From Gigantopelta aegis (Eukaryota > Mollusca > Gastropoda > Neomphalida > Peltospiridae), in the NCBI RefSeq assembly GCF_016097555.1, contig NC_054708.1, positions 26,000,205 through 26,064,204 on the forward strand: 64,000 bases of DNA, read 5' to 3'. This document shows positions 1 to 64,000 of this stretch, piece by piece. Within the stretch, counting starts at the first letter, position 1. The number at the start of each line of letters is the position of its first letter. The position numbers and the translations under genes are program-made. The notes under the pieces are model-generated. The model did no database searches and was not told where the DNA came from. It saw nothing but the letters and a program-made list of their open reading frames with translations.

Positions 1-258
1 AGGCTCAATGGGTAGGTGTAAACCACTTGCACCTACCAGTGATCCATAACTGGTTCAACAAAGGCCATGGTTTGTGCTATCCTGCCTGTGGGAAGCGCAA
101 ATAAAAGATCCCTTGCTGCCTGTCATAAAAGAGTAGCCTATGTGGCAACAGAGGGTTTCCTCTAAAAAACAGTGTCAGAATGATCATATGTTTGACGTCC
201 AATAGCCGATGATAAGATAAAAAAATCAATGTGCTCTAGTGGCGTCGTTAAATAAAAG
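1..258 (+). mobile_element. SINE, family C, 3' part, cut by window edge
   Basis: The sequence matches the 3' two thirds of the full-length copies at 20280-20679 and 34156-34551 read on the other strand. It runs from the CTCAATGGGTAGGTGTAAAC block through the GATCCCTTGCTGCC block to the tail GTGGCGTCGTTAAATAAAA. Its tRNA-like head would lie before base 1. Family letters A to E are local labels used only in this annotation. Confidence 0.8.
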
Positions 259-740
259 AAACTTTATTTTTTACTCAGTATAAATAATATGTATTGCTAT
301 ACACTCTGGTGAGCAAAATATTGAGGTCAGGTCATGCTCCCCCTAAAAATAAATTGAAAAACAAATTGCATGGTCCCCCCAACCCCCAAAACCCATCCTC
401 TGTACCTGTATTAAATGAAATTATTTGGATGTAATATTTTGTGGGCATGTGTAGTGGCGTAGCATGGGTTGCCAGCGCCCGGGACAAGGCAAGTATTGCG
501 CCCACTAAACAATGGAACGTTAGCACTCCCTAAGTTCCTTCCACCAGTCTAGAATTTTGTGCTCAGAGCAACGGCCTCAGTGGCCCCGCCCATGCTACGC
601 CACTGGGCGTGTAAATTCAAGATACATCTTTACATTTCACACACACAAAAATAATAATAATTTGATCATTATGTAACTTCAAGATTGATTGCCCAACTGT
701 GGACGATTACCAAAAAAACTAGACAATATGTTCCAAAAAC
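259..740. other. Non-coding stretch, no gene seen
   Basis: AT-rich sequence with no exon-like ORF flanked by splice sites. Bases about 451-600 hold two opposed copies of a short phrase (GTAGTGGCGTAGCATGGG and GCCCATGCTACGCCACTG), an inverted repeat that probably marks a small MITE. Confidence 0.5.
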
Positions 741-788
741 AATGAATGAATGAATGAATGAATGAATGAATGAATGAATGAATGAATG
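741..788. repeat. (TGAA)n microsatellite, LINE tail
   Basis: About twelve perfect TGAA units abut the 3' end of the minus-strand LINE remnant, as expected for LINEs that end in short tandem repeats rather than poly(A). Confidence 0.9.
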
Positions 789-1255
789 TTTAACAACACC
801 CCAGCACAAAAATAAACATTAGCTAATGGGTGTCATAAAAAGGTAATAATATGGAAATATTTATACAATTATGTAAAACCACAGTGTAAAGAGATGTAGA
901 AAAGTACAATACAATACAAATATCAAGGCATGTATATTTTAAAACTGTATAGAAATCAAAGTATTTTAAAAACTTTAAAATTAATTCAGGGTGAAATTTA
1001 AAAGATTGCAAAACATTTCTGTTGCCGAATATATCATTTCTCATCGGCTTCAGATGAGCACTCCACCAAAATGTGGCACACACAGTCAGTGTAACACTGA
1101 CAATGTTCACACTGAGGAGGAGGGTCCTTCTTTAAAATAAATGAATGCATCAAATACATATGGCCGATATGGACACGGCACAAGACTACTCCATCCATCC
1201 TTCCTGCACTGCCTATAGGAGGACTGCCACTCTCCCAGGACACATATACAAACAA
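741..1255 (-). pseudogene. Non-LTR retrotransposon remnant, ORF2 C-terminus and 3' end
   Basis: Read on the minus strand, bases 1255-1037 encode the stretch after the reverse transcriptase of CR1/L2/jockey-type LINEs: a VVLCR..IGH..L.HSF.LK segment, then a CEHCQC zinc-knuckle-like motif and CHILVEC. A frame change near 1037-1040 is needed to continue into FKFHPELILKFLK, the usual C-terminal tail. The element ends in the 3' UTR phrase GTGCTGGGGTGTTGTTAAAC, followed by a (CATT)n tail (741-788, TGAA on the plus strand). It is 5'-truncated, frameshifted and dead. Family assignment is by motif recognition only. Confidence 0.8.
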
Positions 1256-2580
1256 GACATAAAGGATGACAGGTTAATGATGTACCTTAATGGATTTATT
1301 CTGTAAAGCTAAAAATAGGGAACTATATGTGAGGCTTGCCAAACAGAATTCACCATTCATTCTGAACAGGACAGAACTGATTTATATATTCATCTTTGTT
1401 TTTATCCTCCAATTTAACAAGAAGAGTAAGAAATCATCTTTATCCCTAACTTTCAGTATGCTCAGTTTAAACAAGCAACCATTTTGCACTACGGCAATAC
1501 ATGATTTCATCCTTGCAATTAAAGGACATTTCCTCGGGTTGTTTTTTTCTATCAAATACGGTCGATATTTCATTGAATGAGGTCTGTAATCATATCCCAT
1601 GAGTGGTGCTTGCATAACGATGTGATATGACACTGCAAACTTCACTTCATGAGATATTGATCATATCTGACAGAAGACAAATACATTTTTTGTTCATTAC
1701 ATAACTGTTAGCAATTGACCTTTTTTCTCAGAAAAACAAAGCAAACAGCAAGTTGATTGATGCCATCAAGCACCTGTTGTTAATACACTTTAAAACACAT
1801 ATATTCCATGATGGAAATGCCAGGTAGTTTCCATGTTAGGGAGTGGGGGGGGGGGGGGGGGGGGGGGGGGGGTGGAATAATAAAAAAAATAAAATAAAAA
1901 AAATAATAAAAAACAAATATATAATATAAAAATATAAAAATATAAAAATAAAAAAAATAAAATAAAATAAAATAAAATAAAATAAATAACAAATTTAATT
2001 CTATACTATTAACAGTCACTAATATCTTGCTGGACATTTTATTCATTATGCTAAAGTGAACTTTTAAATGATTTTGACATAAATAAACATTAAACATGAA
2101 CTAAGATCCAGCCCTGTAGTAATTTGAAACAAACCATCTGCCATTTGGCTCCATTACATTACGTTTGGCAATTTTCACACGCTGATTTTTTTTGTTTTGT
2201 TACGAAAACGGAACAACAGTGAAGAAATAAAATATTTAGTATTTTAACTACATGTATAGTGGCGGGAATCAGATGACATTGTGTGATTAATCACCACTTT
2301 TTCATCAACCGATAAATGATGAATTAATCATTAATTAAATATACAATGCAATGCTTTGGGGAATAAAAATGTATTTCCTACTATCATGGCATCCACTCTG
2401 GACACGCAGTATGTCTCTATGTTCACCCATTTGTTTATTAAAGTATCACATGACAGAGTTTTATTTTTAAAATTTCACTTGATGCCCATGGTGCTGACTT
2501 TGGGAATTTTTGACTCATTTTATAAAACAGAAGAGGGAATTTTCATCTTACTAAACCAAGTTAGATTTTAAAAGAGTAAA
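1256..2580. other. Non-coding stretch with a 28-base poly-G run
   Basis: No gene was recognised. It holds an uninterrupted G run at about 1843-1872 (plus strand), followed by an A/T-only low-complexity tract to about 1990. The short ORFs over it (proline- or phenylalanine-rich) come from low complexity. Confidence 0.5.
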
Positions 2581-2584
2581 AGAA

Positions 2585-2887
2585 AGAAATGTTTTATTTA
2601 ACGATGCACTCAACACATTTTATTTACAGTTATATGGCATCAGACATATGGTTACGGACCACACAGATATTGAGAGAGAAACCCGCTGTCGCCACTTCAT
2701 GGGCTACTCTTTTCAGTTAGCAGCAAGGGATCTTTTATATGCACTATCCCACAGACAGGATAACACATACCATGGCCTTTGATATACCAGTCGTGGTGCA
2801 CTGACTGGAGCGAGAAATAGACGTTGATCGATCCCACACCGATCGCGCATCAAGCGAGCGCTGTACCACTGGGCTACGTCCCGCCCC
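2585..2887 (-). mobile_element. SINE, family A
   Basis: On the minus strand it begins with a tRNA-like head (GGGCGGGACGTAGCCCAGTG, A-box region; GATCGATC, B-box region). It continues through the TCCCTTGCTGCTAA block and ends in the tail GTTGAGTGCATCGTTAAATA. It is close to full length (about 300 bp). Confidence 0.85.
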
Positions 2888-3059
2888 TTTAAACTAGTAA
2901 TACTATACATATACATGTACTGCTTTATTCAAATTAATATAGGGCCTATCTATTTTGCAGTATGAAATGTTACGGGTGAGGGAAAGGGTGTTTGTCAAGT
3001 GTTACGTATCGATTTCAGACTATATCTATATATAGTAATTAACAAAAGGAATATCTACA

Positions 3060-3480
3060 TTCAGATTGGGAATTGTTTTAGTCACAAAACTGGGATTAAA
3101 AACAACGTAGCCTTTTGTGAATGATGCTGATTACCGGAGTCTAGAAATATTGGTGATAAAAACCCTGTGCCCATTTGACCCTCTTAAGAAATCCTTGTAA
3201 AATATATACCATGAGAATCTTAGTACTGTTACATACATACATGTACATGTACCAGTACTGTTTGAAATTGTTCCCCTAAAGAAACTAAAGAACGATCAGG
3301 TACTGTTTGTGGTAAGAGCAGACCTCACCCTTTGAGGAGATGGAGCTATCATTAGCATAACAAAGCTACATTGTATCTACATTCAGATTGGGAATGTGTC
3401 AGTTTAAAATTGGGAATAAAAATTACATACGGTAGCCTTTTTGTGAATGATGCCGATTACCGGAGTCTAGAAATGATCTC
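3060..3480. repeat. Pair of diverged direct repeats
   Basis: Two copies of a roughly 110-bp segment start with ATCTACATTCAGATTGGGAA (about 3052-3165 and 3376-3475) and end with GATTACCGGAGTCTAGAAAT. The spacer between them is unrelated. Confidence 0.7.
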
Positions 3481-3551
3481 ATTTACATGAATAAATATTT
3501 TGAAAGACAACATCCCGGCTTAGCAAGTTTATGAGACACCATTGTAATATA

Positions 3552-3728
3552 CAGTGAAACCCCTCAAAACCAGACCCTCTGTAAACTGGAATTCCCACAA
3601 AACCGGACATTTTTCACGGTTCTTGTTTAAAAATTAGTACAGAAATTAACTTCTCTAGACTGGATACCTCTTAAAATCCGGACATTTTACTTGTTCTCGA
3701 GGGTGTCTAGTTTAGAGGGGTTTCACGG
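3552..3728. mobile_element. MITE with pogo/Tigger-like termini
   Basis: The inverted ends read CAGTGAAACCCCTCAAAACC and, on the other side, the complement of GTTTAGAGGGGTTTCAC. TA dinucleotides flank it. The interior repeats the ACCGGACATTTT phrase. Three more copies lie at 5138, 27308 and 35403. The ends resemble Tc1/mariner pogo-type elements; no transposase is present. Confidence 0.75.
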
Positions 3729-4017
3729 TACTCCAAACCATACTAGAAAGCTATGAAATAATATATCTAACTTTTTATTATAATGTCATTACTATTTTTA
3801 TGTTCAATATTTTCACCATTTTTCACACAATGTAAACTTTTCTTTTCCCTTTTAATGAAATATTTATGTACTGTACATGTATAATTTTATTTCATATTTT
3901 TAACGCCTATGAACTATATGTTTACAGTTACTAAAGTATACAATGTATGTATACGACACACAAACAAAAAACTCTGTATTGCACTAATGTTACTTGATTA
4001 TTAGTCTTAATAGGCAA

Positions 4018-4314
4018 TTAAAAGGACATTCCTGAGTTTGCTGTAATTTTTAAGATTTTACCGACTAACGAAGACTTTTTAATGATTTTGTAATTACATA
4101 TCAAATATATTTTTCTGTATAAAATATTAGTGGCTCTATATTAAACATGTTTCTAATCACTTTGGGCCTCTTTCAAATATTCAGACGACCAGAAACACAT
4201 AGACACTGATATTCAAAACAAGAAAATATATTTATCATGTAAGTTTAATCGTAGAAATATTTTATTAGTCGGAAACATCTTACTATGCAGCAAACTCAGG
4301 AATGTCCCTATAAT
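4018..4314. mobile_element. MITE with GGACATTCCTGAGTTTGCTG ends
   Basis: Near-perfect terminal inverted repeats of about 20 bp (AGGACATTCCTGAGTTTGCT at left and its complement at about 4288-4309) enclose about 280 bp of AT-rich sequence. A TTAA lies at the left edge, suggesting piggyBac-type insertion, but the right flank is not a clean TTAA. Confidence 0.65.
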
Positions 4315-5137
4315 CAGCCAAAAGGATCATGTCAGAAATCCAACTCCTTGCGACATTACCAACTAAAACCCAGTTGAAGAAACATAAACCAGTATTTTAT
4401 TATTTGGTTTTGGATTTTTTGTTTTGTTTGTTTGGGGGGGGGGGGGGGGGGGGGGGGGGGGTTTGGGTTGTTGTTTTTTGGGGGTTTTTTTTGGGGGGGT
4501 GGGGTGGGTCGAGGGTGTTGTTTTTTCATTTCAGTAAACAAAAACCTAAATCAATCAAACAATCAGTTAGTTGACCAGTCCTTACATTTGCCTAATATTA
4601 TTAAAAATAGGTTCTAGCATGTCTGTGCAAGACATACATGTATATATAAATTTTCAAGGGGCATAATAATGTGCCGAGATATGGAGTATAAACAGTGGAA
4701 TAAAAACCATTGTCAAGCTCAAAGACTTTCTGTCCACTTAACAGCAGTATTTTGTTGTAAACAATACAAGTACACTTGACAAGATCTGGGTGAAGGCTAG
4801 AAGGTCTGGATCACAAAGCCCAAATCAACAATACCATTAGTTACACAAACGCAGACACCAACACTACATTCGGGCACATTTGTACACTCCACAAAACCCA
4901 GTATCATGCCAACTCATTTAGTGTTTAGCATGTGACTTATAGTCCAACCTGCAAAAAAGGGACCGATAGTCCTTTCCAGCCTTCATGAACATTTTTTTTT
5001 TTTTTTTTTAAACAATTTCAGTTTCATTTGACAGAAAAAGAAAAGTAGAAGTGTTTTGGAAATAAAAATTTAAAAAAATAATTGTAGTGCATACAATAGT
5101 AAGAAAATGACGCTTACTGCTGGGAAGGACTACAGTA
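4315..5137. other. Non-coding stretch with G-rich tract
   Basis: Nothing gene-like. A G run at about 4434-4461, followed by further G-rich sequence to about 4510, could form a G-quadruplex. The overlapping small ORFs of poly-glycine or poly-proline are artefacts of it. Confidence 0.5.
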
Positions 5138-5312
5138 CAGTAAAACCCCTCTAAACCAGTCACCCTTGGTACCAATAAAACTTTGGTTTTAAGGGGTATT
5201 TGGTTTAGACAGGTTAAGTTCTCTGCTAATTAAAAAAAATTAGACCATTAAAAACATCCGGTTTTGAGATAATTCCAGTTTATAGAGGGTTTGGTTTTGA
5301 GAGGTTTCACTG
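5138..5312. mobile_element. MITE with pogo/Tigger-like termini, second copy
   Basis: Starts CAGTAAAACCCCTCTAAACC and ends GAGAGGTTTCACTG, with TA on both sides. Same family as the copy at 3552, in similar orientation. Confidence 0.75.
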
Positions 5313-6177
5313 TATATAACAATCACCTATACACAAAGGACACTCCCGAACAGGTCCTTTACATATTAGTTTATGATTATTTTACATGTATATAAAGGGA
5401 ACATGTCTTACAAAGTCCATGTTTTGTAGATGTGTTTGTCATTTATACACTGATTTCACTGTAACCAAGCATGTATTGATTGTATATCGATGTATATATA
5501 GGGTAAACGTTTGGCAGCTATATAATTAGTCTGTTTATGTTATACAGGCTGTAATGTGGTCAACAAATTATTCAGTCAACATAATAAGTCATGATGATAT
5601 TAGACACTGTTAGGATTTATTAGTCATAGTTCCCTGATTCTAATATTTTATTATTTAAATGTCATGTACACCTTAAAACATTACTGTATATGTATGTTGT
5701 ATGCCTACTGTAGACTGAATATTATATTTGAAGCACACAAAGATTCACAATTAACATATATGTTTTCTTTGGACAAACATACATGTATGAAGGAAAATGT
5801 GTTTTAAACTACATGTTGTTATTAGTAATAAATATTATACAATTATTATATGTATGCAACATCAAACTTGCAAACAAAAAAGATAAATTTAACTGCTATA
5901 TACTGAATACTTTTTAACATACATAAAACAGAAAAATTACATCAAATCTGTTTTTAATAAAATATAATTTTAATGAATATACTTAAACTTACTTAAACAT
6001 TTGTTAAACACTGATATTCAGTATGATTACAGAGTAATAATAAAAATATGTTCAAACAGCAAATTACTCACAGTAAGATATAAACATAATCATTAGGTAT
6101 ATCAAACTGGATCGGTGAATCAGGACACAATATTTAATGCAAACCACGATTCTGTTCATATATTGAAAAAAAAAGTA
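5313..6177. other. AT-rich stretch, no gene seen
   Basis: Very AT-rich, no open reading frame of note and no repeat family that I recognise. Confidence 0.4.
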
Positions 6178-6492
6178 GTTTTTTTTGTTTAACGACACCA
6201 CTAGAGCACATTGATTTATTAATTATCGGCTATTGGATGTCAAACATATGGTCATTTTGACACAATCATAAAGAGGAAACCTGCTACATTTTTCCATTAG
6301 TAGCAAGGGATCTTTTATATGCACCATCTATTAGACAGGATAGCACAAATCATGGCCTTTGATACATTGTATACCAGTTGTGGTGCACTGACTGAAACAA
6401 GAAATAGCCCAATGAACCCACCTATGGGGATCGATCCTAGACCGGCCGCTCATCAGGCGTGCGCTGTACCACTGGGCAACATCCTGCCCCCT
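6178..6492 (-). mobile_element. SINE, family B
   Basis: On the minus strand the tRNA-like head is GGGCAGGATGTTGCCCAGTG with B-box-like GATCGATCC. The 3' tail carries GACATCCAATAGCCGATAAT and GTGGTGTCGTTAAACAAAA. The family B tail differs from that of family A. Confidence 0.8.
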
Positions 6493-7389
6493 GTTCACAT
6501 GTTGATTACACAACATTAAACTCAGGTGAACGACCAATCACTTGTCTGTACGTAGTGAACTGTTGCCATGTAAAATTAAAAACCTGCAACAGTTCTAGAC
6601 AAGACTTTTGGACACTCAATGTGGAGCACATCAGTAGTTAAATATAAGAATGCCAGCTCATTGAAAAATCAGTTAATTTAAAATACATTTGGAATGTCTA
6701 GTACAGAACCACTTGACAAGTGTGTTAGGTATTGGTGTAGTCATAAAAGAGCCATGGCTCTCTACATCATACCTATTTTCCCCCCACAACCTTTTATATA
6801 TTTTCCTGTCATGCAATAACATGTTTCATAGACGGTGTGGTTGGACCCACCTCCAATATAAAAGCCAGGCCAATGTTGTTAATCCTGTCTTGGACAGAGA
6901 AACCGGCCGAGGCCGATACCTCTGCCCAAGATAGGCGTGCGCTACAACAGCTTGCTCTGAATATGCACGTTAATCACTACTCCACTCCACTCCAATGTTA
7001 AGATTGGGTTATTTGCTGGTTATGTAAAATAATTTACATAACCGAAGTTTGAAACAATCAGGTTACCTATAGTTCTTCCAACAGGGAACGCCTTTTTCAT
7101 ATTATGAAATTTACTACAAGTAATTTATTTCTGAGCAGACTGATTTCTAAATTACACAAATATAATACTCTTTTTTTTTGTTAATTCCAAAACACTTTTA
7201 CTTTTCTTCTTACATCAAACCAAACTGAAATTATTTACAAAAAGCATTTATGTATGAGAATGGAACAGACTATAGGTAAAAATCACATGCACAAACTTCC
7301 AGTTACCTAAAATGTTAAAACCATAACACCTAAGGTGAGTGTTCTTTATCACCTTTATATAGAGTATACAGAGTATAAGATCTGTATTT

Positions 7390-7580
7390 TAATCTGAATG
7401 CTCAAGCCCAGGAAAACTGGCCTCAGTGGTACTGTGGTTAACCTTCTGACTACTGCAGGCGAGATATCTCACCTGACGTCACGTCAGTTGACATACTGTA
7501 CACTGTATACAGTGCATTCCCCAATTCATATTTCCCATCGTCTTGCAAACGACACTCACCAGAAAGACTGGTATAAGAGG
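7390..7580 (+). mobile_element. Possible SINE head fragment
   Basis: The phrase GGCCTCAGTGGTACTGTGGT followed by a B-box-like region resembles the tRNA-derived heads of the local SINE families C and D, but the rest of the element is not recognisable. It may be an old fragment. Confidence 0.35.
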
Positions 7581-7722
7581 AAACAGAAGACAACTCAGCT
7601 TCCTGTATGTTTAGGTTTTTGTTTTTCAACTAAAAATAGCTTGTAAATTTGAGTTGAAAAAGTTGTTTTCGGCAAGTATTTTCACTTGACAACAATGGCA
7701 GCACATCGTGCTCATTTTCAGG

Positions 7723-7848
7723 GATCGATAGCTGATTGTGACAGCTAATTTGATAATAAATTTTCCAACAACGACCAAATATTGAGATCGATAGCTGATT
7801 GTGACAGCTAATTTGATAATAAATTTTCCAACAACGACCAAATATTGG
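7723..7848. repeat. Two-copy 63-bp tandem duplication
   Basis: The segment from GATCGATAGCTGATTGTGAC to CCAAATATTG occurs twice head to tail with almost no differences, indicating a recent duplication. The overlapping minus-strand ORF simply translates the repeat. Confidence 0.85.
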
Positions 7849-8154
7849 GATATGAATCAGTTTGTGGGGTTTTTTTTAAATTCTGGTCAGAAAACCACTG
7901 TTATTCGGGAATTAAATACTGGACAGCTGGCCACAAATGCCCATATGTAAATGCATATTTTATGATTTTTTGCCTAATTTTAGTCAACATTAACTGATCT
8001 AAAATATAAAAAATATAAAAACCCGCGAAAATAATACTTACCAATTCAAATATGTACTTTATTCTATGTATTTATAAATTATTTAAGTGAATATATGTGA
8101 GTAAAAATTATAAACTTGTACCCACTCATTGTGGTTTTTGTCAAAAATTAATTC

Positions 8155-8395
8155 AGTTGTCTAAAGGTTAAGCCATTGCACATAAGGCTGGTAGGTACAG
8201 GGTTCGCAGCCTGGTACCAGCTCCCACCCAGAGCAAGTTTTAACGACTCAATGGGCAAGTGTAAAACCACTACACCCTCTTCTTTTTCACTAACCACTGT
8301 CCTGGATAGACAGCCCAGATAGCTGAGGTGCGTGCCCAGGACAGTGAGCTTGAACCTTAATTGTGTATAATCATGAAAATAAGTTTAACAAAGAA
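8155..8395 (+). mobile_element. SINE, family D
   Basis: The tRNA-like head is degraded; the body carries GCTCCCACCCAGAGCAAG, CTCAATGGGCAAGTGTAAAA, CTACACCCTCTTC, CAGATAGCTGAGGTGCGTGC and the 3' end GAACCTTAATTG..TAATCATGAAAATAAG. Four further copies occur in this window. Confidence 0.75.
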
Positions 8396-8485
8396 GAGGA
8401 GGAAGGCCAGGAAAAACTGAGCAGACTGTTTTCTAAATTACACATAAAAATAACATGGTTTTGGCCAAAATGAAAGTGGACCAAC

Positions 8486-8637
8486 CTGGTGGTCTGTACG
8501 AGGATGTCCACCATCCCCCGACTGAGAGCTGAGTCCACCTGGACATCGGCCAGTGATTCATCCTCATCTCTCAACCGGGCGCTCTTTCGGCTGAACCGAG
8601 AACTCTTCTTCCTAACCTTGTGTTTCCCTTCAATTAT
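8486..8637 (-). CDS. EVC: EVC coding exon 3
   Basis: On the minus strand the acceptor is GTTCGTTTTGCAG and the donor AG|GTTGGT. It adds 50 codons plus 2 nt, starting [15 protein letters not shown]. The first half is strongly basic (K/R-rich) and the second is acidic, then neutral ([12 protein letters not shown]). The phase joins exon 2 (0). The donor is weaker than consensus at +3 to +5. Confidence 0.7.
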
Positions 8638-11600
8638 CTGCAAAACGAACACGTGAACAAATTGCAAACCTGGGGCCTAATTCACTAAACTCTCGCAACT
8701 TTGCGATTTCGCAGTGCAATGCAAAAAGACTTGCAAAGAGGATGCTTTGTTGTCTAGCAGAGCCTAAGAGACCTTTGTGAATTAGGCCCTGAGCCCTGTT
8801 CCATCTAAGATCACCTTAAGTATATAACTAGAGCTGGGTGGTATTGAAATTTCAGGTTCGGTATCGGTATTATTAGGGTGATTTACCTCAATGTTGGTAT
8901 GGTATTCGGTATTAATACAATACCACTACTGATACGAATACTGAGCGGTATTTTTTACTTTAAATGCATGCCCAAGTTAAGTCTCACCTGCTAATTTCAT
9001 CAAAATCAAATTAAATTCCATATACTGCTCCCTCATCTATCTTTTCTTCTCAGCTATTTTGTGTTCGTCAAATATATATTGTTAGTGCTTTACTAAATGG
9101 TGGGGAAAAAATTTTCTATACCAAAATTTCAGTATTTTGACATTTGGTAAATCGGTATTGACATGATACTGATACCATACGGTATATATGATATACCACC
9201 CAGTTCTATGTATAACTACTGTATGTACTTAAGGTGATCTTAGCGCTAAGATCGCTTCATGGAACATATTTTCAAAGCTATCTTAGTGCTACGATATCAT
9301 AAAATCATCATAGGCTATGGTGAGTGGCATAGTGACATCATAGCTTACGATGACTTTACGATATCGTAGCACTAAATTAGTTTCGAAAATCTGTAGCTAG
9401 GCCTATGCAAACTGAAAGAACAATAGTTTTGTTTTGCATATCACTAAGGTAAGTCCAGGGCCCAATTTAACAAAACATTGTAAGCCTAGTTTTACATGTA
9501 AACGTAAATCTATGTCTAAACCACAATTCCTATTACTGTTATAGTATAACAAATATAGTTAGAAATAAACATACGTCATTTTATTTTCTTCCATAATGGT
9601 GTAATTTGCTGCATGAACTTACAGTGTATTGTGAAATTGGCCCCAGTACTGAATAAGCCAATTTTCATTTGCACTATAAATTTAGGACATCATATAAATG
9701 GTCATTTGGTTATTCAAACAGAAAAAGTATTGTAGACATAATTAGTCAAGATTTTACACGATAAACGATTATGGATCATCACATTTCAAGAAACAAACCA
9801 ATCACAGACCTCGATGTTTAAGGTGAGCCACTCTCGCTCCCCATCACTCCCCTGAACTAGTTCAAGGAGAGTGATTTTTAGCTCCTCTTAGCATGTGAAT
9901 TTATATGGCATCATGATAGTACATGTAATATCTTAAATGGCTCTCCTTAATCTAAGTTAAGAGAGCAATTAATCTCTCCTTAATCTAAGTTAAGAGAGCA
10001 ATTAATCTCTCCAATAATTTTTTGTCCCATTTTGGAATTAACATTTTATGACAAAATTTCAAGACATTTTTTTTGTTTTCGCATGCAAATAACCGATATA
10101 TATGTTTATAATGCTATTCAATTATCCGATATAATTTGTATTGGTTTAATGCTAAATGGTTCTGTGAAACATAATAATATGCAAATAATCAATTTATGCT
10201 ATAAACATATATGCAATTAAGTGGATTCGACTGTAATATCTTAAATGGCTCTCCATAATCTTAAGTTAAGAGTGCAATTATTCGCTCCCCTCATTTTGTG
10301 TCACATCAAGGTCTGCAAACAATTTTCAAGTATAACTGATCATCAGAAATCCACCAGGACTATCTGAGGGGATCTTTTCTATAGTTCCTCAGATGGCTGC
10401 TTATCATGTTTATATTAAAATGTAAACAATATACACTTACTTTTTCAGTGCCATCATATCCTGGGGTAACAACTGCATCTAAAGTTCCACCTGCTATCAT
10501 GGCTTCTTCCATATCTTGACGCTGAAATATATGTCAAGGTTTTCAACACCCATCTTGCTGGACTACAATATTGGGCATAATTCTCCAAACAATAAACACC
10601 ATTAAATCACACCTACCCCTATCCGCAAAATTCTCAACTTTCTGGAGGGATTGTTGACTGATCTGATATATGGATGGACAGATAGATGAAAGGACTGATG
10701 GATGAATGAATGTACCAATCCATGCATGAATGGATGCTTGTATGTTTGTATGGATTTGTGGATGAATGAATAGATGTGTGGATGAATGGATGAATAGATA
10801 GATGCATGGATAGATGTGTGGATAAATTGTTCGATGGATGGATGCATGGATATGTGTATGGATGGCTGTATGGATAAATTAATGGATGCATGGATGGATG
10901 CATAGATGGATGTGTGGATGGATGTGTGGGTTTTGGGTGGGTGGATGGATGGATGGATGGGTTAATGGCTGGCTGGCTGGATAGATGGATGGATGGGTTA
11001 ATGCACAGATGGATGGATGTATGAATTAATAGATGCATGGATGGATGAATGGGATAAAGCATGGATGGATGGGTTAATGCACTGATGGATGCATACATAC
11101 ATGCATGAATGGATGTGTGGGTGAATGGGTTAATGCATGAATGGATGGATTAATGCATGGCAGGATGGATGGATGGATGGATGGATGGATACATGGATGG
11201 ATGGATGGATGGATGGAAATAATGCATGGATGGGTGGATGATTGGATGGATGTGGATGGTTGGATGCATGGATAGATGTGTAGCTGGATGGATGGGTTAA
11301 TGCATGGATGGATGGATGAATGGATGGATATATGGATGGATGGATATGTGGATGGATGGATATGTGGATGTGTGGATGTATGGATGGGTTAATGCATGGA
11401 TGGATGGATGGATGGATGTGTGGATGGATGAGTGGATAGATGGATGGATGTGTGGATAGATGGATGTGTGGATGGATGGATGCATGGATGTGTGGATGGA
11501 TGGATGCATGGATGTGTGGATAGATGGATGGATGGATGGATGAATAGATAGATGCATGGATAGATGTGTGGATAAATTGTTCGATGGATGGATGCATGGA

Positions 11601-12885
11601 TATGTGTATGGATGGCTGTATGGATAAATTAATGGATGCATGGATGGATGCATAGATGGATGTGTGGATGGATGTGTGGGTTTTGGGTGGGTGGATGGAT
11701 GGATGGATGGGTTAATGGCTGGCTGGCTGGATGGATGGCTGGATGGGTTAATGCACGGATGGATGGATGTATGAATTAATAGATGCATGGATGGATGGAT
11801 GGGTTAAAGCATGGATGGATGGGTTAATGCACTGATGGATGCATACATACATGCATGAATTAATAGATGCATGGATGGATGTGTGGGTGAATGGGTTAAT
11901 GCATGAATGGGTGGGTTAATGCATGGCAGGATGGATGGATGGATGGATGGATGGATGGATGGATGGATTAATGCATGGATGTGGATGGTTGGATGCATGG
12001 ATAGATGTGTAGATGGATGGATGGGTTAATGCATGGATGGATGGATGAATGGATGGATGGATGAATGGATGGATATGTGGATGGATGGATATGTGGATGG
12101 ATGGATATGTGGATGTGTGGATGTATGGATGGGTTAATGCATGGATGGATGGATGGATGTGTGGATGGATGAGAGGATAGATGGATGGATGTGTGCATAG
12201 ATGGATGTATGGATGTGTGGATGGATGGATGGATGACTGGATGGATGGATGGATGGATGGATGCATGGATGGATGTGTGGATGTATGGATGGGTTAATGC
12301 ATGGATGAATGGATGGATGTGTGGATGGATGGTTGGGTTAATGCATGGATGGATGAATGTGTTGATGGAAGATGGATGTTTGGATGTGTGGATGTATGGA
12401 TGAGTTAATGCATTGATGGATGGATGGGTGGATGGGTGCAGGGATGGATGGAGGTAATGAAACCATTAGTTATAGGATTAACTCAGTGGAAGAATGACCC
12501 TACAAATTAAATGTGGCTGTTTAACATGTAACACATTCATATTCTGTCATTTCAATTAACTGTATAAAATGCATGTTTATTTATTTTATTTTTTAAATAA
12601 TAATAATAAATAAATAAATCTCCTGTTGACTGCTAATGCCCAACGTGTAACTACTATACTGACTGTATTTGTAATCGTGCTTAATCATTTCAATGAATAT
12701 ACCTTTTTCTTTTCCCAGTCTTTGAGGCACAGTTTTACACACAGTGCGGCGAAAAGTATTCCAAGAATCAGACCCAGAAAAAAGGCTCCTGCGATCCAGT
12801 TGGGATCCGGGGTAAAGCTAGACTGATAAACATCAATCGTTACCGGCAAACAGACATCATTCATGCTATACGAACACGACGCCAT
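8486..12885 (-). CDS. EVC: EVC, ciliary membrane protein, first three coding exons (partial gene)
   Basis: This is the 5' part of a gene read leftward, assembled from exons 12885-12703, 10521-10441 and 8637-8486 (138 codons plus 2 nt). It encodes a short ectodomain of about 29 residues, one transmembrane helix (about residues 30-50), a basic juxtamembrane segment and the start of a cytoplasmic region. In vertebrates EVC is a single-pass protein that forms a complex with EVC2 at the base of the primary cilium and promotes Hedgehog signalling downstream of Smoothened. The assignment rests on N-terminal topology and on its head-to-head position beside a well-supported EVC2 homologue; sequence similarity in these exons alone is weak. 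The next exon must supply one base to finish a codon after AG. I did not find it in bases 1-8485, so intron 3 is long, the exon is short, or it lies outside. Confidence 0.65.
8673..8789. mobile_element. Small MITE, GGGCCTAATTCAC ends
   Basis: Terminal inverted repeats GGGCCTAATTCAC and GTGAATTAGGCCC enclose about 117 bp that can fold on itself. A second, less complete copy lies at about 41680-41790 in EVC2 intron 13. It sits 35 bp upstream of EVC exon 3 in the transcript sense. Confidence 0.75.
8798..9272. mobile_element. Foldback element split by a nested hAT-like MITE
   Basis: The outer arms TGTTCCATCTAAGATCACCT (8798) and AAGGTGATCTTAG..TGGAACA (9230-9268) are complementary. Between them sits an insertion, 8829-9208, with its own ends TAGAGCTGGGTGGTAT and ATACCACCCAGTTCTA. 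TATATAAC and TGTATAAC flank it, a 7-of-8 match to an 8-bp target duplication, as hAT elements make. Confidence 0.7.
9459..9646. mobile_element. MITE with GGGCCCAATTTAACAAAA ends
   Basis: The left end GGGCCCAATTTAACAAAACA pairs with the right end TGTATTGTGAAATTGGCCCC. The interior is about 150 bp without coding capacity. It lies in EVC intron 2. Confidence 0.65.
9840..10300. repeat. Short dispersed duplications around CTCTCCTTAATCTAAGTTAA
   Basis: The phrase CTTAATCTAAGTTAAGAGAG is repeated in tandem at about 9946-10012 and recurs at about 10240-10290. A related phrase occurs near 15860. It is a low-copy dispersed repeat in EVC intron 2. Confidence 0.5.
10441..10521 (-). CDS. EVC: EVC coding exon 2
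   Basis: Acceptor CATATATTTCAG and donor AAA|GTAAGTGT on the minus strand; 27 codons, phase 0 on both sides. The peptide is [20 protein letters not shown] followed by GYDGTEK, a mildly acidic linker after the membrane helix. Both splice sites are near consensus. Confidence 0.75.
10640..12460. repeat. 1.8 kb TGGA-type satellite array with higher-order copies
   Basis: Dominated by GGAT/GGATGC variants of a tetranucleotide, on the minus strand CCAT. Landmark variants such as GTGTGGGTTTTGGGTGGGTG (10925 and 11675) recur exactly 750 bp apart with the same neighbours, so a block of about 0.75 kb has been duplicated. It lies in EVC intron 1, about 120 bp upstream of exon 2 in transcript sense. The long histidine/proline/serine ORFs on it are artefacts. 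Confidence 0.9.
12703..12885 (-). CDS. EVC: EVC coding exon 1, signal-anchor exon
   Basis: Starts at ATG 12885 and ends at donor AAG|GTATAT after 61 codons (phase 0). Residues 1-29 are a short polar ectodomain with two cysteines (Cys4, Cys12). Residues about 30-50 form one hydrophobic helix ([20 protein letters not shown]), followed by Lys51, Lys55 and the basic run EKKK, which fits an N-out/C-in topology. This is the first ATG in frame. Its exact identity depends on the gene pair context. Confidence 0.8.
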
Positions 12886-13094
12886 TCTGAATGAATGTTA
12901 TCGTGTTTAGTATCAAGACAAATATAGGGTGATATATTTCGTATGTCTCCGTATCGTTTGATTAAAAGTATTCAAACTTATCAATGACTAGTTATTCATT
13001 TTTATATTAAAAATAAAAATCCACATATTTTTTTTAGCGTCTAAATTGGCTAAAAACACAACGACTTTCTAACACTTTCTGTAAAACTCGTGCG

Positions 13095-13106
13095 AGCCGC
13101 CATTTT
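13095..13106. promoter_or_regulatory. YY1-like motif
   Basis: AGCCGCCATTTT matches the core of the YY1 recognition sequence (GCCGCCATNTT), common close to transcription starts of broadly expressed animal genes. It is 210-220 bp upstream of the EVC ATG. One motif match is weak evidence. Confidence 0.35.
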
Positions 13107-13130
13107 CGTTGTTGTGGTAAATAACCACCC

Positions 13131-13146
13131 GTTGCTCAGTAGTAAC
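13131..13146. promoter_or_regulatory. RFX X-box-like palindrome
   Basis: GTTGCTCAGTAGTAAC has both half-sites of the X-box bound by RFX factors, the master regulators of ciliary genes (GTTGCY and RGTAAC). The two halves are separated by 4 bases rather than the usual 1-3, so it is an imperfect match. Its place between two genes of a ciliary complex is what makes it notable. Confidence 0.4.
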
Positions 13147-13920
13147 CGTTTTCAGATACCCAACTGATCTGCTAATTGGTGAATACAGATTGGGGTGGCT
13201 GGAAACTGACCGGATTCATATTTGTCACACTACTTTTCGATAGCGGTAAATATGTCATGCAGTTACCTGTAAGGTAGGAAATGTTGTTTTTTTATTTAAT
13301 AGACTCTTAATTATCCGTCGCGATTTTTTAAATGGATCGACTTTATATAAGGTCTTATAGCAATACCCGATAGTCACTAAATGTGCTGTGTTTTTATTTC
13401 TACCCGTAATAATGACTGACCACTCGAAATACACACAGTCTTTCACTGACCACTGACTTTTACTGTATCATTTGCCAATGTTGAAACACCGTGTTACTTA
13501 AAATTAATTTTATTATTTTATCACTGGAACTATGTACAAGTGTCAAATGAATTGTATTGTAACACAAATGTTATACAAATGTTAAACCATTTAATATTAC
13601 ATAGTTTACTAAACTGTTAAACATTTTACTTCTTTGAAAGGAAAGAATGTATTATAACTATATTGATCAGAGGAAAACTCACTGCAGTCAAATATATGGA
13701 GAGGGGTTAGAGGCTTGAAACACATCTTTTTTTTCTCAATATATTGTTTTTGTTTTGGGGGGGGGGGGGGGAAGCATGACAAGACCCCCTCTGGAAATTT
13801 TGCTTGCTACAATCTGTAAAGCTTCCAGCACAGGTTGTTTTGTTACTGAATGGGTGCAATGTCACAAAAACCAATATAATAGCAGCTAGATGGCCTAATC
13901 ATGCATGGACTAAATGTTTG

Positions 13921-14494
13921 CAGGGATTCTAGAATTCTTTTAAAATTCACTAGCCAAGAGATCAGTGATTTAAAAAGATTACTAGCCACGATTAAAAATT
14001 CTTTAATACTTTACTTTAAGTTGATACAATTTTACTAAATAATAGTAATAACCAGATATGTCAGGGGTGTGTGCAGGAAATTTTGCAAGGGGGGGTGGGT
14101 GGGTGGTCGAGGTGTCTGTCTAGGGCTATTCTGAGGTGTTTTATGCTGGCTAGCCGAGCTGCTTTCTGACCACATTTTTTTGGAAAGAAATTACATTAAA
14201 AATTGGGATATGATTTTTTTTTTCGCCTTGAGCAGGGGGGGGGGGGTTGACCCCCAACCCCCTTCCCCTGCACACGCACCTGTATGTCACCTAAAGAGGG
14301 AGATAGAGCTTAAAACACTAACATTTGGGGATTAGGGTAGGGGCAGGATATTCATATTTACAAAATAGACTTAACTGCAACATCTGACCAAAACAAATCA
14401 CTAGCCGTTGGACATGGCAATAGTATTTATTTACTAGCCCAATACTGAATATCACTAGCCATGGGAGTGGGGCTACCATAATCTAGAAGCCCTG
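13921..14494. mobile_element. Non-autonomous hAT-like element
   Basis: The ends CAGGGATTCTAGAATT and AATCTAGAAGCCCTG form inverted repeats. ATGTTTG on the left and ATGTTCG on the right look like a decayed target duplication. The interior repeats ACTAGCC phrases and carries poly-G tracts; no transposase. Confidence 0.6.
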
Positions 14495-14730
14495 ATGTTC
14501 GCTTAATTCAATGTAGACCTTTGGTGTTTAATAGCTAATTTTGTTACTTATTGAAGACTTTCATTGGTACATCAAATATATAATATCAATACATGTACCT
14601 TTATATCAGGGGTGTCAGAAGCGGTACGGCCGGTATACCATGGCTGTACCATTTTGTGGACCAGAAATGTTTTTTCTCTCTTCCTATGGTGCTGGCATAG
14701 TATAGATCTCATCATATACTAACAGTTTCT

Positions 14731-14873
14731 GGCATGAGTCCTTTTGTAGATGGTTTTTCTGACATGAGTCTCAAGAAAATCAATCTTTTGAGCGAGCTTT
14801 AGCGAGCTCCGTGGATTGATTTTCTTGAGATGAGTGTCAGAAAAACCATCTACAAAAGGATGAGTGCCAGAAA
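14731..14873. repeat. Long near-perfect hairpin
   Basis: Arms of nearly 50 bp (AGTCCTTTTGTAGATGGTTT to AAGAAAATCAATC, and the complement ending at about 14873) flank a loop that includes the palindrome GCGAGCTTTAGCGAGC. The two arms differ at only a few positions. A related loop motif occurs in the hairpins at 37095 and 60842. Confidence 0.8.
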
Positions 14874-15589
14874 TATTTTCTAGCACAACCTGTCTCATAA
14901 ATTTAATTATTAATTTAGTCTAACTATACTGTAAATCTCTTCATTTTATTTTTGTAACGTGACGTCACCTCTAAGCTGACACCCATGTTATGTCACGAGT
15001 GTGAAAGCATACAGTGGTGTCGAGAAGACCTACTCATATTATGTGACGTCATATACTACTTTGTTTAAAAAATGATGTAATCAACCGGTAGCAACTGCCG
15101 TGTACATCCTAATATTAACCAATGAAAAGGGCGGATTAGCGTCTACACACATGTGGTAGACGGTTTTTCTACCACCCCTGTCTAGCACCTTTCTACGACG
15201 TCATTGTGCTAGAAATTGCTTTTATGACTATACCAACTTTTAATTGCTTCCGATGTTCCTGTATACATGTGTTATAGTCATTTTAAGGAATCAACTTGTA
15301 TTTTAAAACACTTTGATCCAATATTTTGGAACAGTTGTAATTAAGGATGTGGAGTTTAGCACACACATAACTGCTGAAATAAAAATTGAAAGTGTTTAGA
15401 AAATAATGAGACATTTAGCCCAATAACAAGGTTTAAATGCACACAAGATGCACTTATATGTACTATTTTGCTGAATAACACAAGGTGCTTAACTCGTAGT
15501 ATAAGACATCATCTGTGGACTCAATATGTAAAACAGGTTATGGAATGGATGTTAGAAACTGATTTTTGTGTATTTTAACGAAATTGAAG

Positions 15590-15780
15590 TTTTGTTTGTA
15601 ATTATCAGAGGTACGTGAGTTTTTAAAAATATGAAAATGTAATCCATGCTATTAGAAACACCAGGATGACCAGATTCACTTCAGATGTATGGAAATGGAT
15701 AATCTTAACATTAAAATCTAAGTAACGTCTTATTTGGCTTATCAAAAATGGCTCTAATAGTGAAAAATACATTTCAACTT
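15590..15780. mobile_element. Fragment of the TTAA-type MITE family
   Basis: The segment with AACACCAGGATGACCAGATT and TATGGAAATGGATAATCTTA matches the interior of the elements at 19902-20250 and 62715-63078. Neither terminus is preserved. Confidence 0.6.
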
Positions 15781-16497
15781 ATTTTCGTGCTTATATCCAA
15801 TTAATATTCAAGCATGAAATACAGAGTAGTGTTTAAGAAACTGAGGTCTGTCACTTTAAATGGCTCCACATAATTTAATTTAGGGGAACAACAATTAAGC
15901 ATTCCACTTAAATTGTTCACACACAGATCAGGTACATACTTGTGAAACTAGCATTGGTGGATTTAAAGCAATTCAGTTTGAACAAAATTATGCATATAAA
16001 TTATTACAGAAAGAACCACCTACTACAAATGAACTAAATAGACTGAGTATGTTGCTTTTGAATAGCTAACTCAGTCTGTTTAGTTAAGTTGTCATGTGTT
16101 GTTCTCAATAAACACATAGCTGGTTACTCACAAGAATTTGGAATCCTTCTTGTAGTTGTAGGTGGTAGGTTGGGTTTTTGTTTTTGTTTTTAGGGTGGGT
16201 TTTCTTTTGGGGGATGGGGGGTGTGTAAAGTTGTTTTTGAAGCACAAGTTACAAAAATTCATGTAACATGTTTGTGCAAGATCACTTGTTAAATTAGTCA
16301 TAACAAATGTATCAAACAACCTAAGTTATATTTTTGATGTTTGTGTTTTTCAATAACTGGACTAGGATTAATAAATTTTGTTGCCAAATGGAACAGAAAA
16401 ACATTGAAATTATAATGTACATCCCTTGTACCTCTGTCGTGTTAAATGTATATTCCACAGTAGCAGCTGAATGTATTTAATGCATTCCTAAGAATTG

Positions 16498-16885
16498 ACC
16501 GGCCTCGGTGGCATCGTGGCAGGCCATCGGTCTACAGGCTGGTAGGTACTGGGTTCGGATCCCAGTCAAGGCATGGGATTTTTAATCCAGATACTGACTC
16601 CAAACCCTGAGTGAGTGCTCTGCAAGGCTCAGTGGGTTGGTGTAAACCATTTGCACCGACCAGTGATCCATAACTGGTTCAACAAAGGCCATGGTTTGTG
16701 CTATCCTGCCTCTGGGAAGCGCAAATGAAAGATCCCTTGCTGTTAATCGGAAGAGTAGCCCATGTAGTGGCGACAGCGGGTTTCCTCTCAAAATCTGTGT
16801 GGTCCTTATCCATATGTCTGACGCCATATAACCGTAAAAAAAAATGTGTTGAGTGCGTCGTTAAATAAAACATTTCTTTCTTTCC
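16498..16885 (+). mobile_element. SINE, family C head with family A tail
   Basis: The head CCGGCCTCGGTGGCATCGTG and the B-box-like GGTTCGGATCCC belong to family C. The 3' part from GTGTGGTCCTTATCCATATG to GTGTTGAGTGCGTCGTTAAA belongs to family A. It is a composite, showing that tails have been exchanged between SINE families. Confidence 0.8.
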
Positions 16886-17102
16886 TAAGATTTTTTTTTT
16901 TTTAGGCTGTATAATAGTGATGGCATAATTCACACTTGTAAACATTGTAATTGGATATTTTATCTTATTGTTGAGGATTTACTGGCCAAAACATTCAGAT
17001 TTCGGCTGAGTGGATTTTATAGTTTAGTGACTATGTCTTTTGATTTTAATCAAATTTTCAAGGAAATGCTCTACATATGTGAAATTGGTTAAACAGAAAT
17101 TA

Positions 17103-18680
17103 TGGGGTGGGACGTAGGCCAGTGGTAAAGCTCTCGCCTGATGCGCGATTAGCAGGGTTGAAAATTAGCATTTATTGGCTAAGGGCGACTAAGAATTTTA
17201 CAAAGGTAATCCGTTGGGCGACCATAAATTTTAGTGTCTGGCAAGTATGGTACTAGGTAAAAAAGAAACACACTAATACTGAATGTGACAAAACAACCCC
17301 CGTTTATGTTGGCGCGAAATACAGATATGGCAACAGAATAATTAGAACATGTTCTAATATTTTGACAGCGCCAACATAATGAATAAAGATAAAATTCATA
17401 TCAAAACATTAATTTATTAAGTTTTAAACACATACCGTCTCAAATAACATTTTACTGGGGGTAAAAGTGCAGTGTAAATTAAAACAAATATCCTTTACAA
17501 ATTACCATCAAACTGCAAAGGTTAACTCTTTTGTCGTGTGTGTGATACAAGTTTTAAAGCAATTGATGGAACATCCAAGGTAATCTGAATGACACAACCA
17601 TAATACATGGTCAGGGCCATATCTCTGCATAAAGCAGAGTCGAATGGGTATTTGGCAAAACAGTGAATGATTCCATGGATCTCTATCTAGAACAGCCACT
17701 CCCGAGGAAATCATTTGCTGGGAATTTCACCCCTCTTGTATCACCACAAAGTTTATTCCATCCCTCTTGCCACAAAGAGGACTGCCACTCGCAGACTAGT
17801 TTATTAAAGCACGCGCAGTTTTACATTTAGTCTGTTTCTACTGCATTATTTTTTTCCCCGTAATGAAAATGAGATTTAATATGTTTAATTTAATGGTACT
17901 TTGAAAAGAAACATGTTTATATATATATTGGATTTCTTTTTCTTTTTCTTTTTTTGTTTGTTTTGTTTTGAGTTGATATGGGTTTAAAACTTAACATGTT
18001 TTTATATCAATTTTTACTTTATTCATTATGATGTTAAACGTCAATTCATCGGGTTTTTGTAACATAAATGGTTATTATTCAACAAAAAAACATAATAATT
18101 TTCATTTTACCTGTGCAGTTAAATTACAATGTGATAATTGGAAGGCTAGTTGAATTTGAGAAGGGTCAGTAAGATTTTTCTTCCACTGGCCCTGCTGGCA
18201 ACCTTGGTTTTCATGTTAATTTTCAACCCTGGATCAGTTTAGGAGCAATCCCCATCAGTGGACCCATTGAGCTATTTCTCACTCCAGCCAGTGCACTACG
18301 ACTGGTATATCAATGGCTGTGGTATGTGCTATCCTGTCTGTGGTATAGTGCCACAGGGTTAGCTCTTTGTGATCAGAAAATGTTGCCAAGTCATCATTTT
18401 AAACTTCAAAAATTGCAAAACCCCAGTTATTTTCTAATAAAATAATATTTATTACATGAAATTTATTTGCTAAATTAAAATAAAATTTGTCAATTGTTTT
18501 TAAAATTGGCACATTTGGTGAGTGTATATGCACTGTGCATATAAATTATCCCTTGCTGCTAATGAAAAAATGTAGCGGGTGTCCTCTCTATGATTATGTC
18601 AGAATTACCAAATGTTTAACATCCAATAGCTGATGATTAATAAATCAATGTGCTCTAGTGGTGTCATTAAACAAAATAAC
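17103..18680 (+). mobile_element. SINE, family B, split by two later insertions
   Basis: SINE pieces lie at 17103-17152 (head GGGACGTAGGCCAGTGGTAA), 18232-18350 (B-box region to CCTGTCTGTGG) and about 18530-18680 (TTGCTGCTAATG to GTGGTGTCATTAAACAAAA). They are in order and in the same orientation. The gaps hold the element at 17153-18231 and a second, shorter insertion at about 18351-18530. Confidence 0.75.
17153..18231. mobile_element. 1.08 kb non-autonomous element inserted in a SINE
   Basis: The ends CAGGGTTGAAAATTAGCA and TGTTAATTTTCAACCCTG are inverted repeats. It interrupts the SINE at 17103 inside its A/B-box region. No transposase ORF was seen. The CAGGG...CCCTG ends suggest the hAT group. 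Confidence 0.7.
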
Positions 18681-18787
18681 CTTTAACTCAAATGATTTCT
18701 AGTGTAAGCCCTATTATCAATAGAACTTGACATAAATTGTTTCAATGAATAATTACTTGACTTTGAAAGGTTTTTACTTTGTTTCAG

Positions 18788-18860
18788 AAATGTATGCAGC
18801 TCCCAGCATCAGATTATAGCAAGTTAGGTTTAACCTGACCGAAGTAAATACAGCTCTGTG
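18788..18860 (+). other. EVC2: Probable EVC2 5' UTR, start of a spliced exon
   Basis: A convincing acceptor (TTTTTACTTTGTTTCAG) sits 73 bases upstream of the EVC2 ATG. An upstream non-coding exon is therefore likely, and the promoter is probably not here. The leader has two short upstream ORFs, starting at 18790 (9 codons) and 18794 (14 codons), both ending before the main ATG, which may damp translation. A candidate donor for the missing first exon lies near 13269, but I cannot prove the link. Confidence 0.5.
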
Positions 18861-19016
18861 ATGCAGAACAAAGATGTCTTGTGCTATGTCTGGAGTTATC
18901 TCCTCCTTATGGTAGTGCTCTTTCCTGGGGCTGATGGTCAAGTCATATTGGAGGACTTGTGTAGCTATGACAATCAGACAGTTCCGACAAGTGGAGGTTT
19001 TCCTTTACAAGGGCAG
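18861..19016 (+). CDS. EVC2: EVC2 exon 1: signal peptide
   Basis: ATG at 18861; the GTG three bases upstream is not needed. The 52 codons end at donor CAG|GTAAGT, phase 0. Residues 9-22 are hydrophobic (YVWSYLLLMVVLFP) and cleavage is likely after GADG (residue 26). The mature start QVILEDLCSYDNQT contains a cysteine and the first glycosylation sequon. Confidence 0.88.
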
Positions 19017-22000
19017 GTAAGTAGTGGCATACTGACAAATGGGGGAGACAAACAGGGGAGGGGGGTGTCATAGTATACTGAGATTTTCTGTACACGGTGA
19101 GGAGCGGGATGTAGCCCAGTGGTAAAGCACGCCGTTGGTCTGGGATCGATCCTCGTCGGTGGGCCCATTGGGCTATTTCTCATTCTAGCCAGTGCACCAC
19201 CACTGGCATATCAAAGACCGTGGTATGTACTACCCTGTCTGTGGGATGGTGCATATAAAAGAACCCTTGCTGCGAATCGAAAAGAGTAGCTCATGAAGTG
19301 GCGACAGCGAGTTTCCTCTCTCAGTATCTGTGTGGTCCTTAAACATATGTCTGATGCTATATAACTGTATATAAAATGTGTTGAGTGTGTCGTTAAATAA
19401 AACATGTCTTTCTCTCTGTACATGTTCTGCCGTATGTCACAGATCTAGCTCTGGGTAATCAGAAAATTTCACCAAATTATCTGGAGAAAAAAAACCGAAA
19501 GCAAAACCTATAGCTATTTTCCAACGAAATATCCATCATTACAGACATGTTTTTCACCAAATTCAGATAAAAATCAGCAACTATTATTAAAAATTTGCAA
19601 TTGGTGAATTTGGCGAGTGGTAGAGCTAACACTGTCATTTATATGCAAGAATGTGAGACAATCATTTTGTGTGTAAGTTGCTTGCACAAAGCTATTTTTA
19701 ACACATCATTTACATGGACATAAAGGGTAATACGAAAAGAAAATGGGTTACCTCAGAGGCCTGACTAAAATTACATCTGAAATGATTTATGTTCATAATG
19801 TATTGTCACTTACAATGGCAGCTCCCCAAACTTTCCTCCGAGTTTAAGGGAACAGAGTATCTAAACTAACAGCCAGCTTAAAATACTTATTCAGCCATTA
19901 AAGGGACATACCCTAGTTTTTAAACACTAAAGCATATTTTTTACTGAAATCATACTTTACTTAGATTTTATTGTTTAGATTATCCATTTCCGTACATTCA
20001 AAGTGTTTTTGGTCATCCTGGTGTTTTTAATATCACAAAATGCATTTGTCATATTTTTAAAAACGCACGTGTGTCTGAGAAGTAACAGTTATGGAGTCGA
20101 GTTATAGTCTATTTTTAGAGGGTATTTCACCATTTCAAAGTCACAGACTCATGTTTCACTCAGTTGTAACTTTTTCCAAAGGTGTTACAGTTTTGTTGAT
20201 TAACTAAACTCAGTGTTAATTTTCACCGGTTGAAACTAGGGTATGTCCCTTTAACAAATTTTCAGAGATGAGATATTCAAAAAAGAAAAAAGTTTGTTTT
20301 ATTTAACGACGTCACTAGAGCACATTGATTTTTTATCTTATCATCGGCTATTGGACGTCAAACATATGGTTATTCTGACACTATTTTCAGAGGAAACCCG
20401 CTGTTGCCACATAGGCTACTCTTTTTACGACAGGCAGCAAGGGATCTTTTATTTGCGCTTCCCACAGGCAGGATAGCACAAACCATGGCCTTTGTTGAAC
20501 CAGTTATGGATCACTGGTCGGTGCAAGTGGTTTACACCTACCCATTGAGCCTTGCGGAGCACTCACTCAGGGTTTGGAGTCGGTATCTGGATTAAAAATC
20601 CCATGCCTCGACTGGGATCCGAACTCAGTACCTACCAGCCTGTAGACCGATGGCCTGCCACGACACCACCGAGGCCGGTTGAGATATTCATGACAGTATT
20701 ATGAAAGGTACACTTCAGTTGCCAAACAAGGGCCCTTCCTCGTGTTCAGGAGCATGGACAATTGTAGTCATTCGCAAGTCAAATAGTTAGTGAGCGCTTG
20801 AATTCCTGAACACGCCACATATCACATTAGGGAGGTGTCATATCTATTATTATATGCACACTGGTTTTGAGGTGATGGGTATACTGTAGGTGCCTCCAGA
20901 GAGGTGATGAGATCGTTGAGGTAATATTGTTTTTAACATTATCACGTTTCTGTTTTCAGGTGATGTACCAGGTATCCCAGTCTGCCATCACATCATCTGG
21001 CCCCCCTCCCGTCCTGGGATCCCCCGACACTGTGGAGGGCAACGGTGTGCGTATTCGCATTACAGGTGTCAGCAATGACTCCGCCATCGTCGTTCCTGAT
21101 GTCATCATCACCAAAACACTCCAGGTGAGGCAACATGGCAGCAGCAGCAGCATTTGACTAAAAGTTAAACATGGGTTGAAATATTGCCATCCCAACCAGG
21201 TTTTTATTCATCAACATCTAGTGTTTCTACCAGAATGGCACTATGGAATGGAATGCAACCACGGTCAACAGGGGGTGTGGGGGGGCCTCTCTCAGAAAGA
21301 AAATGGGTTAAGTTTAGGGCTAGGGTTAAGAAAATCATACATTAATAATAAGAGTAATTAATTTTGTTAACTTTTAAAAACAAAATTGCCAAAAAATCTG
21401 GGTATGGCGCCATACCCATTTTACCCTCTGGCAGAAACACTGACATCAGTACTGGCTGGGAGATGTTTTTGCCTGCCCTCCCACTTGACCAGCAATTAAT
21501 TTGTCTTTATGCCTTATGAGCATATTTGGTCCAGCAGGTTTTGATTCGGTCCAATTGACCGGTACAAATTTGAGTAAATTTCGACTCCTGTTAAAGTTTG
21601 TTTTGTTTAACTACACCACTAGAATACATTTATTCATTTATCACACATAATTGGCTGTTGGATGTCAAACATTTGGTAATTTCTGACACATAGTCTCAGA
21701 GGAAACCTGCTATATCTTTCTGTTGTCAGCAAGTGATCTTTTATATGCAGTTTCCCACTGACAGGATAACACATACCATGGTCTTTGATATACCAGTTGT
21801 GTGGCAGTGGTTGGAACAGTAAAAAGTCCAATCTGGGCCCGTGCTTATAAAACCTTTAGAGTCCAGACTCAATCTCTAATGACATCACACGCATACAATT
21901 TGTATGGCGTTGTCATGACATTAGTGTCTCAGACTCTACTAGAGTCTCGAGTCTGGACTCTAAAAACTTTATAAGCACCAGGCCTGGCAGAGAATGGGTC

Positions 22001-25000
22001 CACCGAGGTGGTTCGATCCTATGATGCAAGCACCTCAGGCAAGCACTTGGGGAGGGGTCTTTCTTTAAGTTTATTGCATGTTGTTTCACATAATTTATCA
22101 GTGTTGAGGGGTGAGATGTAACACTGCGGTAGAGTGCTTGCCTAATTTACCAGTCATTGGGTACTGGTTGGAATGGGGAAAACCCTGAAACCATTGAAAA
22201 CATGCCCACAATTTACTTAAAGGCCAGAGGCCAGTTGTTCAAACATTAGTTATCTTAACCAGTGGTTAACAGAATTATATAAAAGCAAGGACTGAATCAA
22301 TACAAATTATAATTGAAGACATAATGTGGAAACTTGATTTAGAACAATCATAATCATATCTAAAGTTTATTTTGCATTTGTGCAATAATAATTAAAAGGA
22401 AAATATTAGACTTATCCAGAGTTAGTTTACTGTGCTTTGAACAACTGGACCCTAAGTCACTCTTCACACCCTTGTTTTGGCTTTGTACACAATAAATATA
22501 ACAAATCTTGTACTAGAAATCCATATTTCATAAAAGGTACACTTTTTTAATCACAAGATTTTCTTCACACACACTCAGGTGCATTAATAATGTTCAAACA
22601 AAAATATTTGAATAGCAATTATGTAATGAAATGTTTCCAGCATTCTTAAAATGGAAACGTCATGTACTTAGTTTATTGTAAGGAGATGCAAAGTGACATG
22701 ATTGGAATACTGACGTCATTCAGAATCAAAATCAGCTATATTATTACAGTGCTAAGCTAAATTAAAATAAAAGCTGGTCTACTAACCGTGACCCCTTTCA
22801 AAATTCAATAACAAGCAGACAACGCTGTTTACGGGTCGATATGTTTATATTTTTCATAATTCTGGATACAGTATTAAGTTTAAATTTTAAAAGATGAAAA
22901 AAATATATAAAACTTTTGTCAAATATATGATATGTTTTATTTACTGTGTACGAAACCAAAACAAGGGTGCGAAAAGTGTCTGCGTCAACCGTAGTCTTTG
23001 TCCTATCAATTCAGAAATATCTCAGAGTGCAGATAAAAAAATTAATGTTGTTGTCTGTTCTTCTTATTCTTCTCATATTTTCATTACATGTATATTTGAT
23101 TTCACTACAATAACATAATTATGTGTTTTTTTTGTTTTTTTTAATTCTGCAGATGGTTGATGCTACACGTAGTCCGCCTTTAGTGTTCTTTAGAACCGAG
23201 CTGTTGCATTCTGAGAACTCGACGGAAAGCTCCATTTCTGATGTTCTTATGGATGAAACCATGACGACGGGGATGTTGATTATTCTTGGCACAGGCTTCG
23301 TTCCGGGAATCTTTGCCCCAAACCTCACAAACAACGGGAGAGTCTCTTTATCGTGGTACCATACATCTGTAGCTTGTGAGTGTTCAAAACACCTCTATGT
23401 TTTGCTGTTTTATTTTTAAACTTTGGTTTACAATTTAGGCAGGATCAATTAGAATTTATGGAATTCATCTTTGTATGCAATATTTATCACAATGTGTGTA
23501 TGGTAGTCAATTGGACCTGAGCGCCAAACAATCCTTGCAAAGTGTGGCATCGGGTAAGCTAATACAAAGGTGATCCACACTGCAGGAAAGGAAATGGTTT
23601 ATTTATGGTTTATGCGCTCAACACATTTTATTTACAGTTATATGGCGTCATACATATGGTTACGGACCACACAGATACTGAGGGAGGAAACCTGCTGTCG
23701 CCACTTCATGGGCTACTTTTTTTGTTTAGCAGCAAGGGATCTTTTATATGCACTGTCCCATAGACAGGATAGCACATACCATGACCTTTGATTTCCAGCT
23801 CTTTATCACTGGACTACGTCCTGCTCCTTCGACGTTGCAGATCAAAAAAGGAAAAGCAATTATAAAAATCAGAAACTGTTAAAAAGGCTTTGGATAGTAT
23901 TTGATAGATTCTTGATATATAGGCCTATCCTAGTTAGCATTCTGCCAGTGGGCAGTGGTAGAACATCAGTGGCTTAAACGTTGGCCCATCATCATTTTGC
24001 CACTGGACAGACCACAATGGCATACTGGAAAACGTATCACTGGTAGCTAGGTCTCACTGGTGTTGGCTATAGTTGCCAGTCTGTCACTTAGTGGCCAATG
24101 TTGATGCAACTGTTCCAATGAAAATCAGTTAATGTTGAATGAAGATAATGAGCTATCTGGGTATATGCACCAATGTGACATATAATTTCAAAAGCATCTT
24201 TATTATTGTTTTGTTAAGTCCTATTGTTTTGAAAATATTTTAGTTTTTGAGGGTTAGCCTTGAAAAAAGTTAGCATTTCTCTCTCCCCATCAGTGTATCT
24301 GCAACTGAAACATTTTATATTGAATATATATTTTCTTCGTTCTCCTTATTCATTTGAAGCTGTCTTGAATAAATATTAATTAGATTTTTATTAGACACAT
24401 CTCAATCAAACCTTTTTCTGACAGACCGTATAATGATTTATGAAAACCAAACAAAAATCCTCTACAAAATATGGAAAACATATCATATAAGGATGAATAA
24501 CTTCAGGGTTTTCTGGAAGTCCAGATTTCAATGCTAATCAAGATGGGGTTTTTTATTCTTTTATTTATTAACTTTTTGTTGAAAACATTATAATATAGCC
24601 AACTACTTTTCCTGAACCTGCAGAGTTTTTCCCAGTTGTTTTGCATCATTTTGATTTGTGATAATTTATTTGTGTTATTTCAGCAAACGACAGTCGTGTG
24701 ATAGAGTATCAGGCGGAACCGGACGGTTCGAACGGTGGTAACCTTGCAGCAGGGCAGTCCTGGTACTGGTCTTCCATATCATTCAGAGATGTAAGTACAT
24801 CACTCTTAATTGCTGTGATAGAGAACCGGACAGAACCGGATGGTTTGAACTGTGTTAGCCTTGCAGCAGGGTAGTCCTGGTACTGGTCTTCCATATCATT
24901 CAGAGATGTAAGTACATCACTCTTAATTGCTGTGATAGAGAACCGGACAGAACCGGATGGTTTGAACTGTGTTAACCTTGCAGCAGGGTAGTCCTGGTAC

Positions 25001-28000
25001 TGGTCTTCCATATCATTCAGAGATGTAAGTACATCACTCTTAATTGCTGTGATAGAGAACCGGACAGAACCGGATGGTTTGAACGGTGGTAACCTTGCAG
25101 CAGGGTAGTCCTGGTACTGGTCTTCCATATCATTCAGAGATGTAAGTACATCACTCTTAATTGCTGTGATAGAGAACCGGACAGAACCGGATGGTTTGAA
25201 CTGTGTTAGCCTTGCAGCAGGGTAGTCCTGGTACTGGTCTTCCATATCATTCAGAGATGTAAGTACATCACTCTCAATTGCTGTGATAGAGAACCGGACA
25301 GAACCAGATGGTTTGAACTGTGTTAACCTTGCAGCAGGGCAGTCCTGGTACTGGTCTTCCATATCATTCAGAGATGTAAGTACATCACTCTTAATTGCTG
25401 TGATAGAGAACCGGACAGAACCGGATGGTTTGAACTGTGTTAGCCTTGCAGCAGGGTAGTCCTGGTACTGGTCTTCCATATCATTCAGAGATGTAAGTAC
25501 ATCACTCTTAATTGCTGTGATAGAGAACCGGACAGAACCGGATGGTTTGAACTGTGTTAACCTTGCAGCAGGGTAGTCCTGGTACTGGTCTTCCATATCA
25601 TTCAGAGATGTAAGTACATCACTCTTAATTGCTGTGATAGAGAACCGGACAGAACCGGATGGTTTGAACGGTGGTAACCTTGCAGCAGGGTAGTCCTGGT
25701 ACTGGTCTTCCATATCATTCAGAGATGTAAGTACATCACTCTTAATTGCTGTGATAGAGAACCGGACAGAACCGGATGGTTTGAACTGTGTTAGCCTTGC
25801 AGCAGGGTAGTCCTGGTACTGGTCTTCCATATCATTCAGAGATGTAAGTACATCACTCTCAATTGCTGTGATAGAGAACCGGACAGAACCAGATGGTTTG
25901 AACTGTGTTAACCTTGCAGCAGGGCAGTCCTGGTACTGGTCTTCCATATCATTCAGAGATGTAAGTACATCACTCTCAATTGCTGTGATAGAGAACCGGA
26001 CAGAACCGGATGGTTTGAACTGTGTTAGCCTTGCAGCAGGGTAGTCCTGGTACTGGTCTTCCATATCATTCAGAGATGTAAGTACATCACTCTTAATTGC
26101 TGTGATAGAGAACCGGACAGAACCGGATGGTTTGAACTGTGTTAACCTTGCAGCAGGGTAGTCCTGGTACTGGTCTTCTATATCATTCAGAGATGTAAGT
26201 ACATCACTCTTAATTGCTGTGATAGAGAACCGGACAGAACCAGATGGTTTGAACTGTGTTAACCTTGCAGCAGGGTAGTCCTGGTACTGGTCTTCCATAT
26301 CATTCAGAGATGTAAGTACATCACTCTTAATTGCTGTGATAGAGAACCGGACAGAACCGGATGGTTTGAACTGTGTTAACCTTGCAGCAGGGTAGTCCTG
26401 GTACTGGTCTTCCATATCATTCAGAGATGTAAGTACATCACTCTTAATTGCTGTGATAGAGAACCGGACAGAACCAGATGGTTTGAACTGTGTTAACCTT
26501 GCAGCAGGGTAGTCCTGGTACTGGTCTTCCATATCATTCAGAGATGTAAGTACATCACTCTTAATTGCTGTGATAGAGAACCAGACAGAACCAGATGGTT
26601 TGAACTGTGTTAACCTTGCAGCAGGGTAGTCCTGGTACTGGTCTTCCATATCATTCAGAGATGTAAGTACATCACTCTTAATTGCTGTGATAGAGAACCG
26701 GACAGAACCAGATGGTTTGAACTGTGTTAACCTTGCAGCAGGGTAGTCCTGGTACTGGTCTTCCATATCATTCAGAGATGTAAGTACATCACTCTTAATT
26801 GCTGTGATAGAGAACCGGACAGAACCAGATGGTTTGAACTGTGTTAACCTTGCAGCAGGGCAGTCCTGGTACTGGTCTTCCATATCATTCAGAGATGTAA
26901 GTACATCACTCTTAATTGCTGTGATAGAGAACCGGACAGAACCAGATGGTTTGAACTGTGTTAACCTTGCAGCAGGGTAGTCCTGGTACTGGTCTTCCAT
27001 ATCATTCAGAGATGTAAGTCACATCTTGTGAATACTGTACCAGGTATATATATAACAAAACAAAGAAGAAGAAAAAACCCAAAGACTTTAAAGAAACTGA
27101 TTTTTTTTTATATGTAACTGATTTCTTAAATTGGGCATGTATCTGTAAATACTGTACATGTAATGCTCTGCATTAAAAAAAAAAGTTTAAAGGAAGTGAA
27201 AATTATTTAGATATAACTTATTTTTTTAATTATATGTCACTGTGAATACTGTTTACATATGAAAACCAAAACTTTTAAAAGAAGTGAAAATTGTGCATAT
27301 ATATAGAGAGTAAAACATCTCCAAACCAGATACCCACGTGATCAAGTAGAAAATCTGGTTTTATGGGGTATCTGATGATCATCATAGAACTTGGTGCATG
27401 TACAGACATTTCCTTTCTGTTTCCACACTAATGCTGATACATAGCATCTGTACTCGCTTTGAGTTTGGAGTCTTCCTTCTCCTAGGAGAGTTTTCTTACT
27501 AGGATTCTGAGCCTCTCCAGTCCAGTTTTGATTTTGGAGTTTGCTTCTACTAGACAGTTGTGTTTCTTGACTCAATCCTATGTCTGTCCAGTCCATATTA
27601 GTCTAGTCTCTACCCTTTGACCAGTCCAGCTTGGGTGACCCTACCAGGAGCTGATGCTCCAACTGGCATAGCTCTCCGAGTCATTGAGACATGCAAGCTA
27701 CCTCACCACATCAAGGAATGGACCATGAGATAGTATGGGGTATCTAGTTAGGAGGGGTTCTGTATTGATATTTCAAAAGGGACTATGAAAAATGTCTGGT
27801 TTTGAGTGAATTCCAGTTTACAGAGGGTCCATTTTTGAGGGAATTCCAGTAAACAGAGGGTCCAATATTGGGAGTTTTCACTGTATATGATTTCTTGAAG
27901 TGTATTTATAACTGATTTCTGTAAGAATGGGATTATTTCACCTATTATATGACATATTATTTTTGTTTCAGACAAGTGGAAATTACTATGGACCAATAGA

Positions 28001-30077
28001 TACTAGTGTGTGTGTCAACAGGATGGATAACAATATCCAGAATGTAAGTCATGAATACATAAGGTATTAAATATGTCACGGCTGATGACAATGTATGTGA
28101 AGTAATTAAGATGGTTTTGAGATTACAGCTGTATGTGCTGTCCTGTCTGTGAGATGGTACATATAAAAGATCACTTGCTGCTAATGGAAAACTGTAGCAG
28201 ATTTTCTCTAAGACTATATAATTATGTTCAATTTACCAAATGTTTGATCTCCAATAACCAATGATTAATAAATCAGTGTGTTCTAGTAGTGTTGTTAAAC
28301 AAAACTAAATTTTTATTTTTATTTAACAAAACCAAACTTTAACCATATATCATAAAAAATTAGCATCCAACATTTTTCACAAACAATATCTCTTTAAAAT
28401 TGAGTAAAATTATTTGATACTGAGAGTTGTCTCAAGAGGTGTAAATACAGAGGTCACCTTGCACATTGCCAAATTAGTCAATTGATATTTTTTCATTATA
28501 GAAAATAGCTACAACATTTAGGCTTTGACTTATAAAATATTCCTTAAATTAACCACATTTTAGTAATTTTCAAGGAAATACTTTACATTAATCTGAAAAT
28601 TGGCTAAATAAACATTTGTTGCAGTGTGAGCCTCGTACATGCCATGTATATCTCAAGTCAAGTCATCTGTGCAGTTCTGCCATTAGTAGTTCAATGCTGT
28701 GTAAATCTCCCTTTAATCTGAGAATGCTGTGACATTATATATATATTGTTGTGTTAAATATTTTCAGATATTCTACCAGCACGGAGCGACCGGTGCGACG
28801 TTTATCGTGGCCCTCATTCTTGGCTTTGTGCTCGTTATTCTGATTGTGTGCTTCCTCATCAGGAAGGGAAGGTGGATCAAGTCTGTGTCCCCTGCTAACG
28901 TATGTATAAGCCAGACACATGTGTGTCATCTTGTGTGTTTTGCTTACCAGGGAAAATATTTTACTCAGTATCATATGTCACGATTTGCTATGTAATGCTA
29001 AAATAAGACTGTCAGCTGTCACAATGAAGTTGGCTAACTCAATGGTTGCATTGTAATTTTCCCCACTCCTGACTTAGATGAGCACACTCAGATTGACAAG
29101 TAATCGTATACAATGCGAATCAAGTTGTAAGAGTGCTCAAATTAGCAACTGGACAGTCGTAGAAGTTGAGACATCATTAAGTTGGCCAACTCTGTTGTGA
29201 CAGTTGATAGTTTGAGCCTAGCATTAGTTTTAGAGATTGATACAAAATTCTATGTCATTAAATAGTGGTTAGTAACTGTTGTTAATTAAAATTTTGAAAA
29301 TAGAATGTTTATGGTAGCGTAACATGCATTCCATGTGAAACAGCAAAAATTTCTACCATAGAAGCTAGAGTCAGTGACTTTGTTGACATCCAAGAATATT
29401 TTTAATGAATGACATTAGGTGTTTAGCATATGGCAATCGTGATACTTGGTCTATAGAGTGAAACCTACTACCAACACATAGGGTACTCTTTTCAAATAAT
29501 CTCTTATACAAGTGACATCAGGAATTGTTGAAAGGAGCTTCATTGCTATAATGAACTGAAGAAAAGAAAACACATTACCAAGAAGCCAGTTCTTCACACC
29601 TTCTGACCATCCCACCACAGTAACATGCCTAATCTTTTATATCAATATTTTTGGTGAAAAAACCCACTGTCTAAGCATAGTAATTATTTTATTTATATTA
29701 GGAACAGAAGATGCTAGCGAAAGGCCGAAAGGTAATGATGGACCCGAGAGCTGCTATAAGGAAAGGTCTCAACACAATCAAAGATTTCAGGTAATCAGGG
29801 ATTTTATTGCTTTCTTTTAGTTTAGGACATTTCTGACCAGCACTTAATTCATTTATATTAACTTGATTTTCATACTTGTATTCAGTTAAAGTTCATGCTT
29901 ATAATTCTGGGCATTCACCTCAGCTATCTAATTAGTTGTTTTTGGTTAGAAAGAGAGAGGGAGAGAGTTAGATGGAGACAGAGAGTTAGAGAGAGAGACA
30001 GAGAGTTAGAGAGAGAGAGAAAGAGAGTTAGAGAGAGAGAGAAAGAGAGTTAGAGAGAGATAGAGAGAGTTAGAGAG

Positions 30078-30117
<40 letters not shown>

Positions 30118-33100
30118 AAGGGACAGACGGACGGACGGACAGATAGAGAGAGACAGAGAGACCAGGCACATGTGAAGGTGGGGTTGGTAGTCGAAACCAC
30201 ACCATGCTCAAGCAAAGTTTCTTCTTTTTTTCAATATATATTTTTAGGGGAGCACAACCACCCCCCAACATAAAATTCATTTGTCACTGTCTAGGCCCCA
30301 CCTGTTAAAATTTTGGCACATGTGCCTAGAGTCAGTGTAATGACTTCCCATTAAAAAATATAAGCTCCCTCTGGGTGGGAGCTAGTAGTCACTATTAACA
30401 AAATGGTAAGAAAATGATATTAAAAGTAAAATAACTAGTTCAGCACAATGTCCCAATTCTGTACAGTATGATATAGTTTCTTTGTGTTGGTCTTATGGCT
30501 TATACATGTGATGCGTTTTGGTGATAACTGGTGTCTATTTGAATGATTGGCAATTAGATATCCTGAGAAAGTACGTATATAACATGCTTATTTTAGGTTA
30601 CATGTTATATATTGTTTTATTATGAAAGTCAATAATTGTACAAATTTAAACACAGATGTTTGAGCCTGTAATATTTTTTTAATAGAAAGTAAATATAAGT
30701 GACATGTCAAGATAAACTGTTGCTTTCTTTACCTATTTCTTCTGGCTTATTTGTTCCAGCATGCTTGCGTTGGACGATAGCATCGTGCTTGTCTTAGCAT
30801 TAAAAGACAAGCTTCAAATGTTCAGAGAAGTTGACAAGTGAGTAAACAATTACTATTGTGTCCCATTTTGGCAACATAAGAGATATGATTGTGTCTTATA
30901 AAGGGACTATAATGATGTTTATTTGACCTTGAAAATTTGGGTGACGATGGTCCTTTTGAGATGTCCATCATATTGGAATGTACCACTAAGGTGGTTACCT
31001 TTATGAAAAACACTTTGAAGTTTAGTCCTCCCAGACGGTATGGGTAATCTATTCTGGTCCATGTACTAATTACAGGTACACTGATATGTGATTTTTAACT
31101 AATTAGTGAAAGACATGTTACAGTTTCAGTAAACTATGGATATTATTTTTAATTAATTGTACATACAGTAAAATACTTTGAGAATGAACACGCTTACAAC
31201 AAACTACCGGTTAGAATGAACTGATTGTAAAGTCCCGTTGTTTCCCCCTAAATAGTATTAATAAATTTTAATGTATAGAATGAACTATGTATAGCATATT
31301 AATTGTTAAAACGAACTAATTTGTTTGTCAAAATTGTGAATTTCAGTGTAAATTAGTGTATTAACCGATAATTTTTTTCTTATTTGTATCTTATCAGTCA
31401 GTAGCATTAACGGCAATGCATCCAAAACGACTATACTGATATTGGTGATAATAAATGAAATATTTTTTAAAACCCCACTAATTCTTGTATTTAAATTTGA
31501 AAAATCCAAAATTGCTGACTCATGAATGAAAACAGCTAACTTCCACAAATGTGTATAATGAAGTACTGCTATAATGAACCGATGTGTCCAGTCCTTTGCT
31601 GTTCGTTATAAGAGTACTTTACTGTAGTTAAAATTAATATTAGTTTTTTATACTAAGTGGGTTGAAAGGTTGTTTGCTAAATTATGTCACATTACTGTAA
31701 TATTATCTCCAGTATTATCCTGCAACCACTTTTTCTATTGGCTGATTATGATGACCGATTCAAGCAAAGTTATAAAAGTATACTGGCAGATTATGACTTT
31801 TAATGTCACATGCATATATTTGACTTCTATGTCATCGTACAATGACAATGTATTTGAACAGCTACAGATCCAGGGGTTTGTGAAAGGGTTATATGGACAT
31901 CGTAAGAGGTGTTTGATAAAAAAAAAAAAGTGAAAAAAGGGTGACCCTTCTCTGGATCTTACCCTTGTGAAATAACAGAAGTAATAATTTTTCCCCTTCA
32001 TTTAAAAATTCTTTTTGGATTGTAGGATAAAAATAATTAGTTAATAATGTAGGATGGTGGATAAAGCCGATATCCTATGACATTAACTAATTATTCTCTA
32101 TATCATTGTCATCATTATCATTGCCATTATCACAATCATCAGCATCACCTTATATTATCATTCCTATTACCCAGCATGGACATCGTGTCTACAAACACTG
32201 TGGAACAGGAACTGGAGTCTGAACAGACTGAGGCGGCGACGGAGGCGAGCATACTACTCGTGCACGGTCTACGTGACAACAGTGACATCAGCAAGCAGAC
32301 AGCGGACAGGGTGGTCGGCGACTTACACACCCGACTGAAGACTCTCGACAAGAAACTCGACATTGAATACAAGAAAGACCTGGAGGAGGTCTATGTGGAT
32401 CTCAGTGCTAAAAACAAGGTATTATAGTAGACAGAGATCAGTGCTAAAAACAAGGTATTAGTAGACAGATATCAGTGCTAAAAACAAGGTATTAATAGAC
32501 AGAGATCAGTGCTAAAAACAAGGTATTAATAGATAGAGATCAGTGCTAAAAAAACAAGGTATTAATAGACAAGAGATCAGTGCTAAAAACAAGGTATTAA
32601 TAGACAGAGATCAGTGCTAAAAACAAGATATTAATAGACAGAGATCAGAGCTAAAAACAAGGTATTTATAATGTATAGACAATTAATACTGCATGAGTGG
32701 CCTGAAACAGAGGCGTTGCTGTTGATTTCAGCGTCGTGTTAAATGCTTGTTGTGATTTCTGCTTATAAAATACCTCGGATAAGAATGCCGACTTCACCAC
32801 AGTATACTCCATTTATTAAAAACACAAAAAACAACCCAACAACAAATCCTTTAATAAAATTAATATTTACGGTCTTTTTAAAATCCAGCTAACTTATTAA
32901 ATGTCACCTCACAGTCTTACAAATTTATATCTAAAATTATCTAACAAATATTATTGTAAACTAATTTTATTCAGTGTACATTTAACTGCAATTTGTATAA
33001 TTTAAATACTGCATGTTCATTTCCGGCGATCGCGATCTGCATGTGTGCTCTCGACCATGGGTACGAAATTAACAAAGACAAAGGAATAAGCAAAAACTGT

Positions 33101-36100
33101 AGTTGGTATTCATTGATGCGAATAACTATTGTTTTTCTACAAATTTACATCAAGATTTACTTTTGCGTAATCATATTGTTTAATGTCCGCAACGATGTCT
33201 CTTGACACGCGGGTATCAGCTGACTCTGAAGCGTTTTGTTTTCACTCGGTCTGGCTGAACTCAGCCGTTGAGTTGGCCTACATGTCTTTTGGCCCTGAAC
33301 TGGCATGTGTATTCAAATTGACACGCACTGTCGGTCTGTTTTTATTACTTTGGTTCAAAGATTTTACAAAGTGAAAATAACAAATTACAGATCTTCCAGA
33401 CATTGCTGTCATACATGTTGAATGAATGCCGTTAAAATTAATATCCGTGATTATTAAAATAAGCAAACATTATAAGGCATGACATCGCTTCTCGTTACCG
33501 GTCGCGAGATCGCTATTACGCTAATTGAATGTTTGAGGTGTCGGATAGATTATGTAACGGTTTGTTCACACCAGAAGACAGAAAATGGCTTAGCCAAAAT
33601 TTTAGCCACTTGCAAATTTTATTAGCCATTTTTTGTAAAAATTAGCCAATGGCTAATTTGGCTACCGACAGCGTGAGCCCTGAAGATATTAATAGACAGA
33701 GATCAGTGCTAAAAACAAGGTATTAGTAGACAGAGATCAGTGCTAAAAACAAAATATTAGTAGACAGAGATCAGTGCCAAAAACAAGGTATTAGTAGACA
33801 GATCAGTGCTAAAAACAGGGTATTAGTAGATGGAGATTAGTGCTAAAAACAAGGTATTAATAGTCAGAGATCAGTGCTAAAAACAAGGTATTAGTAGACA
33901 GAGATCAGTGCTAAAAACAAGGTATTAGTAGACAGAGATCAGTGCTAAAAACAAGGTATTAGTAGACAGATCAGTGCTAAAAACAAGGTATTAGTAGACA
34001 GAGATCAGTGTTAAAAACAAGGTATTAGTAGACAGAGATCAGTGCTAAAAACAAGATATTAGTAGACAGAGATCAGTGCTAAAAAAAAAGGTATTAGTAG
34101 ACAAAGATCAGTGCTAAAAACAAGGTATTAGTACACAGAGATCAGTGCTAAAAACAAAAAAAAGTTTGTTTTATTTAACGACGCCACTAGAGCACATTGA
34201 TTTTTTATCTTATCATCGGCTATTGGACGTCAAACATATGGTCATTTTGACACTGTTTTAAAGAGGAAACCCGCTGTCGCCACATAGGCTACTCTTTTTT
34301 CGACAGGCAGCAAGGGATCTTTTATTTGCGCTTCCCACAGGCAGGATAGCACAAACCATGGCCTTTGTTGAACCAGTTATGGATCACTGGTCGGTGCAAG
34401 TGGTTTACACCTACCCATTGAGCCTTGCGGAGCACTCACTCAGGGTTTGGAGTCGGTATCTGGATTAAAAATCCCATGCCTCGACTGGGATCCGAACCCA
34501 GTACCTACCAGCCTGTAGACCGATGGCCTGCCACGACGCCACCGAGGCCGGTGCTAAAAACAAGGTATTAGTAGACAGAGATCAGTGCTAAAAACAAGGT
34601 ATTAGTAGACAGAGATCAGTGCTAAAAACAAGGTATTAGTAGACAGAGATCAGTGCTAAAAACAAGGTATTTATAATGTATAGACAATTAATACTGCATG
34701 AGTGGCCTGAAACAGGGGCGTAGCGTGAGCTGGACCTGGGGGGGGGGTTCGAATATGAACCAAGTGGACCTTTTCTATTTTGTTTTTGCACCACCAGAAA
34801 CTCCATATGTATAAACCTGTATGTTTTAGTTCTGAAAGCGGACCATTTGCTTCAGCGGGGGGATTCGTCTGAACCCAATGAATCCCCGCCCCCCCCCCCC
34901 CAGCCTACACCCCTGTGAAAATATCAATCATTTAAACAGTGTGCACTTTGCTGTAACATTGATTATTTTGAGGAATGCTGAAGATATCACAAGTAAATAC
35001 ATGTACATTGTTTATTTTTTGCTTTATTCAGGAAAAATGTGGTGAATTGATGACTCTGCATCGAAAGCAAAAAGCGGAAGCTCAACAAAAGGTGACAGAC
35101 GTACCTGAAGAGGTGAGAACAACAGCATTATCATACACATCATTAATACATAGTGTTATGCAACCTCCATTAATAATATAATTATACAGATTATTCTGTA
35201 TTGCATTATACCTTATGTTGTATCATAATATTTTGTATATTACAGTATATTACTTTTCTTTAGTCCGTCCACTCATTCTATAAAAATGCATTTTGTAAAT
35301 AATTTCAGTTCGTTTGACATAAAAAAAAAAAAAAAAAACTATTTTTGTGTGCAATTTACAAATCAATCAGCTCAGAAATAACTTGTAGTAAATTTCATAG
35401 TACAGTGAAACCTCTTAAAACCAGACCCTCTGTAAACTGGAATTCCCTCAAAACCAGACGTTTTGTGCGACCCTCTTTTAAATATCTGTACATAAAAAAA
35501 CCCCTCTCTAAACCAGATACCTCTAAAAACCAGATGTTTTATTTGGTCCTGAGGGTATCCGGTTTAGAGGAGTTTGATTGTATGACAAAAGGCGTTCCCC
35601 GTGGTACGGACTATAGCTAGTTTATATCTTCACAAGTTTATAGAGATTTGAGAATTAATTATCTGTCTAAAAATACAGACTGATGTGACTGTAATAGATT
35701 TAAAATAATAAAGTATTTCTCCTAAATATAAAACATAATGCAACTAAATGGAATTGAAGTAAATTTTTAGTGTAGCATTAAATTTAGTTTTTTTTAAGAG
35801 TTTAACACATATTGACATTCAGGATAATTACTGGTTGATACCACCATTACCGGCCTTGGTGTCGCAGTGGTTAAGCCATCGGACTACAGGCTGGTAGGTT
35901 TATGGTTCACAGCCCGGTACCGGCTCCATCCCAGAGTGAGTTTTTAAGGTTGTATACTACCAAATCAAATCCCATAGACGACAATAGTAACATATGTGGC
36001 TAAAACTCCTACCTGCAGCGTATCAATCAACATAAACGCCATGGATATAAATACTACCACCCCTCACACTTAAAGTGAATCACAAAAAATTGGGGGTCAA

Positions 36101-39100
36101 GCTGCACGTTTCTGAGATAACGGGTAGCGTCTATGACTATCCTAGTTCCGCACAAAATGCGAGTACTTTTTTTTACAGGTACTCCATACATGTTTCAAGC
36201 ACACGGCTACTTGACACATTGGTACTAGATGAAATAAAATTGCATATTTTTTTTACCCAGATGAAACTATTATTTTTTACAACCAACACACTCACATTTA
36301 TAACCAATCACAGGACTTGTGGTGTTCACTTCTCTATTAAAAGTTGGGTGCACCTCCATCTTTGACCCAGCCGGAAGTTATTTGGTTTAGTACTACCTTA
36401 AGGACTCAATGGGTAGGTGTAAGGCCACTACACCCTCTTCTTTCTCACTAACCACTAACCAACTAACAACTAACCCACTGTCCTGGACAGATAGCTGAGG
36501 TGTATGCCCAGGACAGCATGCTTGAACCTTAATTGGATATAAGCACGAAAATAAGTTAAAATGGAATGATACACCATTTATCACTGCACACAATTGAACA
36601 TTTGTAATCTGGTAAACCTGTTCTAATAACAAACTAACTGATTTGCATTTCCATTGGAGTTCAGTATACTACATGTATGTCAGTTTATTACCCCAGCAGG
36701 CACTCAGTACGGGGGAAATAAAAATCAGAAATTATCATGCATTGTTCTAACGAACAATACTATTGGATGATTTGATGCTTACAAACCAATGACCTTGTCG
36801 GTACTAAATATGACGTCATCAAGATTTGCCAAACACATACAATGACATCATGTGGTTTAACGAGTTTGCGTTTACGGCTGTCTGTTTTTGGTGTTAAAGT
36901 TATAACAAAATGTCATTTTAATGCAGTTCATTATAGATTTTGTACCAGAATAAAGAGAACTTTTGTTTTTGAAAATGATCTATGGTCGTGATTAAATTAC
37001 AAAGTTATAGCAATGCTCAGCGATTTATATTGTTTCTATACAAGTACGTGTATGTGCGTTGAAAATAAAGAGTTTTTTAGAGACAAAATAGTTCAGGTAA
37101 TAAATAGAATAATAAACTCAGCACCAGTTATTATCAAATTTATGTCCCTCATGAAATAATTTTCACTTGTCACTCGCTAAAGCTTGTGACAACTGAAAAT
37201 TATTTCACTCGGGACAAAAATTTTATAATAACTGGTAACTTGTTTATTATCCTCTATATAATATGTTATTAGGCTATATTATAATCATGGTATGCCTGTG
37301 CTGTTAAATTACTGTAATCTTGTAATTCACATCGTTGGTGCTACAGATGTTCCGTTCTTCTAATTTTAGGATAAGAATTCCTACCTCAAAGTGCTTGAAG
37401 AACAACAGCAGATAGAAGAAAATGAATTAATGTATGTCCTGGCTCTGGAGCAGAATGAAGAGGCAGAAAAATTACGAAAGGTAACAAATCATTTGTTTTT
37501 CAGACAAAAACTCGAGACATTAAAGATGTTTGTATGGACACAAGAAAGGGAAGGAAGGGATTGAATCTTAATTTTGTTTAACGACAACGTAGCACATTCA
37601 GCTATTTGGAGTTTTAAGAAATGATTTTATGAAATGATTTTATGAAAACAAAATGCAAATACACTTACCGTATACATTAATGATAATAATTTGACAAGAA
37701 TATATTTTTAAAAATAATAATTTCATATTTTGTTCTGTATGTATTAAAACATATTTCATTTTAACTTATTTTCATGCTTATATCCAATTAAGGTTCAAGC
37801 ACACCATCCTGGGCATACACCTCAGCTATCTGGGCTGTCTGTTCAGGACAGTTTGTTAGTTGTTAGTTGTTAGTGAGAAAGAAGAGGGTGTAGTGGTCTA
37901 ACACCTACCCATCTGAGTTGTTAAAACTTGCTCTGGGTGGGAGCCAGTACCTGGCTGCGAACCCAGTACCTACCAGCCTTATATCTGATGGCTTAACCAT
38001 GACACCACCGAAGCCAGTGCATTAAAAGAATAACTGAGTAGTAATTTTGATTAAAACCTATGGCTGAAAAGTCAAACAAGAAAGTTGGAATCCTTTATTA
38101 GTTGTATTGGATATGAACTGTAGTGAAAACCCCAATTAATTTTGTGGTGCTGTCATATACACACATGCTCCTCCTTTTCTAGGGTGGGGTGGGGGTGGGG
38201 CAGGCCAATTTTCCCCCAAATTAAAAGAAAATGCACAAATCTGGATTACAAGATTTATTTATATTAGCATTACAACCAAACAACTATATAGTGTTGCAAA
38301 CAAATCACTTTTACATGGATTACAAATAATGTTGTGGGTAGAATGATGGAAATACATGATGAAAAGGTTTCAGACCAGCTAATTTTGCCCGAATATCTCT
38401 ATAGTTTTTGCCCAAATTTGAGGACTTGCTCCAAGACTTGGGGGTATGTGACCCCCCCTCCCCCCCCCCCCACTCCTGTCTTTATACTTATGAATTCTGT
38501 TTTGTTTCCATGAAGATTAGAATGGGTGTTACAGCTTTGCTAGATAACTCCATCTCCCATGGTCAGCTAAGAGATTTAATTTTAATTCTGTGTTGTTTCA
38601 GGAATTTGCCATCAAAATGAGAATGGGTGGTAAGGCTTTCCATTACCTAGAGTCAGCTAAGAGATTCTCTGTTTTGATGCTGTGTTTTTTTCAGGAATAT
38701 GCAATCAAGAAAGAATGGGTGTTTAAGGCTTTGCTTGAGAACTCCCATCTCCCAGGTTCAGCTAAGAGATTTCATTCTAAGCTCATTCTATGTGGTGCTG
38801 TGTTGTTTCAGGAGTATGCCATCAAGAAGAGAATGGGCAGTAAGGAGGTTCAGCAGACTCTGCTCGACGACACGGTCGCCCAGGGTCAGCTGAGACAGGA
38901 GCAGGCGGAGTGGTTGATGAAGGAACACAAGCGGCAGCAGGAAGCCATCCACCGGATGTACGACGAGGAGATCTCACAACAGAGGATCGTCCTGGAGGAA
39001 AAACTGGCCAGGAGGAAGGCACTGGCACAAATGAGTGTAAGATTCAGATCTGTGTTTTTATTAATCCATTATTGTTTAAAGAAAAGCTGGCCAGGAGGAA

Positions 39101-42100
39101 GGCACTGGCACACATGAGTGTAAGATTCAGATCTGTGTTTTTATTAATCCATTATTTTATAAAGAAAAGCTGGCCAGGAGGAAGGCACTGGCACACATGA
39201 GTGTAAGATTCAGATCTGTGTTTTTATTAATCCATTATTGTTTAAAGAAAAGCTGGCCAGGAGGAAGGCACTGGCACACATGAGTGTAAGATTCAGATCT
39301 GTGTTTTTATTAATCCATTATTGTTTAAAGAAAAGCTGGCCAGGAGGAAGGCACTGGCACACATGAGTGTAAGATTCAGATCTGTGTTTTTATTAATCCA
39401 TTATTGTTTAAAGAAAAGCTGGCCAGGAGGAAGGCACTGGCACACATGAGTGTAAGATTCAGATCTGTGTTTTTATTAATCCATTATTGTTTAAAGAAAA
39501 GCTGGCCAGGAGGAAGGCACTGGCACACATGAGTGTAAGATTCAGATCTGTGTTTTTATTAATCCATTATTGTTTAAAGAAAAGCTGGCCAGGAGGAAGG
39601 CACTGGCACACATGAGTGTAAGATTCAGATCTGTGTTTTTATTAATCCATTATTGTTTAAAGAAAAGCTGGCCAGGAGGAAGGCACTGGCACACATGAGT
39701 GTAAGATTCAGATCTGTGTTTTTATTAATCCATTAATTTATAAAGAAAAGCTGGCCAGGAGGAAGGCACTAGCACACATGAGTGTAAGATTCAGATCTGT
39801 GTTTTTATTAATCCATTATTGTTTAAAGAAAAGCTGGCCAGGAGGAAGGCACTGGCACACATGAGTGTAAGATTCAGATCTGTGTTTTTATTAATCCATT
39901 ATTGTTTAAAGAAAAGCTGGCCAGGAGGAAGGCACTAGCACACATGAGTGTAAGATTAAATTCTGTGTTATTTCAGTCCTCTGAAAAATCGAACATTGAT
40001 TTGTGTATTAGTCTCCTACCAGTCCATCCAGAGAGGACTATAGGTTTTGTCTCCATCATTCTGTCTGTCTGTCCCACAAATAGTTTTCCAGACATGTTTG
40101 TGGTCTGAATCCTTCCATCTGTCTGTTCAACAACTAGTTTTCCAGACTTTGTCTTTTGCATTGTCTCATTATATTGAGCTAAATTTTTGTGTATGGCTTT
40201 ATTATGTAGTTGCATACCAAGTTTGACTTTCATGACAATTTGCCCATGTTTCACAGAGTTATGATCCTTGAACTTAGGAGGTAAGAAAATGTCTTGGTCC
40301 TGGTAGGGGACAGTGCTTGTCCGTCCATCCGTCCATCCCACCCTCCCTCCCTCCATCCATCATCCATCATCTATCCATCTATCCATCTATCCATCCATCC
40401 ATTCATTCATTACGACAATCCATATGAATATACTGCTACTAGATCAACTGCCTTACAGCCCTGCTTTTAATACATGTATGTGATCTTACTTATTTGTTTG
40501 TTATAAACACTTGTCACTTAACGTATGTGTGTATATGTATATATAATGTATATAATGTACTCTTCTGATGCCACCAGATGGTGGCTTTGAATTAAATAAA
40601 GTTCTGTTCTGTTCTGTTCTGTGTTATGCTATATTTGTCATTCTTGTTTTCAGGAATCCCAAGAGAATGACCACACGGATGTTCTGAACACCATGGCCTC
40701 ACACCAACTGACTGCCATAAACAAGATGAAACGGTTTGTGAAATTAGCATAGATCACTCCCGCACATTGTTTAAGCAAACGTTATTAGGAAAGGAAAAAA
40801 AAAGTGTTTTTCTTCGCAACACCACAGCACATGTTAAACTATGGCTCTTTGGTGTCCAGCTGATAAAGACCCTGTTAGTAATGATGAAACAGTGTAAAAA
40901 TAGTACATTAAAAACATATCCTTTTTGTTTAATATGATGAAAGTGCACAAAGACCATGTTAATAATGATGAAACAGTGTAAAAATAGTACATTAAAAACA
41001 TATCCTGTTTGTTTAATATGATGAAAGTGTACAAAGACCATGTTAATAATGATGAAACAGTGTAAAAATAGTTCGTAAAAAAAACATATCCTGTTTGTTT
41101 AATATGATGAAAGTGTACAAAGACCATGTTAATAATGATGAAACAGTGTAAACATAGTTCGTAAAAAAACATATCCTGTTTGTTTAATATGATGAAAGTG
41201 TACAAAGACCCTGTTAATAATGATTAAAAATTGTAAAAATAGTACATTAAAAACATATCCTGTTTGTTTAATATGATAAAAGTGCACAAAGACCATGTTT
41301 GTAATGAGGAATCTGTGTAAAAATAACACTGAAGAAGAAGACCCCAGTGGAAATTATCAAATTGTAGCATTAAAAATGACCATGTTCATAACCGTGATGA
41401 AACTTTACAAAAATAATACATTGAAAAAGATCCTGTTTGTGATGATGAAACTGTAAAAGTAGTACTTTGAAAAAGACGTTGTTTGTAATTATGTAACCCT
41501 GTTTGATTAAAGTGATGAAAATCTAAAAATAATACATTGTAAAAAAAAACCTGGTTTGTAAAGATTAATCTGTATATAAAAGAAACATTGTAAAAGATCC
41601 CATTTGTAACAATAAAACTCTAAAATACATTTAAAAGGCTCTGCTTCTAAAATTAATTTGTGTAAAAAATACTACACTGTAATTCACTAAACTCTTGCAA
41701 CTTTGCGATCTCGCAGTGCAATGCTAAGAGACTTGCAAAGAGGATGCTTTGTTGATTAACAGAGCCTAAGAGACCTTTGTGAATTAGGCCCCTGATTTGT
41801 AACAATAAAACTATAAAAATACATTGTAAAAGGTAGGGCCTCCACGAGTCCAGAATATTGGACTTGGGTACTTATGGGTCAAAACTCAACCTGGACTCGA
41901 GTACCTGACACTTACACTAGCTATAGATAATAATGAGACTAAGGACTAAGTAAAATAGTATTATGCATCTTAATTCCAGCGCTGAACATGGACGCCAAAT
42001 TATATCATTGTATTGCATTCCACACATTCCACTTTTGTTTCCCCTCCATGTCTTATAGGCCTATAATGTATCCTGCGACACGCATATGGCAAAATGAAGT

Positions 42101-44815
42101 AAAATATTGTTGTTGTTTTTTAAATCATGACAGTGCTTTTCCTTGCACGGGTACTCGGGTCCTTTGAAAGGACTCGAGTCTTGCTAGACTCGGCCTGTGT
42201 TCAAGTACTCGAATACTCGTGGAGACCCTAGTAAAAAGTCCTGTTTGTAATGATGAATCTGTGTAAAAAGATTACATTGTGAAAGAACAAGTTTGTATTG
42301 ATTATATTATTAATCTGTGGAAAAATACTACATTATAAACGATCTCATTTGTACCAATAAAACTTGGTAAAAATATATTGTATAAGGCCTTGTCTGTAAC
42401 GATGAAACTGTGTGTGTTACAGACAAGGTGTACTAGAACCATATGATGCCCAACAGCTGCAGACAAAGGTAACACAGGAGATGTTGGACGTTGAGACACG
42501 GAGAAAGGCAGAGATGAAGAGACAAGAAGAGGAACTTCATAAAAGACTGAGTCAACAGAAGAAACAGAGACTGGCTGAAAAAGTAAGAAAATAAATAATG
42601 TTGTAAGATAACAATCTTGAGACATAAGAAAGAATTGTTGCAGTAGAAGCTCCGAATGGTTATTTATTTTATGCACTCTGGTAGGCCAGTAATTCTATTT
42701 ATAGACCAGTGTTAGGAAGGAAGGAAGAAAATGTTTTATTTAATGACACACTCAACACATTTTATAAACGGTTATATGGCGTCAGACATGTGGTTAAGGA
42801 CCATAGAGATATATAGAGAGAGGAAACCCGCTGTTGCCACTTCATGGGTACTCTTTTCGATTAGCAGCAAGGGATCTTTTATATGCACCATCCCACAGAC
42901 AGGATAGTACATACCACAGCCTTTGTTACACCAGTCGTGGTACACTGGCTAGAATGAGAAATAGCCCAATAGGGCCACCAGCGGGGATCGATCCTAAACC
43001 GACTGCACATCAAGCGAGCGCTTTACCACTGTGCTACGTCCTGCCCCATGTCCAGTGTTAAGACCAGTATTAGGCCATTATCTACAGGAACATACAAAGG
43101 TCAAGTGACATTGAACTCAGTTGGTAAATCGCTTGCCTGATAAGCGTGAGTTGAAGAATCGAACCATTGCATTTTCCCCTGTGCCAACCACTGCACTACA
43201 ATTGGTATATCAAAGACTGTGGTATATACCGTCCTGTCTGTGGGAAAGTACTTATAAAAGGACCCTTGCTGCTACTGAAAAATATAGCAGGTTTCCTCTG
43301 AAGACTACATGTCAGAATCTAATAACCGATGATTAATTAATTAATTTTCTCTTGTAGAGTCATTAAACAAAACACATTTCAATACCAAGATAGTCTTTTG
43401 GGAGAGGTGGTTAATAAATACAGATATACAATGTACGATATAAAGTTATTTGCAAGTCTTGTCAGGTGGTATTCTAAGACAGATGGCTGTTTGAGCAGGT
43501 TATAACTATTTGACTATGCATCTAATCCCAAAAGATTAAGAAAAAGATCTAACAAATAGATGGATGGACAGACAGAAATAGAAGAAGAAGTTGTTGTTTT
43601 TTAACGACATTACTAGAGCACATTGATTTATTAATCATCGGCTACTGGATGTCAAACATATGGTAATTTTGATGCATCCATAGAGATGAAACCTGCTACA
43701 TTTTTCCATTAGTAGCAAGGGATCTTTTATATGCATCATCCCACAGACAGGATAGCACATACCACGACCTTTGCTATACTAGTCGTGGTGCACTGGCTAG
43801 AGCGAGAAATAGCCCAATAAGCCCACCGACGGTGATCGATCCTAGACTGACTGTGCATTAAGCGAGTGTTTTCCCACTGGGCTACGTCCAGCCCTGACAG
43901 AAATAGAAGACTTTAAAAATATTTATACATGTAACTTATGTCACGATTGTGTTTTTCAGAAACAGGATAAAGAATATCAAAAGAAGTTAGCCATGATAAA
44001 GCAGAAGCTGTCTGAAATGAGGGTAAGGTTCAACCAACTGATCAATGCTAGTTACTGATCTGCAATAGTTTCAAACTGATCCACAGTGCATGTGGTTACT
44101 GAAATATCTACATTATAAACACTATAGTGGTTCTGCATCACTTGCTGATGTGATTGACATTAGTTTGTGAACTATCAGAATCTACATTCATTTCAACTTA
44201 TTTTCGTGCTTATATCCAATTAAGGTTCAAGCATGCTGTCCTGGGCACACACCTCAGCTATCTGGGCCGTCTGTCGAGGACAGTGGGTTAGATGTTAGTG
44301 GGTTAGTGGTTAGTGAGAGAGTAGAGGGTGTAGTGGTCTTACACGTACCCATTGAGCCCTTAAGAACTAGACAAATCAAATATCTGTAGTTATTAACTAC
44401 TAAACTAAGACCTGTTCAGGAAGGAGAGTAGTCGTTGGCTAGACTGGTTTTTGCACATAACATTAAAAAAGGTAATGTGATAGAAGATGATGGTACCAGT
44501 CAATTTGTTTGCAGTCACTTGGCCTCCTGAACATGACTGATCTGCATTGGTTTCTGACCTATGCCAGTTATCGCCCACCATTAATCATTGAAGTGTATTG
44601 ATCACAGACCTATAGTAATTATTACTACACTCATGTCCATAAATGAACTGCTGAACTGACTTGCATCTGCATTAGTTTTAATGATATTTTGTTTCGCTGT
44701 TTTGCAGAAGGAGAACCAAGACAAAGCCGTGCAGATGGAAGCTGGTGAATCATCAGTTGGAACAGCTGGTCAGTGTTTCTTTTTCTTTTCCACGTTACAA
44801 TGTCCTCAAACAAGT

Positions 44816-44860
<45 letters not shown>

Positions 44861-47800
44861 ACACACACGGAAGTTACAGTCACGTGACTGGAACTAGAGG
44901 GAACATACAGTAGAAGAATTTAGGCCATCCCATTGGCTTTTGGGATATTCGGACCAGACTACTAGCTGTAGTGGGGGAGTGCACTTGTTTGAGGACAGGT
45001 AATGTATCTATAAAAGAGAAAACATCTCAAGTTTTCTCCAGGTTTCTGGATTTTACAACATTTTCTTTGGATTTTGTAGTGGGACGTTTTTTCATAAAAA
45101 AGAGTAAATTTGTTTTGTTCAGAGCACATTGATTTTTTAATCATCGGCTGTTAGATGTCAAACATTTAGTAATTCTGACATACATAAAGTCTTCAGTTAA
45201 AAGTTTGTTTTGTTTATCAACACCACTAGATTTATTAATCATCGGCTGTTAGATGTCAAACATTTAGTAATTCTGACATACATAAAGTCTTCAGTTAAAA
45301 GTTTGTTTTGTTTATCAACACCACTAGATTTATTAATCATCGGCTGTTAGATGTCAAACATTTAGTAATTCTGACATACATAAAGTCTTCAGTTAAAAGT
45401 TTGTTTTGTTTATCAACACCACTAGATTTATTAATCATCGGCTGTTAGATGTCAAACATTTAGTAATTCTGACATACATAAAGTCTTCAGTTAAAAGTTT
45501 GTTTTGTTTATCAACACCACTAGATTTATTAATCATCGGCTGTTAGATGTCAAACATTTAGTAATTCTGACATACATAAAGTCTTCAGTTAAAAGTTTGT
45601 TTTGTTTATCAACACCACTAGATTTATTAATCATCGGCTGTTAGATGTCAAACATTTAGTAATTCTGACATACATAAAGTCTTCAGTTAAAAGTTTGTTT
45701 TGTTTATCAACACCACTAGATTTATTAATCATCGGCTGTTAGATGTCAAACATTTAGTAATTCTGACATACATAAAGTCTTCAGTTAAAAGTTTGTTTTG
45801 TTTATCAACACCACTAGATTTATCAATCATCGGCTGTTAGATGTCAAACATTTAGTAATTCTGACATACATAAAGTCTTCAGTTAAAAGTTTGTTTTGTT
45901 TATCAACACCACTAGATTTATTAATCATCGGCTGTTAGATGTCAAACATTTAGTAATTCTGACATACATAAAGTCTTCAGTTAAAAGTTTGTTTTGTTTA
46001 TCAACACCACTAGATTATTTAATCATCGGCTGTTAGATGTCAAACATTTAGTAATTCTGACATACATAAAGTCTTCAGTTAAAAGTTTGTTTTGTTTATC
46101 AACACCACTAGATTTATTAATCATCGGCTGTTAGATGTCAAACATTTAGTAATTCTGACATACATAAAGTCTTCAGTTAAAAGTTTGTTTTGTTTATCAA
46201 CACCACTAGATTTATTAATCATCGGCTGTTAGATGTCAAACATTTAGTAATTCTGACATACATAAAGTCTTCAGTTAAAAGTTTGTTTTGTTTATCAACA
46301 CCACTAGATTATTTAATCATCGGCTGTTAGATGTCAAACATTTAGTAATTCTGACATACATAAAGTCTTCAGTGAAAAGTTTGTTTTGTTTATCAACACC
46401 ACTAGATTTATCAATCATCGGCTGTTAGATGTCAACATTTAGTAATTCTGACATACATAAAGTCTTCAGTTAAAAGTTTGTTTTGTTTATCAACACCACT
46501 AGATTTATTAATCATCGGCTGTTAGATATCAAACATTTAGTAATTCTGACATACATAAAGTCTTCAGTTAAAAGTTTGTTTTGTTTATCAACACCACTAG
46601 ATTTATTAATCATCGGCTGTTAGATGTCAAACATTTAGTAATTCTGACATACATAAAGTCTTCAGTTAAAAGTTTGTTTTGTTTATCAACACCACTAGAT
46701 TATTTAATCATCGGCTGTTAGATGTCAAACATTTAGTAATTCTGACATACATAAAGTCTTCAGTTAAAAGTTTGTTTTGTTTATCAACACCACTAGATTT
46801 ATTAATCATCGGCTGTTAGATGTCAAACATTTAGTAATTCTGACATACATAAAGTCTTCAGTTAAAAGTTTGTTTTGTTTATCAACACAACTAGATTTAT
46901 TAATCATCGGCTGTTAGATGTCAAACATTTAGTAATTCTGACATACATAAAGTCTTCAGTTAAAAGTTTGTTTTGTTTATCAACACCACTAGATTTATTA
47001 ATCATCGGCTGTTAGATGTCAAACATTTAGTAATTCTGACATACATAAAGTCTTCAGTTAAAAGTTTGTTTTGTTTATCAACACCACTAGATTATTTAAT
47101 CATCGGCTGTTAGATGTCAAACATTTAGTAATTCTGACATACATAAAGTCTTCAGTTAAAAGTTTGTTTTGTTTATCAACACCACTAGATTTATCAATCA
47201 TCGGCTGTTAGATGTCAAACATTTAGTAATTCTGACATACATAAAGTCTTCAGTTAAAAGTTTGTTTTGTTTATCAACACCACTAGATTTATTAATCATC
47301 GGCTGTTAGATGTCAAACATTTAGTAATTCTGACATACATAAAGTCTTCAGTTAAAAGTTTGTTTTGTTTATCAACACCACTAGATTTATTAATCATCGG
47401 CTGTTAGATGTCAAACATTTAGTAATTCTGACATACATAAAGTCTTCAGTTAAAAGTTTGTTTTGTTTATCAACACCACTAGATTTATCAATCATCGGCT
47501 GTTAGATGTCAAACATTTAGTAATTCTGACATACATAAAGTCTTCAGTTAAAAGTTTGTTTTGTTTATCAACACCACTAGATTTATTAATCATCGGCTGT
47601 TAGATGTCAAACATTTAGTAATTCTGACATACATAAAGTCTTCAGTTAAAAGTTTGTTTTGTTTATCAACACCACTAGATTATTTAATCATCGGCTGTTA
47701 GATGTCAAACATTTAGTAATTCTGACATACATAAAGTCTTCAGTTAAAAGTTTGTTTTGTTTATCAACACCACTAGATTTATTAATCATCGGCTGTTAGA

Positions 47801-50800
47801 TGTCAAACATTTAGTAATTCTGACATACATAAAGTCTTCAGTTAAAAGTTTGTTTTGTTTATCAACACCACTAGATTTATTAATCATCGGCTGTTAGATG
47901 TCAAACATTTAGTAATTCTGACATACATAAAGTCTTCAGTTAAAAGTTTGTTTTGTTTATCAACACCACTAGATTATTTAATCATCGGCTGTTAGATGTC
48001 AAACATTTAGTAATTCTGACATACATAAAGTCTTCAGTGAAAAGTTTGTTTTGTTTATCAACACCACTAGATTTATCAATCATCGGCTGTTAGATGTCAA
48101 ACATTTAGTAATTCTGACATACATAAAGTCTTCAGTTAAAAGTTTGTTTTGTTTATCAACACCACTAGATTTATTAATCATCGGCTGTTAGATATCAAAC
48201 ATTTAGTAATTCTGACATACATAAAGTCTTCAGTTAAAAGTTTGTTTTGTTTATCAACACCACTAGATTTATTAATCATCGGCTGTTAGATGTCAAACAT
48301 TTAGTAATTCTGACATACATAAAGTCTTCAGTTAAAAGTTTGTTTTGTTTATCAACACCACTAGATTATTTAATCATCGGCTGTTAGATGTCAAACATTT
48401 AGTAATTCTGACATACATAAAGTCTTCAGTTAAAAGTTTGTTTTGTTTATCAACACCACTAGATTTATTAATCATCGGCTGTTAGATGTCAAACATTTAG
48501 TAATTCTGACATACATAAAGTCTTCAGTTAAAAGTTTGTTTTGTTTATCAACACCACTAGATTTATTAATCATCGGCTGTTAGATGTCAAACATTTAGTA
48601 ATTCTGACATACATAAAGTCTTCAGTTAAAAGTTTGTTTTGTTTATCAACACCACTAGATTATTTAATCATCGGCTGTTAGATGTCAAACATTTAGTAAT
48701 TCTGACATACATAAAGTCTTCAGTTAAAAGTTTGTTTTGTTTATCAACACCACTAGATTTATCAATCATCGGCTGTTAGATGTCAAACATTTAGTAATTC
48801 TGACATACATAAAGTCTTCAGTTAAAAGTTTGTTTTGTTTATCAACACCACTAGATTTATTAATCATCGGCTGTTAGATGTCAAACATTTAGTAATTCTG
48901 ACATACATAAAGTCTTCAGTTAAAAGTTTGTTTTGTTTATCAACACCACTAGATTTATTAATCATCGGCTGTTAGATGTCAAACATTTAGTAATTCTGAC
49001 ATACATAAAGTCTTCAGTTAAAAGTTTGTTTTGTTTATCAACACCACTAGATTGATTAATCATCGGCTGTTAGATGTCAAACATTTAGTAATTCTGACAT
49101 ACATAAAGTCTTCAGTTAAAAGTTTGTTTTGTTTATCAACACCACTAGATTTATCAATCATCGGCTGTTAGATGTCAAACATTTAGTAATTCTGACATAC
49201 ATAAAGTCTTCAGTTAAAAGTTTGTTTTGTTTATCAACACCACTAGATTTATTAATCATCGGCTGTTAGATGTCAAACATTTAGTAATTCTGACATACAT
49301 AAAGTCTTCAGTTAAAAGTTTGTTTTGTTTATCAACACCACTAGATTTATTAATCATCGGCTGTTAGATGTCAAACATTTAGTAATTCTGACATACATAA
49401 AGTCTTCAGTTAAAAGTTTGTTTTGTTTATCAACACCACTAGATTTATCAATCATCGGCTGTTAGATGTCAAACATTTAGTAATTCTGACATACATAAAG
49501 TCTTCAGTTAAAAGTTTGTTTTGTTTATCAACACCACTAGATTTATTAATCATCGGCTGTTAGATGTCAAACATTTAGTAATTCTGACATACATAAAGTC
49601 TTCAGTTAAAAGTTTGTTTTGTTTATCAACACCACTAGATTTATCAATCATCGGCTGTTAGATGTCAAACATTTAGTAATTCTGACATACATAAAGTCTT
49701 CAGTTAAAAGTCTGTTTTGTTTATCAACACCACTAGATTTATTAATCATCGGCTTTTGTAATTGTGACATGAAGACTATGTAGTCTTCAGAGGAAACCTG
49801 TTACATGTTTCCATTAGCAGCAAGTATATAAGCAAGTTATAAGTATACTATTATGTATTTGATTTATAAAAATATACTATTTAGTATTTCAGACAATTTA
49901 CAGATGCTATTCAGTTACTACAGACTCTTAATATTTCAGGGTATGGGATGTAGCCCAGTGGTAAAGTGCTAGCCTGATGCGTGGTCAGTCTAGGATCGAT
50001 CCCCGTCGGTGGGCCTATTCGGTTATTTCTCATTCCATCCAGTGCTCCACAACTAGTGTAACAAAGGCTGTGGTATGTACTATCCTGTCTTTGGGATGCT
50101 GCATATAAAAGATCCCTTGCTGCTAATCGGAAAGAGTAGCCTATTGTGCGGCGGTGGCAGGTTTCCTCTCATTATATGTCTCTGTGTCATCTTTAACCAT
50201 ACATTGTATGTCCGACACCATATTATCATAATTAAAACATGTTGAGAGTTGTTGAATAAAAACATTCCTTTCTTCCGTTTAATATTCCAGACCCAGAGTC
50301 ATACGTACAGGGCTTACTTCAACTGAAGTCCCAACATCGCAGTGAGCTCAGTGGGCTAGAGAACGAGATAGATGCAGAACATGCACAGGAGCTCGCTAAG
50401 GTTCGCGACAAAGTCAACGAGAATGCCAAGAATGAGCTCAAAGTAATCGAGGACAATCTGCTGCAGAAACTCCAAGAAGAAGGTATTAGCTGTACTATAG
50501 CTGTACTATAGCTGTACTATAGCTGTACTATAGCTGTGTTATAGCTGGACTATAGCTGGACTACTATAGCTTTACTATAGCTGAACTACTATAGCTGTAC
50601 TATAGCTGGACTACTATAGCTGTACTATAGCTGAACTACTATAGCTGTACTATAGCTGGACTATAGTTGGACTACTATAGCTGGACTATAGCTGGACTAC
50701 TATAGCTGGACTATAGCTGGACTATAGCTGGACTACTATAGCTGGACTATAGCTGTACTATAGCTGGACTATAGCTGGACTATAGCTAGACTATTATAGC

Positions 50801-53800
50801 TGAACTACTATAGCTGTACTATAGCTGGACTATAGTTGGACTACTATAGCTGGACTACTATAGCTGGACTATAGCTCGACTATAGCTCGACTACTATAGC
50901 TGGACTATAGCTGGACTACTATAGCTGGACTATAGCTGTACTATAGCTGGACTATAGCTAGACTATTATAGCTGTACTATAGCTGTACTATAGCTGGACT
51001 ATAGCTGTGCTATAGCTGGACTATAGCTGGACTATAGCTGTGCTATAGCTGGACTATAGCTGGACTATAGCTAGATTATTATAGCTGTACTATAGCTGTA
51101 CTATAGCTGGACTATAGCTGTGCTATAGCTGGACTATAGCTGGACTATAGCTGGACTATAGCTGGACTGTAGCTGTACTATAGCTGGACTGTAGCTGTAC
51201 TGTAGCTGGACTATAGCTTTACTGTAGCTGGACCGTAGCTGTACTATAGCTGGACTATAGCTGTACTATAGCTGGACTATAGCTGGACTATAGCTGTACT
51301 ATAGCTGGACTATAGCTGTACTATAGCTGGACTATAGCTGGACTATAGCTGGACTATAGCTGTACTATAGCTGGACCGTAGCTGTACTATAGCTGGACTA
51401 TAGCTGGACTATAGCTGTACTGTAGCTGTACTATAGCTGTACTATAGTTGGACTATAGCTGGACTGTAGCTGGACTATAGCTGTACTATAGCTGTACTAT
51501 AGTTGGACTATAGCTGGACTATAGCTGGACTATAGCTGTACTGTAGCTGTACTATAGCTGTACTATAGTTGGACTATAGCTGGACTATAGCTGGACTATA
51601 GCTGGACTATAGCTGTACTATAGCTGGACCGTAGCTGTACCTGGACTATATCTGGACTGTAGCTTTACTGTAGCTGGACCGTAGCTGGACCATAGCTGGA
51701 CCATAGCTGTACCATAGCTGGACTATAGCTGTCACATTACTGTGCACTGTACTATTTGTTTTATGTTTATACTGAACAACAGAAAAGAAGACATGGATTT
51801 TGGGGTTTTTTAAAAATGTTTTAATGATAAAAATAATTTGATAGTTGTAATAGACCAAAAAATTAGCTGGACTAAGAGAATTAAATTAATATTTGTCTTT
51901 CTTTTGTGGTGCAGTGTATTTCCAGGTAAGTAAATCTGTTTAACAAGGCATGATCCAGAACCAGGTTTGTAAACTTGTATTTTGTTTTGGGGCGGAACAT
52001 AACCTAGTGGTAAAGTGATTGCCTGATGCATATTCGGTCTAGGATCGATACCCATTTGTGGGCCCATTGGGCTATTTCTTCGTTCCATCCAGTGCTCCAC
52101 AACTGGTGTAACAAAGGCTGTGGTATGTTTTATTTTATCTATAGGATGTTGCATACAAAAGATCCCTGTATGGTCCTTAACCGTATATCCGACGCCATAT
52201 AGCTGTAGTTAAAATGTGTTGAATGCATCATTAAATAAAGCATTCCTTCCATCCTTCCAACCTTTGTCTGATACCCAACAACCAATGTTTATTTTGTGTT
52301 CATTCCTTTCCATTTAACCAGACATGACCCAGAACCAGGTCAGTAAACTGATGTTTTGTCTATTTAACTAGGCATGACCCAGGGTCAGGTCAGTAAGCTG
52401 ATGTTTTGTCTATTTAACCAGGCATGACCCAGGGTCAGGTCAGTAAGCTTATGTTTTGTCTATTTAACCAGGCATGACCCAGGGTCAGGTCAGTAAGCTG
52501 ATGTTTTGTCTATTTAACCAGGCATGACCCAGGGTCAGGTCAGTAAGCTTATGTTTTGTCTATTTAACTAGGTATGACCCAGGGTCAGGTCAGTAAGCTG
52601 ATGTTTTGTCTATTTAACCAGGCATAACCCATAACCCGGTTAGTAAGCTGATGTTTTGTCTATTTAACCAGGCATGACCCAGAACCAGGTTAGTAACCTG
52701 ATGTTTTGTCTATTTAACCAGCCATGACCCAGGGTCAGGTCAGTAAGCTGATGTTTTGTCTATTTAACCAGGCATGACCCAGTGTCAGGTCAGTAAGCTG
52801 ATGTTTTGGCTATTTAACCAGGCATGACCCAGGGTCAGGTCAGTAAGCTGATGTTTTGTCTGTTTAACCAGGCATGACCCAGGGTCAGGTTAGTAAACTG
52901 ATGTTTTTTGTTTAACCAGGCATAACCCAGAGTCAGGTTAGTAAACTGATGTTTTGTCTATTTGACCAGGCATAACCCAGGGTCAGGTCAATAAGTTCAT
53001 GTTTTGTCTATTTAACCAGGCATGACCCAGGGTCAGGTCAATAAGTTCATGTTTTGTCTATTTAACCAGGCATGACCCAGAACCAGGTTAGTAAACTGAT
53101 GTTTTGTCTATTTGACCAGGCATAACCCAGGGTCAGGTCAATAAGTTCATGTTTTGTCTATTTAACCAGGCATGACCCAGGGTCAGGTCAATAAGCTGAT
53201 GTTTTGTCTATTTAACCAGGCATGACCCAGAGTCAGGTCAATAAGTTCATGTTTTGTCTATTTAACCAGGCATGACCCAGGGTCAGGTCAATAAGCTGAT
53301 GCATCAACACGAGAAGGAGATGTCGGACCTGGAGGCGATACAGCAGGAGAGCCGCAAGAAGCAGGCGAGGAAGCTGAAGGAAGACCTGGCTCGCAAGAAA
53401 CTCGAGTGGGAGCAGCAGAAAATCCGGGAGAAAACTGAGCAGGCAGAACTGCGGGATCACGAGATCAAGCTGGCCAAGTGAGTCACATACATGTTACTGG
53501 CATCACCAGTCTTCTTACAGGGACATCACCATTCTTCTTACAAAGACATCACCATCCTTCTTACACAGACATTGCCATCCTTCTTACACAGACATCGCCA
53601 TCCTTCTTACACAGACATCACCATCCTTCTTACACAGACATCACCATCCTTCTTACAGAGACATCACCATCCTCCTTATAGAGACATCACCATCCTTTTA
53701 CAGAGACATCATCATCATCCTTACAGAGACATCACCATCCTTCTTATAGAGACATCACCATCCTTCTTACAGAGACATCACCATCCTTCTTATAGAGACA

Positions 53801-56800
53801 TCACCATCCTTCTTACAGAGACATCACCATCCTCCTTATAGAGACATCACCATCCTTTTACAGAGACATCATCATCATCCTTACAGAGACATCACCATCC
53901 TTCTTATAGAGACATCACCATCCTTCTTACAGGGACATCACCATCCTTCTTACAGGGACATCACCATCCTTCTTACAGGGACATCACCATCCTTCTTACA
54001 GGGACATCACCATCCTTCTTACAGAGACATCACCATGTTTCTTACAGGGACATCACCATCCTTCTTACAGGGACATCACCATCCTTCTTACAGAGACATC
54101 ACCATGTTTCTTACAGGGACATCACCATCCTTCTTACAGAGACATCACCATCCTTCTTACAGAGACATCACCATCCTTCTTACAGAGACATCACCATGTT
54201 TCTTACAGGGACATCACCATCCTTCTTACAGGGACATCACCATCCTTCTTACAGAGACATCACCATGTTTCTTACAGGGACATCACCATCCTTCTTACAG
54301 AGACATCACCATCCTTCTTACAGAGACATCACCATCCTTCTTACAGGGACATCACCATCCTTCTTACAGAGACATCACCATCCTTCTTACAGAGACATCA
54401 CCATTCTTCTTACAGGGACATTATCATCCTTCTTACTGACACATCACCATCTTTCTTACAGAGACATCACCATCTTTCTTATTTTTTTATTTGTTTTCTC
54501 GATTGTGATTTTCATCCCTGTTCTTAGAGATGCTTAGTCCTCCATTATTGTACTAGACAGTCTGGTTTATGGATGACTGTCCCACACAACTACTTGTAGG
54601 ATCAGTGCCTTTAAGTGCATAAAAGGAGGAACATAAACTAGAAATCACTGATATAGTTTTTCCTCTTTTTGCCCTCAGCAAGCTGATAAACAGCCAGGTG
54701 TCGATCTCGGAGGAGGAGCGGAACCGCATCCTGAAGGAGCACGAGCTGCAGATGGTGAAGCTGGAGAACAGCCTGACGCTGAACAAACTGAGACAGAAAC
54801 GCATGCTGGAGGACCGGCTCAGTCAGAGGAAGGCTCAGCAGCTCCACGAGCTGCAGGTAGCTGAGGCCAAGGTAAGAGTATTGAGAAACTCCATGAGCTG
54901 CAGATAGCTGAGGCCAAGGTAAGAGTATTGAGAAACTCCACTAGCTGCAGGTAGCTGAGGCCAAGGTAAGAGTATTGAGAAACTCCATGAGCTGCAGATA
55001 GCTGAGGCCAAGGTAAGAGTTTTGAGAAACTCCACGAGCTGCAGATAGCTGAGGCCAAGGTAAGAGTTTTGAGAAACTCCACTAGCTGCAGATAGCTGAG
55101 GTCAAGGTAAGAGTTTTGAGAAACTCCATGAGCTGCAGATAGCTGAGGTCAAGGTAAGAGTTTTGAGAAACTCCACTAGCTGCAGATAGCTGAGGTCAAG
55201 GTAAGAGTTTTGAGAAACTCCACGAGCTGCAGATAGCTGAGGCCAAGGTAAGAGTTTTGAGAAACTCCATGATCTGCAGATAGCTGAGGCCAAGGTAAGA
55301 GTATCCAGAAACTCCACGAGCTGCAGATAGCTGAGGCCAAGGTAAGAGTATCCAGAAACTCCATGAGCTGCAGATAGCTGAGGCCAAGGTAAATGCATTG
55401 AGAAACTCCACGAGCTGCAGATAGCTGAGGCCAAGGTAAGAGTATCAAGAAACTCCATGAGCTGCAGATAGCTGAGGCCAAGGTAAATGTATTGAGAAAG
55501 TCCACGAGCTGCAGATAACTGAGGCCAAGGTAAGAGTTTTGAGGACTTGTAAAAGTCTAAATAAAATTGTACCTAGGGTCATATCATGAGATACAGCTGG
55601 CAGAGACCAACGTAAAAGTATTGAGGAAACTCCTAAAACTCTAAATAAAATTATACCTATGGTAGATTAGGGTCTCCACGAGTACTTGAGTGCTTGGGCG
55701 ACTCAAGTCCATTCACAGGACTTGAGTACCTCAAGTCCATTCACAGGACTTGAGTACCTGTGAAAGTCTTGAATACAAATCTGCTACGTAGAGTCTCCAC
55801 GAGTACTTGAGTGCTTGGGTGACTCAAGTCCATTCACAGGACTTGAGTACCTGTGAAAGTCTTGAATACAAATCTGCTACGTAGAGTCTCCACGAGTACT
55901 TGAGTGCTTGAGTACCTCAAGTCCATTCACAGGACTTGAGTACCTGTGAAAGTCTTGAATACAAATCTGCTACGTAGAGTCTCCACGAGTACTTGAGTGC
56001 TTGGGCGACTCAAGTCCATTCACAGGACTTGAGTACCTGTGAAAGTCTTGAATACAAATCTGCTACGTAGAGTCTCCACAAGTACTTGAGTGCTTGGACG
56101 ACTCAAGTCCATTCACAGGACTTGAGTACCTGTGAAAGTCTTGAATACAAATCTGCTACGTAGAGTCTCCACGAGTACTTGAGTGCTTGAGTACCTCAAG
56201 TCCATTCACAGGACTTGAGTACCTGTGAAAGTCTTGAATACAAATCTGCTACGTAGAGTCTCCACGAGTACTTGAGTGCTTGGGCGACTCAAGTCCATTC
56301 ACAGGACTTGAGTACCTGTGAAAGTCTTGAATACAAATCTGCTACGTAGAGTCTCCATGAGTACTCAGGCACTGGCCGAGTCTAGCAAAATCCGAGTCTG
56401 TTCACAGGAATCGAGTACCTGTGCAAGGAAGAGCACTCTCATTTAATTATATTGTTTATGTCATTTTGCCATGTGCTTGCTGCCAGTTAAATTATAAGGC
56501 TGTAAGACAGAGGGAAAACAAAAAGTCTTCTTAGTCTCACTATAATGATAATTATCATCTAGGGTAAGTGTCAAGTACGCGTGGAAGCCAGGGCGGGATG
56601 TAGCCCAGTGGTAAAGGGCTCGCTCAATACGCAATCGATCCCAATCAAAAAGAGTAGCCCAAGAAGTGGTGACAGCAGGTTTCCTCTCTCAATATCTGTG
56701 TGGTCGTTAACCACATGTCTGACGCCATATAACCCGTAAAATAAAAAATGTGTTGAGTGCGTCATTAAATAAAACATTTCCTTCTTTTTCTTTGTGGAGG

Positions 56801-59800
56801 CCCATATCACAAGCTACAGCTGGCAAGGGCCATGATAAGAGTATTGAAAAAACTCCTAAATGTCTAAATAAAATAAATACCCGGTATAGGAGATATGAAC
56901 ATTTGTTGGGCGCGGTAGGGAATATGTATTGCTTTAGCAGTATCCTCAAAATGCTTGTTGTTTTAGTAATTTTTTTCCCTGAATTAAATACTTTTTTCTT
57001 TAATGAACATACAGAAACGTCCCAAATCTTCCCAGGCTAAAGACGACAGCCTCGATGAAGATGTCAACCAGCGGAAACAGCTAATGCTGTTAAAGAAGCA
57101 AGCTGAGCAGAAGATAGCTATTCTCCAAGGTCAGAAGCTTGACCTTGACGATGAACTTGAGCAGATCCAGATGGAGATGATAAAAGAGCGAGCCATGGCT
57201 CTGAGAGAGCAGGAGGAGAGACTGGGAGCCATGATCACAGCCTTGCAGATGGAGAGGGCACGAGAGGTATGTGATGGCCATGTAGGACATTCGTTTTACT
57301 TCAGGCCGTAGGAAGTGGGGGGAGTGGAGGGAAACAGGGAGCAGGAGGAGAGGCTGGGAGCCATGATCACAGCCTTGCAGATGGAGAGGGCACGAGAGGT
57401 ATGTGATGGCCATGTAGGACATTCGTTTTATGTCAGGCTGTAAGAACTGTGGGGAGTGGGAGGAAGGGAGAGCAGGAGGAGAGACTGGGAGCCAAGATCA
57501 CAGCCTTACAGATGGAGAGGGCACGAGAGGTATGTGATGGCCATGTAGGACATTCATTTTATTTCAGGCCATAGGAACGGGGATGGGGGGGGGGGGGAAG
57601 AGAGCAGGAGGAGAGACTGGATGTATACTGATATATATAACTCAAAAGCATCCATGAATTATAGTTGATTTGGCTGTGAAAAAAAGTTTAAATATTTGCT
57701 TCCATACTCCCTTTCCTTCCTTCTCTTCATTTGTTCTTTCTCTTCTCTTCGCTTTCTTTCTCACCCTATCTCCCAACTCCTTCTCTCAGGGATGGGATTT
57801 AACTCAGTTGGTAGAGTACTTCCCTACATGAGGTGTTTGAGTTGTAGGATCAAATCTCCGCAGCACACTCATTGGGTTGTCCCTCAGCCCACAGAGAGTC
57901 CCATGACTGGTATATCAAAGGCTGGAGTGTGGACTGTCCTGTCTGTGGGAAAGCTCATATAAAATATACCTTGCTACTATGGTAATTTTATTGCAAGCTG
58001 ATTATAATACAGCACACTTAAATAAATACAATTAGATTGACCCACTTATTGTTTGTTTTTTATTATTTGTATTTTAATGTTATTTTATTTTATGTTTCTT
58101 TCTGTTCTATTCCGTTCATTGTAATGTTTTATTTATTTTATTTCATTTCAATGTATCACCTTGGGTTTGATTCAGTATGTATTTTATTTCTGCCAACAAA
58201 AGATTTTAGTTTTTTACTTTTAATTGTTTTTGTTCTGGTTTGGTTTCAGCTTGCCAAAATAGAAGAACAACAGAATGCGATTAATAACCTGAAGGCCAAT
58301 CTGATGGACGACCTGACTGACCGAGGGATACTCACGACACCGGAGTGTGAGCAGATTATAGCCAGACACAAAGAGGTGAGCACATTGGTTCCTTACAACA
58401 ACAAAACAAAAATCCCATGCAGTGCGACACAAAGTTAAAAGGTTTGTTTTGTTTAAGGACACCACTAGAGCACTTTGATTTAGTAACCATCGGCTGTTGG
58501 ATGTCAAACATTTGATATGTATATTTTGACAAAAATCTTAGAGAGGAAACCCACTACATGTTTTCAATAGCAGAAAGGAATCTTTATATGCATCATCCCA
58601 CAGACAGGATAGCACATACATGTGTACCATGGCCTTTGATATACCAGTCATGGTGCACTGGCTGGAATGAGAAATAGCTCAATTGGTCTACTGACAGGGA
58701 TCAATCCTAGACCGACACCACACCATCAGGCACTGGGCTACATCCCATCCCATAGTGCAATAGAAGGATAACAACAGACCTTCAAAAATAAATATGAATG
58801 GCTTTGTAATGACTTCGTATTGAACTTTATGGTTAGTTCATTGCTTGAATCATCATTTCTTAATCAGTTAATTGAAGGTTTATTTCTTTTGCATTTTCAT
58901 CTAACTGAAGAAGAAGCATTGCTTTAAATTGTTAAACGCAACCATCAGTTTTGGAAGTAAGATAAAGAATTAAGGTTACCGAGTATTTGTATTTATCAGA
59001 TTCAAAATCACAATACTCAAGTTAGTCTACATGTACTTCTAGCTCAATACAATCTGATTAAAATTAGCTCTACTGGTCTACCAGTAGATCTAACAGCATT
59101 GCGTGGACTCCCATGTCCAGGTGACATTCCATCTATAAATAACAATTTAAATATCGACCAATTACCCTTCGTCTTTTATAGTGTTATTCGGGAGCATACA
59201 AATTCTAAAAATATCGGGCGAGACTATTTATGCAATAGGCGAACTTGTTAGTCTATTTCAACATTAAAAAACAGGGGGAAAAGTGCAGTAATAAACTCTG
59301 GATTGCATACTAGTATAAACAGATTTTATGGCTATACCATCACAGGGGTTTTTTTCGTCTTGAAACAAATTTTAAATAAAATTTTATATTGAAATTAGTT
59401 TCTGGCGTATTTCTTATACCCTCGGCATAATCCCGAATGTTTCAAAATTCTTTTTAAATCACTGGCGTGATTTTGCAAGAAAGGTTTTGATTGGTCGATT
59501 GAAAGGTCAACTGAACATGAGCTCCAACAGGATGCTGTTAGATCCACAGGTAATAGTAATTAACCAGTGGAGCTAATTTTAATTAGATTCACCTCAGTAG
59601 CAAATTTGTTTTGTCCAGTGTTTAATATTTTGTTATGTATTAAATCATTTCAACGATACCATAGTTTGACACCCAATAGCCAATGTATTTTTCACGCTGG
59701 TGTGTCATTAAACATCTATTCTATTCATTTCAACTAATTAATATGCTTCTGGAACTTCGTTACGAATTAGAAAATTATTTTTAATTTATTCATATGTCTG

Positions 59801-61946
59801 TTTAACTTTAGAATACATGGAATCATTTCAACTAATTAATTTACTTGTATATGCTTCTGGACATTTCAGAAATAGGAAACTATTTCTAACTTTATCATAA
59901 TGATATTTATTCAGGAACAAGATCGGTTAAACAAGAATCTGGAGACACAGAGAATGAAACAAGAGCAGGTAACTCTCACAAGTCATGTTATTTGGGACTT
60001 TATTAATGTGACATTGTTTAGTAATTAACTATGAGTTAATTTGCAGATTTATTCTCACTTCTTTCCCATTTATTATTTATGAGTTATTTTGAAATAATCT
60101 AGTTCTTAGTCTATACCTTTTCTTCTTTTCTAAAAGTTTATCTTTTGCATGTATATTTAGTGTATCCATAAAAAAGCTCTAAGCCTTGCTATTTCCTGTT
60201 ATATTAGGAACAAACTTTGTGTTGGAAACTGGTGTTCTCTCAGAAGATTATTTCTGGCATGGGTTTACAACATTACTGGCATAGGAAGGGGGGGGGGGAC
60301 GAGGGGGCATGCCTCCCCCCCCACTTTGTGTGTTCCCTCGCACTTTTTTGGCACCTTCCTATATATGCCCGTGAACATTAATTCATAAAGGACAGATAAT
60401 TCTCTTTATTACCCCAGCAGGCATTCATAACGGGGAAAATAAAAATCATAATTTCTCGCTGAGAAATTATTATTTATTGGTTTAACGTACACTACTATTG
60501 GACAATTTGACGCCAACAAACCAATCACCTTGTCGGTACTAAATGTGACGTCATCATGATTTGGCAAAGCACACACAATGACGTCGCATAGTTTAAAGCG
60601 TTTGCGTTACTATTTCTGGTTTCAGTCTTAAACTTGTAATAAAATGGTAGTTTAATGCATTTAATTATAGACTTTTTTTTTTTTACAGAATATATAGAAC
60701 TTTGGGTTTCAAAAATTATCTGTGAACCGTGAATAAAATACCCAGAAGAGTAAAGTAGTTTACGTCGTTTCTATATACATGGACGTGTAGCCGATGTAGG
60801 CTATTTCGAAAATAAAGCCTTTTTAAAAACCCCAAATAGCTGAGGTAATAAATAGAATAACAAACTCGGTACCAGTTATTATCAAATTTATGTCCCTCGT
60901 GAAATAATTTTCACCTGTCACTCGCTAAAGCTTGTGGCAAGTGAAAATTATTTCACTCGGGACATAAATTTGATAATTAACTGGTAACTCGTTTATTATC
61001 CTCTGTTTATTACCCACTAACATTTTTAATTAGCTTTTTGTTTTAAATGCATAAATCCCTATGCTGTCTATAAATCAGTTTCACCAGCCATCCGTCACAT
61101 ATATCTGCGGGCATAGTTTTTATACCATATACATTAAAATATATAATACAGTATAATAGAAGTGACAGAGACTGCTGAAACACTTGGTGACATCTTGGAA
61201 TAATATTTGACTTTTCTTTTGTGGTTGATTTTTGCATAATTATTCTTACAATAAAAATAATACATGCGTTAATATATTAGAAGTAAATTAATTTTTTATA
61301 TGATGAAAATATACCATTTTACATTGAACTTTTTGTTTCAAATGAAACCATCTTAAAATTATAATTTCACATTCATTAAGCAAATCATTAAACATTGTCT
61401 TGTAAATCTGTGTAAAGCTTACTTAGGAATTGAAGTGTTAAATGAATGAAAATGAAGTTCCTAAGACAGAGAGCAAAAGTCATTGATTTTAAGCTAAGTA
61501 ATCTGTGACTGGTGAAGCAATCAGCACACTGTGTAATTATCGAAAAAGCATTTTACTCCAGAAATATTATCCCATATAGGTAATAAACAGTAATCGTGAC
61601 AGATTTACTACATGTATTTATTTCTAATGTTAAATTTTTTGCAGGTTTCGTTTTAGATTTTATTTCCAGTGCAGTTAATGCATGAGATTAGGAAAATTTT
61701 ACAAATTTTTCATATATAACAAAATCATTGTTATTCCCATACGACACCCAATAGGCGATGTATTTTTTCGTGCTGGGGTGTCGTTAAACATTCATTCATT
61801 CATATTATTCTCATACAATTATACAGCTGTAGCATGTTATGCCAAATTCATTTCAGTCAATGGAGATCCGTCTTTCAGAACGCAAAGCATTAAAAGAGGC
61901 CTCATTTGTTAATGCCCAGAAACAAGAATTGGATAGTATAGACCAG
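18861..61946 (+). CDS. EVC2: EVC2 (limbin), ciliary Hedgehog-pathway membrane protein, 23 exons, 3' end off-window
   Basis: Twenty-three exons join in phase without a stop to give 1054 residues. Order: signal peptide 1-26; ectodomain to about 248 with five N-glycosylation sequons (Asn 38, 91, 129, 164, 183); membrane helix about 249-272; basic stop-transfer RKGRWIK; then a Glu/Lys/Gln-rich, largely alpha-helical coiled-coil region to the end. From memory of vertebrate limbin (about 1300 residues) the order and several blocks correspond, notably the juxtamembrane HGA..F.IA motif and the LESEQTEA...ILLVHGL...EEVY helical block. The last 250 or so residues should lie beyond 64000. In vertebrates EVC2 pairs with EVC in the EvC zone of the primary cilium, is tethered through EFCAB7-IQCE and relays Smoothened activity. 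The introns are remarkable for arrays copied from exon boundaries. Confidence 0.88.
19103..19418 (+). mobile_element. SINE, family A
   Basis: Full-length, in EVC2 intron 1: head GAGCGGGATGTAGCCCAGTG, B-box region GGATCGATCC, body TCAAAGACCGTGGTATGTAC, tail GTGTTGAGTGTGTCGTTAAA followed by T/C-rich sequence. Confidence 0.85.
19902..20250. mobile_element. piggyBac-like MITE with TTAA target duplication
   Basis: TTAA at 19898-19901 and 20251-20254 flank the element. Its ends AGGGACATACCCTAGTTT and AAACTAGGGTATGTCCCT are perfect inverted repeats. At 349 bp it has no transposase. Relatives are at 62715 and, as a fragment, 15590. Confidence 0.85.
20280..20679 (-). mobile_element. SINE, family C, full length with target duplication
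   Basis: Flanked by TGAGATATTCA at 20269-20279 and 20680-20690, an 11-bp target-site duplication. On the minus strand the order is head GGCCTCGGTGGTGTCGTGGC, B-box-like GATCCCAG, body, and 3' end GTGACGTCGTTAAATAAAAC. This is the best-preserved family C copy and supports recent activity. Confidence 0.9.
20960..21124 (+). CDS. EVC2: EVC2 exon 2: ectodomain
   Basis: Acceptor TTCTGTTTTCAG, donor CAG|GTGAGG, 55 codons, phase 0 both sides (residues 53-107). The sequence is beta-strand-like (VRIRITGVSNDSAIVVPDVI) with a Pro-rich loop SSGPPPVLGSP and a sequon at Asn91. No named domain was recognised. Confidence 0.88.
21838..21982. mobile_element. MITE with GCCCGTGCTTATAAA ends inside a SINE
   Basis: The ends GCCCGTGCTTATAAAAC and TTTATAAGCACCAGGC pair as inverted repeats, and the interior TAGAGTCCAGACTC/GAGTCTGGACTCTA continues the fold. 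SINE sequence resumes on its right side (about 21990-22035), so it landed inside the element. Confidence 0.7.
22230..22452. mobile_element. MITE with GGCCAGTTGTTCAAA ends
   Basis: Left GGCCAGTTGTTCAAACATTA and right GTGCTTTGAACAACTGGACC form terminal inverted repeats around about 190 bp of AT-rich sequence. Confidence 0.65.
23153..23375 (+). CDS. EVC2: EVC2 exon 3: ectodomain
   Basis: Acceptor TTTAATTCTGCAG, donor CTT|GTGAGT; 74 codons plus 1 nt (residues 108-181). It has sequons at Asn129 and Asn164. The run LLHSENSTESSISDVLMDET corresponds by position and character to the conserved limbin ectodomain block. Ends in phase 1. Confidence 0.88.
23585..23828 (-). mobile_element. SINE, family A, partial
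   Basis: Carries the 3' part (CGCTCAACACATTTTATTTA on the plus strand) through the CAGCAAGGGATCTTTTATAT block and the end of the head (GGACTACGTCCTGCTCC), with an internal deletion of the middle. Confidence 0.7.
24684..24790 (+). CDS. EVC2: EVC2 exon 4: ectodomain, founder of the 117-bp array
   Basis: Acceptor GTGTTATTTCAG, donor GAT|GTAAGT; joins phase 1 to phase 0 (residues 182-217). Peptide SNDSRVIEYQAEPDGSNGGN then LAAGQSWYWSSISFRD, with a sequon at Asn183. Bases 24697-24790 plus the next 23 intron bases form the unit repeated downstream. Only this copy has the true acceptor. Reading past its donor meets an in-frame TAG at 24872. Confidence 0.88.
24697..27013 (+). repeat. 117-bp array copied from the exon 4/intron 4 junction
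   Basis: The exon copy is followed by 19 further copies with no length change: donors GAT|GTAAGT recur every 117 bp from 24791 to 27014. Each unit is the exon 4 3' part plus about 23 intron bases. Sixteen of the 19 intronic copies carry TAG where the exon has CAG (GGGCAGTCC). A five-unit block (585 bp) is itself duplicated near the exon. As 117 is a multiple of 3, the opposite strand is open for 763 codons; that ORF is an artefact. Confidence 0.95.
27014..27971 (+). other. Rest of EVC2 intron 4
   Basis: AT-rich sequence with an incomplete or interrupted pogo-like MITE between about 27308 (AAACATCTCCAAACCAGATA) and 27884 (GGGAGTTTTCACTGTA). No gene was seen. Confidence 0.55.
27972..28043 (+). 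CDS. EVC2: EVC2 exon 5: membrane-proximal ectodomain
   Basis: Acceptor ATTTTTGTTTCAG, donor AAT|GTAAGT, 24 codons, phase 0 both sides (residues 218-241): TSGNYYGPIDTSVCVNRMDN then NIQN, with a single cysteine. It is the stalk before the membrane helix. Confidence 0.87.
28115..28312 (+). mobile_element. SINE, family B, 3' part
   Basis: Begins within the body (GCTGTCCTGTCTGTGAGATG) and ends with CAATAACCAATGATTAATAA and GTGTTGTTAAACAAAAC. It is diverged and 5'-truncated. Confidence 0.7.
28768..28899 (+). CDS. EVC2: EVC2 exon 6: transmembrane helix
   Basis: Acceptor TAAATATTTTCAG, donor AAC|GTATGT, 44 codons, phase 0 (residues 242-285). IFYQHGATGAT leads into FIVALILGFVLVILIVCFLI, then RKGRWIK as cytoplasmic stop-transfer. 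The whole helix is in one exon. The HGA..F.IA lead-in recalls vertebrate limbin. Confidence 0.92.
28900..29701 (+). other. EVC2 intron 6, no feature recognised
   Basis: Unique-looking AT-rich intron. A loose inverted repeat around ACTGTCAGCTGTCAC (about 29006) and TGTGACAGTTGATAGTTT (about 29195) may be an old MITE. Confidence 0.4.
29702..29790 (+). CDS. EVC2: EVC2 exon 7: cytoplasmic juxtamembrane
   Basis: Acceptor TTTATTTATATTAG, donor CAG|GTAATC, 29 codons plus 2 nt (residues 286-314). EQKMLAKGRKVMMDPRAAIR then KGLNTIKDF is strongly basic, as expected on the inner side of the membrane. Confidence 0.85.
29948..30120. repeat. (GA)n-rich simple repeat
   Basis: Runs of GAGA interspersed with GTTAGA on the plus strand, then GGACGGAC. 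The serine/leucine-rich minus ORFs over it are artefacts. Confidence 0.9.
30760..30837 (+). CDS. EVC2: EVC2 exon 8
   Basis: Acceptor TTATTTGTTCCAG, donor CAA|GTGAGT, joins phase 2 to phase 2 (residues 315-340). SMLALDDSIVLVLALKDKLQ then MFREVD, the start of the cytoplasmic helical region. Confidence 0.85.
30838..32174 (+). other. EVC2 intron 8
   Basis: About 31155-31625 contains a diverged inverted repeat with GTAAAATACTTTGAGAATGA and TTATAAGAGTACTTTACTGT near its ends, most likely a MITE. The rest is unique AT-rich sequence with no exon. Confidence 0.45.
32175..32418 (+). CDS. EVC2: EVC2 exon 9: first long coiled-coil block
   Basis: Acceptor TCCTATTACCCAG, donor AAG|GTATTA, phase 2 to 0 (residues 341-422). 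The helical stretch with LESEQTEAATEASILLVHGL and LDKKLDIEYKKDLEEVYVDL is the part of the cytoplasmic domain that best matches my memory of vertebrate limbin. The last bases (CAGTGCTAAAAACAAG) seed the 34-bp array that follows. Confidence 0.9.
32712..33683 (+). other. Sequence inserted in or duplicated with the exon 9 array
   Basis: About 1 kb without exons, of unknown nature. Its right end carries repeated TTAGCCA phrases and GTGAGCCCTGAAG, resembling the right ends of CAGGG-type elements. Confidence 0.4.
34156..34551 (-). mobile_element. SINE, family C, full length, inside the exon 9 array
   Basis: Nearly identical to the copy at 20280. It is flanked by GTGCTAAAAACAA on both sides, but that phrase is part of the array unit, so the target duplication cannot be told from repeat copies. 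It inserted after the array had formed. Confidence 0.9.
35032..35112 (+). CDS. EVC2: EVC2 exon 10
   Basis: Acceptor TTTTGCTTTATTCAG, donor GAG|GTGAGA, 27 codons, phase 0 (residues 423-449). EKCGELMTLHRKQKAEAQQK continues the coiled coil. Confidence 0.87.
35403..35580. mobile_element. MITE with pogo/Tigger-like termini, third intact copy
   Basis: Starts CAGTGAAACCTCTTAAAACC, ends GGTTTAGAGGAGTTTGATTG, with TA on each side; 178 bp. Confidence 0.8.
35855..36560 (+). mobile_element. SINE, family D, interrupted by a TTAA-type MITE
   Basis: SINE head GGCCTTGGTGTCGCAGTGGT, B-box-like GGTTCACAGCCCGG, then a break at 35944. It resumes at 36398 with GGACTCAATGGGTAGGTGTA and ends TTGGATATAAGCACGAAAAT. 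Confidence 0.85.
35948..36397. mobile_element. piggyBac-like MITE inside a SINE
   Basis: TTAA at 35944-35947 and 36398-36401. The inverted ends are GGTTGTATACTACCAAAT and ATTTGGTTTAGTACTACC (about 15 of 18 paired). Removing it with one TTAA restores the SINE phrase, so the insertion is clear. Confidence 0.85.
36687..37273. mobile_element. Foldback element, about 0.6 kb, copy 1
   Basis: Homologous along its length to 60408-61016. It starts TTATTACCCCAGCAGGCA, has a central CCAATGACCTTGTCGGTACT segment, and ends in a hairpin (37095-37270) with arms of about 70 bp around CACTCGCTAAAGCTTGTG. It has no coding capacity. Confidence 0.75.
37370..37480 (+). CDS. EVC2: EVC2 exon 11
   Basis: Acceptor TTCTTCTAATTTTAG, donor AAG|GTAACA, 37 codons, phase 0 (residues 450-486). 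DKNSYLKVLEEQQQIEENEL is a Gln/Glu-rich helical segment. Confidence 0.87.
37755..38020 (-). mobile_element. SINE, family D
   Basis: Minus-strand copy: on the plus strand GCTTATATCCAATTAAGGTT, CAGCTATCTGGGCTGTCTG, and at the right end GATGGCTTAACCATGACACC followed by GAAGCC, the complement of the tRNA-like head. Confidence 0.8.
38519..38830 (+). repeat. Tandem copies of the exon 12 acceptor and exon start
   Basis: A unit of 93-117 bp holding GTCAGCTAAGAGATT, a pyrimidine tract with TTTCAG, and the first exon bases GAATATGCCATCAAGAAGAG occurs three times; the last is the real exon 12. Copies start at 38602, 38695 and 38812. The spacings are 93 and 117, both multiples of 3, and no stop interrupts the frame from 38602 into exon 12. 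Confidence 0.9.
38812..39036 (+). CDS. EVC2: EVC2 exon 12: coiled coil, with possible in-frame upstream acceptors
   Basis: Acceptor TGTGTTGTTTCAG, donor AGT|GTAAGA, 75 codons, phase 0 (residues 487-561). EYAIKKRMGSKEVQQTLLDD begins and LARRKALAQMS ends it. Use of the upstream acceptors at 38695 or 38602 would add 39 or 70 residues in frame; the added peptide is not coiled-coil-like, so I treat 38812 as the normal start. Both edges of this exon have been amplified into intronic copies. Confidence 0.9.
39000..39975 (+). repeat. 83-bp array copied from the exon 12/intron 12 junction
   Basis: The unit runs AAAGCTGGCCAGGAGGAAGG, CACTGGCACACATGAGT|GTAA, then GATTCAGATCTGTGTTTTTA and TTAATCCATTATTGTTTA. 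The exon copy plus 11 more carry the donor AGT|GTAAGA at roughly 83-bp steps to about 39950. All 11 have CACATG where the exon has CAAATG, so they amplified from one diverged copy. Confidence 0.95.
39976..40653 (+). other. Rest of EVC2 intron 12
   Basis: Contains a CCAT/CCGT simple repeat (about 40318-40412) and a (TTCTG)n tract at about 40594-40621 directly after AATTAAATAAAG, which may be the tail of a different 3'-truncated LINE. No exon was seen. Confidence 0.5.
40654..40733 (+). CDS. EVC2: EVC2 exon 13
   Basis: Acceptor TTCTTGTTTTCAG, donor ACG|GTTTGT (weaker than most), 26 codons plus 2 nt (residues 562-587). ESQENDHTDVLNTMASHQLT then AINKMK. The CG carried over joins A of exon 14 to give Arg588. 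Confidence 0.83.
40860..42422 (+). repeat. Intron 13 array of an 84-bp unit, decaying toward exon 14
   Basis: Clean units (AAAGACCATGTTAATAATGA TGAAACAGTGTAAAAATAGT plus about 44 bases) fill about 40864-41330. Older, diverged relatives (CTGTTTGTAATGATGAA..CTGTGTAAAAA) recur at least to 42400. The last relative, CTGTAACGATGAAACTGTGT then GTGTTACAG, is the acceptor region of exon 14 itself. Two MITEs (41680-41790 and 41826-42235) lie inside. Confidence 0.8.
41826..42235. mobile_element. MITE with TAGGGCCTCCACGAGT ends
   Basis: The left end TAGGGCCTCCACGAGTCC pairs with the right end ACTCGTGGAGACCCTA. The interior has CTCGAGTACCTGACAC and GGTACTCGGGTCC. A second copy at 55668-56580 has a long internal expansion. 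Confidence 0.8.
42423..42582 (+). CDS. EVC2: EVC2 exon 14
   Basis: Acceptor GTGTGTGTTACAG, donor AAA|GTAAGA, phase 2 to 0 (residues 588-641). The C-terminal half (RRKAEMKRQEEELHKRLSQQ) is a highly charged single alpha helix/coiled coil. Confidence 0.88.
42725..43047 (-). mobile_element. SINE, family A
   Basis: Full-length minus copy in intron 14: tail CACACTCAACACATTTTATA on the plus strand, head complement TGTGCTACGTCCTGCCCC at the right end. Confidence 0.85.
43112..43375 (+). mobile_element. SINE, family E
   Basis: A different tRNA-like head, AACTCAGTTGGTAAATCGCT, joined to the common body (CAAAGACTGTGGTATATACC) and the family B type tail GAGTCATTAAACAAAACAC. The copy at 57788 has the same head. 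Confidence 0.75.
43585..43897 (-). mobile_element. SINE, family B, full length
   Basis: On the plus strand it starts TTTTTTAACGACATTACTAG and ends GCTACGTCCAGCCCT. The tail phrase ATCATCGGCTACTGGATGTC identifies family B. Confidence 0.85.
43960..44022 (+). CDS. EVC2: EVC2 exon 15
   Basis: Acceptor TTGTGTTTTTCAG, donor AGG|GTAAGG, 21 codons, phase 0 (residues 642-662): KQDKEYQKKLAMIKQKLSEM then R. Confidence 0.85.
44185..44372 (-). mobile_element. SINE, family D, partial
   Basis: Plus-strand order GTGCTTATATCCAATTAAGG, CAGCTATCTGGGCCGTCTG, GTAGAGGGTGTAGTGGTC, CCCATTGAGCCCTTAAG; the head is missing. Confidence 0.75.
44708..44768 (+). CDS. EVC2: EVC2 exon 16
   Basis: Acceptor TCGCTGTTTTGCAG, donor CTG|GTCAGT, 20 codons plus 1 nt (residues 663-682). 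KENQDKAVQMEAGESSVGTA breaks the helical pattern and looks like a flexible linker. Ends in phase 1, matching exon 17. Confidence 0.83.
44815..44864. repeat. (CA)n microsatellite
   Basis: About 22 CA units just inside intron 16. Confidence 0.95.
45108..49825 (-). repeat. 4.6 kb satellite of a 98-bp unit made from a SINE 3' end
   Basis: The flanks (45108-45194 and 49752-49825) are parts of one minus-strand family B SINE. Between them about 46 copies of a 98-bp unit run head to tail. Each holds the SINE tail (TTTGTTTTGTTTATCAACAC to AATCATCGGCTGTTAGATGT) plus ACATACATAAAGTCTTCAGT. Units are extremely similar; they differ mainly at GATTTATTAATC, GATTATTTAATC or GATTTATCAATC. The unit lacks the AGCACATTGA found in normal SINE copies. 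Confidence 0.97.
49944..50275 (+). mobile_element. SINE, family A
   Basis: Head GGGATGTAGCCCAGTGGTAA, B-box region AGGATCGATCCCCGT, body CAAAGGCTGTGGTATGTAC, and a slightly diverged tail ATGTTGAGAGTTGTTGAATA. It lies just upstream of exon 17. Confidence 0.85.
50291..50482 (+). CDS. EVC2: EVC2 exon 17: coiled coil
   Basis: Acceptor GTTTAATATTCCAG, donor AAG|GTATTA, joins phase 1 to phase 1 (residues 683-746). DPESYVQGLLQLKSQHRSEL then a Glu/Lys/Asn-rich helix ending LLQKLQEE. An 11-bp array starts six bases after the donor. Confidence 0.88.
50488..51735 (+). repeat. 1.25 kb array of an 11-bp unit at the start of intron 17
   Basis: The unit is ACTATAGCTGG/ACTATAGCTGT with longer 14-bp variants (ACTACTATAGCTGG). 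Older, more diverged copies with GTAGCTGGACC dominate the 3' part. It starts directly at the 5' splice site, leaving only about five intron bases unrepeated. Confidence 0.95.
51990..52255 (+). mobile_element. SINE, family A, with internal deletion
   Basis: Head GGGCGGAACATAACCTAGTG, B-box region AGGATCGATACCC, tail GTGTTGAATGCATCATTAAA. The part between AAAGATCCC and TGGTCCTTAACC is deleted. Confidence 0.8.
52310..53285 (+). repeat. 50-bp array copied from the exon 18 acceptor
   Basis: The unit GCATGACCCAGGGTCAGGTC, AGTAAGCTGATG, TTTTGTCTATTTAACCAG contains a branch-point-like CTGAT about 20 bases before the AG, a pyrimidine-rich tract, the AG, and the first coding bases of exon 18. Nineteen copies precede the functional one at 53270. 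Many copies read CAG|GTCAGT (donor-like) where the exon reads CAGGTCAAT. An older relative lies at about 51930-51970. Confidence 0.95.
53270..53477 (+). CDS. EVC2: EVC2 exon 18: coiled coil
   Basis: Uses the last acceptor of the 50-bp array (TCTATTTAACCAG); donor CAA|GTGAGT. It joins phase 1 to phase 2 (residues 747-815). GMTQGQVNKLMHQHEKEMSD is followed by a long Glu/Lys/Gln-rich helix. Earlier acceptors would run into an in-frame TGA, because the 50-bp step shifts the frame. Confidence 0.9.
53515..54482 (+). repeat. 23-bp array filling intron 18
   Basis: About 42 copies of TTCTTACAGGGACATCACCA TCC with GAGACATC, TATAGAG and GTTTC variants. It begins about 40 bases after the exon 18 donor. 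Each unit contains a pyrimidine stretch ending in ACAG, so most copies resemble a weak acceptor. The leucine/serine/histidine ORFs are artefacts. Confidence 0.95.
54679..54871 (+). CDS. EVC2: EVC2 exon 19: coiled coil
   Basis: Acceptor TTTTTGCCCTCAG, donor AAG|GTAAGA, phase 2 to 0 (residues 816-880). NKLINSQVSISEEERNRILK and a heptad-like run with LEDRLSQRKAQQLHELQVAE. It is GC-rich compared with its introns. Its last bases seed the next array. Confidence 0.9.
54835..55545 (+). repeat. 47-bp array copied from the exon 19/intron 19 junction
   Basis: The unit is GAGCTGCAGATAGCTGAGGC CAAG|GTAAGAGT plus ATTGAGAAACTCCAC. The donor AAG|GTAAGA recurs every 47 bp: the real one at 54872 and 14 copies ending at 55530, with no change in step (54872 + 14 x 47 = 55530). 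Confidence 0.96.
55668..56580. mobile_element. MITE with GGGTCTCCACGAGTACTTGA ends and an internal 93-bp array
   Basis: The left end GGGTCTCCACGAGT and the right part (GAGTCTAGCAAAATCCGAGT to GTCAAGTACGCGTGGA) match the element at 41826. Its left arm (GAGTCTCCACGAGTACTTGA to AAATCTGCTACGTA) has been tandemly amplified to about seven or eight copies, roughly 55790-56350. Confidence 0.8.
56592..56790 (+). mobile_element. SINE, family A, with internal deletion
   Basis: Head GGGCGGGATGTAGCCCAGTG, then a jump from the B-box region (CGATCCCAATC) to AAAAAGAGTAGCCCAAGAAG, tail GTGTTGAGTGCGTCATTAAA. Confidence 0.8.
57015..57266 (+). CDS. EVC2: EVC2 exon 20: coiled coil
   Basis: Acceptor AATGAACATACAG (short pyrimidine tract, preceded by TTTTTTCTTTAA), donor GAG|GTATGT, 84 codons, phase 0 (residues 881-964). 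A Lys/Ser-rich start, then KQAEQKIAILQGQKLDLDDE and EERLGAMITALQMERARE. The last 59 bases are duplicated downstream. Confidence 0.9.
57208..57620 (+). repeat. 131-bp copies of the exon 20/intron 20 junction
   Basis: Donors GAG|GTATGT occur at 57267 (real), 57399 and 57530, with steps of 132 and 131. Each unit holds the exon end (AGCAGGAGGAGAGACTGGGA to GCACGAGAG), the intron start, and a TTCGTTTTACTTCAG-type acceptor. A third, truncated copy begins at about 57601. Confidence 0.95.
57437..57529 (+). CDS. EVC2: Candidate duplicated cassette exon 20b of EVC2
   Basis: The second intronic copy has an acceptor (CATTCGTTTTATGTCAG), a donor (GAG|GTATGT) and 31 codons between, with no stop, phase 0 on both sides. 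The peptide is AVRTVGSGRKG followed by EQEERLGAKITALQMERARE, i.e. a repeat of the end of exon 20 with Met to Lys. If spliced in, it would lengthen the coiled coil by 31 residues. Copy 1 (57305-57398) is 94 nt and would shift the frame. Use is unproven; it may be a by-product of the duplication. Confidence 0.4.
57788..57985 (+). mobile_element. SINE, family E
   Basis: Head GGGATTTAACTCAGTTGGTA, body GACTGGTATATCAAAGGCTG and CCTGTCTGTGGGAAAG, tail lost. Confidence 0.7.
58250..58375 (+). CDS. EVC2: EVC2 exon 21
   Basis: Acceptor GGTTTGGTTTCAG, donor GAG|GTGAGC, 42 codons, phase 0 (residues 965-1006). NLKANLMDDLTDRGILTTPE then CEQIIARHKE agrees with a conserved late segment of vertebrate limbin as I remember it (a helix, a short turn with ...LT..C.QI, then a helix). 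Confidence 0.9.
58438..58757 (-). mobile_element. SINE, family B
   Basis: Plus strand: GTTTGTTTTGTTTAAGGACA, ACCATCGGCTGTTGGATGTC, CACAGACAGGATAGCACATA, and the head complement GGGCTACATCCCATCCC at the right end. Confidence 0.85.
58760..59640 (+). other. EVC2 intron 21, inverted repeat of unknown kind
   Basis: About 59044-59590 is bounded by ATCTGATTAAAATTAGCTCT and AGCTAATTTTAATTAGATTC, imperfect inverted ends of about 20 bp. With ACTGGTCTACCAGTAGATCT inside, this looks like another MITE-type element of about 550 bp. Nothing coding. Confidence 0.5.
59668..59735 (+). mobile_element. LINE 3' end fragment
   Basis: GACACCCAATAGCCAATGTA then TTTTTCACGCTGGTGTGTCA TTAAACAT and a CATT-like tail. 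Same 3' end as the LINE remnant at 741-1255. Confidence 0.7.
59915..59968 (+). CDS. EVC2: EVC2 exon 22
   Basis: Acceptor GATATTTATTCAG, donor CAG|GTAACT, 18 codons, phase 0 (residues 1007-1024): EQDRLNKNLETQRMKQEQ. Confidence 0.83.
60408..61016. mobile_element. Foldback element, about 0.6 kb, copy 2
   Basis: Same family as 36687-37273. TTTATTACCC stands at both edges and may be the target duplication. The 3' third (60842-61014) is a hairpin with arms of about 70 bp around CACTCGCTAAAGCTTGTG. A CCAATCACCTTGTCGGTACT segment is shared with copy 1. Confidence 0.75.
61743..61803 (+). mobile_element. LINE 3' end fragment with CATT tail
   Basis: GACACCCAATAGGCGATGTA TTTTTTCGTGCTGGGGTGTC GTTAAACATTCATTCATTCA. 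A clean copy of the 3' end of the LINE family, severely 5'-truncated, just upstream of exon 23. Confidence 0.8.
61857..61946 (+). CDS. EVC2: EVC2 exon 23, last one seen
   Basis: Acceptor GCCAAATTCATTTCAG; 30 codons to the weak donor CAG|GTTCAC, phase 0 (residues 1025-1054): SMEIRLSERKALKEASFVNA then QKQELDSIDQ. Read through the donor, the frame stays open for 28 more codons to a TAG at 62031, giving a hydrophobic tail quite unlike limbin; I prefer splicing to an exon beyond 64000. Confidence 0.8.
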
Positions 61947-62179
61947 GTTCACACAGCGTTTGATGTGCATGGCTATTTGTACATGTCGTTTGATTCAGTG
62001 TTCGCTTGTATTGTTGTCTGCTTATATTTGTAGTTGAGAAATGTTTGTATCTAGTGACTGGTGTTTGGGGCACATTTTCTTTTTCAATGTATCTGTTACA
62101 CTGCAGCATGATTCAAACCCCCATATAAATGTTGCTTGCCACAGTCTATAGACCCCCTCCCCTGCATAATTTCCTGCAC

Positions 62180-62345
62180 ATGTGCTTGTAAGATCTCATG
62201 CTTGCACACACCTCAGCTATCTTGTCTGTCTTTCAGGACAGTGGGTTAGTGGTTAGTTGTTAATGGTTAGTGAGAGAACAGCTGCTGTTTTGTAGATTGT
62301 ACATGTTTATCCATTAAGCCATTAAAATTTATTCAAGTGCCCACT
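62180..62345 (-). mobile_element. SINE, family D, fragment
   Basis: Plus strand: CATGCTTGCACACACCTCAG, CTATCTTGTCTGTCTTTCAG, GACAGTGGGTTAGTGGTTAG. Ends are diverged. Confidence 0.6.
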
Positions 62346-62714
62346 TTCCTTTCTCTCCATTGAACTTCATCTCATTTCTTCCTCATCTACATCTAGAGTG
62401 CTTCTCTCTTGTAGCTATCCATGTCAACACCTGTCATTTCCCATCAGCTTTAGCTGTGGGCTTAATTAGTCTGACCACTTCGGGGAGTGTTTAGTAGTTT
62501 CTTCTGGCATTGTTAAGAGGCACTTGTAACCACCTATTATACTCCCCTACTACCGGCAGTCATTATGTATTGCAGTGAGTCAGACCAGCTTTATTAGTAG
62601 CAGAGGATGAGGATGCCAGGTGGGTGCTGTGAAGTACACAAAGACTGCACCCATAAGCCATTAAACTTACCGTGGGTGGGAATGTTAACAAGTACTGAGA
62701 TATAAACCAATTAA

Positions 62715-63078
62715 AGGGACAGACCCTAGTTTCAGCCCATGAAAATTAACACTAAGTTTAGTTAGTCTACAAACCTGTATCACATTTGGACAAAGTTACA
62801 ATTGAGTGAAACATGAGTCTGTGACTTTGAAATGGTGAAATACCCTCTAAAAATAGACTAAAACTCGAATCCATAACTGTCACTTCTCAGACGCACGTGC
62901 GTTTTTAAAAAATATGAGAAATGCATTTTGTGATATTAAAAACACCAGGATGACCAAAACCACTTCGAATATACGGAAATGGATAATCTAAACAATAAAA
63001 CTTCAGTAAATTATGATTTCAGTTATCAAAAAACGACTCTAATAGTCAAAACTGTGCCTGAAAAATGAGGGTATGTCC
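62715..63078. mobile_element. TTAA-type MITE, diverged right end
   Basis: TTAA at 62711-62714, left end AGGGACAGACCCTAGTTTCA, interior AACACCAGGATGACCAAAAC as in the element at 19902, right end GAGGGTATGTCCC. The right TTAA has been lost. Confidence 0.75.
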
Positions 63079-63116
63079 CACACACAAACCAGTTGGATTC
63101 ACCAATAAACCATCAA

Positions 63117-64000
63117 TGCCAGTCATATGGGCAGATGTTAACATGTCAGTAGTGAAGTTACAGTTTGTTTTGTTTAACTACAACACCAGTCATATGGGCA
63201 GATGTTAACATGTCAGTAGTGAAGTTACAGTTTGTTTTGTTTAACTACAACACCAGTCATATGGGCAGATGTTAACATGTCAGTAGTGAAGTTACAGTTT
63301 GTCTTGTTTAACAACAACACCAGTCATATGGGCAGATGTTAACATGTCAGTAGTGAAGTTACAGTTTGTTTTGTTTAACGACAACACCAGTCATATGGGC
63401 AGATGTTAACATGTCAGTAGTGAAGTTACAGTTTGTTTTGTTTAACTACAACACCAGTCATATGGGCAGATGTTAACATGTCAGTAGTGAAGTTACAGTT
63501 TGTTTTGTTTAACGACAACACCAGTCATATGGGCAGATGTTAACATGTCAGTAGTGAAGTTACAGTTTGTTTTGTTTAACGACAACACCAGTCATATGGG
63601 CAGATGTTAACATGTCAGTAGTGAAGTTACAGTTTGTTTTGTTTAACGACAACACCAGTCATATGGGCAGATGTTAACATGTCAGTAGTGAAGTTACAGT
63701 TTGTTTTGTTTAACTACAACACCAGTCATATGGGCAGATGTTAACATGTCAGTAGTGAAGTTACAGTTTGTCTTGTTTAACGACAACACCAGTCATATGG
63801 GCAGATGTTAACATGTCAGTAGTGAAGTTACAGTTTGTTTTGTTTAACGACAACACCAGTCATATGGGCAGATGTTAACATGTCAGTAGTGAAGTTACAG
63901 TTTGTTTTGTTTAACTACAACACCAGTCATATGGGCAGATGTTAACATGTCAGTAGTGAAGTTACAGTTTGTTTTGTTTAACGACAACACCAGTCATATG
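63117..64000. repeat. 67-bp array joining a SINE end to its flank, runs off the window
   Basis: The unit is CAGTCATATGGGCAGATGTT, AACATGTCAGTAGTGAAGTT, ACAGTTTGTTTTGTTTAAC(G/T) ACAACAC. At least 13 copies run to the right edge. The second half of the unit is the 3' terminus of a minus-strand SINE. Copies differ chiefly at TTTAACTACAAC or TTTAACGACAAC. Confidence 0.95.

Follow-up and report, generated by a model that had tools for sequence, protein, structure and literature searches.

Minisatellite-like tandem duplications of exon-intron boundaries, known as 'mirages', have been described in amphioxus (PMC3902484). The accessible part of that report places them in Adh3, the globins BflGb6/BflGb9, troponin C and PGBD5, and its authors state that the Adh3 and globin mirages leave regular splicing undisturbed. 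In human IFI6 (1995), a tandem repeat lies at a donor and its units are potential donors, and human internal tandem repeats include boundary-crossing minisatellites, through which introns can arise or be displaced (De Grassi and Ciccarelli 2009), as far as the consulted sections of these papers go. A literature search found no earlier molluscan report of boundary repeats. The initial annotation of the present locus had known of no described class of repeats of this kind, a view that the mirages overturn.

The EVC2 gene of Gigantopelta aegis

The window, the whole 64,000-nucleotide stretch of DNA analysed, comes from the deep-sea vent snail Gigantopelta aegis and carries the gene EVC2/limbin:

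18861..19016, + strand, coding part of EVC2 exon 1, signal-peptide-like start (ATG followed by an open frame up to a GTAAGT donor)
20960..59968, + strand, EVC2/limbin exons 2-22 and the associated introns (Pfam EVC2_like; P0001 match for exons 5-22; AG/GT ends)
24684..24790, + strand, EVC2 exon 4
32175..32418, + strand, EVC2 exon 9
38812..39036, + strand, EVC2 exon 12
53270..53477, + strand, EVC2 exon 18
54679..54871, + strand, EVC2 exon 19
57015..57266, + strand, EVC2 exon 20

The translation of exons 5-22 matches residues 1-790 of the public limbin-like protein P0001 exactly. P0001 is a database protein, probably a predicted one, and exon 4 falls outside it. The Pfam domain EVC2_like was found in the EVC2 translation and the exon ends are AG/GT, while the product of exon 1 resembles the Haliotis N-terminus as judged by eye. 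The exon numbering used earlier holds, provided that exon 1 is the signal-peptide-like one at 18861. The public G. aegis limbin-like model starts in exon 5 and is without exons 1-4, a gap that adjoins the exon 4 array listed below; our guess would be that this array caused the loss.

Junction-spanning tandem arrays

Arrays were located with TRF, and the exon model was overlaid to place the splice junctions. Seven EVC2 junctions lie inside tandem arrays, five of them donors (the 3' ends of exons 4, 9, 12, 19 and 20) and two acceptors (the starts of exons 12 and 18):

24697..27025, + strand, 117-bp array over the exon 4 donor, 19.9 copies, 19 extra intact donors, five-unit higher-order block (TRF)
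32402..34671, + strand, 34-bp array over the exon 9 donor, in 3 pieces, 21 extra intact donors (TRF)
38490..38811, + strand, exon 12 acceptor region with roughly the initial 88 bp of the exon, in 3 degenerate copies, AG intact in 2
38998..39969, + strand, 83-bp array over the exon 12 donor, 11.7 copies, 11 extra donors (TRF)
52312..53301, + strand, 50-bp array over the exon 18 acceptor, 19.8 copies, 19 extra acceptors (TRF)
54842..55543, + strand, 47-bp array over the exon 19 donor, 14.9 copies, 14 extra donors (TRF)
57204..57620, + strand, 131-132-bp array over the exon 20 donor, 3.2 copies, 2 extra donors (TRF)

The TRF arrays and the exon model thus agree with the initial annotation, which had proposed that these seven junctions are repeated into the adjoining introns with some 90 extra splice-site copies; we counted 88 spare sites with intact GT or AG. 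The arrays were also said to be contiguous with the real exon. This is the case, but the exon 9 array is broken into three pieces (32402-32670, 33683-34157 and 34551-34671), separated by a SINE and about 1 kb of other sequence. It holds 25 extra copies, of which three are without GT and one is cut by the SINE, leaving the 21 intact donors. The exon 12 acceptor is repeated as had been claimed, with a unit of roughly 100 bp, but the copies are few and degenerate: two intact ones, both of which keep an open frame, and an older degenerate one, spaced 93 and 117 bp apart. One further degenerate copy lies 82 bp beyond the exon 19 array.

The true splice site is always at the exon edge of its array. 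Splicing exons 5-22 at these array-edge sites yields the exact P0001 match, and P0001 uses no repeat-internal sites for exons 9, 12, 18, 19 and 20. EVC2 is therefore predicted to be spliced regularly at the array edges, while the two open-frame exon 12 acceptor copies may leave room for use.

The earlier exclusion of one element's spread also stands. A single spreading element was rejected: the units are unrelated, each junction unit matches its own exon, and the array in intron 16 is SINE-derived. Rfam gave no matches at gathering scores.

Comparison with the amphioxus and human repeats

Judged from the accessible part of the amphioxus report, mirages and EVC2 arrays are alike in several respects. 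In both, each unit crosses a genuine boundary, 5' or 3', and the repeats are contiguous with the exon, the unit lengths overlap (10-160 bp in amphioxus, 34-132 bp here), and many but not all copies keep the AG or GT, with 88 intact sites and three exon 9 GT losses in EVC2. Copies homogenise in amphioxus and probably do so in EVC2. Boundary copies of mirages stand outside concerted evolution; in EVC2 the exon copy is clearly apart in the exon 4 array, whereas the other four arrays tested show 0-2 fixed exonic differences. EVC2 is a gastropod gene with seven such junctions and up to 25 extra copies, compared with 2-7 repeat units in the amphioxus globins and PGBD5. Moreover, the amphioxus repeats are backed by RT-PCR and length polymorphism, their copy number varying among haplotypes or cells, and regular splicing is reported for them; the EVC2 arrays are known from one sequence, from which regular splicing is predicted. 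In the consulted text on human IFI6, splicing is said to take two downstream repeat units as its donors, whereas in EVC2 it is the edge site that is found in the public protein. The human repeats of De Grassi and Ciccarelli 2009 lie, in the sections available, within recent segmental duplications, whereas no new intron is evident in EVC2.

Divergence of the copies and proposed origin

In the exon 4 array consensus, 10 of 94 exonic positions disagree with the exon and a stop has arisen; none of the 23 intronic positions differs. Each of the other four arrays tested departs from its own exon at 0-2 exonic positions. The copies have lost coding sense, and splicing at 86 of the 88 spare sites would lead to a stop or a frameshift. 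Within the exon 4 array the most alike copies are five units apart, the 13 pairs differing at 0, 0, 0, 0, 1, 0, 1, 3, 2, 2, 3, 2 and 1 positions. This five-unit similarity indicates block duplication, as unequal exchange would give.

The arrays are probably mirage-type minisatellites, that is, junction-spanning tandem duplications expanded and homogenised neutrally, with selection on the exon copy only. We propose that a short tandem duplication (34-132 bp) would capture the last part of an exon together with its donor and the first stretch of the intron or, in mirrored arrangement, the intron end together with the acceptor and the exon start. Such a duplication would be tolerated because the exon-proximal copy retains a working splice site. 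The extra copies, now intronic, could then expand or contract by slippage or unequal exchange, homogenise with one another and drift without protein constraint, and selection would maintain only the spliced copy.

TGTGA (exon 4), GAAAAA (exon 12) and CTCC (exon 19) recur at founder breakpoints. However, breakpoint microhomology over the five donor arrays together was not significant against random intron flanks (sum 18, P 0.33), which leaves slippage a candidate mechanism.

Placement of the arrays

Another five repeat families of the EVC2 introns span no junction. From exon 1 to exon 22, 38.1% of all intron bases belong to arrays. Arrays without a junction include:

40865..41497, + strand, related 84-bp and 46-bp arrays in intron 13, no exon sequence
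45131..49754, + strand, 98-bp array in intron 16 as a contrast case, its unit being a SINE fragment and not junction-derived
50487..51732, + strand, 11-bp array starting 4 bp into intron 17 beside the exon 17 donor, no exon sequence
53483..54481, + strand, 23-bp array in intron 18, starting 5 to 23 bp past the exon 18 donor, no exon sequence

In this one gene, in a window chosen for having the feature, seven of 12 minisatellite families span a junction against 0.76 expected from random (uniform) placement of founder units (P ~1.4e-6). The family count leaves out TRF rows with periods below 20 as well as two 28-bp rows, at 51613 and at 55702, that share sequence with other arrays. Excluding units that lie wholly in exons or over two junctions gave P = 1.6e-6. 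In a second, post hoc test, a junction lay inside or at most 25 bp away from nine of 13 arrays, against 0.90 expected (P 4e-9). The earlier proposal that exon-intron junctions seed duplications thus holds as over-representation within EVC2.

Two accounts of this placement may be considered, both compatible with the mirage-type reading, which concerns what the arrays are. The first is that mutation is directed to junctions, boundaries founding duplications far above background in many genes through transcription- or splicing-linked R-loops, exon-edge nucleosomes or fork pausing. We regard it as a serious candidate that is still somewhat short of probable, resting as it does on one gene picked for the feature. 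Beside the two excesses above, it is supported by several amphioxus genes with the same pattern and by three arrays that lack exon sequence. Two of these begin 4-23 bp from a donor, and the third, in intron 13, has a 46-bp unit similar to the intronic side of the acceptor of exon 14 (from 42384). Ten non-junction units were compared with the exons and their 40 bp flanks. The 84-bp, 46-bp and 23-bp units beat 60 shuffles, with matches to the intronic flanks of exons 17, 14 and 18; the 11-bp unit hit the array from which it comes, and the scores of the other six were not above the shuffles in this comparison. Sense-strand G skew ranges from 0.12 to 0.45 in six of seven junction units and is 0.00 in the remaining one, which is weakly suggestive of R-loops at junctions; however, four of six non-junction units also have a positive skew, between 0.05 and 0.24 (-0.07 and -0.65 in the other two), and the skew of exons overall is 0.12.

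The second account, chance plus tolerance, holds that in a minisatellite-rich gene some founder units hit junctions, where duplication is harmless. It is possible but doubtful. The large share of intron bases in arrays fits it, as does the ordinary SINE seed of the intron 16 array, and multiplying the junction P by the ~19,800 64-kb windows of a 1.27-Gb genome leaves ~0.03. The uniform-placement excess, with or without the exclusions, speaks against it.

Splice sites of the repeat copies

That the repeats are kept by selection as decoy splice sites modulating EVC2 splicing had been put forward as a candidate cause, and we consider it quite unlikely. Besides the number of intact sites, GT or AG is intact in all copies examined of the exon 4 (18 copies), exon 12 donor (10), exon 18 (19) and exon 19 (14) arrays, three of five arrays show no variation in the splice-site window, and the minisatellite donors of IFI6, described in the consulted text as being in use, provide a precedent. 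However, the splice-site window is unexceptional within the unit in all five arrays tested, with 26-73% of unit windows conserved equally or more; the exon 9 figure is based on a donor-anchored search, which detects good donors only. With a search anchor outside the donor, GT was found to be lost in three of 24 uninterrupted exon 9 copies. The stops and frameshifts expected from 86 of the 88 sites likewise argue against selected decoys.

Assemblies are known to be error-prone in long near-identical arrays and a second G. aegis assembly came from short reads, but that an assembler inflated or invented the arrays is very improbable in view of the private variants that copies carry and their block structure. 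A published assembly of the G. aegis host genome, according to the accessible part of its description, was made from PacBio reads with subreads >4 kb corrected, an 8 kb minimum read length setting and polishing; the window presumably derives from it, and 8 kb exceeds every array, the largest in EVC2 being 4.6 kb.

Implications

The EVC2 arrays are a known repeat kind at unusual density. They extend an obscure amphioxus repeat type to a mollusc, and the density (seven junctions, 88 spare sites) makes the hot-spot question testable. The public limbin-like model without exons 1-4 may concern annotators. The finding bears on intron and exon gain via splice-site duplication. The presence of seven arrays in a single snail gene suggests that small tandem duplications may arise preferentially at boundaries. 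More tentatively, the independent occurrence in a gastropod and in cephalochordates could mean that junctions are a general animal hot spot for founding tandem duplications, in which case mirages would widely supply spare splice sites as well as raw material for new exons and introns, with EVC2 as an extreme case.

Gene model of EVC2

The 808-aa protein joined from exons in the window matched the Pfam family EVC2_like with an E value of 6.8e-20. A search for its relatives, in which the 8000 candidates with the most words in common were scored, returned 21 proteins. The best was P0001, a public and probably predicted limbin-like protein of Gigantopelta aegis, and 19 of the remaining 20 carry gastropod or bivalve names, P0021 being the one without a name. 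Exact exon ends were fixed using P0001 together with AG/GT ends. The translation of exons 5-22 corresponds to residues 1-790 of P0001 with 0 differences, and on this basis the stretch was assigned to Gigantopelta aegis. Exact six-residue words from the 80 residues of P0001 that follow residue 790 gave no match in the window past position 59900. The first residue of P0001 falls within exon 5. Exons 1-4 (18861-24790), absent from P0001, lie beside the exon 4 array and were modelled on the following grounds:

Exon 1, 18861-19016, + strand: open frame, signal-like start and donor
Exon 2, + strand: open frame, splice ends and gastropod similarity judged by eye
Exons 3 and 4, + strand: open frame, splice ends and gastropod similarity by tblastn

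A possible coding exon was also seen at 8442-8637 on the minus strand, for which a Pfam search gave no match.

Splice junctions within tandem arrays

As the initial annotation had claimed, seven exon-intron boundaries of EVC2 are enclosed by tandem arrays, namely the donors of exons 4, 9, 12, 19 and 20 and the acceptors of exons 12 and 18. Its figure of some 90 extra splice-site copies is close to the 88 intact ones counted. The true site always lies at the exon edge of its array, as the first donor or the last acceptor, and use of 86 of the 88 extra sites would be followed by a stop or frameshift. The exon 12 acceptor copies at 38602 and 38695 would add 210 and 117 in-frame bases, respectively, with no stop, and judging from their open frames might possibly act as alternative exon starts. 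About the first 88 bp of exon 12 are included in the acceptor copies. A 12-bp gap relative to the exon is common to the three of them, so a single early copy is probably their ancestor.

Arrays at EVC2 junctions: extra intact sites; differences between array consensus and exon (exonic, intronic positions); share of unit windows no more diverse than the splice-site window
Exon 4 donor: 19; 10/94, 0/23 (18 copies); 0.48
Exon 9 donor: 21; 0/17, 2/17; 0.26 (biased set)
Exon 12 acceptor: 2; too few copies for a consensus
Exon 12 donor: 11; 2/39, 0/44; 0.73
Exon 18 acceptor: 19; 1/32, 0/18; 0.34
Exon 19 donor: 14; 1/30, 1/17; 0.53
Exon 20 donor: 2; too few copies for a consensus

Excess of junction-spanning arrays

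Minisatellite families between exons 2 and 22 were taken from TRF with a period of at least 20, merging pieces of the same unit and dropping two overlapping 28-bp rows. Seven of the 12 families span a junction against 0.76 expected under uniform placement of the founder unit, the first duplicated stretch of each array (P(7 or more) = 1.43e-6). This changed little upon inclusion of exon 1 (P 1.4e-6) or exclusion of units that lie entirely in exons or cover two junctions (P 1.6e-6). Removal of the exon 12 acceptor family left 6/11 (P 5e-6, 200,000 simulations). In a second, post hoc test, 13 arrays, including an added 11-bp array, were each slid within their own intron; nine cross a junction or come to within 25 bp of one at an edge, with 0.90 expected (P 4e-9). 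Both tests cover one gene in a window selected for its junction pattern, and multiplying 1.4e-6 by the approximately 19,800 windows of the 1.27-Gb genome gives about 0.03. Arrays make up 38.1% of the introns (14,477/38,037 bp), so EVC2 is repeat-rich in any case.

Sequence behaviour of the copies

In the five consensus comparisons, the array stands clearly apart from its exon for exon 4 alone, where the copies carry amino-acid changes and a stop. Copies five units apart are the most alike in this array, differing on average at 1.15 positions; for every other lag between 1 and 11 the mean is 1.88-2.67. Concerted evolution is clear in the exon 4 array only.

The exon 9 array (34-bp unit) lies in three pieces, 32402-32670, 33683-34157 and 34551-34671. 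It is interrupted by a SINE at 34157-34555, with its tRNA-like part on the minus strand, whose family is represented many times in the window; GTGCTAAAAAC flanks this SINE on either side, resembling a target-site duplication. By eye, 49 bp of intron sequence next to the end of the array are present twice (32662-32710 and 34667-34715), and the array-plus-flank block therefore seems to have been duplicated; unrelated DNA of about 1 kb separates the pieces.

Further arrays were observed. In intron 16, a 98-bp array of 47 copies (45131-49754) has as its unit part of a SINE dispersed in many copies in the window. The intron 13 array (40865-42422) consists of similar half-units, and unit-like sequence directly precedes the exon 14 acceptor. 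A 67-bp array at 63119-64000 extends past the window end, perhaps in the direction of exon 23, and 29 bp of the unit match SINE-like sequence at 21590. A degenerate TGGA-type tetranucleotide array of 1.7 kb (10759-12452) shows strong G skew.

Origin of the arrays

Short repeats common to the exon-side and intron-side breakpoints were sought for exons 4, 9, 12, 19 and 20. They measured 5, 0, 6, 4 and 3 bp; random intron flanks give a sum as high as the observed 18 often enough (P 0.33) that a founding duplication by slippage or microhomology joining would be proposed on general grounds. Junction-anchored R-loops, another suggested cause, agree weakly with the sense-strand G skew, for which the seven junction units have values of 0.00-0.45 and six other units -0.65 to 0.24. 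Exons as a whole have a skew of 0.12 and introns 0.03. The skew also fits with the junction units simply containing exon.

Selection for decoy splice sites, also put forward initially, is not supported. The exon 4, exon 12 donor and exon 9 arrays show no variation in the splice-site window, but its conservation is exceptional in none of the five arrays tested when compared with all windows of each unit. The exon 9 copies in this test are biased because the set was chosen by its donors; when the copies were listed with an anchor lying outside the donor, the GT proved to be lost in 3 of the 24 uninterrupted ones. An assembly artefact behind the arrays is considered very improbable, a judgement relaxed only marginally given that the species also has a short-read assembly.

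Relationship to amphioxus mirages

Minisatellite-like tandem duplications of exon-intron boundaries are called mirages in amphioxus. The original Adh paper is reportedly that of Canestro 2002. The initial annotation knew of no described class of such repeats. This has to be corrected, since boundary duplications are described as amphioxus mirages in two papers. The globin paper (PMC3087553) calls the mechanism unclear and gives mirages as a proposed route to new introns, and the other (PMC3902484) adds PGBD5 to the mirage genes and cites troponin C. On the points open to test, the anatomy of the EVC2 arrays, as read from the sequence, is that of mirages. No mollusc report of such boundary repeats was recognised in the titles and abstract openings of the matches listed from the open-licence literature. 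What is new in Gigantopelta aegis is the phylum, within the literature searched, together with the density of the arrays and their statistical over-representation at the junctions of one gene.
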